NCBI RefSeq assembly: GCF_003350475.1
Contig: NZ_QQAV01000001.1
Location: 1,108,836 to 1,172,835, forward strand
From: Pseudacidovorax intermedius
Lineage (GTDB): Bacteria > Pseudomonadota > Gammaproteobacteria > Burkholderiales > Burkholderiaceae_C
Direction: 5' to 3'
Length of the DNA stretch: 64,000 bases
Shown: piece by piece, positions 1-64,000 of the stretch
Layout of the letters: every line of letters starts with the position of its first letter
Numbering within the stretch: position 1 is the stretch's first letter
The notes under the pieces: model-generated
Database searches by the model: none
What the model saw: the letters and a program-made list of their open reading frames with translations, nothing else
Told to the model about the DNA's origin: nothing
Position numbers and translations under genes: made by a program

Positions 1-69
1 CCTCGCTTCGATGAAGGCGGCCGTCCGTGCTGCCCCCTTTTTTTCCTTCCAACCAATGACTCCGGAGAT

Positions 70-1047
70 ATGCGTGTGGCCTCTTCCAAGTTCTCGTTGA
101 TCCGTCGCCTGCTCGTCGCCAGCCTGGCGACGGCGGCCTTCGCCGCGCACGCGGCCTACCCCGAGCGCCCGATCACCATCGTCGTGCCCTACGCCCCCGG
201 CGGCGCGGCCGATGCCATGGCGCGTGTGATCGCGGCCAAGCTGGGCCCGAAGCTGGGCACCAGCGTGATCGTGGACAACCGCGCCGGCGCCAGCGGCACC
301 ATCGGCGCCGCCTATGCAGCCAAGGCCGCGCCCGATGGCTACACCGTGCTCTACGACGCCACGCCCTACGCCATCAACCCGCACCTGTTCCCGCGCCTGC
401 CCTATGCGGCCGATGCGCTGCAGCCGCTGTCGCTGGTGCTGACCATGCCCAACATGCTCATCACCAAGGCCGATTCGCCGTACAAGACGGTGGCGGACCT
501 GGTGGCCGCGGCCAAGGCCCAGCCCCACAAGATCAACTTCGCCTCGGGCGGCGCCGGCACGGTGCAGCGCCTGGCGGCCGAGCTGTTCCGCCAGAAGCTG
601 GGGCTGGACATGGTGCACGTGCCCTACAAGAGCGGCGGCCCGGCCATCACCGACACGATGGCGGGCCAGGTGGACTTCATGTTCGCCACCGTGGCGGCCA
701 GCTATCCGCTGGTGTCGTCCGGCAAGTTGCGCGCCCTGGCCGCCACCTCGCCCCAGCGCTCGCCGCGCCTGCCCGAGGTGCCCACCGTGGCCGAGACCGT
801 GGTGCCCGGCTACGAGGCCTATGAATGGAACGGCATGCTGCTACCCGCCAAGACGCCCAAGGACATCGCCGACAAGCTGCAGAAGGCCCTGGCCGAGGTG
901 CTGAAGGACGAGGAGGTGCTGCAGCGCATGAAGGACCTGGGCGCGCAGCCCATCGGCTCCACGCCTGCTGCCTTCGCCGACTTCCTGAAGAAGGAAGACG
1001 CCAAGTGGGGCGAGGTGGTGCGCAAGGGCGACATCAAGCTGGATTGA
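70..1047 (+). CDS. Bug/TctC-family periplasmic solute-binding receptor
   Basis: The 325-residue protein begins with a cleavable signal peptide (basic start, hydrophobic stretch, Ala-x-Ala near residue 29). It then runs straight into the Bug-family opening PITIVVPYAPGG, the loop that clasps a carboxylate ligand. Length and the closing region (DAKWGEVV) are normal for the family. Bug receptors bind small carboxylic or aromatic acids, sometimes amides, in the periplasm. The ATG is supported by a CCGGAG ribosome site 3-8 bases upstream. No TctA/TctB membrane partner is nearby, which is usual for the many orphan Bug genes of Burkholderiales. Genes for an amidohydrolase and a lactonase-like protein follow on the same strand, so a lactone or cyclic acid is a reasonable but unproven ligand. 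Confidence 0.9.
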   Translation: MRVASSKFSLIRRLLVASLATAAFAAHAAYPERPITIVVPYAPGGAADAMARVIAAKLGPKLGTSVIVDNRAGASGTIGAAYAAKAAPDGYTVLYDATPYAINPHLFPRLPYAADALQPLSLVLTMPNMLITKADSPYKTVADLVAAAKAQPHKINFASGGAGTVQRLAAELFRQKLGLDMVHVPYKSGGPAITDTMAGQVDFMFATVAASYPLVSSGKLRALAATSPQRSPRLPEVPTVAETVVPGYEAYEWNGMLLPAKTPKDIADKLQKALAEVLKDEEVLQRMKDLGAQPIGSTPAAFADFLKKEDAKWGEVVRKGDIKLD

Positions 1048-1061
1048 TGAGCAAGCACCCC

Positions 1062-1176
1062 CCATGCCGCTTCGCGGCTCCCCCCTCTGGCGCCTTCGGC
1101 TTGGAGGGGGGCGCACCCGGTGGCCTGGCAAAGCCAGTTCCACGGGTGCCCTGGCGTGGCCTGCTCCGCGGCCATT
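1062..1176 (+). repeat. Dispersed intergenic repeat, copy A
   Basis: This spacer carries a C-rich/G-rich inverted repeat (CCCCCCTC at 1080-1087 pairing with GAGGGGGG at 1104-1111). A core with a short TGGC-AAA-GCCA hairpin follows. The core from about 1106 to 1174 is almost identical to 39938-40005, and a more diverged inverted copy lies at about 8396-8465. Open frames run through it, so automatic calling could extend the next gene upstream into the repeat. Confidence 0.8.
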
Positions 1177-1233
1177 CGATCATGGGCGGCACGCCGGCTG
1201 ACGGCGATGCGAGTGGCGCCATGGAGCACTGAA

Positions 1234-2136
1234 ATGGTCGCCCCGCTGCCGCTCCTGCATTCGGTGCCTCATTCGGCCGGCCTCGGGCGGCCGGGCTTCG
1301 CATTGCCTGCGGGGGCCTGCGACAGCCACATGCACATCTTCGACCCGCGCTTCGCGCCGTCGACGCACTGGAAGCGCCAGCCGCCCGATGCGCCGGTGGC
1401 GGCCTACCGGCAGTTGCAGGCGCGCATCGGCACGCAGCGCGCCGTGGTCGTCACGCCCTCCACCTACGGCACCGACAACACCTGCACGCTCGACGCGCTG
1501 GCGCAGATGGGCGAGGCCGCGCGCGGCGTGGCGGTGGTCGAGGCGGGCGTGGGGGCCGCGGAGCTGCAGCGCCTGCACGGCCTGGGCGTGCGCGGCCTGC
1601 GCGTCAACTTCGTGACGCCGCAGTCCTGGGGCACGACCACGCCCGACATGCTCGCCACGCTGGCGGCCAAGGTCGCGCCGCTGGGCTGGCACATCCAGGT
1701 CTTCGTGCATCCGGAGCAGCTGCTGGCCATGGCCGCGCTGCTGCGCAGTTTGCCCGTGCCGCTGGTGGTGGACCACATGGCGCGGCTCGACCCCGCCCAG
1801 GGCGCGAGCGGCGAAGCCTTCGACCTGCTGTGCCGCCTGCTCGATGCGGGCAACACCTGGGTCAAGCTCTCCGGCGCCTACATGCGCTCCTCGGTGGGCG
1901 GCCCGACCTATGCCGACACCCTGGCCGCCGGCCAGGCGCTGGTGCGCCGCGGGCCCGAGCGCCTGGTCTGGGGCAGCGACTGGCCCCACACCACCGAGAC
2001 GCCGGGCAGCGTGGACGATGCCGCCCTGGTCGACCTGCTCGGCCGCTGGTGCGAGGGCGATGCGGCGCGCATCGCGCGCATCGTGGTCCACAACCCGGCG
2101 AAGCTCTACGACTTCGGCCCCGTGCCGTCCGCCTGA
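1234..2136 (+). CDS. Amidohydrolase-family (PDC lactonase-like) metal hydrolase
   Basis: From the ATG at 1234 this gives 300 residues of a TIM-barrel amidohydrolase_2 protein. The metal motif HMHIFDP lies near residue 32, a VDH motif in the middle, and the closing motif WGSDWPH near residue 246. This layout resembles 2-pyrone-4,6-dicarboxylate lactonase (LigI) and related sugar-acid lactonases, which open lactone rings in the cytoplasm. The frame is open back to 1120, but that part is the dispersed repeat, so I prefer 1234. The SMP-30 gene follows after 13 bases and Bug genes flank both, which suggests uptake and opening of a lactone-type compound. The exact substrate cannot be read from the sequence. 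Confidence 0.8.
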   Translation: MVAPLPLLHSVPHSAGLGRPGFALPAGACDSHMHIFDPRFAPSTHWKRQPPDAPVAAYRQLQARIGTQRAVVVTPSTYGTDNTCTLDALAQMGEAARGVAVVEAGVGAAELQRLHGLGVRGLRVNFVTPQSWGTTTPDMLATLAAKVAPLGWHIQVFVHPEQLLAMAALLRSLPVPLVVDHMARLDPAQGASGEAFDLLCRLLDAGNTWVKLSGAYMRSSVGGPTYADTLAAGQALVRRGPERLVWGSDWPHTTETPGSVDDAALVDLLGRWCEGDAARIARIVVHNPAKLYDFGPVPSA

Positions 2137-2149
2137 AAGAACGCGAACC

Positions 2150-3067
2150 ATGTTCCTTCTCCAACCGCCCCAGGTGCGCGAACTGACCCTGTTCAGCGCC
2201 ATGCCCGACGAGTTCCGCCGCCCGCGCCGCAGCGACTGGGCCGATGCCAACCGCGGCGGCACGCCCACTGACTCCTTCCTGGAAGGTCCCGTGCTGGGCG
2301 ACGACGGCCATCTCTACGTCACCGACATTCCCTGGGGCCGCGTGTTCCGCATCGACCCGCAGGGCCGCTGGTCGCTGGTGACCGAGTACGACGGCGAGCC
2401 CAACGGCATGAAGTTCGTCGATGCCGGCACGCTCCTCATCACCGACTACAAGAACGGGCTGATGCAGCTGGAGGTGGCCAGCGGCCGCGTCACGCCCTTC
2501 CTGGCGCGGCGCAACAGCGAGCGCTTCAAGGGCGTGAACGACCTCGTCTTCGACCGCGCCGGCAACCTCTACTTCACCGACCAGGGCCAGACCGGTCTGC
2601 ACGACCCAACGGGTCGGCTCTACCGCCTGTCGCCGGACGGCCGGCTGGACCAGCTGCTGGGCAACATCCCCAGCCCCAACGGCGTGGCGCTGTCGCCGGA
2701 CGAGAAGGTGCTGTACCTGGCCGTGACCCGCGGCAACTGCGTCTGGCGCGTGCCGCTGCTGCCGGACGGCAGCGTCTCGAAGGTGAGCCAGTTCTTCACC
2801 TCCTACGGCTCCAGCGGCCCCGACGGCCTGGCCGTGGACGCACAGGGCCGGGTGCTGGTGGCCAACCCGGGCCTGGGCTACCTGTGGGTGCTCAACACGC
2901 GCGCCGAGCCGGTGCAGGTGCTGCGCGGCCCGGCGGGCGCGTCCATCACCAACCTGGCCTTCGGCGGTCCTCAGCGGCGCACGCTCTTCGTCACCGATTC
3001 CACCCATGGTCGCGTGATGACCGCCGAGATGGACGTGCCGGGCCTGCCGCTGCACCGCCGCGGCTGA
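2150..3067 (+). CDS. SMP-30/gluconolactonase/LRE-family protein
   Basis: The 305-residue protein is a six-bladed beta-propeller of the SMP-30/gluconolactonase family. Recognisable points are Glu45 in FLEGPVL, NGMKF and GVNDLVF in the middle, and SGPDGLAVD near residue 225, which supply the Glu, Asn and Asp ligands of the single divalent metal. Such enzymes hydrolyse sugar lactones or similar esters. No signal peptide is evident, so it should be cytoplasmic. It lies 13 bases after the amidohydrolase gene and before a second Bug gene, so the four genes look co-transcribed. Which lactone it opens is unknown. Confidence 0.85.
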   Translation: MFLLQPPQVRELTLFSAMPDEFRRPRRSDWADANRGGTPTDSFLEGPVLGDDGHLYVTDIPWGRVFRIDPQGRWSLVTEYDGEPNGMKFVDAGTLLITDYKNGLMQLEVASGRVTPFLARRNSERFKGVNDLVFDRAGNLYFTDQGQTGLHDPTGRLYRLSPDGRLDQLLGNIPSPNGVALSPDEKVLYLAVTRGNCVWRVPLLPDGSVSKVSQFFTSYGSSGPDGLAVDAQGRVLVANPGLGYLWVLNTRAEPVQVLRGPAGASITNLAFGGPQRRTLFVTDSTHGRVMTAEMDVPGLPLHRRG

Positions 3068-3176
3068 ACGCTTGCCCGGCCTGGTGCCGGGCGGTGCAGT
3101 GCAGTGGAGTGCAGTTGGGGCCGGTGTCGGAGCCATTGCACTTCCAACGACCCTCAATCCTCCAGGAGACAACTTC

Positions 3177-4154
3177 ATGCGCATTCCACGACCATTCCTC
3201 GCCGCAGCCCTCTGGGTGGGCATCTCCGCCGGAGCCCCCGGTGCCATGGCCCAGGAGGCCTATCCCAGCAAGCCCATCCGCGTCATCGTGCCCTTCGCGG
3301 CCGGCGGCCCGGCGGACGTGGTGGCGCGGGAGATGGCGCAGTCGCTGGGCAAGGAGCTGGGCCAGACGCTGGTGGTGGAAAACCAGGGTGGCGGCGCGGG
3401 CGTGCCCGCGCTGGGCACGGTGTCGCGCGCGCCGGCCGATGGCTACACGCTGCTCTTCGCCGCTTCCGGCAACGTGGTGATCCAGCCCCTGCTGACGAAG
3501 AACCGCGTGGACGTGCTCCAGCAGCTGTCGCCCGTGGCCATGGTGACCACCAGTCCCCATGTGCTGGTCGTGTCGAGCAAGCTGCCGGTGCACACGGTCA
3601 AGGAGTTTGTCGCCTATGCCAAGGCCCATCCCGGCCAGGTCAACTTCGCGTCGGCCGGCGTCGGTGGCCTGGCGCACCTGGGCACCGAGCTGTTCGAGCG
3701 CGCCGCGGGCATCGATGCGCGGCATGTCCCCTACAAGGGAAGCTCGCAGGCCATGACCGACCTGGCCGGCGGCGAGGTCCAGGCCATGTTCAGCAGCCTG
3801 CCGTCGATGAAGGGCCTGATCGACAAGGGCGCGATTCGCGTGATCGGCGTCACGGCCCCTTCTGCCTCGCCCGCCTACAAGGGCATTCCGGTCATCAAGG
3901 ATGCCGGTGTCCCCAACTTCGAATACACGACCTGGTACGGCCTCTACGGCCCCGCGGGGCTGCCCGCGGCGGTGGTGGTTCGCCTGAGTGCCGCACTCTC
4001 CAGCCTTGCCGCCGACAAGGCCTTCGACGAGCGGCTGCTGGCCCAGGGCGTCGACCTGTCGATCAGCTCGGCCAGGGAACTGGGCGAGCGCACGCGCCGC
4101 GAAACCGCCACCTGGGACAAGGTGATCCGCGAAGCGGGCATCCAGCTGAACTGA
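3177..4154 (+). CDS. Bug/TctC-family periplasmic solute-binding receptor
   Basis: The ATG at 3177 is preceded by CCAGGAGAC at good spacing and gives 325 residues; a longer frame from 3072 has no ribosome site. The signal peptide ends at about AMAQ (residue 23). The family opening PIRVIVPFAAGGPAD follows, then the conserved VNFASAGVGG and HVPYKG segments that line the ligand cleft. It is the last gene of the four-gene plus-strand run and ends 18 bases before the convergent IclR gene. Two different receptors flanking one enzyme pair suggests uptake of related ligands. No membrane subunits are present. Confidence 0.9.
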   Translation: MRIPRPFLAAALWVGISAGAPGAMAQEAYPSKPIRVIVPFAAGGPADVVAREMAQSLGKELGQTLVVENQGGGAGVPALGTVSRAPADGYTLLFAASGNVVIQPLLTKNRVDVLQQLSPVAMVTTSPHVLVVSSKLPVHTVKEFVAYAKAHPGQVNFASAGVGGLAHLGTELFERAAGIDARHVPYKGSSQAMTDLAGGEVQAMFSSLPSMKGLIDKGAIRVIGVTAPSASPAYKGIPVIKDAGVPNFEYTTWYGLYGPAGLPAAVVVRLSAALSSLAADKAFDERLLAQGVDLSISSARELGERTRRETATWDKVIREAGIQLN

Positions 4155-4172
4155 GCAGGGCTGCGCGGCCCC

Positions 4173-4937
4173 TCAGGGATGCCAGCGCGACACGACAGGC
4201 GGCGTGGCTGGCGAGCGCCCGCCCGCGAGCGCATACGACAGCTGGTTGGCCGCCGCCACCACGCTGAGCGCGTACTTCTCCAGCCGATCCTTCGTGAGCC
4301 GCGAGCTGGGGCCCGAGATGCACATCGAGCCCAGCAGGTGCCAGCCGGTGCGGAACACCGGCGCGGCCACGCTCGACACATCGGGCTCGCGTTCGCCCAG
4401 CGACAGATGGAAGCCGCAGGTGCGGATCGTCTCGTAGGGCTCGCCCTGTGCGCCGCTGAAGGCCAGGATCACCCGCCCCGGCGCGCCCAGGTCCAGCGGC
4501 AGCCGCGCGCCGATGCGCACGTGGTGCCGCACCGACTGCGGCCCCTCCACTCGCGCCACGCAGGCCCTGATGTCGCCCTCGCGCACGTAGAAGGACGCGC
4601 TTTCGCCCGTGAGCTTGACCAGCTCGTGCAGCGCCGGCTCGACCACGTTGTTGACGTCGAAGCCGGCCTGGTAGCGCGCGCCCAGCCAGCCGGCCGCCGG
4701 CCCCAGCCGCCATTGCCCGGCGTCGGTCTGCACCATGTAGTGGGACTGCGCCAGCGTGCGGGCCAGCCGCAGCACGGTGGTCTTGTGCATGCCGCTGCGG
4801 CGGCTCAGCTCGGCCAGGGTGAGGGCCGATTCGCCCACCTCGAAGGCCTCCATCAGCGACAGGGCGCGCGTGACGGCGATCACGCCCCCATCGCCACGGG
4901 CTTCGGTCGCTTCTGTTGGGGTGGATTCGTTGCGCAT
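4173..4937 (-). CDS. IclR-family transcriptional regulator
   Basis: The 254-residue protein starts at the CAT complement at 4937. It has an N-terminal winged helix-turn-helix (about residues 20-80, with LAELSRRSGMHKTTVLR as the recognition part) and a C-terminal IclR effector domain. It is divergent from the Bug gene at 5047 and convergent with the run 70-4154, so it could control either. IclR proteins usually sense a carboxylic or aromatic catabolite. The frame is open further upstream to 5012, but that would run into the promoter region. Confidence 0.9.
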   Translation of the reverse strand: MRNESTPTEATEARGDGGVIAVTRALSLMEAFEVGESALTLAELSRRSGMHKTTVLRLARTLAQSHYMVQTDAGQWRLGPAAGWLGARYQAGFDVNNVVEPALHELVKLTGESASFYVREGDIRACVARVEGPQSVRHHVRIGARLPLDLGAPGRVILAFSGAQGEPYETIRTCGFHLSLGEREPDVSSVAAPVFRTGWHLLGSMCISGPSSRLTKDRLEKYALSVVAAANQLSYALAGGRSPATPPVVSRWHP

Positions 4938-4948
4938 GTCGGACCTCG

Positions 4949-4959
4949 GTTCGCTGAAC
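4949..4959. promoter_or_regulatory. Candidate IclR operator half-palindrome
   Basis: The 109-base gap between the divergent IclR and Bug genes holds GTTC-GCT-GAAC, an 11-base inverted repeat 12 bases upstream of the IclR start codon. The GTTCG/CGAAC flavour resembles the palindrome found in front of the other IclR gene at 9938. It is short and could be chance. Confidence 0.3.
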
Positions 4960-5046
4960 GAAACGACATTGTATGGATTGAAACCCACACCTAGAGTGCG
5001 GTCCGGACGCAATCCTTGCGTTCAATACACAGTCGGAGACAGACCC

Positions 5047-6018
5047 GTGAAGACATCCCGCCGCGCCGCGCTGGCGTTCGCCGCCGCATCCCTCCTCGCC
5101 GCCACCGTGGCCCAGGCCGATACCTGGCCGTCGCGCCCCATCCGTCTGATCGTGCCCTTTCCGGCCGGCGGCGGCACCGACATCATTGCCCGCGAGCTGA
5201 CCAACAAGCTCACCAGCTACGGCTACAACTTCGTGGTGGACAACAAGCCGGGCTCCGGCGGCAACCTGGGCGTGGACGCCGCCGCCAAGGCCGCACCCGA
5301 TGGCTACACGCTGGTGCTGGGCCAGACCAGCAACCTGGCGATCAACCCGACGCTCTACAGCAAGCTGCCCTACGACCCGGTGAAGGACCTGACGCCGATC
5401 AGCCTGGTGGCGACCTCGCCGCTGGTGATCGTGGCCGGCAACGCAACGCCCTACAAGACGCTGGACGAGCTGGTGAAGGCCGCGAAGGCCAAGCCGGACA
5501 GCATCAACTTCGCCTCGTCGGGCAATGGCACCGTGGCTCACCTGGCGATGGAGTCCCTGCAGAAGGCGGCGGACATCAAGCTCACGCACATCCCCTACAA
5601 AGGGGCGGCCCAGGGCGTCACCGACGTCATCGGCGGGCAGGTGCAGCTGTACGTGTCGTCGGTGCCCACGCTGCTGGCCCACATCAAGTCCGGCAAGATG
5701 CGTCCGCTGGCGCTGACCTCGCTGCAGCGCGCGGCGGACCTGCCGCAGGTGCCCACCGTGGCCGAGTCCGGCTACAAGGGCTTCGAGGCCATCACCTGGT
5801 TCGGCATTGCGGGCCCGGCCGGCCTGCCCAAGGACATCGTGGCCAAGCTCAACACCGACATCAACAAGGCGCTGCAGGACACCGCACTCAAGCAGAAGCT
5901 GTCGGGCCAGGGCGCCGACGTGCAGGGCAGCAGCGCCGCCGACTTCGGCAAGCTGATCCGCGACGACATCCCGCGCTGGGGCAAGCTGGTGAAGGATTCG
6001 GGCGCGAAGGTGGATTGA
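5047..6018 (+). CDS. Bug/TctC-family periplasmic solute-binding receptor, GTG start
   Basis: I choose the GTG at 5047 because it follows a GGAGAC ribosome site and opens directly on a classical signal peptide: Lys-Thr-Ser-Arg-Arg, a hydrophobic run, then AQA near residue 22. The mature part begins PIRLIVPFPAGGGTD, typical of Bug receptors, and the protein is 323 residues long. The frame stays open far upstream, but only across the divergent IclR gene. It sits alone and ends at a strong terminator hairpin, so it is probably a single-gene unit controlled by the divergent IclR protein. Confidence 0.88.
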   Translation: MKTSRRAALAFAAASLLAATVAQADTWPSRPIRLIVPFPAGGGTDIIARELTNKLTSYGYNFVVDNKPGSGGNLGVDAAAKAAPDGYTLVLGQTSNLAINPTLYSKLPYDPVKDLTPISLVATSPLVIVAGNATPYKTLDELVKAAKAKPDSINFASSGNGTVAHLAMESLQKAADIKLTHIPYKGAAQGVTDVIGGQVQLYVSSVPTLLAHIKSGKMRPLALTSLQRAADLPQVPTVAESGYKGFEAITWFGIAGPAGLPKDIVAKLNTDINKALQDTALKQKLSGQGADVQGSSAADFGKLIRDDIPRWGKLVKDSGAKVD

Positions 6019-6052
6019 GGTCCGGTCCGCGCGCGGACGGCGACAGCAAAGA

Positions 6053-6093
6053 AGAAGGCCCTGCCGCGGCAATGCGGGCAGGGCCTTCTCTTT
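6053..6093. terminator. Bidirectional intrinsic terminator
   Basis: A 13-base perfect stem (AGAAGGCCCTGCC at 6053-6065 with its complement at 6077-6089) encloses an 11-base loop. It is followed by TCTTT on the plus strand, and the other strand has a matching T-rich run. It lies between the convergent Bug gene (ends 6018) and fahA (ends 6134), so it should stop transcription from both sides. Confidence 0.85.
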
Positions 6094-6133
6094 GGGTGAG
6101 CGGCACGCAGGCCGCTCGCGGGATCGCCCGCCT

Positions 6134-7405
6134 TCAGGCCAGCACGGTGCCGCTGGCCTCGCCCAGCCCGATGCGCACCGCGCCTTCGCGCTCGCACCAG
6201 CCGCGCAGGATCAGCGTGTCGCCGTCCTGCAGGAAGGTGCGCTGCTCGCCGTTGGGCAAGGTGATCGGCTGCTTGCCGCCCACGCTCATCTCGGCCAGAG
6301 AGCCGGCGGTGTCCAGCGACGGGCCCGACAGCGTGCCCGAGCCCATCAGGTCGCCGGGCTGCAGGTTGCAGCCGTTGACCGTGTGGTGGGCCACCAGTTG
6401 TGCCGGCGTCCAGTAGGCCGCTTCCTTGAGCTTGCCGAGCGAGAGGCGCGTGGGCGCCTGGCCGTCGGCGCGCATCTTGGCGGTCTGGATCAGCACCTCC
6501 AGCTGCATGTCGATGTGGCCGTGCGCGCGGTTGCCGGCACCGTCCAGGTAGGGCAGCGGCTGCGGGTCGCCCTCGGGCCGGCTGAAGGGTGCGCGGAAGG
6601 GCGCCAGGGCCTCCATCGTCACGATCCAGGGCGAGACGGTGGAGCCGAAGTTCTTCGACAGGAAAGGCCCCAGCGGCTGGTATTCCCAGGCCTGGATGTC
6701 GCGCGCCGACCAGTCGTTGAACAGGGCCACGCCGAACAGGTGGTCCTCGGCCTGGTCGATGGCCACGGGCTCGCCGAGTGCATTGCCCTGGCCGATGAAC
6801 CAGGCGAGCTCCAGCTCGTAGTCCAGGCGCTTGCAGGGGCCGAAGCTGGGTTCGGCGGCGTCGGGCGCCTTGGTCTGGCCGCGCGGGCGCCTGAAGGCGG
6901 TGCCGCTCGGAATGATCGAGCTGGCGCGGCCGTGGTAGCCGATGGGCACCCACTTGTAGTTGGGCAGCAGCGGGTTGTCCGGGCGGAACTGGCGGCCGAT
7001 GTTGGTGGCGTGGTGCACGCTCGTGTAGAAGTCGGTGTAGTCGCCCACCTTGCAGGGCACCGCGAGTTCGCAGGCCGACTGCGGCACCAGCGCCGCGGCC
7101 CAGGCGGCCTGCTGCGTGCTGCCCTGGGCCAGGCCGTCGGACAGGCGCTGACGCAGCGCCACGCGCTCGGCGGGCGCCGCGGCCATCAGCGCATTCATGT
7201 CGTCATGGTCCACCAGGCCGGCGGCGCGCAGGTCTAGCACCTGGTCGCCGATGGCGACGCCGATGCGCAGGCTCGTGTCGCTGCTGCCGGCGCGGCGGAA
7301 GCGGCCGAAGGGCAGGTTCTGGATCGGGAAGTCGCAGCCCGCCACGTTGGCGGATTCCACCCAGCTGCGCAGGTTTGGGTTGTGGGTCTTGTCGAGAAGG
7401 GTCAT
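6134..7405 (-). CDS. fahA: Fumarylacetoacetase
   Basis: Fumarylacetoacetase splits 4-fumarylacetoacetate into fumarate and acetoacetate, the last step of tyrosine and homogentisate breakdown in the cytoplasm. The 423 residues match the full-length enzyme: an N-terminal SH3-like domain, then the catalytic FAH fold. The metal and catalytic residues are visible as DYTDFYTSVHHATNIG (near 122-137), the ELELAWF cluster (near 197-203) and NDWSARDIQAWEYQPLG. The start at 7405 lies 20 bases after the upstream Bug gene on the minus strand, and hmgA precedes that, so hmgA, bug and fahA form one operon. No maleylacetoacetate isomerase gene is present; it may lie elsewhere, or spontaneous or glutathione-driven isomerisation may serve. 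Confidence 0.95.
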   Translation of the reverse strand: MTLLDKTHNPNLRSWVESANVAGCDFPIQNLPFGRFRRAGSSDTSLRIGVAIGDQVLDLRAAGLVDHDDMNALMAAAPAERVALRQRLSDGLAQGSTQQAAWAAALVPQSACELAVPCKVGDYTDFYTSVHHATNIGRQFRPDNPLLPNYKWVPIGYHGRASSIIPSGTAFRRPRGQTKAPDAAEPSFGPCKRLDYELELAWFIGQGNALGEPVAIDQAEDHLFGVALFNDWSARDIQAWEYQPLGPFLSKNFGSTVSPWIVTMEALAPFRAPFSRPEGDPQPLPYLDGAGNRAHGHIDMQLEVLIQTAKMRADGQAPTRLSLGKLKEAAYWTPAQLVAHHTVNGCNLQPGDLMGSGTLSGPSLDTAGSLAEMSVGGKQPITLPNGEQRTFLQDGDTLILRGWCEREGAVRIGLGEASGTVLA

Positions 7406-7425
7406 GGAAGAGCAGTGCAGTGGGT

Positions 7426-8487
7426 TCAGTCGGCGGTCATGCCCGCCTTGCGGGCCACCTCGCCGAGGCGTTGGTATTCGGACTGCGTGAGCGCGGCCAG
7501 CTCCTCGGCCGTGCTGGCACGCGGCGTGAAGCCGGCCTGCAGCAGCTTGTCGCGCACCGCGGGCTCGGCCAGGGCTTCGGCGAAGGCCTGGTTGAGCGTC
7601 TTGACGATGGCCGGCGGCAGGTGGGCCGGGCCGTAGACGCCGAACCAGGGCTCCAGCGCATAGCCCTTCAGGCCGGTCTCGGCGATGGTCGGCACGTCGG
7701 GCAGCGAAGGCGAGCGCGTCGGCCCGGCCACCGCCAGCGCGCGCAGCTTGCCGGCCTGGATGTGCGGCAGCGAGGCCGGCAGGTTGTCGAACATCACGCC
7801 CACCGTGCCGCCCAGCAGGTCGGTGATGGCCGGGCCGCTGCCCTTGTAGGCCACGTGCGTGAGCTGCGTGCCCGTCATCTGCGCGAACAGCACGCCGGCC
7901 AGGTTCATCGACGTGCCGGCGCCCGCCGTGGCATAGGGCAGGCCGGGCGTCTTCTTCGCGGCGGCGATCAGCTCGGGCACCGACTTGATGGGCGAGCTGG
8001 CCGGCACTTCGAGCACGATGGTCGAGGTGCCCAGCAGGCCGATGGCGGTGAAGTCTTTGCGCGGGTCGAAAGGCACCGACTTGTAGATGTGCGGATTCAG
8101 CGCGTTGGTGGAGATGGCGCCGAAGCCGATGGTGTAGCCGTCGGCCGGGGCCTTGGCCACCACGTCCATGCCGATGTTGCCGCCCGCGCCGCCGCGGTTG
8201 TCGATGACCACCGGCTGGCCCAGCCTCTCGGCCACGCGCTGACCGACGGTGCGCGCCACCAGGTCGGTGGTGCCGCCGGCGGTGTAGGGCACGATGAAGC
8301 GGATCGGCTTGGATGGGAATTCGGCCGCCTGAGCCTGACCGCCAAGCACCACGCCGATGCCCAGTACGCATGCGGCTCCAATGCTGGAGACGCCGCGGAA
8401 CCGGCTTCGCCGGGCCGCTGGCGGCGCCCCCTTGAGGGGGGATTCGGCTACACGAAGTGAGCAAGAAACGGGGGGGAGCTTGTTCAT
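7426..8487 (-). CDS. Bug receptor inside the homogentisate operon; repeat-derived N-terminus
   Basis: This Bug/TctC receptor has 353 residues from the ATG at 8487, which overlaps the hmgA stop codon as ATGA, so translation is probably coupled. The mature part begins [17 protein letters not shown]. The N-terminus is unusually long: about 35 residues precede the hydrophobic signal segment ([18 protein letters not shown]). Residues from about 8 to 30 are encoded by a diverged, inverted copy of the dispersed intergenic repeat. No good internal start follows the repeat, so it seems to have become part of the reading frame. A receptor here suggests uptake of homogentisate or a precursor aromatic acid. 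That is inference from context. Confidence 0.85.
8396..8465 (-). repeat. Dispersed repeat, copy B (inverted, inside a coding region)
   Basis: Read on the minus strand, this segment carries CCCCCTCAAGGGGG followed by a stretch closely related to the repeat cores at 1106-1174 and 39938-40005, including AGCGGCC and GTTCCGCGG. It differs from them at several positions, so it is an older copy. It lies within the first 30 codons of the Bug gene, directly downstream of hmgA. Confidence 0.7.
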
Positions 8488-9809
8488 GCTTTGAATTGGT
8501 CCTTCAGGCCGGCCCAGCAATCGGCGTAGTCGTGGTCCAGCGGGGCGGTCTCCATCGCGAAGGCGGTGGGCACGAAACGGTAGCGGCTCTCGAACATGAA
8601 GGCCAGCGTGTTGTCCAGCTTCTGCGGCTGCAGGTTGGCGCTGGAGGCCTTCTCGAAGGCTTCTTCATCCGGCCCGTGCGGCACCATGGCGTTGTGCAGG
8701 CTGGCACCGCCGGGCTTGAAGCCGCCCGGCTTGGCGTCGTACTCGCCGTAGACCAGGCCCATGAACTCGCTCATCAGGTTGCGGTGGTACCAGGGCGGAC
8801 GGAAGGTGTCTTCCATCACCAGCCAGCGCGGCGGAAAGATCACGAAGTCGCAGTTGGCCGTGCCCGGCGTGTCGCTGGGCGAGGTGAGCACCGTGAAGAT
8901 GGACGGATCGGGATGGTCGAAGCTGATCGAGCCGATGGTCATGAAGTTGACGGTGTCGTACTTCACCGGCGCCAGGTTGCCGTGCCAGGCCACCACGTTG
9001 AAGGGCGTGTTGCTGGCCGGCGCGCGCCAGAAGCGGCCGCCGAACTTCTTGATGAGTTCGTAGGGGCCAGCGGTGTCCTCGTAGGCCGCCACGGGCGCCA
9101 TGAAGTCGCGTGGATTCGCGAGGCCGTTGGAGCCGATGGGGCCCAGCTCTGGCAGGCGGAACTGCGCGCCGTAGTTCTCGCACACGTAGCCGCGCGAGGG
9201 GCCGGCGCCGGCCTCGGTGTCGGGCAGCGCCACCTTGAAGGCCAGGCCGCGCGGCAGCAGGGCGATCTCGCCCGGCTTCACGTCCAGCACGCCCAGCTCG
9301 GTGGTGATGCGCAGGCGGCCCTGCTGGGGCACCACCAGCAGCTCGCCGTCGGCATTGACGAAGGCGCGGCGGTCCATCGACTTCGTGGCCAGGTACACGT
9401 GGGCGGCCACGCCCGTCTGCGCGTCGGCGTCGCCGTTGGCGGCCAGGGTGCGCATGCCTTCGACGAAGTCGGCCTCCACGCCGGCCTCGAAGGGGATCGG
9501 GTGCCAGCGCAGCGGCTCGGGGGCCAGGGCGGCGGCCCGGTCGCCGCCGGTGGTCCACAGCGGCTGGGCCCAGGCCTGGTAGCGGCCGGCCACCACGCTG
9601 GGCTGGCGACGGTACAGCCAGCTGCGGCGGTTCTGGTGGCGCGGTGCGGTGAAGGCGGTGCCGGAGATCAGTTCCGGGTACAGCTGCAGCGGCGCGCGCT
9701 GCGGGCTGTTGCGGCCCTGCGGCAACGCGCCGGCCACTGCCTCGGTGGCGTATTCGTTGCCGAAGCCGCTCTGGTAGCGCAGGGAGGAAGAGGGGTCGGA
9801 GGCGGTCAT
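8484..9809 (-). CDS. hmgA: Homogentisate 1,2-dioxygenase
   Basis: This Fe(II) extradiol dioxygenase opens homogentisate to maleylacetoacetate. The 441 residues fit the family, beginning with the usual [13 protein letters not shown] near residue 12. The iron ligands are in place: His342 and Glu348 in [13 protein letters not shown] and His378 in MVPHGPDE. Each is offset by seven from the human enzyme as I recall its numbering. The start at 9809 is preceded on the minus strand by a purine-rich GAGGAT site. It heads the hmgA-bug-fahA operon and is divergent from an IclR gene at 9938. A longer frame to 9872 would enter the promoter. Confidence 0.97.
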
Positions 9810-9889
9810 GGGAATCCTCGCAAAGGTGGACGGACCGAGGCCGCAGGGCCATGCGATCCGGATTGGCTCCAATTAGTTTTAATGAAATG

Positions 9890-9908
9890 AGTTCGACTAT
9901 GCCGAACT
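9890..9908. promoter_or_regulatory. Candidate operator between hmgA and its IclR regulator
   Basis: AGTTCG at 9890-9895 and CGAACT at 9903-9908 form a perfect six-base inverted repeat with a seven-base spacer. It lies in the divergent gap, about 80 bases upstream of hmgA and 30 bases upstream of the IclR gene. The GTTCG...CGAAC form resembles operators reported for aromatic-catabolism IclR proteins of the PcaR/PobR group. The location fits autoregulation together with control of hmgA. Confidence 0.5.
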
Positions 9909-9937
9909 GGCGGCGAGTGTAGGCCGCGCATCTGGTA

Positions 9938-10789
9938 ATGTCTAACGATTTACAAATCAACGAATTCGGGCGGGTGATGGCGGAAGACGGCGAACGCGGC
10001 GCACAGCGTGGCATCCAGAGCATCGAGGTGGGCGGCACCCTGCTGCAGGCCCTGGTGCACACCGGCCGGCCCATGCCGCTGAAGGCGCTGGCGCAGGAGG
10101 CCGGCATGACGCCGGCCAAGGCGCATCCCTATGTGGTGAGCTTCGGCCGGCTGGGCCTGATCGAGCAGGACGGCGCCACGGGCCATTACCAGCTCGGCCC
10201 GCTGGCGCTGCAACTGGGGCTGATCGCCATGGCGCAGACCAACCCCGTGCAACTGGCCACGCCGGTGATCGAGACGCTGGCCCGGCGCACCGGCCACACG
10301 CTGGCGCTGGCCGTGTGGGGCGAGCGCGGCGCCACCATCGTGCGCACGGCCGAGTCGCCCGCGGCGGTGCATGTGGCGATGCGCCATGGCACCGTGTTCT
10401 CGCTCACGGGCACGGCCTCGGGCCGGCTCTTCGGCGCCTACCTGGACGAAGCGGTCGTGCGCGCCGCGCTGGAGGCCGAGCGGGCCCGCGCGCAGCCGGG
10501 CGAGGCCGGCATGCCCGCGCCGGCGCCGCTGCCCGACTGGAACGCCTTCGAGGCCCAGCTGCGCGAGGTGCGTGCGCGCGGCCTGTCGCGCTCCGAGGGC
10601 GAGGTGCTGCCCGGCATCAGCGCCATGGCCTCGCCGGTCTTCGATGCGGGCGGGCGCATCGTCATCGCGCTCACGGCCATCGGCGCCTCCGCCGTCTTCG
10701 ACACGCGCTGGGACGGCCGCCTGGCGGCGGTGCTGCGCGAGGCGGCGGCCGACATCTCGGCGCGCCTGGGCGCCCGACGGCCCGGCTGA
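9938..10789 (+). CDS. IclR-family transcriptional regulator, probable regulator of hmgA
   Basis: The 283-residue protein has an N-terminal winged helix (about residues 28-85, SIEVGGTLLQAL... PLKALAQEAGMTPAKAHPYV) and a C-terminal effector domain with a typical GTASGRLFGAYL stretch. It is transcribed away from hmgA with a 128-base gap that carries an AGTTCG/CGAACT palindrome. Two in-frame starts are possible, ATG at 9938 and ATG at 9977; neither has a strong ribosome site, and homologous domains begin after both. Its role as homogentisate-pathway regulator is inferred from position. Confidence 0.88.
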   Translation: MSNDLQINEFGRVMAEDGERGAQRGIQSIEVGGTLLQALVHTGRPMPLKALAQEAGMTPAKAHPYVVSFGRLGLIEQDGATGHYQLGPLALQLGLIAMAQTNPVQLATPVIETLARRTGHTLALAVWGERGATIVRTAESPAAVHVAMRHGTVFSLTGTASGRLFGAYLDEAVVRAALEAERARAQPGEAGMPAPAPLPDWNAFEAQLREVRARGLSRSEGEVLPGISAMASPVFDAGGRIVIALTAIGASAVFDTRWDGRLAAVLREAAADISARLGARRPG

Positions 10790-10924
10790 CGCCCTGCTGC
10801 GGCATCGCTGCAACGGCGCCCCCCATAAAGGCGGTGGCCCGTCGCGCAGAGAGGCCCTGGCCGCGGCGATACTCGCGCTTTTCTCCAGATGACGGTCCTG
10901 CGGCCGTCCCCCTAGCCCGCGCCC

Positions 10925-12457
10925 ATGTTCAGAAAGCCCCTGACGCGCCATGTTCTCTGCATGTCCGGAGGGGCGGTGCTGGCCGTGGTGCTGTGCCTGG
11001 CCTTCGGCGCCTGGTCCGTGCAGCGCGACCGGGCCGAGCAGGCCGGCGAACTGGCCGACAGCTACGTCAACCTGGCGCGCCGGATCACCGGCGAGGCGGT
11101 CGAGACCATCGACGCCATCCATGCCGAGCCGGCCGAATGCGGCCCCCAGGAAGTCGCGCGCCTGCGGGCCCTGGTGCTCAACAGCCGCTTCCTCAAGGCC
11201 GCTTCCCGGCTGGAGAACGGGCAGGTGGTCTGCACCTCGATCATCGGCCGCGTGGACCCGCCGGCGCAGCCCCCGCGGGTGGACCTGGCCGGCGACGGCG
11301 GCCGGCGCATCTCCTTCAACGTGCCCGAGCTGGGCGCGCCCGGCAGCCGCTCGATGGTCATCCGCGAAGGCAACGCCATGGTCTCCATCCATGCGCGCAC
11401 CTTCATCGACCTGGCCGACCCGCGGCTGGACTTCGCCCTGGTGGCCAAGGACGGCGACGTGGGACGGCTGCTGTTCACCAACACGCCCGCGCTGCAGGGG
11501 CTGGAGCGCGTCTCCGGCACCGAACCCACGCTCACCTTCAACGGCCAGCGCTACCAGGTGCGCTGCCTGCAGGCCTACACCGGCTGCATCGTGGCCACGC
11601 TGCGGGTGCCGCAGGGCGTGTGGGGCTCGCCGGTGATGATCGAGATGGGGGCCTTCGGCCTCCTGCTGGGCCTGAGCGGCGGCTTTGCGTTCAGCGCCTT
11701 CCTGGGACGCTCGCGCTCGCTCAGCCGCCAGCTGCTGCTGGCCATGCGCAGTGGCGAGCTGCGTGTGGTCTACCAGCCCATCGTGCGCCTGTCCGACCGT
11801 CGACGCGTGGGTGCCGAAGCCCTGCTGCGCTGGACCGATGCCACCGGCAAGCCGGTGAGCCCCGACGCCTTCATCAGCGAGGCCGAGCGCAACGGCATGA
11901 TCGGGCAGGTCACGCGCTTCGTGATCAGCCGCGTGCTGGAGGACCTGGGCGACGGCCTGCGCCGGCGGCCGGACTTCCAGGTCACGGTCAACGTCTCGGC
12001 CGACGACCTGATGGACAGCGGCTTCCTGCCCTTCCTGTCGGCGCGGCTGCAGGCGGCGCGGCTGCAGGCCTGCAGCATCGGGCTGGAGCTGACGGAGCGC
12101 ACCACCGCCAACAGCCGCGAACTCAGCCGCGCCATCGCCCGCGTGCGCGAGGCGGGGCACAAGGTCTACATCGACGACTTCGGCACCGACTATTCGAGCC
12201 TGTCGTACCTGTCGCGGCTGCGGGTGGACGCGATCAAGATCAACCGCACCTTCATGCAGGCGCTGCACGACCAGAGCGACCAGGACACCATCGCGCCGCA
12301 GATCGTGGTGATGGCCGAGGTGCTGGGCCTGACCATGGTGGTCGAAGGCATCGAGGAAGAGCAGCAGGCCGCCTACTTCCACACCCTGGCGCCCGACGCG
12401 CTGGCGCAGGGCTGGCTGTTCAGCAAGCCGGTGGAAGCGTCGCTGCTGTTCAGCTGA
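10925..12457 (+). CDS. Membrane-bound EAL-domain c-di-GMP phosphodiesterase (CSS-motif type)
   Basis: The 510-residue protein has an N-terminal membrane segment (about residues 12-30) and a periplasmic domain of about 200 residues with cysteines in AECG, VVCTS and VRCLQAYTGC. A second membrane segment lies near 240-258, followed by a cytoplasmic EAL domain from about residue 278. This is the CSS-motif architecture, in which periplasmic disulfide state tunes cleavage of cyclic di-GMP to pGpG. The catalytic set looks complete: EALLRW, TVNVS, LELTERT, YIDDFGTDYSS, IKINR, VVEGIEEE and QGWLFSKP. One deviation is Asp for Gly in DDFGTD. It stands alone and is convergent with pyrF. Confidence 0.92.
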   Translation: MFRKPLTRHVLCMSGGAVLAVVLCLAFGAWSVQRDRAEQAGELADSYVNLARRITGEAVETIDAIHAEPAECGPQEVARLRALVLNSRFLKAASRLENGQVVCTSIIGRVDPPAQPPRVDLAGDGGRRISFNVPELGAPGSRSMVIREGNAMVSIHARTFIDLADPRLDFALVAKDGDVGRLLFTNTPALQGLERVSGTEPTLTFNGQRYQVRCLQAYTGCIVATLRVPQGVWGSPVMIEMGAFGLLLGLSGGFAFSAFLGRSRSLSRQLLLAMRSGELRVVYQPIVRLSDRRRVGAEALLRWTDATGKPVSPDAFISEAERNGMIGQVTRFVISRVLEDLGDGLRRRPDFQVTVNVSADDLMDSGFLPFLSARLQAARLQACSIGLELTERTTANSRELSRAIARVREAGHKVYIDDFGTDYSSLSYLSRLRVDAIKINRTFMQALHDQSDQDTIAPQIVVMAEVLGLTMVVEGIEEEQQAAYFHTLAPDALAQGWLFSKPVEASLLFS

Positions 12458-12499
12458 CACCTCCCGCCGCTTCGCGGGACGGCGGCGATGACTTCAAGG

Positions 12500-12538
12500 C
12501 CCCTCTCCCCTCGCGGGAGAGGGGCTGGGGAGAGGGGG
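12500..12538. repeat. G/C-rich hairpin repeat between convergent genes
   Basis: CCCCTCTCCC (12500-12509) pairs with GGGAGAGGGG (12515-12524) around a five-base loop, and a second GGGGAGAGGGG tract follows. This is a widespread proteobacterial intergenic hairpin. With no T-run it is not a standard intrinsic terminator, but it may limit read-through between the EAL gene and pyrF. Confidence 0.6.
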
Positions 12539-12551
12539 GCACGCCCCAACC

Positions 12552-13379
12552 TCAACCCTGCTTCGCCGCTTCCAGCACGTCTCGCGTGCGCTCGGCCTCG
12601 CGGCGGGCGGCCGCGGCGAAGTCGGCGCCGCTGCTGGCGTAGCAGATGGCGCGGGACGAGTTCACGATGATCGGCGCGTCCTCGCGCCAGCCGGCGCGCA
12701 CGGTGGCCACCGCATCGCCGCCCTGGGCGCCCACGCCGGGGATCAGCAGCGGCACCGTCGGCGCCAGTTCGCGCACTCGGCGGATCTCCTGCGGATAAGT
12801 CGCGCCCACCACCAGGCCGAGCTGGCCATTGAGGTTCCACGGCCCCTGCGCCAGCGAGGCCACATGCTCGTACAGCAGCGGCTGGCCCGGCACGTCGGCC
12901 AGGCGCTGGCTCTGCAGGTCGTCGCCGCCCGGGTTGCTGGTGCGGCACAGCAGGAAGGCGCCCTTGTGCGGGTAGCGCAGGTAAGGCGAGACGGAATCGA
13001 AGCCCATGAAGGGCGACAGCGTCACCGCGTCGGCGCCGTAGCGCTCGAAGGCCTCGGCCGCATACTGCTCGGCGGTGGAGCCGATGTCGCCGCGCTTGGC
13101 GTCCAGGATGACCGGCACCTGCGGCGCCACGGCCCGCATGTGGGCCATCAGGCGCTCCAGCTGGTCCTCGGCGCGGTGCGCGGCAAAGTAGGCGATCTGC
13201 GGCTTGAAGGCGATCACCAGATCGGCCGCGGCCTCGACGATGGCGGCGCAAAAGTCGTAGATGCGGGTGGCATCGCCCTTCATGCCGTCGGGAAAGCGGG
13301 AGGGCTCCGGGTCCAGCCCCACGCACAGCATGGAGCGGTTCTGGCGCTGCGCGGCCTGCAGCTGATCGAGGAAAGACAT
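12552..13379 (-). CDS. pyrF: Orotidine 5'-phosphate decarboxylase
   Basis: This enzyme makes UMP from OMP, the last step of de novo pyrimidine synthesis. The 275-residue protein is of the long (type 2) PyrF form found in Burkholderiales and actinobacteria. It has CVGLDPEPSRFP near residue 19, the catalytic DAKRGDIGSTAEQYA near 92-106, and LIPGVGAQGGD in the phosphate-binding region. The start at 13379 gives the standard MSFLDQL opening. It is the last gene of a minus-strand run with the glycosylase gene 34 bases upstream. Confidence 0.96.
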   Translation of the reverse strand: MSFLDQLQAAQRQNRSMLCVGLDPEPSRFPDGMKGDATRIYDFCAAIVEAAADLVIAFKPQIAYFAAHRAEDQLERLMAHMRAVAPQVPVILDAKRGDIGSTAEQYAAEAFERYGADAVTLSPFMGFDSVSPYLRYPHKGAFLLCRTSNPGGDDLQSQRLADVPGQPLLYEHVASLAQGPWNLNGQLGLVVGATYPQEIRRVRELAPTVPLLIPGVGAQGGDAVATVRAGWREDAPIIVNSSRAICYASSGADFAAAARREAERTRDVLEAAKQG

Positions 13380-13413
13380 GGGGCGCGATTCTAGGAGGCG
13401 CCCCTCCGGCGTC

Positions 13414-14379
13414 TCAGCTGCCCGCGGCGGCGATGCGCTCGAACTCGGCGGCGGCCAGGCACAGGTCGGCCCAGGCGCGCGCCTTGTCGGCTGGCGTGCG
13501 CAGCAGGTAGGCCGGCGCATAGCTGGCGACCACGGCCGTGCGGCCGTCGGCGCAGCGGCCGACCTGGGCGCGCAGCCGGCCCAGCGGCTGGGCGCCGAGC
13601 AGCTGCTGCGCCGCCAGCGGGCCCAGTGCCAGCACCATGCGCGGCGCGAGTTCTCGGCAGGCATGGCCGAAGCCGGCCTCGAAGGCTTCGTCGTCCTCGC
13701 CCTCGGGCACGCCGGGTGCGGGCCGGTGCACCCGCTGCAGGTGCACGGGCGCTGAGCCGGTGTGCAGTCGCAGGGCGCGCAGCATCTGGTCGAGCAGCCG
13801 GCCGGCGTCGCCAGCGAAGGCGGCCCCATGGCGGCCATCGGGGCCGGGCGGCATGTCGACCAGCACCAGCCAGCCGCCCGGTGCGGGCGCGTCGCCGCCG
13901 GCGCCGGCCGGCAGGTACAGGCGTTGGGCCGGCTCGATGCGCACGGCGGCGGTTCCGGTCCGTGCGGAGGGTGCGCCGGTTCGTGGGGGCGGGGACGCCG
14001 TGGCGGAGGAGGGCGCCTCGGCCGCCGGACGGCGACCGGGCGTGGAGGAAGCCGGCGCCTCCTGGCGCACGGCTGGTGGCGCTGCCGCGGAAGGCGGCAT
14101 GTCCTCCGGCGGCACGTCGTCGATCCATGCTGGCGGGCCGTCGTCCGAAAGCGCCGCGTGGGGCGTGTCGGCGCCCGGGCGATCCATCGGCGGGCGGGCC
14201 GTGCGGGCGACCGCGGGCTCGCCAATGTGCTCGCCGCCAAGCGCAGTGGGTGCGGTGGCCTGGGCTGTCTCAGCCGCAGCGACCGGTGCCGCCACCTCCG
14301 CCGTCTGCGTCGGCCACCAGACCTTGACGCCCATCTCCTCCAGCATGGCGCGCTGGCGCGCATCGAGCATCAGGCTCAT
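13414..14379 (-). CDS. Uracil-DNA glycosylase family protein (family 4/5-like) with long linker
   Basis: The 321-residue protein begins with a short conserved helix (LDARQRAMLEEMGVKVWW). A low-complexity Ala/Pro-rich stretch of about 100 residues follows, then a uracil-DNA-glycosylase fold in the second half. Visible there are LLDQMLRALRL, CRELAPRMVLALG and VVASYAPAYLL, the last in place of the usual HP motif. Such proteins remove uracil from DNA and often carry a 4Fe-4S cluster, but I see no clear cysteine set here, so activity is uncertain. It lies in the tsaB-rimI-udg run, an arrangement common in betaproteobacteria. Confidence 0.75.
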   Translation of the reverse strand: MSLMLDARQRAMLEEMGVKVWWPTQTAEVAAPVAAAETAQATAPTALGGEHIGEPAVARTARPPMDRPGADTPHAALSDDGPPAWIDDVPPEDMPPSAAAPPAVRQEAPASSTPGRRPAAEAPSSATASPPPRTGAPSARTGTAAVRIEPAQRLYLPAGAGGDAPAPGGWLVLVDMPPGPDGRHGAAFAGDAGRLLDQMLRALRLHTGSAPVHLQRVHRPAPGVPEGEDDEAFEAGFGHACRELAPRMVLALGPLAAQQLLGAQPLGRLRAQVGRCADGRTAVVASYAPAYLLRTPADKARAWADLCLAAAEFERIAAAGS

Positions 14380-14449
14380 CTCGGGCTTCCTGGGCGTGCG
14401 AACGCGCGTGCGTGCGGCGCGCCCTGTTGAATGGGGGCGGAGGACGGCG

Positions 14450-14989
14450 TCACGGGGCCGTGCCCTCCAGCCGCAGGCTCATCACGATCGCGTCCTCACG
14501 ACGGCCGGGCGCGGCCGGGTAGTAGCCCTTGCGCTGGCCCACGCGGCGGAAGCCGTGGCGCTCGTACACCTGCTGGGCGCGCGTGTTGCTCACCCGCACC
14601 TCCAGCCACAGCCAGCCGGCCCCTTGCGCGCGCGACCACACGCCCAGCGCCGTCAGCATCAGCGCCGCCCAGCCCTGGTGCTGGAAGGCGGGGGCCACGG
14701 TGATGTTGAGCAGGTGCACCTCGTCCACGCCCTTCATGGCGACGAAGTAGCCGATCAGCGTGTCGGGCGGTGCGCGCCGGCCGGCAGCGTCGGCGCCGAA
14801 GCCGGGCGCCTCGGGCGTCGCGGGCCCGACCAGGCACATGCAGTGGTAGCCGGCATGCATCGAGTCGATGAAGTTGCCGCGCGTCCAAGGATGGGTGTAG
14901 GCCTGCTGCTCGATGGGCAGCAGCGCGTCGAGGTGGGTGACGCGCATGGGCTCCAGCCGCGCTTCGGGCAGTTGGGGCAGTGCGCTCAC
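14450..14989 (-). CDS. rimI: Ribosomal protein S18 N-terminal alanine acetyltransferase
   Basis: RimI acetylates the N-terminal alanine of ribosomal protein S18. The GNAT fold is clear: IEQQAYTHPWTRGNF, LLNITVAPAFQHQGW (acetyl-CoA motif) and LEVRVSNTRAQQVYERHGF, with a catalytic Glu in the LWLEVR strand. I take the GTG at 14989 (179 residues) because the ARLEP stretch before the first Met resembles the normal start of the fold. An ATG at 14947 (165 residues) is the alternative. It lies 61 bases after tsaB, the usual partner gene. Confidence 0.93.
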   Translation of the reverse strand: MSALPQLPEARLEPMRVTHLDALLPIEQQAYTHPWTRGNFIDSMHAGYHCMCLVGPATPEAPGFGADAAGRRAPPDTLIGYFVAMKGVDEVHLLNITVAPAFQHQGWAALMLTALGVWSRAQGAGWLWLEVRVSNTRAQQVYERHGFRRVGQRKGYYPAAPGRREDAIVMSLRLEGTAP

Positions 14990-15050
14990 GGACGAGGACT
15001 CCGCGTGAAAGGCCGGGGCGCGGCGCTGGCCGGGCAGTGACGGGCGCTGC

Positions 15051-15740
15051 TCATGCCTGCGTCGCGCCTGCGGCGCTCTTGATCGCCTCGCGCTCGGCCG
15101 TGGTCTGGGCCACCTTGTCGCGCACGTACAGCGGCTGGGCCTCGGCGGCGGGCACGGCGCGGCCGGCGGCGAGCATCGCCGGGGCCAGGCGCAGCAGCGC
15201 CGTGGCGGTGGGCAGGCAGGCATGGCGCGGTGCATCGGCGGGCAGGCGCTCGCCATAGGCCGCGACGGCGTTGCCGGCGAGCAGGAAGCCGGGCGGTACC
15301 TGCACCTGCTCGGGGGCCATGAGACGCGGCGCCTCGCAGTGGCCGGCGGCGGTGTCGCAGGCGGCGGCATAGACCTCGTCCATGCGCGCATCGAGCACCG
15401 CCAGCACCTGCGCCGCGCCGGTGGCATGGCGGGCCTCTTCGGCCACGGCCTGCAGCGTGTCGATGGGCAGCACCGGAATGTCCGCCCCATAGCCCAGGCC
15501 CTGTGCCACCGCACAGGCGGTGCGCAGGCCGGTGAAGGCGCCGGGGCCACGGCCGAAGACGATGGCCTGCAATGCGCCCAGCGTCAGCCCGGCTTCGGCC
15601 AGCAGTTCGTGGATCAGCGGGATCAGCGCGGCCGAGGCCTGCGCGCCGCCGGCCTGTGTGCGGGCGATCACGCGGTCGCCGTGCTGCACGGCCACCGACA
15701 GCGTGTCGGTGCTGCAATCGAAGGCGAGGAGTTCAGGCAT
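15051..15740 (-). CDS. tsaB: tRNA t6A biosynthesis protein TsaB
   Basis: TsaB is the scaffold partner of TsaD in making N6-threonylcarbamoyladenosine at position 37 of ANN-reading tRNAs. The 229-residue protein shows the ASKHA ATPase-like fold: LAFDCSTDTLSVAV at the start, GRGPGAFTGLRTACAVAQGL near residue 63, and DARMDEVYAA near 117. Its start overlaps the end of the upstream EamA gene by eight bases. rimI follows, and the third t6A gene, sua5, lies at 20361. Confidence 0.95.
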   Translation of the reverse strand: MPELLAFDCSTDTLSVAVQHGDRVIARTQAGGAQASAALIPLIHELLAEAGLTLGALQAIVFGRGPGAFTGLRTACAVAQGLGYGADIPVLPIDTLQAVAEEARHATGAAQVLAVLDARMDEVYAAACDTAAGHCEAPRLMAPEQVQVPPGFLLAGNAVAAYGERLPADAPRHACLPTATALLRLAPAMLAAGRAVPAAEAQPLYVRDKVAQTTAEREAIKSAAGATQA

Positions 15741-16770
15741 TGCAACCCTTCGTCGTGGCGCAGGCCGGCACCGCGGCCGCTGCGGCCGGCGCCTTGCGCT
15801 GCACGCCCAGCAGGATGCCGGTGGTCACCAGCGCCAGGCCGGCCAGCAGGCCCGGATGCAGCGGCTCGCCCAGGAAGAAGACCGCCGACAGCGCCGACAG
15901 GCCCGGCACCAGCGCCGTGATCATGGTGGTCCGCACGGGGCCGAAGTAGCCGATCATCTTCGTGAAGGTGATGCCCGAGATCACCACCGAGCCGATGCCC
16001 TGGAAGGCCATCTGGAAAGCGATGGCGCCCCAGGGGGCGCTGGGCAGCTTGCTGTGCACGACGCCCGCCCAGACCAGCAGGGCATACAGCGGCACATAGG
16101 TCAGCAGCGCGAACATGGTGATGGCGATGGTGGCGCGCACCGCGTCCAGCGCGTGGCGGCGCACGATGACGCCGTAGCAGGCCCAGCAGAAGGCGGCGGA
16201 CATGAAGAGCAGGTCGCCCTTCCACACATCGGCCGCGCCGCCCGCGTCCGCGCCGCCGAAGGCCTGCAGCAGGCTGCGCCCACCCACCATCAGGTCGCCT
16301 GCGACGATCAGGCCCAGTCCGGCGGCCCGCAGCGGCGTGATGCGGTCGCGCAGCACCACCGCCGCCAGCAGCGCCGTCCACAGCGGCAGGCTGCCAGGCA
16401 TCAGCACCGCGGCATGGCCGGCCGGCGCGAAGAAGAAGCCCGAATACGCCAGGCCCGCATAGAGCACCGCGCCGAAGATGCCGGCCAGCGCGCTGAGCCG
16501 CAGCGAGAGGGGCGACAGGCCGAACAGCGACCCGGCCCGGGTGTCGCCCGCCCGCCGGGCCTGCGCCACCAGCCAGGCGCCCCAGGGCGCGAGCACCACG
16601 CTGGCGCCCAGGATGCGGGCCAGACCGATGTCCAGCGGCCCCAGCGAGCGGCCGGCGGTGGCGCGGGAGATGACGATGAAGCCCGTCCACACCAGCACGG
16701 TGATGACGGCCGAGCCGACACCCACCGCCCGGGGAGACAGGCGCAGGAGCGGTCGGTCGGCAGCAGGCAT
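15733..16770 (-). CDS. EamA-family (DMT superfamily) membrane transporter
   Basis: The 345-residue protein has about ten predicted membrane helices arranged as two EamA repeats; the first begins near GSAVITVLVWTGFIVISRATAG. Proteins of this family export amino acids, sugars or other metabolites. The start at 16770 is seven bases after the DeoR stop, and the end overlaps tsaB by eight bases, so the three are co-transcribed. The substrate cannot be told; the DeoR neighbour hints at a sugar or nucleoside link. Confidence 0.85.
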   Translation of the reverse strand: MPAADRPLLRLSPRAVGVGSAVITVLVWTGFIVISRATAGRSLGPLDIGLARILGASVVLAPWGAWLVAQARRAGDTRAGSLFGLSPLSLRLSALAGIFGAVLYAGLAYSGFFFAPAGHAAVLMPGSLPLWTALLAAVVLRDRITPLRAAGLGLIVAGDLMVGGRSLLQAFGGADAGGAADVWKGDLLFMSAAFCWACYGVIVRRHALDAVRATIAITMFALLTYVPLYALLVWAGVVHSKLPSAPWGAIAFQMAFQGIGSVVISGITFTKMIGYFGPVRTTMITALVPGLSALSAVFFLGEPLHPGLLAGLALVTTGILLGVQRKAPAAAAAVPACATTKGCNA

Positions 16771-16777
16771 CGGGCGA

Positions 16778-17584
16778 TTATCGAGGGGCCTCGCCGCGGT
16801 CGTCGGCGCCGGGGGCTTGCGGGGGCCGACCGGCCACGGTCACCGCCGCGCCAGCCGCGCGCAGGGCGGCCACCGCCGCCTCGGATGCCTGGGGCGCCAC
16901 CAGCACCGTGCCGGCCTCGGCCAGCGGCGCGATCACATAGGGCGAGGCGGCACCGAGCTTCTCGGAGGACGCCATCACGACCGTCTCGGCCGAGGCGGCC
17001 ATCAGCGCGCGCTTGATGGCGGCTTCCTCCATGTCGGCGGTGGTCAGGCCCGCCTGCGCATGCACGCCGGTCACGCCCAGGAAGCAGGTGTCGGCATGGA
17101 TGCGGGCGATGGCCTCGGTGGCTGCGGCGCCCACCGCCACCACCGAATGCTTGAACAGCCGGCCGCCGATCAGTACCACCTCCACGCCGGGGTGTTCCAC
17201 GAGCGCCACCGCCACCGACGGGCTGTGCGTGACCACCGTGGCCCGCAGCGCGGCGGGCAGGTGACGCGCCAGTTGCACGGCCGTGGTGCCGCCGTCGACG
17301 AACACCACCTGCCCGGGCCGCACCATGGCGGCCGCGGCGCGACCGATGGCCACCTTCTCCTGCGGGGCCAGGCGCTCGCGGCCGGCGAAGTCGACCTCGG
17401 CGGCCGCCATCGGCAGCGCGCCGCCGTGCACCCGCTGGAGCTTGCCCTGCGCTGCGAGCTCCCGCAGGTCGCGGCGGATGGTGTCTTCCGACAGGCCCAG
17501 CGATTCGCCGAACGCCTTGGCCACCACCTGGCCGTCGCGGCGGAGGGCGTCGAGGATGAGCTGGTGGCGCTGGCGGGTGAGCAT
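16778..17584 (-). CDS. DeoR-family transcriptional regulator
   Basis: The 268-residue protein has the DeoR winged helix at the N-terminus (MLTRQRHQLILDALRR then LGLSEDTIRRDLREL, residues 1-55). The C-terminal sugar-phosphate-sensing domain carries DGGTTAVQLARHL and LIGGRLF. DeoR proteins usually repress their targets until a phosphorylated sugar binds. It is divergent from the NudK-like gene across an 80-base gap that carries two TTGCACGA boxes, and it precedes the EamA gene in the same transcript. The start at 17584 is a canonical one for the family. Confidence 0.92.
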   Translation of the reverse strand: MLTRQRHQLILDALRRDGQVVAKAFGESLGLSEDTIRRDLRELAAQGKLQRVHGGALPMAAAEVDFAGRERLAPQEKVAIGRAAAAMVRPGQVVFVDGGTTAVQLARHLPAALRATVVTHSPSVAVALVEHPGVEVVLIGGRLFKHSVVAVGAAATEAIARIHADTCFLGVTGVHAQAGLTTADMEEAAIKRALMAASAETVVMASSEKLGAASPYVIAPLAEAGTVLVAPQASEAAVAALRAAGAAVTVAGRPPQAPGADDRGEAPR

Positions 17585-17613
17585 GGCGCGATGGTAGCCA
17601 GGGCCGCATGAAG

Positions 17614-17641
17614 TTGCACGAAATTTCTTGATATTGCACGA
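17614..17641. promoter_or_regulatory. Candidate DeoR operator: two TTGCACGA direct repeats
   Basis: TTGCACGA occurs at 17614-17621 and again at 17634-17641. The two are exactly 20 bases (two helix turns) apart in the same orientation, in the gap between the divergent DeoR and NudK-like genes. An AT-rich spacer, rare in this region, lies between them. Tandem boxes in helical phase fit DeoR-type binding. Confidence 0.5.
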
Positions 17642-17664
17642 GTGTGCGCCTAGCATCCGCCGCC

Positions 17665-18261
17665 ATGACTTCCACCAGCGAACGCGTCCGGGTGCGCGAC
17701 GTCACCCTGCTCTCCGACAACTGGTACACGCTCAAGACCACGCGCTTCGACTGGCAGCGCCGGGACGGGCGTTGGCAGACCCAGCAGCGCGAGACCTACG
17801 ACCGCGGCAATGGCGCCGTCCTGCTGGCCTACGACCTGGCGCGGCGCACCGTGCTGCTGGTGCGGCAGTTCCGTTATCCGGCCTTCGTCAACGGCCACGA
17901 CGGCCTGCTCATCGAGGCCGCGGCGGGCCTGCTGGACGATGCCGCGCCCGAGGCCCGCATCCGCGCCGAGGCCGAGGAGGAACTGGGCTACCGCCTGGGC
18001 GAGGTGCGCAAGTTGTTCGAGGCCTTCATGAGCCCCGGCTCAGTCACCGAGAAGCTGCATTTCTTCGTCGCACCCTACGACGCCGCCATGCGCATCGGCG
18101 ACGGCGGCGGTCTGGCCGAGGAGGGCGAAGACATCGAGGTGCTGGAGCTGCCTTTCGACGAAGCGCTCGCCATGACGGCGGACGGCCGCATCGCCGATGC
18201 GAAGACGATCCTGCTGCTGTACCACGCGCAGTTGCACCTGTTCGGGCCGCGCGGCGGCTGA
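17665..18261 (+). CDS. nudK: NUDIX hydrolase, NudK-like GDP-mannose/ADP-sugar pyrophosphatase
   Basis: The 198-residue protein matches NudK along its length: LLSDNWYTLKTTRFDW at the start, ETYDRGNGAVLLAYD, LVRQFRYPAFVNGHDG, and the extended Nudix box GLLDDAAPEARIRAEAEEELGY, given here by its key residues Glu-Glu-Glu near 97-99. Next comes FMSPGSVTEKLHFFVAPY. NudK hydrolyses GDP-mannose and related nucleotide sugars to NMP and sugar phosphate in the cytoplasm. The ATG at 17665 is preferred over an upstream GTG at 17644, which falls next to the candidate operator. The divergent DeoR protein may control it. Confidence 0.85.
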   Translation: MTSTSERVRVRDVTLLSDNWYTLKTTRFDWQRRDGRWQTQQRETYDRGNGAVLLAYDLARRTVLLVRQFRYPAFVNGHDGLLIEAAAGLLDDAAPEARIRAEAEEELGYRLGEVRKLFEAFMSPGSVTEKLHFFVAPYDAAMRIGDGGGLAEEGEDIEVLELPFDEALAMTADGRIADAKTILLLYHAQLHLFGPRGG

Positions 18262-18452
18262 GCCGGGCACGTTCCAGGCGAATGGGGCAGGGTGCGCGCG
18301 TGACGATGGCCCGCGTCGCATCCCGCCATTCCCCGCGGAGCGCCCGCGCCGGGGCACGCTCAAGGGCGAGGGCGCTGCCGCCGCCGTGCCGGGGCGCTGA
18401 CCAGCGTGCCGCGGCCTGCTGGGGCATGCATCGCTCCGGATAATCCCGGCGC

Positions 18453-19940
18453 ATGCCTGTGCGCCGCTTCTCTCCCTGCCTTTCCCGCCTCCCGCTTCTC
18501 ACCTTGCTGCGCGCCGCGGCGCTGGCCGCCACAGTCGCGGGAGCGCCGGCACTGGCGCAGCCCTCGCCAGCGGTCCCTGCCGGCGCTGCCATGCCGTCCA
18601 CGGCGCTGCCGCCCTCCGTCGAAGCCGCCCTGGCCCGCGCCAAGGTGCCGCGCGATGCCGTCACCTTCTTCGTGGCCGACGCCGAGGGCCGACAGCCCCC
18701 GCGCCTGGCCTGGCGGGCGCAGGAGCTGGTCAACCCGGCTTCGGTGATGAAGCTGGTCACCACCTATGCCGCGCTCGACCTGCTGGGCCCCGCCTACACC
18801 TGGAGCACGCCGGTGTACGCCGACGGCGCCGTGGTCGACGGCACCCTGCAGGGCAACCTGTACCTGCGCGGCCAGGGCGACCCCACGATGGTGGTCGAGC
18901 GGCTCTGGCTGCTGCTGCGCCGCGTGCAGGCTCTGGGCATCCGCCGCATCGCCGGCGACGTGGTGGTCGACCGCAGCGCCTTCGACGCCGCCGTCGAGAG
19001 CGACCCGGCCGCCTTCGACGGCGAGCCGCTGCGGCCTTACAACGCCTCGCCCGATGCCTTCCTCGTCAACTTCCGCTCGGTCACGCTGGACTTCACGCCC
19101 GAGGCCGGCGGCCGCTTCGCGCTGGTGAGCGCCGAGCCGCCGCTCGCGGGCGTCAGCTTTCCGACGCGCGTGCCGCTGGTTGCCGGCGAATGCGGCGACT
19201 GGCGCACAGCCCTGCAGGCCGACTTCACCGACCATACGCAACCGCGCTTTGCCGGCGCGCTGCCGGCCGCCTGCGGCGCGCGCAGCTGGCCCGTGGCCTG
19301 GCCCGATCCGCAGCGCTTCGGCCTGCGCGCCATCGGCGGCCTGTGGCAGCAGATGGGCGGTCAGATCGACGGCCAGCTGCGCCTGGGTACCGTGCCGACG
19401 GGCGCGCGCCTGCTGTTCGAGGCCGCCTCGCCGCCCCTGGGCCAGGTGGTGCGCGACATCAACAAGTACAGCAACAACGTGATGACCCAGCAGCTCTTCC
19501 TGACGCTGGGCCTGACGCAACGCCAGCGCGGCAGCTTCGACGTCGCGCGCGCCGCCGTGCGGCAATGGTGGACGTCGCGCGTGGGCGGCAACGAGCCGGC
19601 GCCGGTGATGGTCAACGGCGCCGGCCTCTCGCGCGAGGACCGGCTCACCGCGGCTGGCCTGGCGCGCATGCTGCAGGTCGCCTGGCGCTCGCCGGTCATG
19701 CCGGAGCTGATCGCCTCACTGCCCGTGATGGGCGTGGACGGCACGCTGCGCAATCGGCCGGCGACCACGTCGGCGCACCTCAAGACCGGCAGCCTGCGCG
19801 ATGTGGCGGCGATTGCTGGCTATGTGGATGGCGCCGGGGGGCGCAGATGGGTGGTCGTCGCGATTGCCAATGATCCGGTGGCTGGGGCGGCGAGGCCGGC
19901 GTTCGATGCGCTGGTGGAGTGGGTGGCGAGGTCAAACTAG
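18453..19940 (+). CDS. dacB: D-alanyl-D-alanine carboxypeptidase/endopeptidase (PBP4)
   Basis: This S13-family penicillin-binding protein trims or cleaves peptidoglycan cross-links in the periplasm. The 495-residue protein opens with a signal peptide ending near ALAQ (residue 36). It carries the three active-site motifs in order: SVMK at residues 97-100, SNN at 340-342 and KTG at 444-446. The large insert between the first two motifs is normal for PBP4. The 190 bases upstream hold no gene; the ATG at 18453 is the only good start. Confidence 0.93.
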   Translation: MPVRRFSPCLSRLPLLTLLRAAALAATVAGAPALAQPSPAVPAGAAMPSTALPPSVEAALARAKVPRDAVTFFVADAEGRQPPRLAWRAQELVNPASVMKLVTTYAALDLLGPAYTWSTPVYADGAVVDGTLQGNLYLRGQGDPTMVVERLWLLLRRVQALGIRRIAGDVVVDRSAFDAAVESDPAAFDGEPLRPYNASPDAFLVNFRSVTLDFTPEAGGRFALVSAEPPLAGVSFPTRVPLVAGECGDWRTALQADFTDHTQPRFAGALPAACGARSWPVAWPDPQRFGLRAIGGLWQQMGGQIDGQLRLGTVPTGARLLFEAASPPLGQVVRDINKYSNNVMTQQLFLTLGLTQRQRGSFDVARAAVRQWWTSRVGGNEPAPVMVNGAGLSREDRLTAAGLARMLQVAWRSPVMPELIASLPVMGVDGTLRNRPATTSAHLKTGSLRDVAAIAGYVDGAGGRRWVVVAIANDPVAGAARPAFDALVEWVARSN

Positions 19941-20015
19941 GGTCAAGAGCGACATGGCCGTCGCAGAGCGATGAGGGCACTGCATTGTTCCGTGCAGCCA
20001 TCAGATACCAACCGC

Positions 20016-20023
20016 AAAGGAGG
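20016..20023 (+). promoter_or_regulatory. Very strong ribosome binding site
   Basis: AAAGGAGG, a perfect anti-16S match, lies five bases before the ATG at 20029. It is much stronger than the sites of neighbouring genes and is the main evidence that the small gene is translated. Confidence 0.7.
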
Positions 20024-20028
20024 AGAGG

Positions 20029-20346
20029 ATGGCCACGCTGATCTGGTGCGCGCCGATGTTCTATGGCTCGCCGCGCGATGAAAGCGCGTTCTTCACGTGG
20101 CTGCAGTCGATCCCAGGTGTCCTGTCGGTCAGGGGCTGCGGAAAGGAGTTGCACATACGGCTGCGATCACGTGGCCTTTCCAGGCCAAGCCTTCTGGAGT
20201 TCTTGGCGCTGTATCACCGATATGGCGGCAACATCCAGGAACTTGTGCCGTTCGTGACCCCCGAAAACCTGCAATTGTTCAATGACCCAAGTGCGTACTG
20301 GCGGTCAAGCGCGCGTGGCCCGTCGCAAGCCCGCCGCGCGTCCTAG
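20029..20346 (+). CDS. Small protein of unknown function
   Basis: The 105-residue product is not one I recognise. It has no signal peptide or membrane segment. A compact mixed region (FFTWLQSIPGVLSVRGCGKELHI, residues about 20-43 by position) is followed by LLEFLALYHRYGGNIQELVPF, which looks helical, and a basic tail. The strong AAAGGAGG site supports translation. Third-codon-position GC is visibly lower than in neighbouring genes, a sign of foreign or recently acquired origin. It lies between dacB and the convergent sua5 gene. Function unknown. Confidence 0.65.
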   Translation: MATLIWCAPMFYGSPRDESAFFTWLQSIPGVLSVRGCGKELHIRLRSRGLSRPSLLEFLALYHRYGGNIQELVPFVTPENLQLFNDPSAYWRSSARGPSQARRAS

Positions 20347-20360
20347 GCTTTCGCGCAAAG

Positions 20361-21359
20361 TCACGCAGCGGCGCGCATCAACCGATCCCGCACACCTTCC
20401 CACTCCGGGCCATCGGGCGGCGTCTCGATCCAGATCAGCTTGGCGCCCTCGTCGTCGAACTGCCGCAGCAGCGCGAACAGTTGCCGCGCCGCCTCGGCCG
20501 CGTCGTCGGGCATGCGGCGCAGGATCAGGCGCTGCGAGCGGCTCTTGAGCGGGGTGCGCGACCACACGGCGATGTGCGCCGCCTGCGCGCCCAGCACGTC
20601 CAGCGCGGACTGCAGCATGCGACCGTCCATCAGCCGCACCTTGGCCGCCGGCGCGTAGTGCGACTCCAGCGTGCCCGAGGCGCGCGGGTCGGGCTGGGCC
20701 AGCTCGGCTTGGCTGCGCAGGCGCTCGCCGGCCACGCGCTCGATCTGCGCGCGGGTGATGACGCCCGGGCGCAGCAGCACCGGCGCGCCGCGGCTGCAGT
20801 CGACGATGGTCGACTCGATGCCCACGGTGCAGGGGCCGCCATCCACGATCAGCAGGTCGTCACCGAATTCGCCGGCGACGTGCGCGGCGGTGGTCGGGCT
20901 CACGCGGCCGAAGCGGTTGGCGCTGGGGCCGGCCAACCCGGGCACGCCGTGGCGGGCGCATGCATGCAGCAGCGCTTGCGCCACCGGGTGGTCGGGGCAG
21001 CGCAGGCCGATGGTGTCCTGCCCGCCCGCGGCGGCCGCGCCCACGCCGGGCTGGCGAGTGGCGATGAGCGTCAGCGGGCCGGGCCAGAAGGCATCGGCCA
21101 GCGCGCGCCCGAAGGCCGGCAGCGGCTGCGCGAAGCGCGACAGCGACTCGGCCTGTCGCAGCTTGTCGGGCAGGTGCACGATCAGCGGATGGTCCGAGGG
21201 TCGGCCCTTGGCGCGGAAGATGCCGCGCGTGGCGTCGTCGTTGGCCGCGTCGGCCCCCAGGCCGTAGACCGTCTCGGTGGGAAAGGCCACCAGCTCGCCC
21301 GCCCGCAGCGCGAGGGCGGCGCGTTCGATGGCGTGGCTGTCCTGGCCGTCGAGGATCAT
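20361..21359 (-). CDS. sua5: L-threonylcarbamoyladenylate synthase, two-domain Sua5 form
   Basis: The enzyme makes threonylcarbamoyl-AMP from threonine, bicarbonate and ATP for the tRNA t6A modification. The 332-residue protein is the long form. It has a YrdC domain (residues about 8-205, with FPTETVYGLGADA, KGRPSDHPLIVHL and PSANRFGRVSPT), then a linker with HYAPAA and a C-terminal Sua5 domain. The start at 21359 lies seven bases after the purK stop, so it is probably read with purE and purK. tsaB in the same window is a pathway partner. Confidence 0.93.
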   Translation of the reverse strand: MILDGQDSHAIERAALALRAGELVAFPTETVYGLGADAANDDATRGIFRAKGRPSDHPLIVHLPDKLRQAESLSRFAQPLPAFGRALADAFWPGPLTLIATRQPGVGAAAAGGQDTIGLRCPDHPVAQALLHACARHGVPGLAGPSANRFGRVSPTTAAHVAGEFGDDLLIVDGGPCTVGIESTIVDCSRGAPVLLRPGVITRAQIERVAGERLRSQAELAQPDPRASGTLESHYAPAAKVRLMDGRMLQSALDVLGAQAAHIAVWSRTPLKSRSQRLILRRMPDDAAEAARQLFALLRQFDDEGAKLIWIETPPDGPEWEGVRDRLMRAAA

Positions 21360-21366
21360 CGCGGGC

Positions 21367-22581
21367 TCAGCAGGCGGTGCTCTCGGGCAGGCCGAGCAGG
21401 GCCGCAGCCTGGGCGGCGGCGGCGCGCACGCCGGCAACGTCGGCGCCGGTGATGTTCAGGTGTCCCATCTTGCGCCCGCGCCGCGCCTCGGTCTTGCCGT
21501 AGAGGTGCAGGTGGGTGCCGGGCAGGGCCAGCACCTGGGCCCAGGCCGGGTCGCGCTGCTGGTCGCTGCCTTCGGCGAACCACAGGTCGCCCAGCAGGTT
21601 GAGCATGATGGCCGGGCTGTGCTGGCGCGGCGTCACCAGCGGCAGGCCGGCCAGGGTGCGCACCTGCAGGTCGAACTGCGAGATGTCGCAGGCGTCCATG
21701 GTGTAGTGGCCGCTGTTGTGCGGGCGCGGCGCCATCTCGTTGGCGACGAGGCTGCCGTCTTCCAGCATGAAGAACTCGACGCACAGCACGCCGACGTAGC
21801 CGATGCCTTCGGCGATGGCGCGTGCGGCCTCGACGCCGCGGGCCGCGACGGCGGGCGGCAGGGCCTGGTCATGCACCTCGGTCACGGCCAGGATGCCGCC
21901 GCGGTGCAGGTTGCGCTGGGGCGGAAAGTGCACCGCCTGGCCATCATGGCCGCGGGCCACGATCACCGAGCATTCCAGCGCCAGCGGCAGGCGCTTTTCG
22001 AGCACGCAGGGCACGCGGCCGGTGGCCTCCCACGCCGCAGCGAGTTCGGCCAGGGTCTGCACGCCCTGCTGGCCCTTGCCGTCGTAGCCCATGCGCGCGG
22101 TCTTGAGGATGCCGGGTAGCAGGTCGGCCGAGACGGCGGCCAGGTGGTCGGCGTTCTCGATCACCGCATACGGCGCACAGCCAATGCCGCTGGCGGCGCT
22201 GCAGCGCACGAAATGCGCCTTCTCGCGGATGCGGTCCTGCGCGATGGCCACGGCATCGGCCGCGGGCGCCACCGGCACATCGCCGGCCAGCGTGGCCAGG
22301 GCCTGGGCCGGGACGTTCTCGAACTCGGTGGTGACGGCATCGGCCAGGCGCGAGAGGCGGCCCAGGGCGTCGCTGTCCAGGTAATCCGCGTGCAGGTGGT
22401 GGTGGCTGATGCGGCCGGCGGGGCTATCCGGATCGGGGTCGAGCACCGCGGTGAAGTAGCCCGTGGCCTGGGCCGCGTGCACGAACATGCGGCCCAGTTG
22501 GCCGCCGCCCATCACGCCCAGCGTGCTGCCGGGCAGCAGGGGCAGGGTCTTGCGGCCCGGAGCCGTGACCTTGGGGCTCAC
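21367..22581 (-). CDS. purK: 5-(carboxyamino)imidazole ribonucleotide synthase
   Basis: PurK uses ATP and bicarbonate to convert AIR to N5-CAIR in purine synthesis. The 404-residue ATP-grasp protein has [16 protein letters not shown] near residue 22, TEFENVPA near 85, [12 protein letters not shown] near 160 and [15 protein letters not shown] near 285. The GTG start at 22581 overlaps the purE stop as GTGA, indicating coupled translation, and leaves a slightly long N-terminus of about 20 residues. Confidence 0.96.
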
Positions 22582-23138
22582 AGCGCGCCTCCGCCCTGGG
22601 GCGAGAACACGGGCGCCGCCGCTGCGGCGGCCGGTGTGCCCTCGGCGGGCGGTGGCAGCGTCATGGCCTCGGCGACGCGGGTCTGGGCGGAACGAAAGTC
22701 GTCGAGCTTCTGGCGCAGTGCCGGGTCGTTGACCGCCAGCATGGCCACCGCGAACAGGGCCGCATTGGCCGCCCCCGCCGTGCCGATGGCGAAGGTGCCG
22801 ACCGGGATGCCCTTGGGCATCTGCACGATGCTGTAGAGCGAATCCACGCCCTGCAGGTGGCGGCTGGCCACCGGCACACCGAGCACGGGCACCGTGGTCT
22901 TGGCGGCCAGCATGCCGGGCAGGTGGGCGGCGCCGCCGGCGCCCGCGATGATGGCCGTCAGGCCGCGGGAGGCGGCCTTTTCGGCATAGGCGAACAGGGC
23001 GTCCGGCATGCGGTGCGCCGAGACGACGCGTGTTTCGTGGGCGATGCCGAATTGCTGGAGAATCTCGGCCGCATGGCGCATCGTCTCCCAGTCGGAGTTC
23101 GAGCCCATGACCACGCCGACCTGGATGGTTTCACTCAT
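22578..23138 (-). CDS. purE: N5-CAIR mutase
   Basis: PurE moves the carboxyl group of N5-CAIR to give CAIR, directly after PurK. The 186-residue protein has [10 protein letters not shown] near residue 11, the catalytic VSAHRMPD near 40, and [22 protein letters not shown]. About 20 Ala/Pro-rich residues at the C-terminus exceed the usual length. It heads the purE-purK-sua5 run and is divergent from cnoX. Confidence 0.96.
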
Positions 23139-23225
23139 CTTTCAATTTTACGTTTCGGCCCCAGCTGGAACGGGAATCTGAATCGGCCGGGCGCCCGGCC
23201 ATCCCCCAACGACGCAGCCTCACCC

Positions 23226-24131
23226 ATGATCGACATCACCCTCGACAACTTCCAGACCGAACTGGTCGAAGCCTCGCTCGCCACGCCGGTGCTGCTGGAC
23301 ATCTGGGCCGAATGGTGCGGCCCCTGCAAGCAACTGGGCCCGGTGCTGGAGAAGCTGGAGGTCGAATACGGCGGCCGCTTCATCCTGGCCAAGCTCGACG
23401 CCGACAAGGTGCCGCAGATCTCCAGCCAGCTGTCCCAGATGTTCGGCGTGCGCAGCATTCCCTTCTGCGTGATGTTCTCGGGCGGCCAGCCGGTGGACGG
23501 CTTCGTCGGCGCCCTGCCGGCCGACAAGATTCGCGAGTTCCTGGACAAGCACGTGCCCGGTGCCGACGAGCTGGCCGCGCAGCAGGAGGAAGAGGCCGCG
23601 CAGGAGGCCCTGGCCGAAGGCGACACCGACGGCGCGCTCGAAAAGCTGCAGCATGCCGTGGCCACCGACCCGTCCAACGACGACGCGCGCTTCGACTACG
23701 TCAAGCTGCTGCTGCAGATGGGCCGCACGGACGACGCCAAGGTGGCCTTCGCACCGGTGATCGACCGCCGCTCGCTGGTGCGCCGCTTCGACTCGCTGCA
23801 GCGCTGGATGGACGCGCTGGACGCCGCCGAAGGCGCGGACATCGCCGCGCTGGACGCCCGCATCGCCGCCAACCGCCGCGACTTCGATGCCCGCTACGCC
23901 CGCGCCCAGGCGCTGGTGGCGCAGCAGCAGTGGACCGAGGCGATGGACGAACTGCTCGAGATCCTCATGCGCGACCGCAGCTGGAACGAAGAGCTGGCGC
24001 GCAAGACCTACATCGCCATCCTCGACGTGATCGAGCCGCCCAAGCCCAAGGTGGCCGAAGGCCAGATTCCGCCGGACGATCCAGTGGTGGCGACGTACCG
24101 CCGCCGGCTGTCGAGCGTGATCCTGAGCTGA
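23226..24131 (+). CDS. cnoX: CnoX/YbbN-type thioredoxin-TPR chaperone
   Basis: The 301-residue protein joins an N-terminal thioredoxin domain (residues 1-110, active site WCGPC with Cys31 and Cys34, cis-Pro in SIPFCVM) to a C-terminal TPR-like helical domain. CnoX protects proteins from oxidative aggregation and hands them to GroEL or DnaK. E. coli CnoX lacks the full CxxC, whereas this one keeps it, so it may also act as a reductase. A strong terminator follows 23 bases after the stop. Confidence 0.9.
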   Translation: MIDITLDNFQTELVEASLATPVLLDIWAEWCGPCKQLGPVLEKLEVEYGGRFILAKLDADKVPQISSQLSQMFGVRSIPFCVMFSGGQPVDGFVGALPADKIREFLDKHVPGADELAAQQEEEAAQEALAEGDTDGALEKLQHAVATDPSNDDARFDYVKLLLQMGRTDDAKVAFAPVIDRRSLVRRFDSLQRWMDALDAAEGADIAALDARIAANRRDFDARYARAQALVAQQQWTEAMDELLEILMRDRSWNEELARKTYIAILDVIEPPKPKVAEGQIPPDDPVVATYRRRLSSVILS

Positions 24132-24154
24132 GCGCTTCCGCTGCGACTCCATGA

Positions 24155-24184
24155 AAAAAGCGCCTCGATGACGAGGCGCTTTTT
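24155..24184. terminator. Bidirectional intrinsic terminator
   Basis: AAAAAGCGCCTCG (24155-24167) and its exact complement (24172-24184) flank a four-base ATGA loop, so both strands end the stem in a run of T. It lies between cnoX (ends 24131) and the convergent esterase gene (ends 24217). Confidence 0.95.
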
Positions 24185-24216
24185 CTTTGTCCGCGCTGCG
24201 GCGGGCAGGGGACGGC

Positions 24217-25236
24217 TCAGCCCAGCGCGGTGCGCAGGCGGTCGCCCGCGTAGGCCATCGCATCGCGGGCCTTCTGCAGCACGGCTGCGGCGCCGAAGAA
24301 CTCGTGCGCCACGCCCTCGTAGTCGCGGCGTTCGACCGGCACGCCCGCATCGCGCAGGGCGGATTCCAGCTTGGCGCCATCGCTGCGCAGCGGGTCCAGT
24401 CGTGCATTGACGATCGTCACCGGCGGCAGGCCGGCCAGGTCGGCGTCGATCAACGACAGGCGCGTGTCCTTCAGGTCCTCTTCCGAATTGACGAGGTGGT
24501 CCACGAACCACTTCACCATGGCGCGGTTCAGCGGCTTGGCGATGGCGTTCTCGAGGTAGGACTCGGTGTTGAGGCTGGTCTGCGCAACGGGGTAGACCGA
24601 CAGTACGTGCCGCGGGGCCGGCAGGCCGGCGTCACGCACGGCAATGGCCGTGGCCACGGCCAGGTTGCCACCGGCGCTCTCGCCGGCCAGGGCCATGCGC
24701 ACCGGGTCGCCGCCCAGCGAGGCCGCGTTCTGACTCAACCAACGGTAGGCCGCCAGCGCGTCGTCCCATGCGGCGGGAAAGCGGTGCTCGGGCGCCTGGC
24801 GGTAGTCCACCGACACCACGATGGCATTGGCCGCCTTGGCCAGGCCACGGGCGCCCGCGTCGTAGACATCCTTGTCGGCGATCACCCAGCCGCCACCATG
24901 AAAGTACAGGATCACCGGAAAAGGCCCAACGCCCTGCGGCGTGTAGACATTGGCCGGCAGCGCACCGACGGCGCCGTCGACGGTGATGGTCTTCATCGTC
25001 ACGCCGGGCACCAGCGCTTCGGGATCGGTCGACTGGCCCCGCTTTGTCAGCATCGCGATGACGGCGTCCTTGACGGTTGGCTGCTGGCGGGCTTCGGCCA
25101 CCTCCAGCTTCTCGATGGCCTTGGTGTTGAGCGACTCGTGCGCCTTGGCAAGTTCGATCTGGTCGTCATCGGCGCGCAGGGCGGCGATGGCGTTGGAAGC
25201 GGCATTGACGATGGGATTGGGCTCGCCGTGGCTCAT
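24217..25236 (-). CDS. Alpha/beta hydrolase of the hormone-sensitive lipase family
   Basis: The 339-residue protein has the HGGG oxyanion motif (YFHGGGWVIAD), the nucleophile elbow GESAGG, the acid in ARLDPLRSDG and the base in VAHEFFG. These are the full esterase set of the HSL/arylacetamide deacetylase family. Such enzymes cleave short-chain or aromatic esters. It has no signal peptide. The start at 25236 gives MSHGEP; an upstream frame lacks a ribosome site. It stands alone behind a shared terminator, with 272 bases of apparently empty sequence upstream. Confidence 0.9.
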   Translation of the reverse strand: MSHGEPNPIVNAASNAIAALRADDDQIELAKAHESLNTKAIEKLEVAEARQQPTVKDAVIAMLTKRGQSTDPEALVPGVTMKTITVDGAVGALPANVYTPQGVGPFPVILYFHGGGWVIADKDVYDAGARGLAKAANAIVVSVDYRQAPEHRFPAAWDDALAAYRWLSQNAASLGGDPVRMALAGESAGGNLAVATAIAVRDAGLPAPRHVLSVYPVAQTSLNTESYLENAIAKPLNRAMVKWFVDHLVNSEEDLKDTRLSLIDADLAGLPPVTIVNARLDPLRSDGAKLESALRDAGVPVERRDYEGVAHEFFGAAAVLQKARDAMAYAGDRLRTALG

Positions 25237-25508
25237 GGGCAGGGTTCCTTGTGTTGAGCGGCAGGGCCGCAGCCCAGGTGGCTGCGGGACTGGCATATAC
25301 CTTCGCCGCGCCCGGCCGGACGCCGCGTGCGCGGCCAGGACCGTGCGACGTAGGCGGGGGCTCTCGTCGCTGGTGGGCGTCTTGCCCTCAGGGCGTGACG
25401 GACGGGCCGCGCAGTCCCGTGCCTGAGGGTGTGCGACGCGCCCGCCGCCTCCTTCGTGATCGAGGCCCTGACCCTCACGAGCCCTTGGAAAAGGCCGCGG
25501 GCCGCGCC

Positions 25509-26147
25509 TCAGGTGCCCTGCACGTACGGATTGCTGCGCCGCTCGCGACCGAAGCTGCTTTCCGGCCCATGCCCAGGAATGAACACCGTCTCATCGCCCA
25601 TGGGCCACAGCCGCTGCACGATGCTGTCGATCAGCTGCGGATGGCTGCCGCCCGGAAAGTCGGTGCGCCCGATGCTGCCGGCGAAGAGCACATCGCCCAC
25701 GAAGGCCCGCTGCGCGCTGGCGGAATGGAAGACCACATGGCCCGGCGTGTGGCCCGGGCAGTGGCGCACCGTCAGCGTCTCCTCGCCCAGCGTCGCCGTG
25801 TCGCCATCGGCCAGCCAGCGCGTGGGCGTGAAGGGGCGCGCGGGCGGAAAGCCGAACATCGCGCTCTGCTGCGGCAGGCCGTCGATCCAGAACTGGTCAC
25901 CCGGGTGCGGTCCCACGATGGGCAGGCCCAGGCGCTCAGCCAGCTCGCCGGTGCCGCCGGCATGGTCGATGTGGGCATGCGTGAGCCACAGCTGCTCCAG
26001 CGCCAGGCCGCGCGACTCGGCCGCGGCGATGAGCCGGTCGATCTCGCCGCCCGGGTCGATCAGCGCGGCCTTGTTCGTCGCATCGCACCAGACGAGCGAG
26101 CAGTTCTGCTGGAAGGGCGTGACGGGAAGGATCTGGTAGCGCAGCAT
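25509..26147 (-). CDS. MBL-fold metallo-hydrolase (YcbL/glyoxalase II-like)
   Basis: The 212-residue protein has the metal motif THAHIDHAGG (His57, His59, Asp61, His62), then PGHTPGHVV, FVGDVLF and PGHGPE. This is the glyoxalase II-type set for two metals. The short length and absence of the C-terminal glyoxalase II domain place it with YcbL-like proteins, which may hydrolyse thioesters such as lactoylglutathione. It follows the PaaI thioesterase gene by 79 bases and could be the tail of the aromatic operon or independent. Confidence 0.88.
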   Translation of the reverse strand: MLRYQILPVTPFQQNCSLVWCDATNKAALIDPGGEIDRLIAAAESRGLALEQLWLTHAHIDHAGGTGELAERLGLPIVGPHPGDQFWIDGLPQQSAMFGFPPARPFTPTRWLADGDTATLGEETLTVRHCPGHTPGHVVFHSASAQRAFVGDVLFAGSIGRTDFPGGSHPQLIDSIVQRLWPMGDETVFIPGHGPESSFGRERRSNPYVQGT

Positions 26148-26226
26148 GGCGAAGGCGGTCGTGTGTCGGAGCCGGCGATTGTCGCGACCGCCATGCCCCG
26201 ACGGCGGCGCACCGCCCGCCTGCGTC

Positions 26227-26640
26227 TCAGCCCGCGCGCGAGCCGATGACGCGGCAGCAGGCCGTGGCCCGCGCCACCTCGGTGCCGGCCTGTTCGAGCA
26301 CCGCCTCCACGTAGCAAATGCTGCGTCCGCCGCCCACGATGGCCGAGCGGCCCTGCAGGCGGCCGGGCCGGGCCGGCGCGAGGAAGCTCAGGTTCAGCGT
26401 CAGCGTGACCACGCCGCCGCCGCCTTCGCCCGCGCGGGCGTCCACGACGGCGGCACACAGGTCGTCCAGCATGGCGGCGAGCATGCCGCCCTGCACCGTG
26501 CCCGCGGGGTTGAGGAAGGCGGCCGTGGCCTCGTATTCGGCGGCCAGCGTGCCGGCCGTGGTGTCCAGTGCGAGCAGGCGGCCACCGAGCAGGGTGGCGA
26601 TGGGCGGTTCGGGGCGTCCGGGCAGCATGCGTTTCTCCAT
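26227..26640 (-). CDS. PaaI-family hot-dog thioesterase
   Basis: The 137-residue hot-dog-fold protein shows FLNPAGTVQGGMLAAMLDDL, the conserved stretch that holds the catalytic acid, and a following VTLTLNLSFLAPA strand. PaaI-type enzymes release CoA from (hydroxy)phenylacetyl-CoA and related acyl-CoAs. Its ATG overlaps the stop of the upstream Bug gene by one base, so it belongs to the minus-strand aromatic operon, perhaps clearing dead-end CoA esters. A longer frame to 26799 lies inside the Bug gene and is rejected. Confidence 0.85.
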   Translation of the reverse strand: MEKRMLPGRPEPPIATLLGGRLLALDTTAGTLAAEYEATAAFLNPAGTVQGGMLAAMLDDLCAAVVDARAGEGGGGVVTLTLNLSFLAPARPGRLQGRSAIVGGGRSICYVEAVLEQAGTEVARATACCRVIGSRAG

Positions 26641-27611
26641 CAGGGGGTGGCGAGCCCCAGCCGGCGCAGTGTCGCGGCCTTGAGGCGGCTGTCCTCGCGC
26701 AGGTGCCGTTCGAAGTCGGCGGCGGGGCGGAAGTCCACCACCTGGTTCGCGCGCCGGGCCCAGTCCTGGTAGCGCGGCGAAGCCACGGCCTGCCGGCATG
26801 CGCTTTCCAGCCGCTGCACCACCGCGTCCGGCGTGCGGGCCGGCGCCAGGACGCCGCCGAAGCTGGCCTGTACCACGTCCACGCCCGCTTCCTGGAGCGT
26901 CGGCACCTCGGCGAAGGCGGGATGGCGCCGGTCGGAATAGACGGCCAGCAGGCGCAGGGCTCCGCTGCCCAACTGGCCGGTGATGGAACTGACCAGCACG
27001 GCGCCGAAGCCCAGGCGCCCGGCCATCAAGTCCTGCAGCATCGGCGCATCGCCCTTGTAGGGCACATGCGTCAGGCTGACGTGCGCCACCGCCTCGATGT
27101 CGGCCGTGCCCAGATGCGGGATGGAGCCGGTGCCCGAAGTGCCGTAGCTGATGGCGCCCGGCTCACGGCGCGCCGCGGCGAGCAGATCGGCCACGCTGCG
27201 CCAGGGCGAGGCCGCCGGCACCGCGATGGCGAAGATGTTGTCGAACACCTGGCACACGGGCCGGAAGCTGTCGAGCCCGTAGTTCAGCCGGAGCCGGTGC
27301 GGTTCGCTCGACAGCGGCACCGCCGGCGTGAAGGCCAGCGTGTAGCCGTCGGGCCGGGCCGCCGCCACCGCGTTCAGGCCGATGGTGCCGGCCGCGCCTT
27401 CGCGGTTGCTCACGACCACCGGCTGGCCCAGGGGCTCGGCCAGTGCCTCGGCGAGGTTGCGGGCGTTGAGGTCCAGCCCGCCCCCGGCCGCGAAGGGCAC
27501 CACCATCTGCAGGGGCCGCTGGGGAAACTCCTGCGCCGGGGCGCCGAGCGAAAGGGCGGCCAGCAGCAGGCCGAGGGCGGCCCGCGCGCCGCGATGCAGC
27601 ACGTCGTTCAT
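26640..27611 (-). CDS. Bug/TctC-family periplasmic solute-binding receptor
   Basis: The 323-residue protein has a signal peptide ending at APAQ (near residue 26). Its Bug opening is PLQMVVPFAAGGGLD, in which the third residue pair differs from the other receptors here. The HVPYKGDAP segment and the FGAVLVSS stretch are family features. It lies 13 bases after the FAH-family gene and is translationally joined to the thioesterase gene. A role in taking up the aromatic acid degraded by this operon is inferred from context. Confidence 0.9.
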   Translation of the reverse strand: MNDVLHRGARAALGLLLAALSLGAPAQEFPQRPLQMVVPFAAGGGLDLNARNLAEALAEPLGQPVVVSNREGAAGTIGLNAVAAARPDGYTLAFTPAVPLSSEPHRLRLNYGLDSFRPVCQVFDNIFAIAVPAASPWRSVADLLAAARREPGAISYGTSGTGSIPHLGTADIEAVAHVSLTHVPYKGDAPMLQDLMAGRLGFGAVLVSSITGQLGSGALRLLAVYSDRRHPAFAEVPTLQEAGVDVVQASFGGVLAPARTPDAVVQRLESACRQAVASPRYQDWARRANQVVDFRPAADFERHLREDSRLKAATLRRLGLATP

Positions 27612-27624
27612 GGGCGCGCCGCCC

Positions 27625-28473
27625 TCACTCGTCCCGGATGCCGTTGCGCAGCACGCCGATGGCGTCGACCTCGATCTCGCAGACGTCGCCGGGCTTCATG
27701 AACACGGGCGGCGTGCGCTTGTTGCCCACGCCGCCGGGCGTGCCGGTGACGATCACGTCGCCCGGCTCCAGCGGGATGAAGGTGGAGATGTAGGCGATCT
27801 GGGCCGGGATGCTGTGCACCATCATGTCGGTGGTGGCGCGCTGCATCTCCTGGCCATTGAGGCGCGTGACCAGCGTCATCTTCTGGTCGGGGGCGATCTC
27901 GTCGGCCGTGACCATCCAGGGGCCGAAGGCGCCGGTCTTCCAGAAGTTCTTGCCGGGGGCCCACTGCGAGGTGTGCAACTGCCAGTCGCGCACGCTGCCG
28001 TCGTTGTAGCAGCTGTAGCCGGCGATGTGCGACCACGAATCCGCCTCGCTGATGTGGCGGCCGCCTTTGCCGATGACGATGGCGATCTCGCCTTCGTAGT
28101 CGAGGCGCTCGGAGGCCTGGGGCCGCACGATGTCCTCGCCATGGGCCAGTTGCGAGTCGGCCACGCGCAGGAAGATCACCGGCTTCTCGGTCTCGGTCTT
28201 GCCGGTCTCGCGGATGTGCTCGCCGTAGTTCAGGCCGATGCAGAAGATCTTGCCGGGGTTGGGGATCACCGGCAGCAGCGTCACCTCCGACAGCGGCAGC
28301 GTGGCGCGGGCGGCTTCGACATGGGCTGCCGCCTGCGATGCCAGGCCTGCAGCGATGAAGGCCTTGAGGTCCGGCGCCTGCGCGCCGAACACCGCATGCA
28401 GGTCGACGACGCGGTCGCCGACGAGGGCGCCGTAGCCGTCCTGGCCGTTGTACTGGTAGCTGATGAGTCTCAT
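27625..28473 (-). CDS. Fumarylacetoacetate hydrolase-family protein
   Basis: The 282-residue protein has an N-terminal beta domain and the FAH catalytic fold. Metal ligands are Glu127 and Glu129 in LDYEGEIAIVIG and Asp158 in SCYNDGSVRDWQ. GTPGGVGNKRTPPVFMKPGD near the end is the usual closing loop. Family members hydrolyse C-C bonds in acylpyruvates, isomerise or hydrate 2-oxo-dienoates, or decarboxylate oxaloacetate. Next to an FAD hydroxylase and a VOC protein, cleavage or hydration of an aromatic ring-fission product is the best guess. Confidence 0.88.
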   Translation of the reverse strand: MRLISYQYNGQDGYGALVGDRVVDLHAVFGAQAPDLKAFIAAGLASQAAAHVEAARATLPLSEVTLLPVIPNPGKIFCIGLNYGEHIRETGKTETEKPVIFLRVADSQLAHGEDIVRPQASERLDYEGEIAIVIGKGGRHISEADSWSHIAGYSCYNDGSVRDWQLHTSQWAPGKNFWKTGAFGPWMVTADEIAPDQKMTLVTRLNGQEMQRATTDMMVHSIPAQIAYISTFIPLEPGDVIVTGTPGGVGNKRTPPVFMKPGDVCEIEVDAIGVLRNGIRDE

Positions 28474-28502
28474 GGGATTCCTTGGGAGGAGAGGGGTTGG
28501 TG

Positions 28503-29258
28503 CTAGGCCAGCCGACCTCCGATCCGCGTCGCGGCCTCGGTGATCAGACGGACCATCTTTTCAAGGTCGACGATCGCCAGGCGCGAGGTATCGAACACGA
28601 GGGAGATGGCGGCCCAGGCGCCGCCATCCGACTTGAGAACGGGCGCGGCCACGGCCGCCAGCTGGGGCTCCAGCTCGCCCTTGGAGACATAGTGGCCCGC
28701 CTTGCGGATGGCCGCGAAGTGGCGCCGGAACTCGGCCCAGTCGCCGGGCAGGCCGCAGCGCACGGCCTCGTCGCGCCGGGCGTCGAACAGCTTCTTCAGC
28801 GGCGCCGTGCCCAGCGTGGCGAGCAGCACCTTGGGCGCCGCGCCCTGGAACAGCGGCCGCGGCCGGCCGCGCGTGTAGGCCAGCGTGGCGGGCGTGCCGC
28901 CCATCTCGCGGTGCGTGTCCAGCACCTGCTGGCCGAAGGCCTCGGTCACCACGCAGTCGAAGCCGGTGGCATCGACCAGCTCGCGCAGCACCGGCAGGCC
29001 CACCTTGAGCACCGGATCGGCACGGCGGATGTAGTGGTCCAGCAAGATGATGCGCGGCCCCAGTGCGTAGTGCGAATCCTCCACGCGCTGCAGCAGGCCC
29101 ACCTGCAGCAGCTGGCGCACATAGCGGTAGCTGGTGGGCAGCGAGACCTCCAGCGCCTTGGCGATGTCCTCGGCGGTGCGGGTGACGTGGTGGTCGTCGA
29201 AGAGGTCGAGCACGCCCAGCATGCGTTCCAGGCTGGACGAGGACGAAGGTTCGGACAA
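28503..29258 (-). CDS. IclR-family transcriptional regulator
   Basis: The 251-residue protein has the winged helix at residues about 9-70 (LERMLGVLDLF, then ALEVSLPTSYRYVRQLLQVG) and the IclR effector domain after it. It lies inside the aromatic operon, between the FAD hydroxylase and FAH-family genes, so it probably regulates its own transcript. The likely target is the divergent promoter region at 31372-31476, which holds three TCGTAT boxes. Confidence 0.9.
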   Translation of the reverse strand: MSEPSSSSSLERMLGVLDLFDDHHVTRTAEDIAKALEVSLPTSYRYVRQLLQVGLLQRVEDSHYALGPRIILLDHYIRRADPVLKVGLPVLRELVDATGFDCVVTEAFGQQVLDTHREMGGTPATLAYTRGRPRPLFQGAAPKVLLATLGTAPLKKLFDARRDEAVRCGLPGDWAEFRRHFAAIRKAGHYVSKGELEPQLAAVAAPVLKSDGGAWAAISLVFDTSRLAIVDLEKMVRLITEAATRIGGRLA

Positions 29259-29282
29259 GGTGGGGCCCCGGGATGTGGGTCG

Positions 29283-30782
29283 TCATGGCGCCACCGGGAG
29301 GTACTGGGAGATGCGGTCCAGCTCGGAGCCCGTGCGCGCCACGCCGACGATGTAGCGGTCGGGCCGTAGTATCACGGCGCCCGCCTGGTGGCGGCGCAGC
29401 CAGTCCGCCAGCGGCGGGTCGGGCTCGTCGATGACCAGGGCCTGGCTGCGGGCCCAGCGCTCGGCGGTGCCGGGCGCCGCAGCGGCCAGCAGTTCGCGCT
29501 GGCCGATCACGGCGCTGCGGCGGCCCAGCAGCTCGTCCAGCAGCCGGCCATCGGCCAGCCGCGGCTGGGGAAAGGGCCGGCCCGCCAGGTCCTGCTGGAG
29601 CGCGTCGAAGGCACCGGCGCCCAGCAGTTGCGGCGGCAGCTCGAAGACCTCCGGCTCGCCGCTGGCGAAGCGGGCGTCGCGCTCGGCCGCCGCGGCCGGG
29701 TCGGTGGTCTGGATGATGCCGCCCAGGCGCACGGCCAGCTCGATCAGGGCGCGCACATGCGGCTTGCGCTCGGACTCGTAGGTGTCCAGCAGGGCGTCGG
29801 GTGCGCGGCCGGCGAGCACCGCGTCCAGCTTCCAGGCCAGGTTGGCGGCATCGCGGATGCCGGCGCACATGCCCTGGCCCAGGAAGGGCGGCGTCTGGTG
29901 GCAGGCATCGCCGGCCAGCAGCAGCCGGCCCTGGCGCCAGCCGTCGGCGATCACCGAATGGAAGGTGTAGATGGCGGCCCGCTCCAGCCGGGCCTGATCG
30001 GGCCGCACCCAGGGCGCGACCAGCTTCCACAGGTTCTCGGGCTGCACCAGGGCCTCGCGGTCGTCGCCGGGCAGCACCATGATCTCCCAGCGGCGGCGGT
30101 TGCCCACCACGTTGCAGTAGGTCATGGGCCGGCGCGGGTCGCAGTGCTGCACGGTGTGCGGCGGCAGGTCCACCGGCTCGGTCAGCACCACGTCGAACAC
30201 CAGCCAGGGCTGGCGCAGGCCCAGGTCCACCATCGGGCTGCCCATGTGCTGGCGCACCGGCGAGCGGGCGCCGTCGCAGCCCACCACCCAGCGGGCGCGG
30301 GCCTCGAAGCTGCCGCCGTCGCCGCCCTGGCTGCCGTGCAGCGTGGCGCCTTCGCTGTCCACGTCGATGGCGGTCAGGGCGGTGCCCAGCCGCACATGCA
30401 CGTTCGGAAAGCGCGCCAGGCCTTCGCGCAGCACGGCCTCCAGCTCGGGCTGGTGGAAGTAGTAGTTGTTGGCGCCACCGTGCGGCCCCAGCGCCGCGGT
30501 GCCGCCGCGGATCAGCAGCGTCTGGCCCGCGCCGTTGACGAAGTGCATGCCCTGCGTGCCGGGCCGCGAGATGGCCAGCACCGGCTCGCGCAGGCCCGCC
30601 GCCTGGAAGATGCGCAGCACCTCGCCGTCGTAATGGATGGCCCGCGGCAGGGGAAAGATGTCGCGTTCCTTCTCGACCACCAGCACCGAGCGCCCGGCGG
30701 CCCCCAGCAGGTTGGCCAGCGTGGCGCCCGTGGGGCCCAGCCCCACGATGGCCACGTCGTACACGGGCGCCGGCTCAGCCAT
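29283..30782 (-). CDS. FAD-dependent aromatic hydroxylase (MhpA/phenol hydroxylase-like)
   Basis: The 499-residue flavoprotein has the Rossmann FAD motif VAIVGLGPTGATLANLLG (residues 10-27), the DG motif VVGCDGARSPVR and the GD motif LLAGDACHQTPPFLGQGM. The order and the LGQGMCAGIRDAANLAWKL stretch match 3-(3-hydroxyphenyl)propionate hydroxylase (MhpA) and its relatives, which add an ortho hydroxyl to a phenolic ring with NAD(P)H and O2. The C-terminal thioredoxin-like tail is present. Its start overlaps the VOC gene by eight bases. The actual phenol is not known. Confidence 0.88.
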   Translation of the reverse strand: MAEPAPVYDVAIVGLGPTGATLANLLGAAGRSVLVVEKERDIFPLPRAIHYDGEVLRIFQAAGLREPVLAISRPGTQGMHFVNGAGQTLLIRGGTAALGPHGGANNYYFHQPELEAVLREGLARFPNVHVRLGTALTAIDVDSEGATLHGSQGGDGGSFEARARWVVGCDGARSPVRQHMGSPMVDLGLRQPWLVFDVVLTEPVDLPPHTVQHCDPRRPMTYCNVVGNRRRWEIMVLPGDDREALVQPENLWKLVAPWVRPDQARLERAAIYTFHSVIADGWRQGRLLLAGDACHQTPPFLGQGMCAGIRDAANLAWKLDAVLAGRAPDALLDTYESERKPHVRALIELAVRLGGIIQTTDPAAAAERDARFASGEPEVFELPPQLLGAGAFDALQQDLAGRPFPQPRLADGRLLDELLGRRSAVIGQRELLAAAAPGTAERWARSQALVIDEPDPPLADWLRRHQAGAVILRPDRYIVGVARTGSELDRISQYLPVAP

Positions 30783-31332
30783 GCTGGTCTTCCTGCATGC
30801 GGCGGGTGACCTCGGCCTGCCATTGCGCGCGGCTCATGAACTTGGGAAAGCGCTTCGCAATGGCCTCGGCCTGCGCCAGGATGGCCTCGTCGCTCTGGGC
30901 GAGGTCGATGGGCTCGCGCAGCGGCTGCTCGCAGTACCAGGGCGTGTCCATGAACAGCTCCAGCCGGTTGCCCTCCGGGTCGCGGCAGTAGACGGAGACG
31001 GCGTTGCCGTGCGTCACCGGCAGCATCTCGCTCGCGCCCTCGGCCAGCAGCCGGTCATGGAAGGCGCGCAGCGTCGCCACGTCGGGCACGCGGAAGGACA
31101 GCTGGTTGACCACGTTGAAGGCCATGTCCGCCGGCCGGCCGGTGGCCAGCACCAGCTGGTGGTGCTCGCTGGGATCGCGGCTCAGGAAGACCAACTGCAC
31201 CGGACCCAGGTCGCCCGCGTCGGTCTGGGTGAAGCGCAGGGCGCGCTTGTAGAAGCCGGCCATGCGGGCCAAGTCGGTGACGTACAGGCCGATGTGGCTG
31301 AACTGCAGCTGCAGGGGTGTTTGAAGGGTCAA
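30775..31332 (-). CDS. VOC-family protein, likely extradiol dioxygenase; TTG start
   Basis: The 185-residue protein has one vicinal-oxygen-chelate module pair with His13 (FSHIGLYV), His58 (SEHHQL) and Glu125 (NRLELFMD), the 2-His-1-Glu metal set of extradiol dioxygenases and glyoxalases. Next to an MhpA-like hydroxylase it may cleave the catechol formed. I take the TTG at 31332 because GGAGAC sits six bases upstream. An ATG at 31371 lies at the predicted transcription start and has no ribosome site. It is the first gene of the minus-strand operon that ends at the thioesterase or MBL gene. Confidence 0.8.
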   Translation of the reverse strand: MTLQTPLQLQFSHIGLYVTDLARMAGFYKRALRFTQTDAGDLGPVQLVFLSRDPSEHHQLVLATGRPADMAFNVVNQLSFRVPDVATLRAFHDRLLAEGASEMLPVTHGNAVSVYCRDPEGNRLELFMDTPWYCEQPLREPIDLAQSDEAILAQAEAIAKRFPKFMSRAQWQAEVTRRMQEDQHG

Positions 31333-31383
31333 CTTTGTCTCCGAACGAGAACGGAAGGCCTGGCAGGCCATTCGATTGGACGA

Positions 31384-31433
31384 ATCGTATTGTGATTATC
31401 GTATTTTGACAATAAACAATGTATTCGTATGAT
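31384..31433. promoter_or_regulatory. Overlapping divergent sigma-70 promoters with TCGTAT boxes
   Basis: On the plus strand TTGACA (31406-31411) and TATGAT (31428-31433) are 16 bases apart, close to consensus, and lead to the Bug gene at 31477. On the minus strand TTGTCA (31412-31407) and TACGAT (31389-31384) are 17 bases apart and lead to the VOC gene. TCGTAT occurs three times in direct orientation, at 31385, 31399 and 31425. ATTCG/CGAAT form an inverted repeat at 31370-31385. The cluster is a likely IclR target. Confidence 0.65.
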
Positions 31434-31476
31434 CCGACCCCGTGCAATCGGCACGGGTTCGCAAACGGAGACATTC

Positions 31477-32466
31477 ATGACCATCCTCAAGAGGCTCGCC
31501 GCCAGCGCGGCCGCCCTGCCGCTCGTGGCGGCCTTCGCTCTGGCGCCCACCGGCGCGGGCGCCCAGCCCGACTACCCCAGCAAGCCGGTGCGCATCATTG
31601 CCCCCTTCCCCGCGGGCAGCGGCCCCGACGCCAACGCCCGCGAGCTGGCCGCGGAGCTCACCAAGATCCTGGGCCAGTCCTTCTATGTGGAGAACCGCCC
31701 GGGCGCCTCCAACATCATTGGCACCGAGGTGGCGGCCAAGGCCGCCAACGACGGCTACTCGCTCTACATCGGCACCACCAGCTCGCTGTCGGTCGTGCCG
31801 CACCTCTACAGCAAGCTGCCCTTCAATGCCGAGCGCGACTTCGCGCCCATCAGCCTGCTGGGCGTGCTCAACACGGGGCTGATCGCCACGCCGTCGGTGC
31901 CGGCCAAGGACGCGCGCGAACTGGTCGCCCAGCTCAAGGCCAAGCCCGATTCGGTCACCGTGGCCACGCAGGGCATCGGCAGCTATTCGCACCTGTCGGC
32001 CGTGTGGTTCAACAGCGTGGCGGGCGTGAAGTCGAACCTGGTGCCCTACAACAGCAACAGCCCCTATGCCGACCTGCTGGCCGGCCAGATCCAGCTGATG
32101 TTCGACGGCCTGCCCGCGGCGGCCACCAACGTGCAGGCGGGCAAGCTCAAGCTGCTGGCCATCACCGGCCGCGAGCGGCATCCCAGCTTTCCCAACGTGC
32201 CCACCTTCGCCGAGCAGGGCCTGCCCGACTACACGCCCATCGCCTGGCAGGGCCTGCTGGCGCCGGCCGGCACGGCGCCGGCCATCCTGGAGAAGCTGAG
32301 CGCGGCCATGGGCAAGGTCTGCCAGTCGCCCGAGCTGGCCAAGAAGTGGCGCGACTATGGCGGCGAGCTGCGCTGCAACACGCCGGCCGAGTTCACCGCC
32401 TTCATCCAGGCCGACCGCGCGATGTGGGGCAAGGTCGTGCGCGCCGCGGGCGTGAAGCTGGACTGA
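31477..32466 (+). CDS. Bug/TctC-family periplasmic solute-binding receptor
   Basis: The ATG at 31477 follows GGAGAC and gives 329 residues; the earlier ATG at 31429 lies within the -10 promoter element. The signal peptide ends at AGAQ near residue 29, and the mature protein begins PVRIIAPFPAGSGPDANAREL. A Ser replaces the second glycine of the usual AGG ligand loop. It is divergent from the aromatic operon and is followed 11 bases later by another Bug gene. Confidence 0.9.
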   Translation: MTILKRLAASAAALPLVAAFALAPTGAGAQPDYPSKPVRIIAPFPAGSGPDANARELAAELTKILGQSFYVENRPGASNIIGTEVAAKAANDGYSLYIGTTSSLSVVPHLYSKLPFNAERDFAPISLLGVLNTGLIATPSVPAKDARELVAQLKAKPDSVTVATQGIGSYSHLSAVWFNSVAGVKSNLVPYNSNSPYADLLAGQIQLMFDGLPAAATNVQAGKLKLLAITGRERHPSFPNVPTFAEQGLPDYTPIAWQGLLAPAGTAPAILEKLSAAMGKVCQSPELAKKWRDYGGELRCNTPAEFTAFIQADRAMWGKVVRAAGVKLD

Positions 32467-32477
32467 GGGGCGGCCGC

Positions 32478-33491
32478 ATGCTCGTTTCTGTCTGTTCGAA
32501 CATTGCCCTACCCGCCCGTGCCCGACGCCGCGACGTGCTGCGCTGGACGTGCGCGGGCGCGGCCGCCGTGGTCGGTGCCGCACGCGCCCAGGCGCCGGCC
32601 TGGCCCAACCGCCCGGTCCGGCTCATCATTCCCTCCATCGCCGGCAGTCCCTGGGATCCAGTGGCCCGTCACCTGGCCGACCGGCTGGCGCAGAAGTTCG
32701 GTCAGCCCTTCGTCGTCGACAACCGCGGCGGCGCCACCGGGCTGATCGGCATGGACCTGGTGGCCAAGGCCACCGACGGACATACGCTGGGCGTCATGTT
32801 CATGCCGCATGCGCTGCTGCCCGCGCTGCACGCGCGCATGCCCTACGACACCCTGGGCGACCTGGCGCCCGTGGCCCAGACCCAGTGGACCTACAACGTG
32901 CTCGTCACCCGCCCATCGATGGGCGTCGACAGCGTGCGTGCGCTGGTCGACAAGGTGCGTGCCAACCCAGGCAAGTTCAGCTACAGCTCGGGCGGCAACG
33001 GCTCGCCCGCGCATGTGATGGGCGAGTCCTTCAAGCAGCTCACCGGCACCTATATCCTGCACGTGCCCTACCGCGGGCCGGTGGCGGCGCTGCAGGACCT
33101 GGTGGGCGGCCAGTCCGACCTGATGTTCGCGTCGGTGGCCGCCGCGGTGCCGCATGTGCAGAGCGGCCGGCTCAAAGCCCTGGCGGTGACGTCGCGCGAG
33201 CCGCTGGAGGCCCTGCCCGGCGTGCCCACCTTCGCGGCCCAGGGCTTTGCCAACTTCGACGTGCGCGACTGGGCCGGCATCGTCGCCAGCCGGTCGGTGC
33301 CGGCCGAGCGCATCGGCCCGCTCAACGAGGCCATCGTGCAGGCCCTGGCAGAGCCCGGGGTGCCCGAGCGCTTTGCCCGCATGGGCACCTACCTGCACAC
33401 CGGCAGCGCCGAGCAGTTCCAGGCGCTGATCCGCGCCGAGCTGCCGAAGTGGGCCGAGGTGGTGCGCCGCGCCGGCATCCGGCTGGAGTGA
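32478..33491 (+). CDS. Bug/TctC-family receptor with twin-arginine-like leader
   Basis: The 337-residue protein has a longer leader with RARRRDVLRW before the hydrophobic stretch, suggestive of Tat export, and cleavage near ARAQ. The ligand loop reads LIIPSIAGSPWDPVARHL, in which the normal PFxxGG is replaced by PSIAGS, so the binding mode may differ from the other receptors. It sits 11 bases after the previous Bug gene and 5 bases before the sulfatase-type gene. Confidence 0.88.
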   Translation: MLVSVCSNIALPARARRRDVLRWTCAGAAAVVGAARAQAPAWPNRPVRLIIPSIAGSPWDPVARHLADRLAQKFGQPFVVDNRGGATGLIGMDLVAKATDGHTLGVMFMPHALLPALHARMPYDTLGDLAPVAQTQWTYNVLVTRPSMGVDSVRALVDKVRANPGKFSYSSGGNGSPAHVMGESFKQLTGTYILHVPYRGPVAALQDLVGGQSDLMFASVAAAVPHVQSGRLKALAVTSREPLEALPGVPTFAAQGFANFDVRDWAGIVASRSVPAERIGPLNEAIVQALAEPGVPERFARMGTYLHTGSAEQFQALIRAELPKWAEVVRRAGIRLE

Positions 33492-33496
33492 GCGCC

Positions 33497-35062
33497 ATGA
33501 CCGTCCTGCGCAATGCGCTGTTCATCATGGTCGACCAACTGCGCTGGGACCATGTGGGCGCCTATGGCGTTTCTTCCGTGCCCACGCCGCACATGGACGC
33601 GCTGGCCCGGCGCGGCGCGCTGATGCGCCATGCCTTCGTGCAGGGGCCGGTGTGCGGGCCCTCGCGCATGTCCTACTACACCGGCCGCTATGTGCTCAGC
33701 CACGGTGCCCGCTGGAACCGCGTGCCGCTGTCCAGCGCCGAGAAGACGCTGGGCGACTACCTGCGCCCGCTGGGCGTGCGCGCCACGCTGGCCGGCAAGT
33801 CGCATGTCCTGCCCGACACCGATGCCCTGGACCGCGCAGGCATCGAGATCGAGTCCGAGCGCGGTGCCCTGCTGCGCGAGGGCGGCTTCACGCCCATCGA
33901 GCGCTTCGACGGCCACAGTCGCCCCGACGGGCGCAGCGGCTATGCCGACTTCCTGCGGGCGGCCGGCTATGCGGGCGAGGACCCGTGGAGCGCGCACGCC
34001 ATTTCGGTGCAGGCGCCGGACGGCAGCGTGCACTCCGGCTGGTCGATGCGTCACGCCCACCTGCCGGCGCGCGTGCGGGCCGAGCATTCCGAGACCGCCT
34101 ATCTCAGCGATCGCGCCATCGACTTCATCCAGGCGCAGGACGAGAAGCGCTGGTGCCTGCACCTGTCCTATGTGAAGCCGCACTGGCCCTACGTGGCGCC
34201 GGCGCCTTACCACGCGATGTTCCGTGGCGCACCGCAGTCCCCGGTGGTCAAGGCGCCGCACGAGCGCACCGAGGCCCACCCCGTGGTGCGGGCCTTCCAG
34301 CAGCACGAGGAGAGCCTCAACTTCGGGCAGGACGCCATTGCCGCGCACGTCAAGCCCACCTACATGGGGCTGGTGGCGCAGCTGGACGAGGAGATCGGCC
34401 GCGTGATGGCTGCGCTGGAGGCCAGCGGCCAGGCGCCGCACACCCTGGTGGTGCTGTGCGCCGACCATGGCGACATGCTGGGCGACCACTGGCTGGGCGA
34501 GAAGGAACTGTTCTATGAGGCCGCAGTACGTGTGCCCCTGATCGTGGTCGATCCGCGGCCCGAGGCGGATGCCACCCGCGGGCAGGTGCTGGACCCGCTG
34601 GTGGAGGCCATCGACGTGCTGCCCACGCTGCTGGAGGCGCTGGGCGCCGACCCCGACGGTTGGCAGCACTGCGTGGAAGGCCGTTCACTGCTGCCGTTGC
34701 TGCACGGCCGGACCGCGCCCTGGCGCGATGCCGTGTTCTCCGAGGCCGACTACGCCTACCGCGCCGCGCGGTGGACGCTGGGCCGCGCACCTGGCGAGTG
34801 CCGCGGCACCATGGTGCGCACCGGGCGCTGGAAGTACGTGGACTGGGAGGGCTTCCGCCCCCAGCTCTTCGACCTGCACAACGATCCGGACGAACTGCAT
34901 GATCTGGGGGCCGATCCGCCGGCCGCCGTGGAGCGCGAGATGCGCGAGCGCCTGCTGCAATGGAGCCTGCGCCGCAAGAACCGCACGACGGTGCCCGACA
35001 GCGACGTCGCCCAGCGAACCGAGGCCGTGAAGCGCCACGGCATCCACATCGGCGTGTGGTGA
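33497..35062 (+). CDS. Sulfatase-family hydrolase (phosphonate monoester hydrolase/arylsulfatase-like)
   Basis: The 521-residue protein carries the formylglycine signature VCGPSRMSYYTGR, with Cys53 to be oxidised to formylglycine. Metal residues are Asp13 in IMVDQLRWDH and Asp323-His324 in CADHGDMLGD. The N-terminus has no signal peptide, so it acts in the cytoplasm, as do PMH-type members that hydrolyse phosphonate monoesters, phosphodiesters and sulfates. No formylglycine-generating enzyme gene is nearby. It lies between two Bug genes and a quinone oxidoreductase, and an imported sulfated or phosphonylated compound is a plausible substrate. Confidence 0.88.
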   Translation: MTVLRNALFIMVDQLRWDHVGAYGVSSVPTPHMDALARRGALMRHAFVQGPVCGPSRMSYYTGRYVLSHGARWNRVPLSSAEKTLGDYLRPLGVRATLAGKSHVLPDTDALDRAGIEIESERGALLREGGFTPIERFDGHSRPDGRSGYADFLRAAGYAGEDPWSAHAISVQAPDGSVHSGWSMRHAHLPARVRAEHSETAYLSDRAIDFIQAQDEKRWCLHLSYVKPHWPYVAPAPYHAMFRGAPQSPVVKAPHERTEAHPVVRAFQQHEESLNFGQDAIAAHVKPTYMGLVAQLDEEIGRVMAALEASGQAPHTLVVLCADHGDMLGDHWLGEKELFYEAAVRVPLIVVDPRPEADATRGQVLDPLVEAIDVLPTLLEALGADPDGWQHCVEGRSLLPLLHGRTAPWRDAVFSEADYAYRAARWTLGRAPGECRGTMVRTGRWKYVDWEGFRPQLFDLHNDPDELHDLGADPPAAVEREMRERLLQWSLRRKNRTTVPDSDVAQRTEAVKRHGIHIGVW

Positions 35063-35064
35063 GC

Positions 35065-36075
35065 ATGGACGCAACGAATCTGTCCGATCTGTGCGCCGAC
35101 GGCCTCGTCATCAGCGCGCCGGGCGGCCCCGAGGTGCTGCGCTGGACGCCCGGCCTGGCCCTGCCTGCGCCGGCGCCCGACGAGGTGCTGATCGACGTGG
35201 CCTGGGCTGGCGTCAACCGGCACGACTGCAACCAGCGCCGCCGCGGCCCCACGCCCGCGCACAGCGACGTGCCGGGCCTGGAGGTGAGCGGCACCGTGCG
35301 CTGGGCCGGCGCCCGGGCGGGTCACCTGCGCGTGGGCGATGCGGTGTGTGCCCTGGTCGATGGGGGCGGCTATGCCACGCGGGTGGTGGCGCCCGCCGCG
35401 CTCACCTTCGCCGTGCCGCCGGGCTTGGCTTTGCGCGAGGCGGCGGCGCTGCCCGAGGCGCTGTTCACCGTCTGGCACAACTTCTTCGGCGTGGCGGCGC
35501 TGGGGCCGGGCGAGACCGTGCTGATCCATGGCGGCACCAGCGGCGTCGGCAGCCTGGCCCTCCAGCTGCTGGGCGCGCTGGGCCACCGCGTGGCCGTCAC
35601 CTGCGGCAGCGCGGCCAAGGTTGCCGAGGCACGGACCCTGGGCGCCGCGGCGGCATTCGACTACCGCACGCAGGACTGGGTGCAGGCTGTGCTGGATGGG
35701 ACCGACGGGCGGGGCGTGGACGTGGTGCTGGACATGGCCGCCGCTGCCCACGCCGCCCGCAACGTGCAGGTGCTGGCGCGCCGCGGCCGGCTGGTGCACC
35801 TGTCGCCCGGCGATGGCGCCGACTTCGTGGCGCCGCTGCGGCCCATCCTGGCCAAGGAACTGCGCATCACCGGCTCGCTGCTGCGCCCGCTGCCCTTGGC
35901 CGAGAAAGCGCTGATCGCCGATCGCCTGCGTGCTGTGGCCCTTCCGCTGGTGGCGGCCGGCCGCGTTCGGCCCTGGGTGAGCGAGGTCTTCCCGCTCGCC
36001 GAGGCGGCGCAGGCCCATGCCCGCCTCGAATCGGGGCAGGCCATGGGCAAGCTGGTGCTGGAGGTGCCGCGCTGA
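35065..36075 (+). CDS. Zinc-free MDR-family quinone oxidoreductase
   Basis: The 336-residue medium-chain dehydrogenase/reductase lacks the Cys/His zinc ligands of alcohol dehydrogenases. It has the NADPH motif HGGTSGVGSLALQL near residue 155 and the quinone-reductase feature WAGVNRHDCNQRRRG near 46. Proteins of this type (PIG3/QOR-like) reduce quinones or enones with NADPH. The start is two bases after the stop of the sulfatase-type gene. It closes the plus-strand run that began at 31477. Confidence 0.88.
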   Translation: MDATNLSDLCADGLVISAPGGPEVLRWTPGLALPAPAPDEVLIDVAWAGVNRHDCNQRRRGPTPAHSDVPGLEVSGTVRWAGARAGHLRVGDAVCALVDGGGYATRVVAPAALTFAVPPGLALREAAALPEALFTVWHNFFGVAALGPGETVLIHGGTSGVGSLALQLLGALGHRVAVTCGSAAKVAEARTLGAAAAFDYRTQDWVQAVLDGTDGRGVDVVLDMAAAAHAARNVQVLARRGRLVHLSPGDGADFVAPLRPILAKELRITGSLLRPLPLAEKALIADRLRAVALPLVAAGRVRPWVSEVFPLAEAAQAHARLESGQAMGKLVLEVPR

Positions 36076-36178
36076 ACCCCTGCGCACGCTTGGCCCTTCC
36101 ATTCCCGCTGGGCTGAGCGGCCGCCAATCTGCCGCACTGCCACTTCGGCGCGACCCGCTCCCGCAGGGGATCTGGCGC

Positions 36179-36194
36179 TGGCACGCCGCTTGCA
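36179..36194 (+). promoter_or_regulatory. Sigma-54 promoter of the atzF operon
   Basis: TGGCACG at 36179-36185, four bases, then TTGCA at 36190-36194 match the sigma-54 consensus TGGCACG-N4-TTGCW at every position. Counting from the GC at -12 puts the transcription start near 36205, 23 bases before the atzF ATG. The site lies in the only sizeable gap (152 bases) ahead of this nitrogen-catabolism operon. A clear NtrC site was not found in the gap. Confidence 0.9.
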
Positions 36195-36205
36195 TCACAT
36201 CATGT

Positions 36206-36219
36206 ATCCAAGAATGGAT
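36206..36219. promoter_or_regulatory. Candidate repressor operator at the atzF transcription start
   Basis: ATCCA (36206-36210) and TGGAT (36215-36219) form an inverted repeat with a four-base spacer, directly downstream of the predicted sigma-54 start site. A protein bound here would block transcription. The GntR/FCD protein encoded at the end of the operon is the natural candidate. This is inference from position and symmetry. Confidence 0.4.
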
Positions 36220-36227
36220 GCCTGAAC

Positions 36228-37985
36228 ATGGTGCACGAAGCCTCTACCCCCGACGCCCTGACCCGCCCCTTCGCGGCCGCGGGTTCCGCCCAGGTGCCCG
36301 CGCCGCAGCCTGCCCCGGATGGCCGGCCCGAAGCGGCCTGGATCAGCCGCCCGGCCACGCCCATCGCCGGTGCGGCCACCGGCCCGCTCGCCGGCCTGCG
36401 CTTCGCGGTCAAGGACAACATCGACGTCGCCGGCCTGCCCACCACCGCCGCCTGCCCGGCCTTCGCCTATGCGCCCGAAGCGCACGCCACCGTGGTGCAG
36501 CGCCTGCTCGCGGCCGGTGCGTCGGTGGCGGGCAAGACCAACCTCGACCAGTTCGCCTGCGGGCTCAACGGCAGCCGCTCGCCCTACGGCGCGGTGCCCA
36601 ACAGCTTCGATGCGCGCTACGTGTCGGGCGGCTCCAGCTCGGGCTCGGCCTATGCGGTGGCCACGGGGCAGGTGGACTTCTCGCTGGGCACCGACACCGC
36701 CGGCTCCGGCCGCGTGCCGGCGGGGCTCAACAACATCGTGGGCCTCAAGCCCAGCAAGGGCCTCATCAGCGCGAAGGGCGTGGTGCCGGCGGCGCAGAGC
36801 GTGGACTGCGTCTCCATCTTCGCGTCCACCGTGGCGCTGGCCGCGCGGGTGCTGGCCTGCGCCATGGGGCCGGACGCGGGCGATCCGTACTCGCGCCGAC
36901 TCGAGCTCGCGCGCACGCCGCTGCCCGCGCGCTTCCGCTTCGGCGTGCCGCAGCCGCTGGAATTCCACGGCGATGCCCTGGCCGCCGCCGCCTTCGAGCG
37001 CGCCATCGCGCAGCTGCGCGAGCTGGGTGGCGAGCCGGTGCCCGTCGACTACGCGCCCCTGGCCCGCGCCGCCGGTCTGCTCTACGACAGCGCGCTGGTG
37101 GCCGAGCGCTATGCCGCCGTGCGGCCCTTCTTCGACGAACACGAGGACGCGGTGATCGAGCCCGTGCGCGGCATCCTGGCGCGGGGCCGCAGCTTCGATG
37201 CCGCCGACCTGGTCGATGCGCAGAGCCAGCTGCATGCGCTCGGCCAGCAGGCCGCCGCCCTGTGGGCTGGCATCGACGTGCTGCTGGTGCCCACCGCGCC
37301 CACGCACTGCACGCTGGACGCCATGCGCGCCGAGCCGGTGCGGCGCAACAGCGAGCTGGGCCACTACACCAACTTCGTCAACCTGCTGGACTACGCGGCC
37401 CTGTCGGTGCCGGCCAGCCTGCGGCCCGATGGCCTGCCCTTCGGCGTGACCTTCATCGGGCCCTGCGGCAGCGACTTCCGCCTGGCCGAGCTGGGCCAGC
37501 GCTTCCACCACGCCACGGACCTGCCCATGGGCGCCACCGGCGGGCCGCTGCCCCCGCCCGAGGCGCCGGTCTGGCCGCCGCTGGCCGAAGGCGAAGGCAT
37601 GCCCATCGCCGTGGTCGGCGCGCACCTCACCGGCATGCCGCTCAATCATCAGCTCATCGCGCGCGGCGCCACCCTGGTCGAAGCCACCGCCACCGCGCCC
37701 CACTACCGCCTTTACGCGCTGCCGGGCACCACGCCGCCCAAGCCGGGCCTGCAGCGCGAGCCGGGGCAGGGCGTGCCCATCGCGCTGGAGGTCTGGAACG
37801 TGCCGCGCGCCGAGGTCGGCGCCTTCCTGGCGCAGATTCCGCCGCCGCTGGGCCTGGGCAGCGTCGAGCTGGCCGATGGCCGCTGGGTGCACAGCTTCAT
37901 CTGCGAGGCCCATGCGCTGCAGGGCGCCGAGGACGTCAGCGCGCATGGCGGCTGGCGCGCCTACATCGCTTCGCGCAGCGCCTGA
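36228..37985 (+). CDS. atzF: Allophanate/urea-1,3-dicarboxylate hydrolase AtzF
   Basis: AtzF is the last enzyme of cyanuric acid breakdown, releasing ammonia and CO2 from allophanate-type intermediates in the cytoplasm. The 585 residues split into an amidase-signature domain and a C-terminal domain (from about 460). The amidase domain has catalytic Lys62 in FAVKDNIDVAG, GGSSSGS at 134-140 and nucleophile Ser160 in DTAGSGRVPAG. The C-terminal domain carries VVGAHLTGMPLN, HYRLYALPGTTPPKPGL and SFICEAHAL. That second domain is diagnostic of AtzF-type allophanate hydrolase and absent from ordinary amidases. It is the first gene after the sigma-54 promoter. Confidence 0.95.
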   Translation: MVHEASTPDALTRPFAAAGSAQVPAPQPAPDGRPEAAWISRPATPIAGAATGPLAGLRFAVKDNIDVAGLPTTAACPAFAYAPEAHATVVQRLLAAGASVAGKTNLDQFACGLNGSRSPYGAVPNSFDARYVSGGSSSGSAYAVATGQVDFSLGTDTAGSGRVPAGLNNIVGLKPSKGLISAKGVVPAAQSVDCVSIFASTVALAARVLACAMGPDAGDPYSRRLELARTPLPARFRFGVPQPLEFHGDALAAAAFERAIAQLRELGGEPVPVDYAPLARAAGLLYDSALVAERYAAVRPFFDEHEDAVIEPVRGILARGRSFDAADLVDAQSQLHALGQQAAALWAGIDVLLVPTAPTHCTLDAMRAEPVRRNSELGHYTNFVNLLDYAALSVPASLRPDGLPFGVTFIGPCGSDFRLAELGQRFHHATDLPMGATGGPLPPPEAPVWPPLAEGEGMPIAVVGAHLTGMPLNHQLIARGATLVEATATAPHYRLYALPGTTPPKPGLQREPGQGVPIALEVWNVPRAEVGAFLAQIPPPLGLGSVELADGRWVHSFICEAHALQGAEDVSAHGGWRAYIASRSA

Positions 37986-38055
37986 ACCCACTGCGCCCTC
38001 GCGCACCGTCTTTCTCATTCCGTCCTTCCTTTCGTTCGTCCGCAGGAGTCTTCGC

Positions 38056-39054
38056 ATGAGCCCATCGTCGTCCTTCCGTCCCTCCCGCCGCCATGTGCTG
38101 CAGGCCGGCGGTGCCGCCCTCGGCGCGCTGGCCGCGCCCGCCATCGTGCGGGCGCAGGGCGGCCCCAAGCTGCGCATCGGCTACTGGCCGGTGGCCGCGG
38201 GCCTGCCCTTCTTCGCGGCGGTCGAGAAGGGCTACTTCAAGGAAGCCGGCCTGGACGTGGAGCCGCTCAAGTTCGCCGGCGCCCAGCAGGTGATGGAGGC
38301 CATGCTCTCCGGCCGCTCCGACGGCAGTGCCAACGGCACCGGCAGCGCCAACCTGGCCATCGGCGAGATCGCGCAGCCGGGCCTCTTCAAGATCTTCTGC
38401 ACCAACCCCAGCAACGCCAAGTACGTGCTGGAGGAGTTCCTGGTGCCCAAGGACAGCCCCGTCAAGAGCGTGGCCGAGCTCAAGGGCAAGCGCGTGGCCT
38501 CGGGCCCCGGCATCCAGAACGTGACGCTGGCCAAGACCATGCTGGAGCGTGCCGGCGCGGGCGTCATCAACGTCACCGAGCTGCCCATCGGCCAGCACGT
38601 CGCGGCCCTGGCCGCCGGCCAGATCGACGCCGTCTACACCCTGGAGCCCACCGGCACCGTGGGCCGGCTCAACGGCACAACGCGCGTGCTGGAGGCGGGC
38701 GTGGTGGCCCACTACATCCTGGGCGACCCGATGGCCCCGTGGCACGGCGGCTCGGCCAGCCTGACCACCGAGTTCATCAAGAAGAACCCCGAGGTCGCGA
38801 AGAAGTACATCGCCGCCTACAAGCGCGGCATCGAGCTGGTGCGCAACAACCCGGCCGACGCGCGCCAGTACATGAAGGGCTACACCGCCATCGAGGGCGC
38901 GCTCACCAACGAGGTGCCGCTGGCCTCGTACATGCTGCACGACGAGTTCAAGCCCGCCGACATCGCCTACTTCCAGAAGTTCTTCGACCTGTTCACCGAG
39001 AAGGGCATCTTCGAGAAGAAGGTGGGCGTGGACGGGCTGCTCTACCGGGGCTGA
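38056..39054 (+). CDS. ABC importer substrate-binding protein, NMT1/SsuA/TauA type
   Basis: The 332-residue protein has a twin-arginine leader (SRRHVLQAGGAALGALAAPA), suggesting folded export by Tat. It then has the periplasmic NMT1/nitrate-taurine fold with LRIGYWPVAAGLPFFAAVEKG and GYFKEAGLDVE. It precedes a matching permease and ATPase. Within this operon it probably delivers an amide- or urea-type nitrogen compound such as cyanuric acid, biuret or a relative. The ligand is not readable from sequence. GCAGGAG precedes the ATG at normal spacing. Confidence 0.92.
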   Translation: MSPSSSFRPSRRHVLQAGGAALGALAAPAIVRAQGGPKLRIGYWPVAAGLPFFAAVEKGYFKEAGLDVEPLKFAGAQQVMEAMLSGRSDGSANGTGSANLAIGEIAQPGLFKIFCTNPSNAKYVLEEFLVPKDSPVKSVAELKGKRVASGPGIQNVTLAKTMLERAGAGVINVTELPIGQHVAALAAGQIDAVYTLEPTGTVGRLNGTTRVLEAGVVAHYILGDPMAPWHGGSASLTTEFIKKNPEVAKKYIAAYKRGIELVRNNPADARQYMKGYTAIEGALTNEVPLASYMLHDEFKPADIAYFQKFFDLFTEKGIFEKKVGVDGLLYRG

Positions 39055-39059
39055 GCGCC

Positions 39060-39890
39060 ATGAACGCGCCATCCTCCGCCACGGCGGGCGCCTGGAAGCC
39101 GCCCGCCACTGACGTCGCGCCCGCGCTGCCCCGTCCGCCGGTATGGAACAAGCTGCTGCCGGCCATCGGGCCCATCGCGCTCTTCGTGCTGTGGGACCTG
39201 GTGGTGCGGCTGGGCTTCATCAAGCCCATCCTGCTGCCGCCGCCACTGGCCACCTTCCAGACGCTGATCACGGGCCTGGCGGGCGGGCCGCTGCTGAACG
39301 ACTTCCTGGTCACGGTGTGGCGCACGCTGCAGGCCTTCCTGATTGCCGCGGCGGTCGGCATGCCGCTGGGCGTGCTTCTGGGCAGCAACGAGAAGGCGTA
39401 CCGCAGCGTGGAGTTCCTGATCGACTTCTTCCGCTCCACGCCCTCGTCGGCGCTGATCCCGCTGTTCCTGATGATCTTCGGCACCTCGGACATCAACAAG
39501 GTCGCCATCGCGGCCTTCGGCGCCATGCTGATCGTGGTGTTCAACAGCGCCTATGGCGTCATCAACGCCCGCAAGCAGCGGGTGATGGCGGCCAAGGTGA
39601 TGGGGGCCACACGCTGGCAGATTTTCAAGGACGTGCTGCTGTGGGAAAGCCTACAGCCCAGCTTCGTGGGCCTGCGCTCGGCGGTGTCGATGGCGCTGGT
39701 GATCGTCATCGTGGCCGAGATGTTCATCGGCGCCGACAGCGGCCTGGGCAACCGGATCATCAATTCGCAGCAGGTGCTGAACGTCAAGAGCATGTACGCC
39801 AGCATCCTGGCGGCGGGTGCGCTGGGCTATGCGCTCAACGTCTTGTTCCTGGTCATCGAACGCCGCATCGTGCACTGGAGTGGAAGGTAA
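39060..39890 (+). CDS. ABC importer permease, SsuC/TauC type
   Basis: The 276-residue protein has about six membrane helices and the permease EAA loop (VMGATRWQIFKDVLLWESLQP, near residues 180-200), where the ATPase docks. It is the single permease type that pairs with NMT1-type receptors as a homodimer. It begins five bases after the receptor gene's stop codon. The ATPase gene follows after a 141-base gap filled by the dispersed repeat. Confidence 0.93.
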   Translation: MNAPSSATAGAWKPPATDVAPALPRPPVWNKLLPAIGPIALFVLWDLVVRLGFIKPILLPPPLATFQTLITGLAGGPLLNDFLVTVWRTLQAFLIAAAVGMPLGVLLGSNEKAYRSVEFLIDFFRSTPSSALIPLFLMIFGTSDINKVAIAAFGAMLIVVFNSAYGVINARKQRVMAAKVMGATRWQIFKDVLLWESLQPSFVGLRSAVSMALVIVIVAEMFIGADSGLGNRIINSQQVLNVKSMYASILAAGALGYALNVLFLVIERRIVHWSGR

Positions 39891-39904
39891 TGGCCCACCC
39901 CCAG

Positions 39905-40010
39905 GCTGCGCGCTCCGCGCTTCGCCAACCCCCTCAAGGGGGCGCACCCAGCGGCCTGGCAAAGCCAGTTCCGCGGGTGCTCCCGCATGGCCTGCTCCGC
40001 GGCCAGCTGT
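39905..40010 (+). repeat. Dispersed intergenic repeat, copy C
   Basis: This copy separates the permease and ATPase genes of one ABC system. It has the CCCCCTC/GGGGG hairpin and a core at 39938-40005 nearly identical to 1106-1174. The intact operon on both sides shows that the element is tolerated within a transcript, possibly as an RNA hairpin that adjusts expression of the downstream gene. Confidence 0.8.
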
Positions 40011-40031
40011 CCGATTCCATGGAGGTCTGAA

Positions 40032-40853
40032 GTGAGTGCTGTGATCAACGCCCCCGTGGTCGCCGATGTCCCGGCACCGAAGTTCCGCCCCGGCCCGGCC
40101 GGCACGCACATCACCATCCGCGGGCTGACGAAGTACTTCGCCGGCTGGCCGCTGTACGAGGACTTCGACCTCGACATCCCCAAGCACAAGATCGTCTCGG
40201 TCTTCGGGCCCAACGGCTGCGGCAAGAGCACGCTGATCAACATGATCGCGGGACTCATTCCCATCGACCGCGGCGAGATCCTGTTCGACGGCAAGTCGCT
40301 CAAGGACACCAAGATCGGCTACGTGTTCCAGAACTACCGCGAAGCGATGTTCCCGTGGATGCGCACCATCGACAACATCGCCTACCCGCTCAAGCTCGAA
40401 GGCCGCAGCAAGGCCGAGGTGGACCGCCGCATGGAGGAGCTGGTGGCCAGCTTCGACGTCAAGTTCGACCTCCACCGCTTCCCCTACGAGCTCTCCGGCG
40501 GCCAGCAGCAGACGGCCTCGATCATGCGGGCGCTGGCGCCCGGGCCCGAGGTGCTGTTCCTGGACGAGCCCTTCTCGGCGCTGGACTTCGAGATGACGCT
40601 GTTCATCCGCGAGAAGCTGCAGGAGGTGTTCATGCAGACGGGCACCACCATGCTGCTGGTCTCGCATGACCTGGAAGAGGCGGTGTACCTGGCCGACGAG
40701 GTGCTGCTGCTCACCAAGCGGCCGACGCGGGTGGCCGAGATCTTGCGTTACGACGATCCGCGGCCGCGCACCGTGGAGACGCTGAGCCAGCCGAGCTTCG
40801 TCGCGACCAAGAAGCAGAGCCTCGAAATCTTCCAGCGCGAAGTGCGCCGCTGA
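40032..40853 (+). CDS. ABC importer ATP-binding protein, SsuB/TauB type; GTG start
   Basis: The 273-residue ATPase has Walker A GPNGCGKST near residue 60, a Q-loop in GYVFQNYREAMFPW, the signature LSGGQQQ and Walker B VLFLDEPFSALD, all intact. The GTG at 40032 follows a GGAGG site and gives MSAVINAP; the frame upstream runs through the repeat. It powers the importer of 38056-39890. Confidence 0.93.
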   Translation: MSAVINAPVVADVPAPKFRPGPAGTHITIRGLTKYFAGWPLYEDFDLDIPKHKIVSVFGPNGCGKSTLINMIAGLIPIDRGEILFDGKSLKDTKIGYVFQNYREAMFPWMRTIDNIAYPLKLEGRSKAEVDRRMEELVASFDVKFDLHRFPYELSGGQQQTASIMRALAPGPEVLFLDEPFSALDFEMTLFIREKLQEVFMQTGTTMLLVSHDLEEAVYLADEVLLLTKRPTRVAEILRYDDPRPRTVETLSQPSFVATKKQSLEIFQREVRR

Positions 40854-40874
40854 CCCACCGCCACCGAACTGCCC

Positions 40875-41078
40875 ATGACGCCTCAACAGATCGAAGCCTA
40901 CGTGGACGCCGCCTCCGCGGCGCTGGACCTGCCGATTGCGCCCGAGCACCGGCCGGGCGTGCTGCGCTACTTCGCGCTCGCTGCCGACATGGCGGCGCTG
41001 ACCGAGGCCGTGGCGCTGGCGCCGCACGACGAGTCCGCGCTGCGCTTTGAGCCGGTGGCGCCGGGGAGGCATTCATGA
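40875..41078 (+). CDS. atzG: DUF4089 protein AtzG, small subunit of 1-carboxybiuret hydrolase
   Basis: The 67-residue protein is a single DUF4089 unit, with VDAASAALDLPIAPEHRPGV and LAADMAAL as its conserved helices. In Pseudomonas ADP, AtzG is the small partner needed to form an active AtzE-AtzG heterotetramer. Its stop overlaps the atzE start as ATGA, which fits equal synthesis of the two subunits. It is easily missed because of its size. Confidence 0.92.
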   Translation: MTPQQIEAYVDAASAALDLPIAPEHRPGVLRYFALAADMAALTEAVALAPHDESALRFEPVAPGRHS

Positions 41079-42493
41079 GCGCTGCCCAGCCCTGGTTCGA
41101 GGCAGACGCCGCCACCATCGCCGCCGCGGTGCATGGGGGCACGGCCAGCGCCACTGTCGTGGTGCAGTCCGCACTGGACCGCATCGCCGCCACCGATGGC
41201 CGCGTCAACGCCTTCACCGCCGTGACGGGCGAGCGTGCCCTGCAGCGGGCCGCTGCGCTCGATGCCCTGCCGGCCGAGGCCCGCGCCGCGCTGCCGCTGG
41301 CCGGCGTGCCGGTGGCGGTGAAGAACCTGTTCGACGTCGCCGGCCTGCCCACACTGGCCGGCTCGAAGATCGAGCGCGAAGCGCCGCCGGCCACCAACGA
41401 CGCCCTGCTGCTGCGCCGGCTCGAAGCGGCCGGTGCCGTGCTGGTGGGCGCACTCAACATGGACGAGTACGCCTACGGCTTCACCACCGAGAACTCGCAC
41501 GAGGGCCCCACGCGCAATCCGCACGACCTGTCGCGCATCGCCGGCGGCTCCTCCGGCGGCAGCGGTGCCGCGGTGGCGGCCGGGCAGGTGCCGATCACGC
41601 TGGGCTCGGACACCAACGGCTCCATCCGCGTGCCGGCCTCGCTGTGCGGTGTGTACGGCCTCAAGCCCACCTTCGGCCGGCTGCCGCGCACCGGCAGTTA
41701 TCCCTTCGTCAGCAGCCTGGACCACCTGGGCCCCTTCGCCCGCTCGGTGCGCGACCTGGCCCTGGCCTACGACGCGATGCAGGGCCCGGAAGACGGCGCC
41801 CCCGGCGATCCGGGCTGCGCCCAGCGCCCCGTCGAGCCGGTGATCGGCACGTTGCCACAGGGCATCGCCGGCCTGCGCATCGGCGTGCTGGGCGGCTGGT
41901 TCGCGCGCAATGCGCTGCCGGAGGCGCAGGCTGCCGTCGCCCGCGTGGCCGAGGCCCTGGGTGCCACGCGCACCGTCGAACTGCCGCTGGTCGAGGCCGG
42001 CCGCGCCGCCGCCTTCCTGATCAGCAATGCCGAAGGCGCGGCCCTGCATCTGCCGGACCTGCGCCGCCGTGCGCAGGACTTCGAGCCGCTGTCGCGCGAC
42101 CGCTTCCTGGCCGGCGCGCTGCTGCCCGCGGCCTGGGTCATGCGCGCCCAGCGGGTGCGCCGCCGCTATGCCGAGGCCGTGGCCGCGGTGATGCAGGACT
42201 TCGACCTGCTGCTCGCGCCGGCCACGCCCTGTTCGGCCACGCCCATCGGCACCGAATGGCTGGAGCTCGACGGCCGCCGCCAGCCGCTGCGGCCCAGCTT
42301 CGGTGCGCTCACGCAGCCCATTTCCTGCATCGGCCTGCCGGTGTGCGCCGTGCCCGTGTGGGGCGCCCATGCGGCGCTGCCGGTTGGCGTGCAACTGATC
42401 GCGGCGCCCTGGCGCGAAGACCTCGCCCTGCGCGCCGCCGCCGCCCTGGAAGCCACCGGCATCACGCAGGCGCCCGTGGCCCTGCTGCCCTGA
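41075..42493 (+). CDS. atzE: 1-carboxybiuret hydrolase large subunit AtzE
   Basis: AtzE removes one amide from 1-carboxybiuret, the product of cyanuric acid ring opening, releasing ammonia and passing its product to AtzF. The 472-residue amidase-signature protein has catalytic Lys83 (VAVKNLFDVAG), GGSSGGSG at 157-164 and nucleophile Ser183 (DTNGSIRVPASL). It resembles GatA, but pairing with AtzG and position beside atzF identify it. Translation is coupled to atzG. Confidence 0.94.
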   Translation: MSAAQPWFEADAATIAAAVHGGTASATVVVQSALDRIAATDGRVNAFTAVTGERALQRAAALDALPAEARAALPLAGVPVAVKNLFDVAGLPTLAGSKIEREAPPATNDALLLRRLEAAGAVLVGALNMDEYAYGFTTENSHEGPTRNPHDLSRIAGGSSGGSGAAVAAGQVPITLGSDTNGSIRVPASLCGVYGLKPTFGRLPRTGSYPFVSSLDHLGPFARSVRDLALAYDAMQGPEDGAPGDPGCAQRPVEPVIGTLPQGIAGLRIGVLGGWFARNALPEAQAAVARVAEALGATRTVELPLVEAGRAAAFLISNAEGAALHLPDLRRRAQDFEPLSRDRFLAGALLPAAWVMRAQRVRRRYAEAVAAVMQDFDLLLAPATPCSATPIGTEWLELDGRRQPLRPSFGALTQPISCIGLPVCAVPVWGAHAALPVGVQLIAAPWREDLALRAAAALEATGITQAPVALLP

Positions 42494-42542
42494 TTTCGTT
42501 GTCCCCCCTTCCCTCACCCAACCTTCCGCTGGAGCTTTTCGC

Positions 42543-43643
42543 ATGACCGCCTTCAATCGCCGCGAATCCCTCAAGACCCTGGCCGCCCTCGGCGCCGCCG
42601 GCAGCCTGGGCCCCCTGGCCTGGGCCCAGAAGCCGCTGACCGTGGGCGTGATCTACGTCGGCCCGCGCGACGACTATGGCTACAACCAGGCCCATGCCCA
42701 GGCCGCCGCCGAGCTCAAGAAGCTGCCCGGCGTGAAGGTGGTCGAAGAGGAGAACGTGCCCGAGACCGCCGCCGTGCAGAAGACCATGACCGGCATGATC
42801 CAGCAGGACGGCGCCTCGCTGCTCTTCCCCACCTCCTTCGGCTACTTCGACCCGCACATCCTGGCGCTGGCGCCCAAGTACCCCGACGTGCGCTTCTCGC
42901 ACTGCGGCGGCCTGTGGACCGAGAAGAACCCCAAGAACGTGGGCAGCTTCTTCGGCTACATCGACGAATGCCAGTTCCTCAACGGCGTGATCGCCGGCCA
43001 CATGAGCAAGAGCGGCAAGATCGCCTTCGTGGCCGCCAAGCCCATCCCGCAGGTGCTGCGCAACATCAACGCCTTCACGCTGGGTGCGCGCTCGGTCAAG
43101 CCGAACATCACCTGCCATGTGATCTTCACCGGCGACTGGTCCATGGCCGTGAAGGAGGCCGAGGCCACCAACAGCCTGGCCGACCAGGGCTGCGATGTGT
43201 TCACCATGCACGTGGACGGCCCCAAGGTGGTGGTGGAGACCGCCGCCAAGCGCGGCAAGATGGTCTGCGGTTACCACGCCAGCCAGGCCAAGCTGGCGCC
43301 CAATGCCTACCTCACCGGCGCCGAATGGAACTGGCTCACCGCCTACAAGACCATCCTCGAAGCCGCCCAGGCCGGCAAGCCGCATCCCAACTTCCTGCGC
43401 GGCGGCCTCAAGGAAGGCTACGTCAAGACCTCGGCCTATGGCCCCATGGTGACCGACGCCGCCAAGAAGCAGGCCGACGACATCAAGGCCAAGATGGTCG
43501 CGGGCAGCTTCGACATCTTCAAGGGCCCGCTCAAGGACAACAAGGGCAATCAAGTCATCGCCGCCGGCCAGGTGCAGAAGCAGACGGACCTCAAGCTCGA
43601 GCAGATGAACTACCTGGTCGACGGCGTGGTCGGCTCGGTCTGA
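42543..43643 (+). CDS. BMP-family ABC substrate-binding protein
   Basis: The 366-residue receptor has a leader with NRRESLKTLAALGAAG, a possible Tat signal, cleaved near AWAQ. It has the BMP/PnrA-like fold typical of nucleoside importers, with VGVIYVGPRDDYGYNQAH at the start. BMP proteins bind purine nucleosides and related heterocycles, so a nitrogen-rich heterocycle or ureide is a fair guess here. Its two permeases follow directly, while its ATPase lies 3.8 kb further on, after two hydrolase genes. Confidence 0.93.
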   Translation: MTAFNRRESLKTLAALGAAGSLGPLAWAQKPLTVGVIYVGPRDDYGYNQAHAQAAAELKKLPGVKVVEEENVPETAAVQKTMTGMIQQDGASLLFPTSFGYFDPHILALAPKYPDVRFSHCGGLWTEKNPKNVGSFFGYIDECQFLNGVIAGHMSKSGKIAFVAAKPIPQVLRNINAFTLGARSVKPNITCHVIFTGDWSMAVKEAEATNSLADQGCDVFTMHVDGPKVVVETAAKRGKMVCGYHASQAKLAPNAYLTGAEWNWLTAYKTILEAAQAGKPHPNFLRGGLKEGYVKTSAYGPMVTDAAKKQADDIKAKMVAGSFDIFKGPLKDNKGNQVIAAGQVQKQTDLKLEQMNYLVDGVVGSV

Positions 43644-43674
43644 GGCCGGCCCTTCGTTGCAAGGAAGACCTGCC

Positions 43675-44757
43675 ATGCGATCCATGGGCCAGGACTTGGC
43701 GCTGCCGGTGCTCAGCATCGCGGCCGCGGTGGCGCTGTTCGGCGTCTTTGCGGCCGTGGCGGCCGGCAGCTCACCGCCCGAGGTGTGGGCGGTGCTCTAC
43801 CAGGGCGCCTTCGGCAGCTGGTTCTCGTGGCAGAACACGCTGCAGCGCGCGGCGCCGCTGATGCTCACCGCGCTGTGCGTGGCACTGCCGGCACGCGCCG
43901 GCCTGGTCATCATCGGCGGCGAAGGCGCGCTGGTGCTGGGCGGCTTGGCCGCGGCGGCGCTGCCCTATGCGGTGGCGCTGCCCGAGAACATCGCCGGCAC
44001 CGTGGCGATCTGCCTGGCCGGCATGGTGGCCGGCGCGCTGTGGATCATGCTGGCGGGGGCGCTGCGGCAGTACCGCGGCATCAACGAGACCATCAGCAGC
44101 CTGCTGCTGGCCTATGTGGCGATCGGCCTGTTCAAGCATCTGGTCGAAGGGCCGCTGCGCGATCCGGCCAGCCTGAACAAGCCCTCGACGAACACGCTGG
44201 CCGAGGGCCTGCGCATCGGCGGCATCGCGGGCAGCGACGTGCACTGGGGCCTGGCCCTTGGCGTGGCGGCCTGCGTGCTGCTGGCGCTGTGGCTGCGCTG
44301 GACGCCCACCGGCTTCTCGGTGCGGGTGGTGGGCGGCAACCCACGCGCGGCCCAGCTGGTGGGCCTGCCGGCCACGCGGCTGGTGCTGCTGGCCTGTGCG
44401 CTGGGCGGCGCCTGCGCAGGTCTGGCCGGCGCGGTGGAGGTGGCGGCGGTGCATACCAGCGCCAATGCCTCGCTGATCGCGGGCTACGGCTACGCGGGCA
44501 TCCTGGTGGCCTTCATCGCGCGGCAGAACCCGCTGGCGGTGATCCCGGTGGCCATCCTCTTCGGCGGCTTTGGTGCGGCGGGCAGCCTGCTGCAGCGCCG
44601 GCTGGGCCTGCCCGATGCGTCGGTGCTGGTGCTGCAGGGCATCGCCTTCGTGCTCATCCTGGCCAGCGAGGCGCTGCGCGGGCGCGACTGGCTCACACCC
44701 TTGCGCCGGCTGCGCAGCGACAAGCCGGCGCCGGCCCTCAAGGAGGTGCAGCCATGA
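43675..44757 (+). CDS. ABC permease of BMP-type (nucleoside-class) importer, subunit 1
   Basis: The 360-residue membrane protein has about nine or ten helices and the branched-chain/ribose-type permease pattern. It includes RYRGINETISSLLLAY-like text (QYRGINETISSLL, near residue 125) and FSVRVVGGNPRAAQLVGL, which contacts the ATPase. The ATG at 43675 follows AAGGAAG; an earlier ATG-like start at 43657 is less well placed. The stop overlaps the next gene as ATGA. Confidence 0.92.
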   Translation: MRSMGQDLALPVLSIAAAVALFGVFAAVAAGSSPPEVWAVLYQGAFGSWFSWQNTLQRAAPLMLTALCVALPARAGLVIIGGEGALVLGGLAAAALPYAVALPENIAGTVAICLAGMVAGALWIMLAGALRQYRGINETISSLLLAYVAIGLFKHLVEGPLRDPASLNKPSTNTLAEGLRIGGIAGSDVHWGLALGVAACVLLALWLRWTPTGFSVRVVGGNPRAAQLVGLPATRLVLLACALGGACAGLAGAVEVAAVHTSANASLIAGYGYAGILVAFIARQNPLAVIPVAILFGGFGAAGSLLQRRLGLPDASVLVLQGIAFVLILASEALRGRDWLTPLRRLRSDKPAPALKEVQP

Positions 44758-45671
44758 CCGCCGAGATGATGACCGCCTTCGTCGCCGCCATCGTGGGCGG
44801 GGCGCTGCGCGTGGGCACGCCTTTCCTCTTCGTGAGCCTGGGCGAGTGCCTGACCGAGAAGTCGGGCCGCATCAACCTGGGCCTGGAAGGCGTGCTGGTG
44901 CTCTCGGCCATGGCGGCCTTCGGCGGCGCGTACCTCACCGGCTCGGCCTGGCTGGGCGTGCTGGCCGGCGCCGTGGCCGGCGCGCTGCTGGCGCTGCTGC
45001 ACGGGCTGCTGTGCTCGCTGCGCGGCGTCAACGACGTGGCCACCGGCATCGCGCTGATGCTGCTCGGCACCGGCCTGGCCTTCTACCTGGGCAAGCCGCT
45101 GATCCAGCCGCAGGCGCCGCAGATCCCGGCGCTGCCGCTGGGCGACTGGAGCAGCAATTCGGCGGTGCGCGCGGCCCTCCAGGTGAATGCGCTCGTGCCG
45201 CTGGGCCTGCTGCTCGCCGGCCTGCTGTGGTGGGGCTTTGCACGCACGCGCGCTGGGCTGCTGGTGCGGCTGGCCGGCGACTCGGCCGATGCGGCGCGGG
45301 CGCTGGGCTACTCGGTGTCGGCGCTGCGCATCGCGGCCACCACGGCGGGTGGCGCCATCGCGGGGCTGGGCGGCGCCTCGCTCACGCTGTTCTACCCGGG
45401 CAGCTGGAACGAAGGCATCTCCAGCGGCCAGGGCCTGATCGCCGTGGCGCTGGTGATCTTCGCGCGCTGGAGCCCGCTGCGCTGCGTGGGCGCGGCGCTG
45501 CTCTTCGGCGGTGCCGGGGCCGTGGGGCCGGCGCTGCAGTCCATCGGCATCGGCTGGGGCTACCACCTCTTCAACACCGTGCCCTATGTGCTCACGCTGC
45601 TCATCCTGGTGGCCTCGTGCCGGCCCGGGCAGGTGGCGGCGGGCAGTCCGGGCGAGCTTTCATCCAAATAA
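44754..45671 (+). CDS. ABC permease of BMP-type importer, subunit 2
   Basis: The 305-residue membrane protein has the conserved opening RVGTPFLFVSLGECLTEKSG, then INLGLEGVLVLSAMAAF, which is diagnostic for the second permease of nucleoside-type importers. GDSADAARALGYSV forms the ATPase contact. It forms a heterodimer with the previous permease. Translation is coupled through ATGA at 44754, with AAGGAGG just upstream. Confidence 0.93.
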   Translation: MTAEMMTAFVAAIVGGALRVGTPFLFVSLGECLTEKSGRINLGLEGVLVLSAMAAFGGAYLTGSAWLGVLAGAVAGALLALLHGLLCSLRGVNDVATGIALMLLGTGLAFYLGKPLIQPQAPQIPALPLGDWSSNSAVRAALQVNALVPLGLLLAGLLWWGFARTRAGLLVRLAGDSADAARALGYSVSALRIAATTAGGAIAGLGGASLTLFYPGSWNEGISSGQGLIAVALVIFARWSPLRCVGAALLFGGAGAVGPALQSIGIGWGYHLFNTVPYVLTLLILVASCRPGQVAAGSPGELSSK

Positions 45672-45683
45672 AAGGAGTCATCC

Positions 45684-46748
45684 ATGAGCGGACTGGGCGG
45701 CCTGAACAAATCGGCCAACGGCGTGGTGGTGGGCCTGGTGCAGCTGCAGCTGCCGGTGGTCGCCACGCGCGAGCAACTGGCGGCGCAGACGCAGCGCATC
45801 TGCGATCTGGTGGGCAAGGCCCGCCGCAACCAGCAGACCATGGACCTGGTGGTGTTCCCGGAGTACGCGCTGCACGGGCTCTCGATGGACACCAACCCCG
45901 AGATCATGTGCACGCTCGACGGCCCCGAGGTGGCGGCCTTCCGCGCTGCCTGCGTGGAACACCGCATCTGGGGCTGCTTCTCCATCATGGAGGCCAATCC
46001 CGAGGGCAACCCGTACAACAGCGGGCTGATCATCGACGACCAGGGCGCCATCCGCCTGTACTACCGCAAGCTGCATCCCTGGGTGCCGGTGGAGCCCTGG
46101 GAGCCGGGCAACCTGGGCGTGCCCGTGTGCGACGGCCCCAACGGCAGCAAGCTGGCGCTCATCATCTGCCACGACGGCATGTTCCCGGAGATGGCGCGCG
46201 AGGCGGCCTACAAGGGCGCCGAGATCATCCTGCGCACGGCCGGCTACACCGCGCCGATCCGCCATGCCTGGAAGATCACCAACCAGGCCAACGCCTTCTG
46301 CAACCTGGCCTACACCGCCAGCGTCTGCATGTGCGGCAGCGACGGCACCTTCGACTCCATGGGCGAGGGCATGTTCTGCAGCTTCGACGGCACCGTGATG
46401 GTGGAAGGCGGCGGCCGCCCCGACGAGATCATCACCGCCGAGCTGCGGCCCGACCTGGTGCGCGAGGCACGCACCGGCTGGGGCGTGGAGAACAACATCT
46501 ACCAGCTTTATCACCGCGGCTACGTGGCGGTGAAGGGGGGCGCGCAGGACTGCCCCTACACCTACATGCACGACATGGCCGCCGGCCGCTACCGCCTGCC
46601 CTGGAGCGACCAGGTGCAGGTGACCGACGGCAGCGGCTTCGGCTTCGCGCCGCCGGTGCGCTTCTACGGCGGCGCCGGCAGCCATCCGCTGGTGCCCGCG
46701 CCCACACCGCCGGTGCCCGACAAAGAGCGACTCAAGACCCTGGACTGA
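45684..46748 (+). CDS. Formamidase / aliphatic amidase (nitrilase superfamily)
   Basis: The 354-residue cytoplasmic enzyme has the nitrilase-type triad Glu60 ([10 protein letters not shown]), Lys129 ([14 protein letters not shown]) and Cys162 ([10 protein letters not shown]). Length and spacing match Helicobacter-type formamidase AmiF and the related amidase AmiE, which release ammonia from formamide or short aliphatic amides. I cannot separate the two from sequence; the [14 protein letters not shown] loop looks more like AmiF. AAAGGAG lies ahead of the ATG. It sits between the permease and biuH genes, as one of several ammonia-releasing steps. Confidence 0.88.
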
Positions 46749-46752
46749 CACC

Positions 46753-47475
46753 ATGGACGCCACGACCTCCTCCGCTGCCGCCGCGGCGCGCTTCGCGGCC
46801 GCCGAACCCTACCGCTGGCCCTACGACGGCGACCTGCGCCCCGACAACACGGCGCTCATCGTCATCGACATGCAGACCGACTTCTGCGGCAAGGGCGGCT
46901 ACGTGGACGTGATGGGCTACGACATCTCGCTCACGCAGGCACCCATCGAACCCATCCGCCGCCTGCTGGCCGTGATGCGTCCGCTGGGCTACACCATCAT
47001 CCACACCCGCGAAGGCCATCGGCCCGACCTGTCGGACCTGCCGGCCAACAAGCGCTGGCGCTCGCGCCAGATCGGTGAGGGCGGCGTGGGCATCGGCGAC
47101 GACGGGCCGTGCGGCCGCATCCTGATCCGCGGCGAGCCGGGCTGGGAGATCATTCCCGAGCTGGCGCCGCTGCCGGGCGAGGTGGTGATCGACAAGCCCG
47201 GCAAGGGCTCCTTCTATGCCACCGACCTGGAGATGATCCTGCGCACGCGGGGCATCCGGAACCTGGTGCTGGCCGGCATCACCACCGACGTGTGCGTGCA
47301 CACCACCATGCGCGACGCCAACGACCGCGGCTTCGAATGCCTGCTGCTGTCGGACTGCACGGCCGCCACCGATCCGGGCAACCATGCGGCGGCACTCAAG
47401 ATGATCACCATGCAGGGCGGGGTGTTCGGTGCGCATGCGCCGTCGACCGCGCTGATCAAGGCGCTGGCGTCATGA
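46753..47475 (+). CDS. biuH: Biuret amidohydrolase
   Basis: BiuH hydrolyses biuret to allophanate and ammonia. The 240-residue protein belongs to the isochorismatase-like cysteine hydrolases, with triad Asp39 ([16 protein letters not shown]), Lys148 (IDKPGKGSF) and Cys181 ([10 protein letters not shown]). As I recall them, the Rhizobium enzyme sequence agrees almost throughout, including YPWPYDG-like [34 protein letters not shown] and MQGGVFG. Its product feeds AtzF, encoded by the first gene of the operon. The start of the ATPase gene overlaps its stop as ATGA. Confidence 0.93.
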
Positions 47476-49040
47476 TCGCGCCCGTCACCCCCCATCCGCG
47501 CGCCCAGGGCGCGCTGGCGTTGGACACGCTGGAGCTCACCAAGCGCTTCGGCGACTTCACCGCCATGGACCGCGTGAGCATGCAGGTCGCGCCCGGCAGC
47601 GTGCATGCGCTGCTGGGCGAGAACGGTGCCGGCAAGAGCACGCTGGTCAAGTGCGTGGCCGGCTTCCAGCGGCCCGAGGAAGGCAGCATCCTCATCGATG
47701 GCCGCGAGCAGGCCATCGCCAACCCGGTGGTGGCGCGGCAGCTGGGCATCGGCATGGTCTACCAGCACTTCACGCTGGCGCCTGGCATGACGGTGGCCGA
47801 GAACCTGCTGCTGGCCGGCGGCCAGGTGCCCACGCTGATCGACTGGAAGGCCAAGCGCGCCGAGCTGCAGGCCTTCCTGGCGACCACGCCCTTCCGGCTG
47901 GACCTGGACGCGCGGCCCTCGCAGCTGGCCGCGGGCGAGAAGCAGAAGCTGGAGCTGCTCAAGCAGCTCTACCTCAAGCCGCGCCTCTTGATCCTGGACG
48001 AGCCCACCTCGGTGCTCACGCCGCAGGAGGCCGACGAGGTGCTGGGCCATGTGCGCGCCTTTGCGCAGGGCGGCCATTGCACCGTGCTCATCATCACCCA
48101 CAAGTTCCGCGAGGTGATGGCCTATGCCGACGCCGTGACCGTGCTGCGCCGCGGCCGCGCGGTGCACCATGCCGCGGTGCGCGACACCGACCCGACGCGC
48201 CTGGCCCAGGCCATGATGGGTGCAGGCGCCACACCCGACGAGGCGAGCGAGGGCGCGAGCGATGCCACCCCGCGCACGCCCGTCGTGGCCAGTGCCGCGC
48301 CGGCGCTGGCGGTCGAGGCGCTGTCCGCGCCGGGCGACCGCGGCACGCCCGCCGTGCAGTCGCTCAGCCTGCAGGTGCGCCCGGGCGAGATCCTGGGCGT
48401 GGCCGGCGTCTCGGGCAACGGCCAGCGCGAGCTGGTCGAGGCCCTGGTGGGCCAGCGGCCGCGCAGCGCCGGCCGCGTGCGTGTGGGCGGCCAGCCCTAC
48501 CGCGCCAGCCGCGGCGACAACCGCCGGCTGCGCGTGCGCAGCCTGCCCGAGGAGCCGCTGCGCAATGCCTGCGTCGCAGGCCTGAGCGTGGCCGAGAACA
48601 TGGCCCTGCGCGACTTCGACCAGCCGCCGCTGGCGGCCGGCGGCCTGCTGCGCTTCGGCCGCTGGCGCGCCCGGGCGCGGCAGTGGATCGCCGAGTACGG
48701 CATCAAGACCCGCGGCGAGCGTGCGCCCATCGGCAGCCTGTCGGGCGGCAATGTGCAGCGGGCCGTGCTGGCGCGCGAGCTGGCCGGCGACATCCAGGTG
48801 CTGATCGCCGCCAACCCCGTCTTCGGCCTGGACTTCGCGGCCGTGGCTGAGATCCATGCCCGCATCGTGCAGGTGCGCGAGCGCGGCGGCGCCGTGCTGC
48901 TGGTGAGCGAGGACCTGGACGAGCTGCTGGCCCTGTCGGACCGCATCGTGGTGATGAGCGAAGGCCGCATCGTGTACGAGACGCCTGCCGCATCAGCCGA
49001 CAGACACGTCCTGGGCGCCCACATGGGCGGCGGGCATTGA
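47472..49040 (+). CDS. ABC ATPase of BMP-type importer (double nucleotide-binding domain)
   Basis: The 522-residue protein contains two ATPase halves. The first is intact: Walker [10 protein letters not shown] near residue 47 and Walker [14 protein letters not shown], with the signature drifted to LAAGEKQ. The second is degenerate: [10 protein letters not shown] in place of Walker A and AANPVFGLD in place of Walker B. This is normal for the ribose/nucleoside class, in which one site is catalytic. It serves the receptor and permeases at 42543-45671, although two hydrolase genes lie between. Confidence 0.93.
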
Positions 49041-49056
49041 GCAAGGAGAGACCCTC

Positions 49057-49731
49057 ATGCGCCTGAACGACGCCCGCCCCTTCGCCTACGACTTCGACCT
49101 GGACCGCACGGCCCTGGTGCTGATCGACATGCAGCGCGACTTCATCGAGCCCGGCGGCTTCGGCGAGACGCTGGGCAACGACGTGTCGCTGCTGGCGGCC
49201 ATCGTCCCGGCCACGCAGGCCGTGCTGGCCGCCTGGCGCCAGGCCGGCGGCCTGGTGGTCCACACGCGCGAGGCGCACCGGCCCGACCTGTCGGACTGCC
49301 CGCCTGCCAAGCGACTGCGGGGCGCCCCGTCGCTTCGCATCGGCGACGAAGGCCCGATGGGCCGCATCCTGGTGGCCGGCGAGCCGGGCAACCAGATCAT
49401 CGACGCGCTCGCGCCCATCGAGGGCGAGTGGGTCATCGACAAGCCCGGCAAGGGCGCCTTCTATGCCACCGGCCTGCACGAGCGGCTGCAGGCCCGCGGC
49501 ATCACGCACCTCGTCTTCGGCGGCGTGACCACCGAGGTCTGCGTCCAGACGAGCATGCGCGAGGCCAACGACCGCGGCTACGACTGCCTGCTGCTGGAAG
49601 ACTGCACCGAGAGCTACTTCCCGCAGTTCAAGGCCGCGGCGGTGGAGATGATCCGCGCGCAGGGCGCCATCGTCGGCTGGACCGCGACCGGGCCGCAGCT
49701 GATGGCGGCCCTGACAGCGGCAGGGGGCTGA
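49057..49731 (+). CDS. Isochorismatase-like cysteine hydrolase, BiuH paralog
   Basis: The 224-residue protein has the same triad as BiuH: Asp24 ([15 protein letters not shown]), Lys129 (IDKPGKGAF) and Cys162 ([10 protein letters not shown]). It also shares [18 protein letters not shown]. It is shorter and differs at the substrate-facing ends, so it probably acts on a related but different amide. Triuret hydrolase (TrtA) is one candidate, since TrtA is a close BiuH relative found in biuret clusters; ureidoacrylate-type hydrolases are another. It follows the ATPase gene by 16 bases with AAGGAGAG ahead of the ATG. Confidence 0.8.
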
Positions 49732-49749
49732 GCGGCCCGCTACGATCCG

Positions 49750-50484
49750 ATGGTGCCTGTCGCTGCTCCCGCCCGTTCCAAGAAAGCCGCTCCTGCCGAG
49801 GCGGAGCTTCCCTTCCGCTCGCGCGCCGACGAGGTCTACGACCAGCTCAAGCGCGACATCGCCGACTTCCGCCTGGTGCCCGGCGACCGCTTCACCGAGA
49901 ACGAGATCTGCGATCGCCTGGGCGTCTCGCGCACGCCGGTGCGTCAGGCGCTGATCCGGCTGCAGCAGGAAGGCTATGTCGAGGTGCTGTTCCGCGCCGG
50001 CTGGCGCGTGCTGCCCTTCGACTTCCAGCAGTTCGAGCAGCTCTACGACCTGCGCATGGTGCTGGAGACCACCGCCGTGCACCGCCTGTGCGAGTCGGGC
50101 CGCGCCGTGGACCGCGCCCAGCTCGATGCGCTGGCCGCCATCTGGCTGGTGCCGGTCGACCAGCGCAGCAGCGATGCGGCGCAGGTCGCGGGCTGGGACG
50201 AGGACTTCCATTGCCAGCTGGTGGCCGCCGCCGGCAATGCCGAGATGGCGCGCGTGCACCGCGAGGTGACCGACCGCATCCGCATCATCCGCCGGCTCGA
50301 CTTCACCCAGCAGCCGCGCATCGACGCCACCTACGAAGAGCACGCCAAGATCCTCAAGGCCGTGCGCGCCAACCGCGGCGATCAGGCCGCCATGATGCTG
50401 CGCGCCCACATCGAGACCAGCCAGTCCGAAGTGCGCAAGATCACGCTGCACCAGGTCTACCTGGCGCGGCAGCAGGGCGGCTGA
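49750..50484 (+). CDS. GntR-family regulator, FCD subfamily
   Basis: The 244-residue protein has a GntR winged helix at residues about 27-90 (ADEVYDQLKRDIADFRLVPG, then LGVSRTPVRQALIRLQQEGYV) and a C-terminal all-helical FCD ligand domain with DEDFHCQLV and the later metal-binding histidines. It is the last gene of the atz/biu operon and probably represses it until an amide or ureide effector binds. The ATCCA/TGGAT palindrome at the predicted atzF transcription start is the best candidate site. Confidence 0.92.
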   Translation: MVPVAAPARSKKAAPAEAELPFRSRADEVYDQLKRDIADFRLVPGDRFTENEICDRLGVSRTPVRQALIRLQQEGYVEVLFRAGWRVLPFDFQQFEQLYDLRMVLETTAVHRLCESGRAVDRAQLDALAAIWLVPVDQRSSDAAQVAGWDEDFHCQLVAAAGNAEMARVHREVTDRIRIIRRLDFTQQPRIDATYEEHAKILKAVRANRGDQAAMMLRAHIETSQSEVRKITLHQVYLARQQGG

Positions 50485-50526
50485 GCGCCGCCGCAGCGGC
50501 GCCCCGCGAACCTCCGACCCCTCTCC

Positions 50527-51660
50527 TCAGACGCGTTCCAGCACGGTCGCGATGCCCTGCCCGCCGCCGATGCACTGCGTCGCCAGCGCACAGCGGCCAC
50601 GCTCGCGCGCCAGCAGCGATGCCGCCTTGCCGGTGATGCGCGCCCCCGTTGCGCCCAGCGGGTGGCCAATGGCCAGGCCGCCGCCGTCGATGTTGACCGT
50701 CCCCATGTCCAGCCGCAGGTCACGGATGCAGGCCAGCGCCTGCGAGGAGAAGGCTTCGTTGATCTCCACCACGTCCAGGTCGGCCACCGACAGGCCGGCG
50801 CGGGCCAGCGCCTTGCGCGTGGCGGGGATCGGGCCGATGCCCATGATGGCCGGGTCCACGCCCACGGTGGCGAAGCTGCGGATGCGCGCGAGCGCGGCCA
50901 GGCCGTGGCGCTCGGCGAAGTCGTCGCGCGTGACCAGCACCGCCGCGGCGCCGTCGGTGAGCGGCGAGGAGGTGCCCGCCGTCACCACGCCATCGGGCCG
51001 GAAGGCCGGCTTGAGCGCCGCCAGCGCCTCGGCCGAGGTGGCCGGGCGGATGCAGCCGTCGCTGTCGACCCAGCTGCCGTCGGGCAGCGCGATGGGCACG
51101 ATTTCCTGGGCCAGCCGGCCGCCCTCGCGCGCCTCGGCGGCCTTGCGGTGCGACTGCACGGCCAGCGCCTCCTGGTCGGCGCGGCTCACGGCCCAGCGCT
51201 CGGCCACGTTCTCGGCCGTCTCGCCCATGGAGATGTAGGCGTCGGTGTCCGTCAGCAGACCGGGATGGGCCGAGAAGTTGAAGCCGCCCTGCGGCACCAT
51301 GGTCATCGACTCCACACCCACGCACAGGTAGGCGTCGCCGATACCGGCCTCGATCTGCGCGGCGGCGATGTGCACCGCCTGCATCGACGAGCCGCAGAAG
51401 CGGTTGACCGTCATGCCGCCGACCTCGTGTGGCAGGCCGGCCAGCAGGCCGACGATGCGCGCGAGGTTGTTGCCCTGCGCGGCCTCGGGATAGGCACAGC
51501 CGAGGATCACGTCCTCCAGCAGCGCCGGGTCCAGCCCGGTGCGTTGCAGCAGGCCCTGCACCACGGTGGCGGCGAGCGTGTCCGGCCGCACCTCGGCCAG
51601 GCGGCCCTTGCGGGCGAAGTGGAAGGGGGAGCGCGCGTAGGCGGCGATGACGGCTTTCAT
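50527..51660 (-). CDS. Thiolase-family acetyl-CoA C-acyltransferase
   Basis: The 377-residue thiolase has the acylated Cys89 in NRFCGSSMQAV, His333 in GGGLAIGHPLGATGAR and Cys363 in ATQCIGGGQG. It condenses or cleaves acyl-CoA units. The VNRFCGSSMQ form is closer to degradative (FadA-like) thiolases than to biosynthetic PhaA. It is convergent with the GntR gene, and no hydratase or dehydrogenase partner is adjacent, so its pathway is uncertain. Confidence 0.93.
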   Translation of the reverse strand: MKAVIAAYARSPFHFARKGRLAEVRPDTLAATVVQGLLQRTGLDPALLEDVILGCAYPEAAQGNNLARIVGLLAGLPHEVGGMTVNRFCGSSMQAVHIAAAQIEAGIGDAYLCVGVESMTMVPQGGFNFSAHPGLLTDTDAYISMGETAENVAERWAVSRADQEALAVQSHRKAAEAREGGRLAQEIVPIALPDGSWVDSDGCIRPATSAEALAALKPAFRPDGVVTAGTSSPLTDGAAAVLVTRDDFAERHGLAALARIRSFATVGVDPAIMGIGPIPATRKALARAGLSVADLDVVEINEAFSSQALACIRDLRLDMGTVNIDGGGLAIGHPLGATGARITGKAASLLARERGRCALATQCIGGGQGIATVLERV

Positions 51661-51699
51661 GGGATCTCCTGGCCTGTCGGTTTTGGGGCGTGTTGGCGT

Positions 51700-52710
51700 T
51701 CAGGCCACCGGCGTGGCGGGCGGCGTGAAGGCCGCTGCCGCCGCGGGGGCGGATGCGGCGGTGTGCGGCGCGCTGGCGGCGTCGAGCCGGCCGCGCTGCT
51801 CCGCCGAGAGCGTGATCTGCAGCGCGCCCAGGTTGGACTGCAGCTGGGCCAGGGTGCGCGGCCCCAGCAGCGGCTGCACGTCCCGGGTCAGCAGCCAGGC
51901 GATGGCGACCTGGTCGGGCGTGGCCCCCAACTCGGCGGCCACGGCCAGCACGGCATCGAGCAGGGCAGTGCGCTCGGCGGAGTTCTCGGCCTGGAACACC
52001 TTGCCGCCCAGCGCCTCGGCGCGTCCCCGCTCACCCTGGCGGTACTTGCCGGTGAGCATGCCGCCGCCCAGCGGCGACCAGGTGACGGCGGCCAGGCCCA
52101 GCGCCTGGGCGGCGGGCAGCAGGTCGGACTCGGGCGCGCGGTGCACCAGGCTGTACTCGAACTGCAGCGCGGCAATCGGCACGGCACCGGTCAGCTCGGC
52201 CAGCGTCACGGCGCGCCCCACGCGCCAGGCGGGAAAGTTGGACAGGCCCGCGTAGACGATCTTGCCGGCGCGCGCCAGGTCGTCCAGGCCACGCACGATC
52301 TCCTCCGACGGCGTGACGCCGTCGGGGTGGTGCACCCAGTACAGGTCGATGCGGTCGGTCTTCAGCCGACGCAGGCTGGCTTCCACCGACGCCACCATGG
52401 CGCGCCGGCTGTTGCCGGTGACCAGCGGGCCGGCCTTCGGCGATGCGCCATTGCTGAACTTGGTGGCCAGGAAGAAGTCGTCGCGGCGGCCGGCCAGCAG
52501 GCCGCCCAGGATCTCCTCGGACTGGCCGAACTGGTAGACGTCGGCCGTGTCGATGACGTTGCCGCCGGCCTCTGCATAGGCGTCGAGCAGGGCGGCGCTC
52601 TGCTCGGCGTCCGCGCCGTGGCCCCAGCGCTGGCCGAAGTTGGCGGTGCCCAGCGCCAGCCGGGAAAGCCGCAGTCCGGTGCGGCCGAAGGTGAGTGGCT
52701 GCATCTGCAT
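51700..52710 (-). CDS. Aldo/keto reductase
   Basis: The 336-residue TIM-barrel protein has the catalytic set Asp and Tyr in DTADVYQFG (near residues 54-59), Lys in LATKFSNG and His in WVHHPDGV. LGLAAVTWSPLGGGMLTGKYRQG binds NADPH. It belongs to the YghZ/AKR11-like group and reduces carbonyls. The C-terminal 20 residues are Ala/Pro-rich and variable. It lies 27 bases downstream of the SDR gene on the same strand, so the two are probably co-transcribed and under the GlxA-type regulator. Confidence 0.9.
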   Translation of the reverse strand: MQMQPLTFGRTGLRLSRLALGTANFGQRWGHGADAEQSAALLDAYAEAGGNVIDTADVYQFGQSEEILGGLLAGRRDDFFLATKFSNGASPKAGPLVTGNSRRAMVASVEASLRRLKTDRIDLYWVHHPDGVTPSEEIVRGLDDLARAGKIVYAGLSNFPAWRVGRAVTLAELTGAVPIAALQFEYSLVHRAPESDLLPAAQALGLAAVTWSPLGGGMLTGKYRQGERGRAEALGGKVFQAENSAERTALLDAVLAVAAELGATPDQVAIAWLLTRDVQPLLGPRTLAQLQSNLGALQITLSAEQRGRLDAASAPHTAASAPAAAAAFTPPATPVA

Positions 52711-52737
52711 GGTGGGTCTCCTGTCTCGGGTCGGGTT

Positions 52738-53538
52738 TCAGTGCAGCGCGAGGTAGCGCGGCGCTGGCGTGTTGCTCGACAGCTGCGGGGCCAGCGCGCG
52801 GCGGGCGGTTTCGTAGGCGTCCCAGGCCTCTGCGGCGTGCAGCGAGGGCAGGGTGACGGTCTCGCCGCGGTCCAGGCCGACGAGGGCGGCGTCGACCATG
52901 TCTTCGGCGCGCATCACGATGCGGGCGTCCAGGTTCTCGACCGGCAGGCCGCCGGTGGCCCAGAAGTCGGTGGCGGTGGCGCCGGGCAGCACCGCCTGCA
53001 CCCGCAGGCCCTTGGCGCCCAGCTCGTGCTGCAGCGACTGGCTGAAGGCCAGCACGAAGGCCTTGGTGCCGCCGTACACGCCGTTGAGGATCTCGGGCGC
53101 CAGCGCCACGATGGAGGCGATGTTGACCACGGTACCGCCCCCGCGCGCCACGAAGCCGGGCACCGCCGCATAGGCCAGGCGCATCGGCGCCGTGACGTTG
53201 AGCGCCACCATGCGCGTCATGGCCTCCACATCGCTGTCCAGCAGCGGCGTGTGGGTGCCGATGCCGGCGTTGTTGACCAGCAGGCGGATGCTGGCGTCCT
53301 GGCGCAGCTTGGCCTCCACGGTGGCCAGCGAGGCCGCGTCGGTCAGGTCGGCGGCCAGCACCTCGACATTGCGGCCGGTGCGGCTGGTGATGTCGCGTGC
53401 CAGTGCGTTGAGCCGCTCGCGGTCGCGGGCGACGAGGATCAGGTCGTGGCCGCGGCGGGCCAGGCGGTCGGCATAGAGGGCGCCGATGCCGGAGGAAGCA
53501 CCGGTGACGAGGGCGGTGCCGGAAGCGATGGAAGTCAT
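52738..53538 (-). CDS. Short-chain dehydrogenase/reductase
   Basis: The 266-residue protein has a Rossmann motif TGASSGIG (residues 13-20), NNAG near 89, and a full catalytic set: Ser in NIASIV, then Tyr and Lys in YGGTK. It resembles the DltE/YqjQ-type SDRs that reduce varied carbonyls. It is the first gene of a two-gene minus-strand unit and is divergent from the GlxA-type regulator, whose AGACAT boxes lie between them. Confidence 0.9.
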   Translation of the reverse strand: MTSIASGTALVTGASSGIGALYADRLARRGHDLILVARDRERLNALARDITSRTGRNVEVLAADLTDAASLATVEAKLRQDASIRLLVNNAGIGTHTPLLDSDVEAMTRMVALNVTAPMRLAYAAVPGFVARGGGTVVNIASIVALAPEILNGVYGGTKAFVLAFSQSLQHELGAKGLRVQAVLPGATATDFWATGGLPVENLDARIVMRAEDMVDAALVGLDRGETVTLPSLHAAEAWDAYETARRALAPQLSSNTPAPRYLALH

Positions 53539-53599
53539 GGTCTGGGTCCCGTGAGGCCGCCGGATGCGGCGGCATGGACGAATGATGCGACCGGCAGTC

Positions 53600-53638
53600 G
53601 ATGTCTCAAATGACGTATAAAGACATGATTCAAGACAT
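53600..53638. promoter_or_regulatory. Candidate GlxA-type operator: three AGACAT boxes
   Basis: AAGACAT occurs at 53620-53626 and 53632-53638, 12 bases apart. An inverted copy (ATGTCT) lies at 53601-53606. They sit in the 115-base gap between the SDR and AraC/GlxA genes, within 15-50 bases of the regulator's start, and this is the AT-richest stretch nearby. Tandem boxes are typical for AraC-family proteins. Confidence 0.45.
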
Positions 53639-53653
53639 CAATGAGGTGACACC

Positions 53654-54601
53654 ATGCTGCGCATCGGCTACCTGCTGCCAGAAGGCTTCCAGGTCATGGC
53701 CCTGGCCACCCAGGCCGTGTTCGAGTTCGCCAACCTGGCCGCGCGAGAGCGGGTCTACAGCGTCGAGAACTATTCGCTGGCCGGCGGCGAGGTGCGGACC
53801 TCCGCAGGCACGCGCGTGCTGAGCCGGCCGCTGTCCGCACGCACCGCCGTCGACACCTGGCTGGTGGCCGGCACGCGCGATCCGGTCGACGCGGGGGCGG
53901 CGCCCGCGCTGGTGCGGGCGCTCGGCCGCGCCGCCGGCCGCGCGCGCCGCACGGCGGGCCTGTGCACCGGCGCCTTCCTGCTGGCCGACGCCGGCCTGCT
54001 GGACCAGCGCCGTGCCACCACCCACTGGGCCTGGACCGATGCGCTGCAGAAGCGCCATCCCTCGATCCAGGTCGAGCCCGACCGCATCTTCATCACCGAC
54101 GGGGCCCTCTGGACCTCGGCCGGCATGACCGCCGAGCTGGACCTGGCCCTGGGCCTGGTCGAGAAGGACCTGGGCAGCGATGTCGCTGGCAGCGTGGCCC
54201 GTGGCCTGGTGATGCCGCAGCGGCGCTCGGGCGGGCAATCGCAGCATTCGGAACTGCTGCGCCTCGCGCCCAAGTCCGATCGCATCCAGCAGGCGCTGGA
54301 ATACGCCCGTGCGCACCTGGCCGCGCCCCTGGGCGTCGAGCAGCTGGCCGAAGTGGCGCACCTCAGCCCGCGGCAGTTCAGCCGCGTTTTCGCGGCGGAG
54401 ACGGGCCAGTCGCCCGCCAAGGCGGTTGAGCAGTTGCGGCTGGAGTCGGCGCGGCTGATGGTGGAACGCAGCCGCCATCCGCTGGAGGTGGTGGCGCGCG
54501 AGACGGGCTTTCGCGACGCGCGCCATCTGCGCGAGGTGTTCCTGCGCGGCTTCGGCGTGCCACCGCAGGTGGTGCGGCGCGCGGCGCGCGGCACCGACTG
54601 A
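53654..54601 (+). CDS. GlxA-family transcriptional regulator (DJ-1/PfpI plus AraC domains)
   Basis: The 315-residue protein joins an N-terminal amidotransferase-like DJ-1/PfpI domain (residues about 3-185, with the nucleophile-elbow-like GLCTGAFLLADAG) to a C-terminal AraC DNA-binding domain. That domain has two helix-turn-helices: VEQLAEVAHLSPRQFSRVF and VVARETGFRDARHLREVF. GlxA-type regulators often activate divergent catabolic genes. The ATG follows GAGGTGACACC. Its likely targets are the SDR and aldo/keto reductase genes. Confidence 0.93.
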   Translation: MLRIGYLLPEGFQVMALATQAVFEFANLAARERVYSVENYSLAGGEVRTSAGTRVLSRPLSARTAVDTWLVAGTRDPVDAGAAPALVRALGRAAGRARRTAGLCTGAFLLADAGLLDQRRATTHWAWTDALQKRHPSIQVEPDRIFITDGALWTSAGMTAELDLALGLVEKDLGSDVAGSVARGLVMPQRRSGGQSQHSELLRLAPKSDRIQQALEYARAHLAAPLGVEQLAEVAHLSPRQFSRVFAAETGQSPAKAVEQLRLESARLMVERSRHPLEVVARETGFRDARHLREVFLRGFGVPPQVVRRAARGTD

Positions 54602-54743
54602 GCAGCCACGCGGGCCCGGCTTCGCGCCCGGCGTGCGGCGAGTGCGGCCGCCTACCGGCGCCTCGCCGGCTTCCTACAAGGCCCGCCCCAGGCCCCGCAA
54701 CCATGGGTGTCGACCTTTCCCTCACGCGAAGGACCCCGACCCC

Positions 54744-55898
54744 ATGCTTGCCATGAACTACCGCGGCCCCTACCGGGTGCGCATCGACGAACGCGCCGAG
54801 CCCGAGATCGAGCACCCGGGCGACGCCATCGTGCGCGTCACCCGCAGCTGCATCTGCGGCTCGGACCTGCACCTCTACCACGGGCTGGTGCCCGACACGC
54901 GCGTGGGGACGACCTTCGGCCACGAGTTCACTGGCGTGGTCGAACGTGTGGGGCCCGACGTGCAGCGCCTCAAACCCGGCGATCGGGTGCTCGTGCCCTT
55001 CAACATCTTCTGCGGCACCTGCTTCTTCTGCAGCCGCGAGCTGTTCAGCAACTGCCACAACGTCAACCCCGAGGCGACGGCGGTGGGCGGCATCTACGGC
55101 TACTCGCACACCACCGGCGGCTATGCCGGCGGCCAGGCGGAATACGTGCGCGTGCCCATGGCCGACATCGGCCCCACGGTACTGCCGGAGGGCCTGGACG
55201 AGGACGACGCCGTGCTGCTGACCGACGTCTTTCCCACCGGCTACCAGGCGGCGGAAATGGGCAGCATCCGCGAGGGCGACACGGTGGTGGTGTTCGGTGC
55301 CGGGCCGGTGGGCCTGTTCGCTGCCCGCTCGGCCTGGTTCATGGGCGCGGGCCGGGTGATCGTGGTGGACCACGTCGAATACCGCCTGGCCTTCGCGCGC
55401 GAGTTCGCCCATTGCGAGACGGTCGACTTCAAGTCGGTGCGCGACATGGCCATCCACATCAAGAAGATGACCGATGGGCTGGGCGCCGACGTCTGCATCG
55501 ACTGCGTGGGCGCCGAGGCGGCCGGCAGCTTCGCGCAGACGCTGACGGGCGTGAAGCTCAAACTGCAGGGCGGCGCCGCCACGGTGCTGCACTGGGCCAT
55601 CAACTCGGTGCGCAAGGGCGGGCATGTGTCCATCGTGGGCGTATACGGCCCCACCTTCAACGCGCTGCCCATCGGCAATGCGGTCAACAAGGGCCTGACG
55701 CTGCGCATGAACCAGGCCTCGGTCAAGCGCCACCTGCCCAAGCTCATCGAGCACATCCAGGCCGGCCGCATCCGGCCCAGCGACATCATCACCCACCGCC
55801 TGCCGCTGGAGGAGGTGGCCGAGGGCTACCACCTGTTCAGCAGCAAGCTGGACGACTGCATCAAGGTCGTGCTTCTGCCGCCCTCGGCGCGCGCCTGA
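54744..55898 (+). CDS. Zinc-dependent alcohol dehydrogenase (MDR family)
   Basis: The 384-residue enzyme has the catalytic zinc ligands Cys38 (CICGSD) and His60-Glu61 (FGHEFTG). The structural zinc set is Cys90, Cys93, Cys96 and Cys104 (FCGTCFFC and SNC). The NAD motif VVVFGAGPVGLFAA lies near residue 180. The long insert after TGYQAAE and the form of the C-terminus resemble the glutathione-independent formaldehyde dehydrogenase or threonine dehydrogenase-like group. The start at 54744 is preferred over the open frame from 54633, which lacks signals. Two genes for small membrane-anchored proteins follow. Confidence 0.9.
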   Translation: MLAMNYRGPYRVRIDERAEPEIEHPGDAIVRVTRSCICGSDLHLYHGLVPDTRVGTTFGHEFTGVVERVGPDVQRLKPGDRVLVPFNIFCGTCFFCSRELFSNCHNVNPEATAVGGIYGYSHTTGGYAGGQAEYVRVPMADIGPTVLPEGLDEDDAVLLTDVFPTGYQAAEMGSIREGDTVVVFGAGPVGLFAARSAWFMGAGRVIVVDHVEYRLAFAREFAHCETVDFKSVRDMAIHIKKMTDGLGADVCIDCVGAEAAGSFAQTLTGVKLKLQGGAATVLHWAINSVRKGGHVSIVGVYGPTFNALPIGNAVNKGLTLRMNQASVKRHLPKLIEHIQAGRIRPSDIITHRLPLEEVAEGYHLFSSKLDDCIKVVLLPPSARA

Positions 55899-55918
55899 CG
55901 AACGGACACGGAGGCCCC

Positions 55919-56464
55919 ATGGCAGACATCACGAACACCGCTAACACCGACCCGACGTCTTCTTCCGCGGAGCCGTCCACGCGCCATGCCCACATCCCCG
56001 GCTGGGGCGTGGACCGCGACCGCAACAGCCGTCCCGCCGTGCCCATGGAGCGCACACCGCCCCGGCTGGAGGGCGTGCACTGGACGCAGCCCGCGCAGCA
56101 GCCGCAGAGGGTGGAGGTGCTGTGCTCCACCGAGCGCGACAGCACGATCACGCCCATCTTCGGCAGCACGCTGCCGCCGCAGGGCGCCAGCGGCGGGCTT
56201 CGGCGCGCGGCCTTCCGCTTCAGCGAGAACGACCTGCGCCACTGGCTGATCCTGCTGTTGGCCGACCGCACCGACATGGTCGAAGGCGTGATCGACGACC
56301 TGCGCCGTGGTCATGTACCCAACGTGGTGGCCGAGATGGGCCTGGGCGCCGCCTGGAAACACGACCGGCCGAGGCTGGTGCGCAAGCTGGCCTGGACCGC
56401 CGGCAGCGCCGTATTGCTGTGCTGGCTGATGGGCCGCAAGCGCAGCAACCGGCGGATGCGCTGA
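55919..56464 (+). CDS. Unknown protein with C-terminal membrane anchor
   Basis: I do not recognise the 181-residue product. The first 60 residues are polar and Pro-rich, probably disordered (GWGVDRDRNSRPAVPMERTPP). A conserved-looking middle follows (FRFSENDLRHWLILLLADRTDMVEGVIDDL), then one membrane helix near residues 158-172 and a basic end. The ATG has CGGAGG seven bases ahead. It lies between the alcohol dehydrogenase and hemerythrin genes, all on one strand. A role tied to those neighbours is possible but unproven. Confidence 0.75.
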   Translation: MADITNTANTDPTSSSAEPSTRHAHIPGWGVDRDRNSRPAVPMERTPPRLEGVHWTQPAQQPQRVEVLCSTERDSTITPIFGSTLPPQGASGGLRRAAFRFSENDLRHWLILLLADRTDMVEGVIDDLRRGHVPNVVAEMGLGAAWKHDRPRLVRKLAWTAGSAVLLCWLMGRKRSNRRMR

Positions 56465-56527
56465 GTAGCCGCGCGGGACCTCGCCGCGCTCCCCAGGAAG
56501 ACGATCCTTCAAGAACGAAAGCCTCCC

Positions 56528-57109
56528 ATGATGCGAACCGCCACCGAATACCTCGCGCCCCACGCCACAAACATGATCCGGCTCGACCACACGCACTTGG
56601 TCACCGCCTTCCACCAGTACCGCACCACCGACAGCCCGCGCGTCAAGCGCGGGCTGGTCGACCAGGTCTGCCTGGCGCTGGAGGTGCATGCGCAGCTGGA
56701 GGAAGAGATCTTCTATCCCGCGCTGCGCGCCGTCGCGGGCGACGAGGAGGCTCTGCAGAAGAGCGTGCCCGAGCACGACGAGATGAAGCGCCTGATCGGT
56801 CGCCTGCGCGGCATGGCGGCCGACGATGCGGCCTTCGACGACACCTTCATGGAACTGCTGCGCGACGTGCTGCACCATGTGGCGGACGAAGAGACCATCC
56901 TGCTGCCGCTGGCCGAGCGTCGGCTGCACGATCGCCTGGGCGAACTCGGCTTGGCCATGACCAAGCGGCGCATGGAGCTGCTGGTGCCACGCACCGGCGA
57001 GCTTGCCTCGGCCATGGCGCGGTCGATGTCGCTGGGCACGCTGGCCGCCACGGCGGCCGTCACGGCGGCGTTGACGGCCTTGTGCCTGCGGCGGCACGCG
57101 CCCCGGTGA
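56528..57109 (+). CDS. Hemerythrin HHE-domain protein with C-terminal membrane helix
   Basis: The 193-residue protein has a four-helix hemerythrin-like domain with candidate iron ligands His21 and His23 (LDHTH), His54 and Glu58 (EVHAQLEEE), His83 (PEHDEMK) and His116/117 with Glu121 (HHVADEE). One membrane helix lies near residues 168-186. Such proteins bind a di-iron centre and have been linked to oxygen, nitric oxide or iron sensing and repair. The orientation and the membrane anchor match the preceding unknown gene, which suggests a shared role. Confidence 0.88.
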   Translation: MMRTATEYLAPHATNMIRLDHTHLVTAFHQYRTTDSPRVKRGLVDQVCLALEVHAQLEEEIFYPALRAVAGDEEALQKSVPEHDEMKRLIGRLRGMAADDAAFDDTFMELLRDVLHHVADEETILLPLAERRLHDRLGELGLAMTKRRMELLVPRTGELASAMARSMSLGTLAATAAVTAALTALCLRRHAPR

Positions 57110-57169
57110 GCAGCCAGACGCGGGCGCCTTCCCCGAGGACGGCCAAGGCCGCGCAGTGCGCGCCGGCCC

Positions 57170-58072
57170 TCAGCCGTCGGCGCCGAGCGCGGTCAGCCGC
57201 TCGCGCAGGAACTCGGCGAAGGCGTAGGCGATCACCGGCAGCTGCCGCCCCCGGAGGCAGCCCAGCACCAGTTCGCCCTGGGGAAAGGCCCGGTCCTCGA
57301 TGGCGCGGGCCACGAGGTCGGGCGTCGCCAGGTCGGTGCCGATGGCCATCTGAAAGGTGATGGACTGCCGGTCGGCCAGGCAGCCGAGCAGGAACTCGAA
57401 GCTGTTGCTTTCCACCATGGGCTGGAAGCGGATGGAACTGCGCGAAAGAAAGCGCTCCAGCAGCTGACGCCCGCCGATGTCGCGGTTGGGCAGCACCAGG
57501 GGATAGTCGGCGCAATCGCGCAGGCGCAGCGCGCTGCGACCGGCCAGCGGATGCTCGGCATGCATCATGGCCATGAGCCGCTGGCCGGCCACGTCCAGGC
57601 GCTGGATGTCCGATTCGGCCGGCAGGTTGAACACCAGGGCCAGGTCGGTGTCCAGGCTGCGCAGGGCCTCGGCCGCCTGCACGTGGTCGCCGATGCGGGC
57701 GTCGAAGGCCACCAGTGGATGCGTCTCGCGGAAGGCCGCGATGGCCGCGGGCAGGAAGCGCGGCGCCAGTGCCTGGCTGGCCACCAGCCGCACCCGGCCG
57801 CGGCGCAGGCCCTGCAGCTCCTCGATCTCGGAGCGCACGCGCTCCAGCTCGGCGCCCCGGTCGCGGACATAGCGCACGAACAGCTCGCCCGCCGCCGTGA
57901 GCCGCATGCCCCGCGGCAGCCGCTCGAACAGCGGCGTGCCCAGCTCCTCCTCGATGTCCTGGATGCGGCGGTTGACCGCCGAGGGCGCCACATGCAGCCG
58001 CTCGGCCGCCTGGCGGATGGATCCGATGCGCGCGACCTCGTCGACGTAGCGCAGCAGGCGCAGGTGGTTCAT
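57170..58072 (-). CDS. LysR-type regulator of the atzD operon
   Basis: The 300-residue protein has the LysR helix-turn-helix at residues about 3-60 (GSIRQAAERLHVAPSAVNRRIQDIEEELG) and a type 2 periplasmic-binding effector domain. It is divergent from the cysteine hydrolase gene at 58216. The gap holds a perfect palindrome with T-N11-A geometry, so it almost certainly controls that operon. AtzR, the LysR activator of atzDEF in Pseudomonas ADP, is the functional parallel, but I do not claim orthology. Confidence 0.92.
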   Translation of the reverse strand: MNHLRLLRYVDEVARIGSIRQAAERLHVAPSAVNRRIQDIEEELGTPLFERLPRGMRLTAAGELFVRYVRDRGAELERVRSEIEELQGLRRGRVRLVASQALAPRFLPAAIAAFRETHPLVAFDARIGDHVQAAEALRSLDTDLALVFNLPAESDIQRLDVAGQRLMAMMHAEHPLAGRSALRLRDCADYPLVLPNRDIGGRQLLERFLSRSSIRFQPMVESNSFEFLLGCLADRQSITFQMAIGTDLATPDLVARAIEDRAFPQGELVLGCLRGRQLPVIAYAFAEFLRERLTALGADG

Positions 58073-58130
58073 GGCAGGCGGGGTGAAGGGCAATGGCGCA
58101 TGCCTGTGCCGTGCAAGCCGCATGCCCGGA

Positions 58131-58151
58131 CCGTTGCCAATCCGGCAACGG
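58131..58151. promoter_or_regulatory. LysR-type binding palindrome
   Basis: CCGTTGCC (58131-58138) and GGCAACGG (58144-58151) form a perfect eight-base inverted repeat with a five-base AATCC spacer. It contains the LysR T-N11-A pattern. It lies 59 bases from the LysR start and 65 bases from the hydrolase start, the normal position for an activator recognition site. Confidence 0.75.
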
Positions 58152-58215
58152 CGCACCCGCGATAAAGCGCCGGAAAGTGAGCGCCCGTGGCACGGGCGAT
58201 GCGTGCCACTGACGC

Positions 58216-59049
58216 ATGCACAGCGATGAACGCATTCCCGGCACCAAGTTGGACACGACCCCCGGTGACGCCCCCGGCTTCGGCCCCGCGGCCGGCAACC
58301 GCTGGCAGCTGCAGGACGGGCGCCTGAGCCTGGTCCGCACGCCGCCGGCCCCGCGGCCGCTGGCGCTGCCGGCACAGCCCGAATCGCTCGTGATCGACCT
58401 GGCCCGCACCGCGCTGGTGGTGGTCGACATGCAGAACGACTTCTGCCATCCCGAAGGCTGGTTCGGCCAGAAGGGCCTGGACGTGCAGGCCGCGCGGCGG
58501 CCCATCCCGGTGCTGCAGGCGCTGCTGCCCGCCTGGCGCCGCGCGGGCAGCCCGCTCGTCTGGTGCAACTGGGGCATCCGCGCCGACCGGCGCAACCTCG
58601 GCCCCACGGTGCAGTTCAAGGGCAAGCGGACGGCCGAGGGCGTGGGTTATGGCGAGCGCTCGCCCATCGACCACGGTCCGTCGCTGGTGCAGGGCAGCTG
58701 GGGCGCGGCGCTGGTCGAGGAACTCGCAGCCGAGCCCGGCGACATCCTGGCGCACAAGCACCGGCTCTCGGGCTTCTGGGACAGCGAGCTCGACAGCGTG
58801 CTGCGCAACGCCGGCATCACCACCCTGCTGTTCGCCGGCATCAACACCGACCGCTGCGTGTTCTCCACCCTGCAGGACGCGGCCTTCCTGGGCTACGACT
58901 GCGTGCTGCTGGAGGACGCCTGCAGCACCTCGTCACCCGACTACGTGACCGACGGCGTGCTCTACCTCGTGCGCCTGCTGCACGGCTTCACCGCGACCGC
59001 GGCCGACCTGGGCGCGGCGCTCACCGACCTTCCTTCCCAACCCGACTGA
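58216..59049 (+). CDS. Isochorismatase-like cysteine hydrolase, N-carbamoyl-type
   Basis: The 277-residue protein has the cysteine hydrolase triad Asp71 (VVDMQNDFCHPEGWFG), Lys181 (AHKHRLSGFWDS) and Cys214 (NTDRCVFSTLQ). An extra N-terminal segment of about 55 residues contains PGFGPAAGNRW. It is longer than and clearly different from the two BiuH-type enzymes upstream. Relatives include N-carbamoylsarcosine amidase and ureidoacrylate hydrolase, so hydrolysis of a carbamoyl group from a ring-opened product is likely. It is the first gene of the LysR-controlled operon; the start codon lacks a good ribosome site. Confidence 0.82.
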   Translation: MHSDERIPGTKLDTTPGDAPGFGPAAGNRWQLQDGRLSLVRTPPAPRPLALPAQPESLVIDLARTALVVVDMQNDFCHPEGWFGQKGLDVQAARRPIPVLQALLPAWRRAGSPLVWCNWGIRADRRNLGPTVQFKGKRTAEGVGYGERSPIDHGPSLVQGSWGAALVEELAAEPGDILAHKHRLSGFWDSELDSVLRNAGITTLLFAGINTDRCVFSTLQDAAFLGYDCVLLEDACSTSSPDYVTDGVLYLVRLLHGFTATAADLGAALTDLPSQPD

Positions 59050-59061
59050 GGAACCTTCGCC

Positions 59062-60111
59062 ATGACCTCGACCCTCTCCCTTCTCGCACGCTGGACGCGG
59101 CCGCTCATCGGCGCTGCGGCCCTGGCGCTGGCTGCGCTGCCCGCCGCCGCGCAGACGCCGATCAAGCTGGTGCTCAACTGGAAGTACGAAGGCCCGCAGG
59201 CCTGGTTCTTCCTGGCGCAGGACCGCGGCTATTTCAAGCAGGAAGGACTGGACGTCACCATCGACCAGGGCGAGGGCTCGGCCGCCTCGATCCCGAAGGT
59301 GGCCGCGGGCACCTACCAGGCCGGCTTCGGCGACATGAATGCGCTGATCGACCTGGCCTCCAAGCGGCCGGCCGATGCGCCGGTGGGCGTGTACATGCTC
59401 TACAACACGCCGCCCTTCGCGGTGGTGGTGCGCAGCGACAGCCCGATCAAAAGCCCCAGGGACCTCGAAGGCAAGACCATCGGCGGCCCGGCCAACGATG
59501 GCGCGCTCAAGCTCTTCCCGGCCTTCGCCAAGCTGGCCAAGATCGACGCCGCCAAGGTGACCATCTCCAACATGGCGCCCAACCTGCGCGAGCAGATGCT
59601 GGTGCGCGGCCAGATCGACGGCGCCTTCGGCTATGTCACCACCGTGAGCTTCAGCGCCCGCGGCATGGGGCTGGACCCGGCCAAGGACCTGCGCTTCATC
59701 CGCTACGGCGACCACGGCATGGACCTCTATGCCAACACCGTCTTCTTCTCGCGCAGCTTCGTGCAGGACAAGCCCCAGGCCGTGGCCGGCTTCGTCAAGG
59801 CGCTCAACCGCGCCATCAAGGACGTGCTGGCCAACCCCGATGCCGGCATCGACGCCGTGATGAAGCGCGAGCCGCTGCTCAAGCGCGACGTCGAGAAAGA
59901 GAAGCTCCTGGCCACGCTCAAGAACGACATGAGCCACCCCGAGATCGCCCGCATCGGCCTGGGCGACGTGGACGACGAGCGGCTCAAGAAGTCCATCGGC
60001 ATCGTGGCCGAGGCCAACCAGCTGCCGCGCCAGCCCGAGGTGGGCGAGGTCTTCGACCGCCGCTTCCTGCCGGCGCGCGCCGAGCGCCCGTCCAGCACCG
60101 TCGCGCCCTGA
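59062..60111 (+). CDS. ABC substrate-binding protein, NMT1/THI5-like
   Basis: The 349-residue periplasmic receptor has a Sec signal peptide ending at AAAQ (near residue 31). An NMT1-type fold follows, with IKLVLNWKYEGPQAWFFLAQ and DRGYFKQEGLDVTIDQGEGS. THI5-like receptors bind pyrimidine precursors and similar heterocycles, which fits the ring-opening enzymes of the operon. Its ATPase begins at 63585, after three enzyme genes; the permease presumably lies beyond the window. Confidence 0.92.
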   Translation: MTSTLSLLARWTRPLIGAAALALAALPAAAQTPIKLVLNWKYEGPQAWFFLAQDRGYFKQEGLDVTIDQGEGSAASIPKVAAGTYQAGFGDMNALIDLASKRPADAPVGVYMLYNTPPFAVVVRSDSPIKSPRDLEGKTIGGPANDGALKLFPAFAKLAKIDAAKVTISNMAPNLREQMLVRGQIDGAFGYVTTVSFSARGMGLDPAKDLRFIRYGDHGMDLYANTVFFSRSFVQDKPQAVAGFVKALNRAIKDVLANPDAGIDAVMKREPLLKRDVEKEKLLATLKNDMSHPEIARIGLGDVDDERLKKSIGIVAEANQLPRQPEVGEVFDRRFLPARAERPSSTVAP

Positions 60112-60151
60112 ACATCACCGACAAGCCCCTCTGAAGAAAGAAGAGACCGCC

Positions 60152-60943
60152 ATGGATCTGCAACTGCGCGACAAGGTCGCCATCATCACCGGCCCGGCCA
60201 AGGGCATGGGCGCCGCCATCACGCTGGCCTTCGCCCGCGAAGGCGCGAAGCTGGTGCTGGCCGGCCGCGACACTGCCGCCATCGAACCCGTGGCCGCCGA
60301 GGCCCGCGCGCTGGGCGTGGCGGCGCAGGTGGTGGCCTGCGACCTCACCGTCTCCAGCCAGACCGAGGCGCTGGCCACGGCGGCGCTGGCCGCCTTCGGC
60401 CGCATCGACATCCTGGTCAACGTGGCCGGCGGCTCGGGCCCCATCGGCAAGACCGGCTGGGAGACGACGACGGAAGAGTTCGACGAGATCGTGCGCCTGA
60501 ACATGACCGGCTGCTTCAACACCATCCGCGCCGTGATGCCCGCGATGGTGGAGCAGCGCAGCGGCAAGATCGTGAACGTGGGCGGCACCTTCGGCCTGCG
60601 CGGGCGTGCCGGGCGCATGGCCTATTCGGCCTCCAAGTGGGGCCTGCGCGGCATCACCAAGAGCTTTGCGCTGGAGGCCGGGCCGCACAACATCAACGTC
60701 AACAACGTCGCGCCGGGCATGGTGGACGGCCCGCGCTTCCGCGAGAAGGTGTGCGCCAACATGGCCCAGCGCCTGGGCATCACGCGGGAAGAGGCGATGC
60801 AGCGCCACGCGGCCGACTACGCGCTGCGCCGCGTCTCCACCGACACAGACATCGCCAACGCCTGCCTGTTCATGGCCAGCGAGGTGTCGCGGCAGATCAC
60901 CGGCGCCGACCTGCCGGTGGACGGCGGCTGGGCCGCGCTGTGA
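60152..60943 (+). CDS. SDR-family oxidoreductase with altered active site
   Basis: The 263-residue protein has an NAD(P) motif TGPAKGMG (residues 13-20), NVAGG where NNAG is usual, and the catalytic pair Tyr-Lys in YSASK. The position of the catalytic Ser, about 13 residues before that Tyr, lies in NVGGTFG, so Ser is replaced by Gly or Thr. The protein ends with ITGADLPVDGGW, the typical SDR close. It may reduce an imine or carbonyl in the heterocycle pathway, or have another role. AGAAAGAAGAG precedes the ATG. Confidence 0.88.
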   Translation: MDLQLRDKVAIITGPAKGMGAAITLAFAREGAKLVLAGRDTAAIEPVAAEARALGVAAQVVACDLTVSSQTEALATAALAAFGRIDILVNVAGGSGPIGKTGWETTTEEFDEIVRLNMTGCFNTIRAVMPAMVEQRSGKIVNVGGTFGLRGRAGRMAYSASKWGLRGITKSFALEAGPHNINVNNVAPGMVDGPRFREKVCANMAQRLGITREEAMQRHAADYALRRVSTDTDIANACLFMASEVSRQITGADLPVDGGWAAL

Positions 60944-60960
60944 GCCGGGGAGTGAGCAGC

Positions 60961-62433
60961 ATGCGACCCGACGTCGACCTTGTCATCCGCGGCGCAAGCG
61001 TGGTCTCGCCCGACGCCATCGTGCCCGCCAGCGTGGCCATCGCCGGCGAGCAGATCGTGGCCGTGGGCCACGACGACACCATGCCGCCCGCACGCGAAGA
61101 ACTGCGCGCCGACGGCCTGTTCCTGCTGCCCGGGGCCATCGACAGCCATGTGCACTTCCGCGATCCGGGCTATCCGCACAAGGAGACCTGGCGCACCGGC
61201 TCGGCCGCCGCCGCGCTCGGCGGCGTGACCACCGTCTTCGACATGCCCAACACCTCGCCGGCCACGGGCACCGTGGAGGCGCTGCGGCTCAAGCAGAAGG
61301 CGGCCGAGGCCTCGTACTGCGACTTCGGCATCCACGGCCTGCTGGGCGACGACACCATCGAGCGGCTGGAAGAGCTGCTGGAGGCCGGCGTCACCAGCTT
61401 CAAGGCCTTCGTCGGCAACACCTTCGGCAACCTGCCCGCGCCCACCGACGGTGCGCTGCTGGAGGGCTTCGAGACGCTGGCGCCGCTGGGCATCCGCACG
61501 GTGGTGCATGCCGAGAACTCGTCCATCCTGTTCCGCCGCCAGAAGAAGATGCAGGAGGCCGGCCGCATCGACGCCATGGCCCACCTGGCGGCGCGGCCCG
61601 CCGTGGCCGAGATCGAGGCCATCGGCCGCGTGCTCACGCTGGCCGAATGGACCGGCGCGCGGGTGCACATCGCCCACCACAGCGCGGCCGATTCGCTCTT
61701 CCTGCTGCGCGAGGCCAAGCGCCGCGGCGTGGACGTGACGGCCGAGACCTGCCCGCAGTACCTGCTGCTCAACACCGGGCACATGTCGAAGCTCGGCGGC
61801 GTGATGCGGCTGAACCCGCCCATCCGCGAGCCGCGTCACAACCAGCCCCTGTGGGACGCGCTGATGGACGGCACGCTGGACATGATCGCCACCGACCATG
61901 CGCCGCATGCGCCCGAGGAGAAGACGCGCGAGAGCATCTGGGACTGCGACTGCGGCTTCCCGGGGGTGGAGACGCAGATGCCGCTGATGCTCACCGAAGT
62001 CAACCGCGGCCGCGCCACGCTCATGGACTACGTGCGCTGGAGCGCCGTCGCCCCGGCCAGGGCCTGGGGCCTGTACGGCACCAAGGGCGTGATCGCGCCC
62101 GGCGCCCATGCCGACATCGCCATCGTCGACATGGCGCGCCAGGGCGTGCTGTCGCAGAACCGGCTGCAGAGCATCAGCCGCATCTCGCCCTGGCACGGGC
62201 GGCCTGTGCAGGGCTATCCGCTGCACACGCTGCTGCGCGGGCGCTTCGTCATGCGCGAGGGTCGCCTCGTGGAAGACGCCGTGGGCTGGGGCCGTTCGGT
62301 CAAGGCGGTGCAGAAGATGCCCACGCCCCGGCCGCGCAACACCGAGCACTACAGCCGCGCCATCCTGGAGACGCCGCCCGGCGTGCCGCCAACCGCGGTG
62401 CCGGTGGGCGAGGTGGACTGGAGCGCGAGATGA
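60961..62433 (+). CDS. Cyclic amidohydrolase (dihydroorotase/allantoinase/hydantoinase family)
   Basis: The 490-residue TIM-barrel enzyme has binuclear metal ligands: His63 and His65 (DSHVHFRDPG), carbamylated Lys148 (SFKAFVGN), His183 (VVHAENSS), His239/240 (VHIAHHS) and Asp312 (ATDHAPHAPEEK). It opens a cyclic amide such as dihydroorotate, allantoin or a hydantoin. FRDPGYPHKETW and DMPNTSP point toward the allantoinase/dihydroorotase side. The long C-terminus (RPRNTEHYSRAI) is unusual. A biosynthetic pyrC role is unlikely given the operon. Its stop overlaps the atzD start as ATGA. Confidence 0.9.
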   Translation: MRPDVDLVIRGASVVSPDAIVPASVAIAGEQIVAVGHDDTMPPAREELRADGLFLLPGAIDSHVHFRDPGYPHKETWRTGSAAAALGGVTTVFDMPNTSPATGTVEALRLKQKAAEASYCDFGIHGLLGDDTIERLEELLEAGVTSFKAFVGNTFGNLPAPTDGALLEGFETLAPLGIRTVVHAENSSILFRRQKKMQEAGRIDAMAHLAARPAVAEIEAIGRVLTLAEWTGARVHIAHHSAADSLFLLREAKRRGVDVTAETCPQYLLLNTGHMSKLGGVMRLNPPIREPRHNQPLWDALMDGTLDMIATDHAPHAPEEKTRESIWDCDCGFPGVETQMPLMLTEVNRGRATLMDYVRWSAVAPARAWGLYGTKGVIAPGAHADIAIVDMARQGVLSQNRLQSISRISPWHGRPVQGYPLHTLLRGRFVMREGRLVEDAVGWGRSVKAVQKMPTPRPRNTEHYSRAILETPPGVPPTAVPVGEVDWSAR

Positions 62434-63557
62434 GCGGCACCGTCCCCCAGCATGTGGACGCGCACGTGGTGCCCTGCCGCGGCCCCGGCGACCTGAGCGG
62501 CGTGCAGGCCCTGGTCGAGGCCGGCACGCTCGATCCGCGCCACATCGTGGCTGTGATGGGCAAGACCGAGGGCAACGGCTGCGTCAACGACCACACCCGC
62601 GACTTCGCCGCCATGGCCTGGTGCCATTACCTGGCGCCGCACCGCGGCTGCACGCCGCAGGCGGTGCATGCGCAGGTCGCACTGGTGATGTCCGGCGGCA
62701 CCGAGGGCGTGCTGTCGCCGCACTTCACCGTGTTCACCCGCCGCGCGGCATTGCCGCACGAGGTGGTCGAAGGCGAGAAGCGTCTGGTGGTCGGCATTGC
62801 CCACACGCGCGACTTCGCGCCGGAGGAGATGGGCCGCCAGGCGCAGATCGCCGCCACGGCCGAGGCGGTGCAGGCCGCCATGCGCGACGCCGGCATCGAC
62901 AGCGCCGCCGACGTCCACTTCGTGCAGGTCAAGTGCCCGCTGCTCACTTCGGCCAAAGTAGACGACGCGCTCGGCCGCGGGCAGGACACGGTCACGCGCG
63001 ACACCTACGAGTCGATGGGCTACTCGCGCGCCGCCTCGGCCCTGGGCGTGGGCGTGGCCCTGGGCGAGATCGACCCGGCGCGCGCCACCGACGCCGCCGT
63101 GCTGCACGACCTCAGCCTTCATTCGGCCCGCGCCTCCGTGTCGGCCGGCATCGAGCTGGAAGGCAACGTGGTCATCGTGCTGGGCGAGGCGGCGGGCAGC
63201 GCCTCGCCGCTGCGCATCGGCCATGCGCTGATGCGCGACGCGGTGGACACCGCCGGCCTGCGCACGCTGCTGCGCGAGCATTTCGGCCTGGATCCGGAAG
63301 CCGACGCGGCCCTCATCGCGCAGCGGCTGGTCAACCTGCTGGCCAAGGCCGAGGCCAGCCCCGACGGCCGGGTGCGCGAGGCGCGCCACACCATGCTGAA
63401 CGACTCGGACATCCACTCGACGCGCCATGCGCGTGCCGCCGTCGGGGCCGTGCTGGCCTCGGTGGTCGGCCGCACGGCGCTCTACGTCTCCGGCGGTGCC
63501 GAGCACCAGGGCCCGCCCGGCGGCGGCCCGGTGGCGGCGCTGGTGCGCGTGGCCTGA
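62430..63557 (+). CDS. atzD: Cyanuric acid amidohydrolase (AtzD/barbiturase ring-opening family)
   Basis: The 375-residue protein belongs to the rare AtzD/TrzD/barbiturase family. Its three repeated domains each bring a Lys and a Ser: Lys45 (GKTEGNGCVND) with Ser88 (VMSGGTEGVLSPH), Lys168 (VQVKCPLLT) with Ser238 (SVSAGIELE), and Lys306 (LLAKAEASPDG) with Ser354 (YVSGGAEHQGPPGGGP). As I recall it, the Pseudomonas AtzD sequence agrees at all six with a near-constant offset. AtzD opens cyanuric acid to 1-carboxybiuret, the substrate of AtzE. Barbiturases share the fold, so barbituric acid remains possible. Translation is coupled to the cyclic amidohydrolase gene. Confidence 0.93.
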   Translation: MSGTVPQHVDAHVVPCRGPGDLSGVQALVEAGTLDPRHIVAVMGKTEGNGCVNDHTRDFAAMAWCHYLAPHRGCTPQAVHAQVALVMSGGTEGVLSPHFTVFTRRAALPHEVVEGEKRLVVGIAHTRDFAPEEMGRQAQIAATAEAVQAAMRDAGIDSAADVHFVQVKCPLLTSAKVDDALGRGQDTVTRDTYESMGYSRAASALGVGVALGEIDPARATDAAVLHDLSLHSARASVSAGIELEGNVVIVLGEAAGSASPLRIGHALMRDAVDTAGLRTLLREHFGLDPEADAALIAQRLVNLLAKAEASPDGRVREARHTMLNDSDIHSTRHARAAVGAVLASVVGRTALYVSGGAEHQGPPGGGPVAALVRVA

Positions 63558-63584
63558 ACGTCCTCTTTTCTGCAGGAACACCTC

Positions 63585-64000
63585 ATGAGCCAGAGCTTCA
63601 TCCAACTCTCCGACGTGATGCTGCGCTACGGCGGCGGCACCATCGCCCTGGACCACACCACGCTGGGCATCGACCGCGGCGACTTCGTCGCGCTGGTCGG
63701 CCCCAGCGGCTGCGGCAAGTCCACCATCCTCAAGCTGCTGGCCGGACTGCTGCGGCCCACCTCGGGTGCGGTGATCGCCGGCGGCCGCGAGGTCGGGCCG
63801 GCGGGTGCACGCCCCACGGCGGCCGGCCGGCCGGCACTGCGCATCGGCCTGGCCTTCCAGAACCCGACCATGCTGCCGTGGCTGACGATCCGCGAGAACG
63901 TGATGATCCCGCTGAAGATCGTCGAGCCCTTCCGCCAGGACTACGCGCGCAAGAAGCGCGGCGAATACGCCGAGCGCGCCGACGCGCTGCTGGCTCAGGT
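63585..64000 (+). CDS. ABC importer ATP-binding protein, SsuB/TauB type (cut by window end)
   Basis: About 138 residues are visible. They have Walker A GPSGCGKST near residue 40 and a Q-loop segment LAFQNPTMLPWLTIRENV typical of nitrate/taurine/NMT1-type importers. It belongs with the receptor gene at 59062. The ATG lies 27 bases after atzD, with GCAGGAA upstream. The signature motif, Walker B and the permease gene lie beyond 64000. Confidence 0.92.
   Translation, partial: MSQSFIQLSDVMLRYGGGTIALDHTTLGIDRGDFVALVGPSGCGKSTILKLLAGLLRPTSGAVIAGGREVGPAGARPTAAGRPALRIGLAFQNPTMLPWLTIRENVMIPLKIVEPFRQDYARKKRGEYAERADALLAQ

Follow-up and report, generated by a model that had tools for sequence, protein, structure and literature searches.

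Known pathways and the present locus

In Pseudomonas sp. ADP the genes atzD, atzG, atzE, atzH and atzF form a single atzDGEHF operon, in which AtzH is a 1,3-dicarboxyurea decarboxylase, and the sections of the same source used here also place atzG-atzE homologues in settings that lack atzD and atzF (PMC6219798). According to PMC7948467, used in part, biuret is for the most part metabolised independently of cyanuric acid. Cyanuric acid itself has been described as a compound that no organism is known to make naturally, and its hydrolases as a fold that is perhaps minor and dying out (PMC4051656, in part); a later paper points to uric acid oxidation as a source of cyanuric acid (PMC7948467, in part).

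The window, by which we mean the whole 64,000-nucleotide stretch of Pseudacidovorax intermedius DNA analysed here, encodes AtzD (58% identity over 94% to that of Pseudomonas sp. ADP), AtzG, AtzE and AtzF, but compared with the ADP operon as given in part of PMC6219798, AtzD lies in another operon, AtzH lies outside, and BiuH and TrtA are added. Operon 1 is an already known kind of operon. Like the Variovorax and Rhodoferax atzF-(ABC)-atzG-atzE-atzH-ABC-amidase clusters presented in that source, it places atzF upstream and separates it from atzG-atzE by importer genes, with more importer and amidase genes downstream; unlike them, it has no atzH, and its downstream enzymes are a formamidase, BiuH and TrtA. 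It keeps TrtA, BiuH and AtzF together as in the Herbaspirillum BH-1 operon, and to the set described in the sections of PMC7948467 used here it adds AtzEG, the formamidase and two importers. Operon 2 is a conserved cluster with four enzymes besides AtzD, which takes it beyond 'the atzD operon', and it has apparently not been described before.

Operon 1 joins predicted ureide hydrolases to two importers

Operon 1 (36228-50484, forward strand) follows a sigma-54 site and runs through atzF, an NrtABC-like importer, atzG, atzE, a BMP-type importer, the formamidase gene, biuH, trtA and gntR. The allophanate hydrolase AtzF (36228-37985; TIGR02713 of NCBIfam, 742.6 bits, cut-off 511) is the sole match in the genome at E 1e-60. 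The first importer consists of an NrtA/SsuA-like substrate-binding protein (38056-39054, start approximate; PF09084 above cut-off, TIGR01728 under cut-off), a SaoP/SsuC-like permease (39060-39890, under cut-offs) and an ATPase (39987-40853 as the longest frame, with a real start that is probably more internal). The partner subunit AtzG (40875-41078; PF13318 AtzG-like, 52.5 bits, cut-off 24) is adjacent to AtzE, an amidase of the 1-carboxybiuret hydrolase family (41075-42493; TIGR02715, 681 bits, cut-off 426), and the two are assigned to AtzEG on family models that leave the amide substrate undefined. The second importer comprises a BMP-type substrate-binding protein of the nucleoside importer family (42543-43643; PF02608, 147.9 bits), permeases B (43657-44757) and C (44754-45671) and an ATPase (47472-49040), the last three under cut-offs. 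The formamidase (45684-46748; NF009803, 569.6 bits, cut-off 406) precedes biuH, and a GntR-family regulator (49750-50484) closes the operon.

The two cysteine hydrolases of this operon can be told apart by score and by residue. The biuret amidohydrolase BiuH (46753-47475; NF050097, 418 bits, cut-off 370) has BiuH 6azo as its closest solved relative, is 72% identical to R. johnstonii BiuH, and carries all six BiuH diagnostic letters (positions 47, 53, 147, 173, 200 and 218). The product of 49057-49731 falls under the same cut-off (261 vs 370 bits) and is closest to TrtA 6xix (318 bits vs 200-230 for BiuH entries). With residues taken from the relevant part of PMC7948467, it retains six of six TrtA diagnostic letters (Phe35, Asn41, Ala134, Glu160, Tyr187, Ile205) and four of four catalytic ones (Asp, Lys, Cys and Gln202), and is on these grounds a predicted triuret hydrolase.

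The original prediction placed atzF, atzG, atzE and biuH in one operon and atzD in a second; this layout is confirmed, the five genes being above their family cut-offs, and so are the GntR gene that closes operon 1 and the LysR gene that diverges from operon 2. Its spacing of 13 kb between operons is not: the operons lie 7.7 kb apart (50484 to 58216), and atzD starts 11.9 kb past operon 1, with only its end at 13 kb. The claim that every enzyme is present holds for AtzD, AtzE, AtzG, AtzF and BiuH and fails for AtzH, which is found in neither operon; the genome's single AtzH match lies about 132 kb beyond atzD. With atzD in the other operon and AtzH elsewhere, neither operon unites D, G, E, H and F. 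The earlier gene list also lacked trtA and the formamidase of operon 1 and, in operon 2, the cysteine hydrolase, the SDR and the allantoinase/hydantoinase-like enzyme, together with the AtzB-like amidohydrolase and DUF3830 past the window.

Operon 2 pairs AtzD with an allantoinase-like enzyme

Operon 2 begins at 58216, on the forward strand and divergent from a LysR-family regulator gene on the reverse strand (57170-58072), and continues beyond the window end at 64000. Its first gene encodes an isochorismatase-like cysteine hydrolase (ISO, 58216-59049), which retains the catalytic Asp, Lys and Cys but not the residues at the biuret-binding Lys145 and Gln215 positions. Assignment of ISO to BiuH, TrtA or RutB was rejected by scores (RutB 143 bits, cut-off 378; BiuH 116 bits, cut-off 370) and residues. 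An NMT1/SsuA-like substrate-binding protein (SBPa, 59062-60111, under cut-offs) and an SDR oxidoreductase (60152-60943; PF13561, 172 bits) follow, the latter with YSASK retained in 48 of 48 cases and GG at the expected catalytic Ser position, likewise in 48 of 48. The next enzyme, DHO (60961-62433), is an allantoinase/hydantoinase-like cyclic amidohydrolase whose metal-ligand motifs are retained in 45-46 of 46 cases and which, at 349.9 bits, falls below the AllB allantoinase cut-off of 357.85. After atzD comes an ABC ATPase gene truncated by the window end (63585-64000), and then, past the window (L004, 5621-10375), a permease, a second binding protein (SBPb), an AtzB-like amidohydrolase (DEAM) and DUF3830. 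From its gene content, the cluster looks built for the import and breakdown of some other nitrogen-ring compound.

The atzD product (62430-63557; NF052395, 525.5 bits, cut-off 360) is a predicted member of the cyanuric acid hydrolase family by score and catalytic positions. Its top solved cyanuric acid entry scores 408 bits vs 286 bits for barbiturase, and ten of ten catalytic positions, drawn from part of PMC4051656, are as expected: three Ser-Lys pairs, three Arg, Glu230, and Arg rather than Gln at 188. Two further AtzD paralogues lie elsewhere in the genome near PuuE-type genes, which score 316 and 87 bits (cut-off 425).

Conserved sites support separate control of the two operons

Upstream of atzF, at 36179-36194 on the forward strand, lies a -24/-12 element, TGGCACGCCGCTTGCA, that matches TGGCAC-N5-TTGCA exactly and thus the sigma-54 pattern TGGCAC-N5-TTGCW sought ahead of the first gene. 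It is the sole match in the window (mean of 0.05 in 100 shuffles), and the same element stands 5' of atzF in two Rhodoferax loci (L073, L076) and 5' of the BMP gene in R. johnstonii pRL10 (L168). Sigma-54 control of the lower pathway, as proposed in the original prediction, is supported by these sites. The proposal that the ring-opening gene answers to a separate LysR protein is likewise supported by an inverted repeat, GTTGCC-N5-GGCAAC, beside the LysR gene at 58133-58149. This dyad recurs in 24 of 36 LysR-ISO intergenic regions, many of them from close relatives, against 0.03 expected, and is probably the LysR operator. A second conserved element, promoter-like or a second dyad, reads TGGCACGGGCGATGCG here (58188-58203, forward strand); its core, GGCAC-N6-TGC, occurs in 21 of the 36 regions (0.30 expected), and of the 15 regions having both, 14 show it at a distance of 55 bp from the first dyad. 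The putative operator and the sigma-54 sites can be used for tests of regulation.

Operon 2 recurs among relatives and atzD moves between the operons

We compared the 80 atzD loci nearest in similarity to the window's AtzD, a choice that favours the window's arrangement. DHO is present in 50 of them, with atzD directly 3' of it in 45 of those 50, and neither operon is visible in 16, several of which end at contig ends. A gene of the LOG family, which releases bases from nucleotides, occurs in 19 of the 80 loci, all of which contain DHO. Among 399 genomes of the order, an AtzD match is found in all seven DHO genomes against a base of 26/399 (p 2.2e-9, relatedness not corrected) and BiuH/TrtA in six of the seven against 57/399; in the exception, G002, BiuH/TrtA was not found at E 1e-50 and the DHO cluster has no atzD. 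In G180, AtzD is fragmentary and the DHO frame is broken by an internal stop. Conversely, DHO is absent from 9 of the 15 genomes with AtzD above cut-off. In a second draw of 369 genomes, both DHO genomes (the window's own and G568) carry AtzD, against a base of 6. Seven plasmid records carry DHO; among the four of these that were examined, all alphaproteobacterial, atzD lies within 10 kb of DHO only in Skermanella and is absent from that range in two Azospirillum loci and one Novosphingobium locus. The pairing of AtzD with the allantoinase-like enzyme is conserved in beta- and gammaproteobacteria, and is seen once in an alphaproteobacterium.

The position of atzD itself varies. Rhodoferax, Xylophilus and Rhizobium carry it within operon 1 or after it: relatives with AtzD 70-76% identical to the window's have the order atzF-G-E-H-D-BMP (L073, L076), atzD after gntR (L067) or ISO-AtzD-DEAM after gntR (L047), and R. 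johnstonii pRL10 has a 52% AtzD between biuH and the BMP ATPase gene. Operon 2 adjoins the biuH-trtA-gntR portion of operon 1 in Variovorax soli (L061) and, convergently, in the gammaproteobacterium Halopseudomonas pelagia (L115). These arrangements bear on the earlier suggestion that the split reveals other inputs to the lower pathway. Other inputs are indicated by TrtA in operon 1 and by the 27 of 35 genomes in the 399-genome draw with BiuH but not AtzD above cut-off; that the split by itself is telling is not supported, because atzD moves between both operons among relatives and most biuret metabolism has already been described as unconnected with cyanuric acid (PMC7948467, in part).

A proposed pathway and its alternatives

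The account that follows, covering the activities, the kind of substrate handled by operon 2, its regulation and that of operon 1, and the hand-over, is inferred from genes, residues, gene order, co-occurrence and conserved sites. The two operons probably work together in nitrogen scavenging, operon 1 on ureides and operon 2 on an N-heterocycle, with AtzD feeding operon 1. Operon 1, turned on by sigma-54 under nitrogen limitation and probably modulated by GntR, would import and mineralise small ureides. TrtA would convert triuret to 1-carboxybiuret, which could pass through AtzEG, followed either by the AtzH encoded outside the operons or by decarboxylation that occurs spontaneously, or could decay to biuret for conversion to allophanate by BiuH; AtzF would complete the route to ammonia and CO2, and the formamidase may act on a formylated fragment or on formamide itself. 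Operon 2, answering to a LysR regulator of its own, would use an amidohydrolase/deaminase, the SDR, an allantoinase-like ring opener, a ureido/amide hydrolase and two binding proteins to import and catabolise the heterocycle, and its AtzD would yield 1-carboxybiuret for operon 1. That operon 2 breaks down an N-heterocycle and passes the AtzD product on appears most likely, and the location of atzD inside or right behind operon 1 in L073, L076, L067, L047 and pRL10 points to the hand-over. By its genes, the bacterium looks equipped to obtain nitrogen from triuret, biuret and cyanuric acid.

Several features could instead fit a plain s-triazine pathway, in which DEAM takes off an exocyclic amine, turning ammelide into cyanuric acid, AtzD opens the ring, and DHO, SDR and ISO are accessory. 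After two unassigned entries, the score order for DEAM runs MTA/SAH deaminase, 8-oxoguanine deaminase, atrazine chlorohydrolase and triazine hydrolase (same amidohydrolase group); its metal-ligand motifs are conserved; AtzD and DEAM lie near each other in L017 (a 4 kb stretch) and L087; and the reduced unit of L047 dispenses with DHO and SDR. We nevertheless consider this pathway rather unlikely. Cyanuric acid leaves no carbon skeleton, which would leave SDR, DHO and ISO with nothing to do, yet in 49 of 50 loci DHO is the better conserved of DHO and AtzD (median identity 83% vs 72% over 41 full-length pairs, Pseudacidovorax-like loci left out), and DEAM is weakly similar to all solved enzymes. 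The usual neighbours of AtzD, an allantoinase-like enzyme, an SDR and a RutB-like hydrolase, recall pyrimidine and purine ring breakdown, and barbiturase belongs to AtzD's family, so the ring opened by the window's AtzD might be a different six-membered imide produced by operon 2. Its score well above the cyanuric acid cut-off (525 vs 360 bits), its full set of Ser-Lys pairs and Arg residues with Arg, not Gln, at the barbiturase position, and the presence of same-clade relatives within biuret operons make such a switch of substrate quite improbable.

A reading of operon 2 as a pathway for allantoin or hydantoin, in which AtzD is a passenger, is similarly doubtful. DHO lies 8 bits under the AllB cut-off and is the genome's top AllB match, its orthologues are annotated 'allantoinase AllB' in three of the seven plasmid records, and the two Azospirillum loci and the Novosphingobium locus do without AtzD; against this, no gene in the operon 2 cluster was annotated or matched as an allantoate or ureidoglycolate enzyme, every DHO genome of both draws has an AtzD match, and the closest solved relative of DHO is an L-hydantoinase, with allantoinase second. 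A wider and speculative extension, which we hold to be unlikely, is that operons 2 and 1 together form a natural pathway that handles damaged nucleobases or nucleobase analogues, the allantoinase-like enzyme opening one ring and AtzD the cyanuric-acid ring. Substrates of this kind would include 8-oxoguanine or urate oxidation products, 5-azapyrimidines and oxonate. Hints of nucleobase chemistry are the nucleoside-type importer of operon 1, the LOG-family gene, the PuuE-type genes near the other AtzD paralogues, and formamidase-type genes in operon 1 and the alphaproteobacterial clusters. If true, such a pathway would supply the AtzD family's missing natural role.

Operon 2, where AtzD is accompanied by importers, an amidohydrolase and a ring-opening enzyme of allantoinase-like type, is a testable place to seek its natural substrate, and the window offers candidate enzymes for the removal of triuret, biuret and cyanuric acid.

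Comparison with plasmid-borne clusters

The biuH-atzD cluster on pRL10 of R. johnstonii (leguminosarum) 3841 has the BMP importer, formamidase, BiuH, ATPase and TrtA-type hydrolase genes in identical order to operon 1, also has sigma-54 sites, and lies close to a GntR gene and to genes for an NrtA-type importer. It differs in that atzD lies between biuH and the ATPase gene, whereas here it belongs to another cluster, and in that its 25 kb stretch contains no atzE, atzG or atzF, all three of which are in operon 1. For operon 2, the closest counterparts are plasmid clusters of Skermanella and Azospirillum, for whose shared core we know of no function. They differ from operon 2 in an extra acetamidase/formamidase family gene, in lacking ISO, and in that only Skermanella has the ring-opening amidohydrolase; they share with it the LysR regulator, substrate-binding protein, SDR, importer, second binding protein, amidohydrolase and DUF3830, together with a DHO counterpart annotated as 'allantoinase AllB' or 'dihydroorotase family protein'.

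A putative triuret hydrolase gene in operon 1

Operon 1 comprises 14 plus-strand genes (36228-50484) with -4 to 96 bases between neighbouring called genes, in the order atzF, an NrtABC-like importer, atzG, atzE, a BMP-type importer, a formamidase gene, biuH, a second BiuH-like gene and gntR, with the ATPase gene of the BMP-type importer placed between biuH and the second BiuH-like gene. The latter (49057-49731) scores 261 bits, below the BiuH cut-off of 370, and the closest solved relative of its product is the triuret hydrolase TrtA (6xix, 318 bits), with BiuH entries at 200-230 bits. At the discriminating positions given in PMC7948467, the window BiuH carries the BiuH letter at 6/6 and the 49057-49731 product the TrtA letter at 6/6; the BiuH/TrtA pair of R. 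johnstonii shows the same split of diagnostic letters. The original prediction had named triuret as a possible input without listing this gene, and the 6xix match together with the six TrtA letters thus puts a candidate trtA-type gene behind that guess.

Elsewhere in the window, 8484-9872 and 26640-31371 hold aromatic catabolism genes, encoding homogentisate 1,2-dioxygenase, a fumarylacetoacetase-type hydrolase, an FAD monooxygenase and TctC-type binding proteins. No RNA features were found in the window by Rfam (gathering thresholds) or ARAGORN.

Identity of AtzD and the enzymes of operon 2

Operon 2 begins at 58216 and runs past the window end. Inside the window it encodes ISO (an isochorismatase-like cysteine hydrolase), the binding protein SBPa, an SDR, DHO (an allantoinase/hydantoinase-like cyclic amidohydrolase), AtzD and an ATPase, and beyond it a permease, the binding protein SBPb, DEAM (an AtzB-like amidohydrolase) and a DUF3830 protein; a LysR gene (57170-58072) is divergent from it. 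In the SDR (60152-60943), GG occupies what we take to be the catalytic Ser position in 48/48 loci, which is unusual in a working SDR.

The window AtzD scores 525.5 bits against a cyanuric-acid-hydrolase cut-off of 360, and its closest named relatives are mostly Pseudacidovorax proteins (95-98% identity). A barbiturase assignment is disfavoured on sequence grounds: the cyanuric acid amidohydrolase entries among its solved relatives (4bvq 408, 6bum 390, 5t13 390, 6dhj 378 and 4nq3 310 bits) score higher than barbiturase 5hwe (286 bits) and the ring-opening amidohydrolase 5hy0 (233 bits), and AtzD keeps 10/10 residues named for the Azorhizobium enzyme in PMC4051656, with Arg where barbiturase has Gln. 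A role for ISO as a third biuret/triuret hydrolase is rejected, as ISO falls far below the cut-offs and lacks Lys145 and Gln215. DHO as a canonical allantoinase is retained only as a rival reading, its score lying 8 bits under the AllB cut-off.

The genome (5.98 Mb; the window lies on contig C1) holds two further AtzD family members. One (L005, C1:1302000-1320000) is over the cut-off at 453.6 bits; its region also contains a PuuE-type gene scoring 316 of 425 bits, genes for a weakly HpxO-like monooxygenase, an amidase and an SsuA/NrtA-like binding protein, and the sole AtzH match of the genome, and is possibly a second ureide pathway. The other (L006, C13:68000-86000) is below the cut-off at 194 bits, has three of ten aligned positions changed (Ser79, Ser226 and Arg314), and lies near RutB-like, nitrilase, Rieske oxygenase and weakly PuuE-like genes; its substrate is probably something other than cyanuric acid.

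Operon 2 is a conserved cluster

Relatives were collected by scanning contigs with the window AtzD and keeping the best 80 of 119, a choice that favours close relatives and in which many loci end at contig edges. DHO (at least 55% identity) is present in 50 of these 80; 45 of those 50 have a same-strand atzD match beginning no more than 300 bases from the DHO match. DHO is closer to its window counterpart than AtzD is in 49/50 loci, with median identities of 83% (range 74-94%) for DHO vs 72% (50-94%) for AtzD across 41 full-length pairs outside Pseudacidovorax-like loci. When the called genes of the 50 DHO loci were clustered, every family reaching at least 20 loci was an operon-2 protein, apart from an antisense shadow frame and an unlabelled frame that fits the permease in size and position. 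Alignments used 22 of 39 eligible loci for DHO and 19 of 29 for DEAM.

Across the 80 loci, DHO occurs without operon-1 genes in 41 and with an operon-1 gene in 9 (gntR alone in L043 and L080); among the loci lacking DHO, 10 have operon-1 genes, 3 have just a part of operon 2, 1 combines such a part with operon 1, and 16 have neither. A LOG-family protein (TIGR00730) is encoded in 19/80 loci, all 19 bearing DHO; the protein in L071 (12817-13431) scores 119 bits, under the cytokinin-LOG cut-off of 300. One contig carrying AtzD and DHO (L085) is labelled as a Bordetella parapertussis MAG, a species label that looks doubtful; in the tree it groups with uncultured Burkholderiales and with lake-named bins.

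Placement of atzD between the two operons

In a 100-row AtzD tree, from which L109 (268 aa) was left out, the window AtzD falls in a 62-row clade (support 99/98) where DHO contexts are mixed with operon-1 contexts and the inner order is partly unresolved. Two Rhodoferax loci (L073 and L076) have the order atzF-atzG-atzE-atzH-atzD-BMP importer-biuH-trtA-gntR; the AtzE match at 8.2-9.6 kb of L076 is split into segments of 66% and 75%, perhaps through a contig frameshift. In Xylophilus (L067) atzD follows gntR, and in L047 gntR is followed by ISO-atzD-DEAM. The Variovorax soli stretch (L061) reads permease C-biuH-ATPase-trtA-gntR and then directly LysR and operon 2, and in Halopseudomonas pelagia (L115) a BMP-formamidase-biuH-trtA-gntR part is convergent to operon 2; neither fetched stretch contains atzF, atzG or atzE. 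The genes separating the two operons in the window (50527-57109) partly recur next to the LysR gene in five loci (L037, L038, L040, L042 and L043), and the distance between the operons therefore looks like a lineage-specific insertion.

Co-occurrence of DHO and AtzD across genomes

In a draw of 399 genomes from the order, DHO (E<=1e-100) was found in 7, AtzD (E<=0.001) in 26, 15 of them over the cut-off, and BiuH/TrtA (E<=1e-50) in 57. AtzD matches are present in all 7 DHO genomes (p 2.2e-9; 6/6 and p 3.3e-8 with our own genome removed) and 6/7 have BiuH/TrtA (p 4.2e-5), p values that ignore relatedness. AtzD is over the cut-off in 6/7 DHO genomes, and DHO is absent from 9 of the 15 genomes whose AtzD exceeds the cut-off. 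One DHO genome (G002) has AtzD on another contig; another (G180, L123/L172) has an AtzD fragment and a DHO with an internal stop, and both genes seem to be decaying. A class-level draw of 369 genomes gave DHO in two, our own and G568, both among the six with AtzD; in G568 the two genes are 5 kb apart.

DHO also occurs in seven plasmid records, all alphaproteobacterial, of which four were inspected. The Skermanella plasmid has atzD inside the operon-2 cluster. The operon-2 core of Azospirillum ramasamyi and A. argentinense includes an acetamidase/formamidase gene, with no atzD within 10 kb; in Novosphingobium RL4, LysR and DUF3830 lie close to SDR-DHO, and the locus gave no atzD match. These loci without atzD argue against a strict bond between DHO and AtzD.

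Regulatory elements

An exact sigma-54 element at 36179-36194 is the sole match in the window (0.05 expected). Across 2.03 Mb of retrieved loci, some of which overlap, there are eight exact sites: two precede atzF (L073 and L076), two lie on pRL10 (L168; the first upstream of BMP, the second 187 bp ahead of the NrtA-like gene), single sites precede atzD (L102) and SBPa (L173), and two have no assigned gene. No exact site lies before operon 2 in 36 LysR-ISO intergenic regions, drawn from 33 of the 80 loci plus our own genome, G002 and G568, with many of them related rather than independent; these are regions with divergent LysR and ISO, spacings of <=50 or >=900 bases being excluded. GTTGCC-N5-GGCAAC occurs in 24/36 of them (0.03 expected from 40 shuffles each), is present in Halopseudomonas and is missing in G002 and G568. 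GGCAC-N6-TGC, palindromic in several loci, occurs in 21/36 (0.30 expected). Fifteen regions have both elements, and in 14 of them the spacing is 55 bp.

Proposed pathway and comparison with known systems

A ring opener, a ureido hydrolase and a redox step form the logic of pyrimidine or hydantoin breakdown, which DHO, ISO and SDR resemble. Because cyanuric acid would need none of the three, operon 2 is most likely a pathway for another heterocycle, using or yielding an AtzD substrate. We found no description of this cluster, and no paper on DUF3830, in literature whose coverage is weak for subscription journals; as far as these searches go, the cluster is undescribed.

Published work describes 1-carboxybiuret as the product of both TrtA and AtzD, its conversion to allophanate by AtzEG or by decarboxylation and BiuH, and the release of ammonia and CO2 by AtzF. 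The same route would apply here, with the predicted TrtA and AtzD outputs converging on 1-carboxybiuret and the AtzH step performed by an enzyme encoded outside both operons.

On R. johnstonii 3841 pRL10, atzD is flanked by biuH and the BMP ATPase gene, unlike the window's atzD in operon 2. AtzD is over its cut-off in only 8 of the 35 genomes with BiuH over the cut-off in the 399-genome draw, which agrees with the statement in PMC7948467 that biuret is for the most part metabolised independently of cyanuric acid. Operon 1 combines known parts in a new way.
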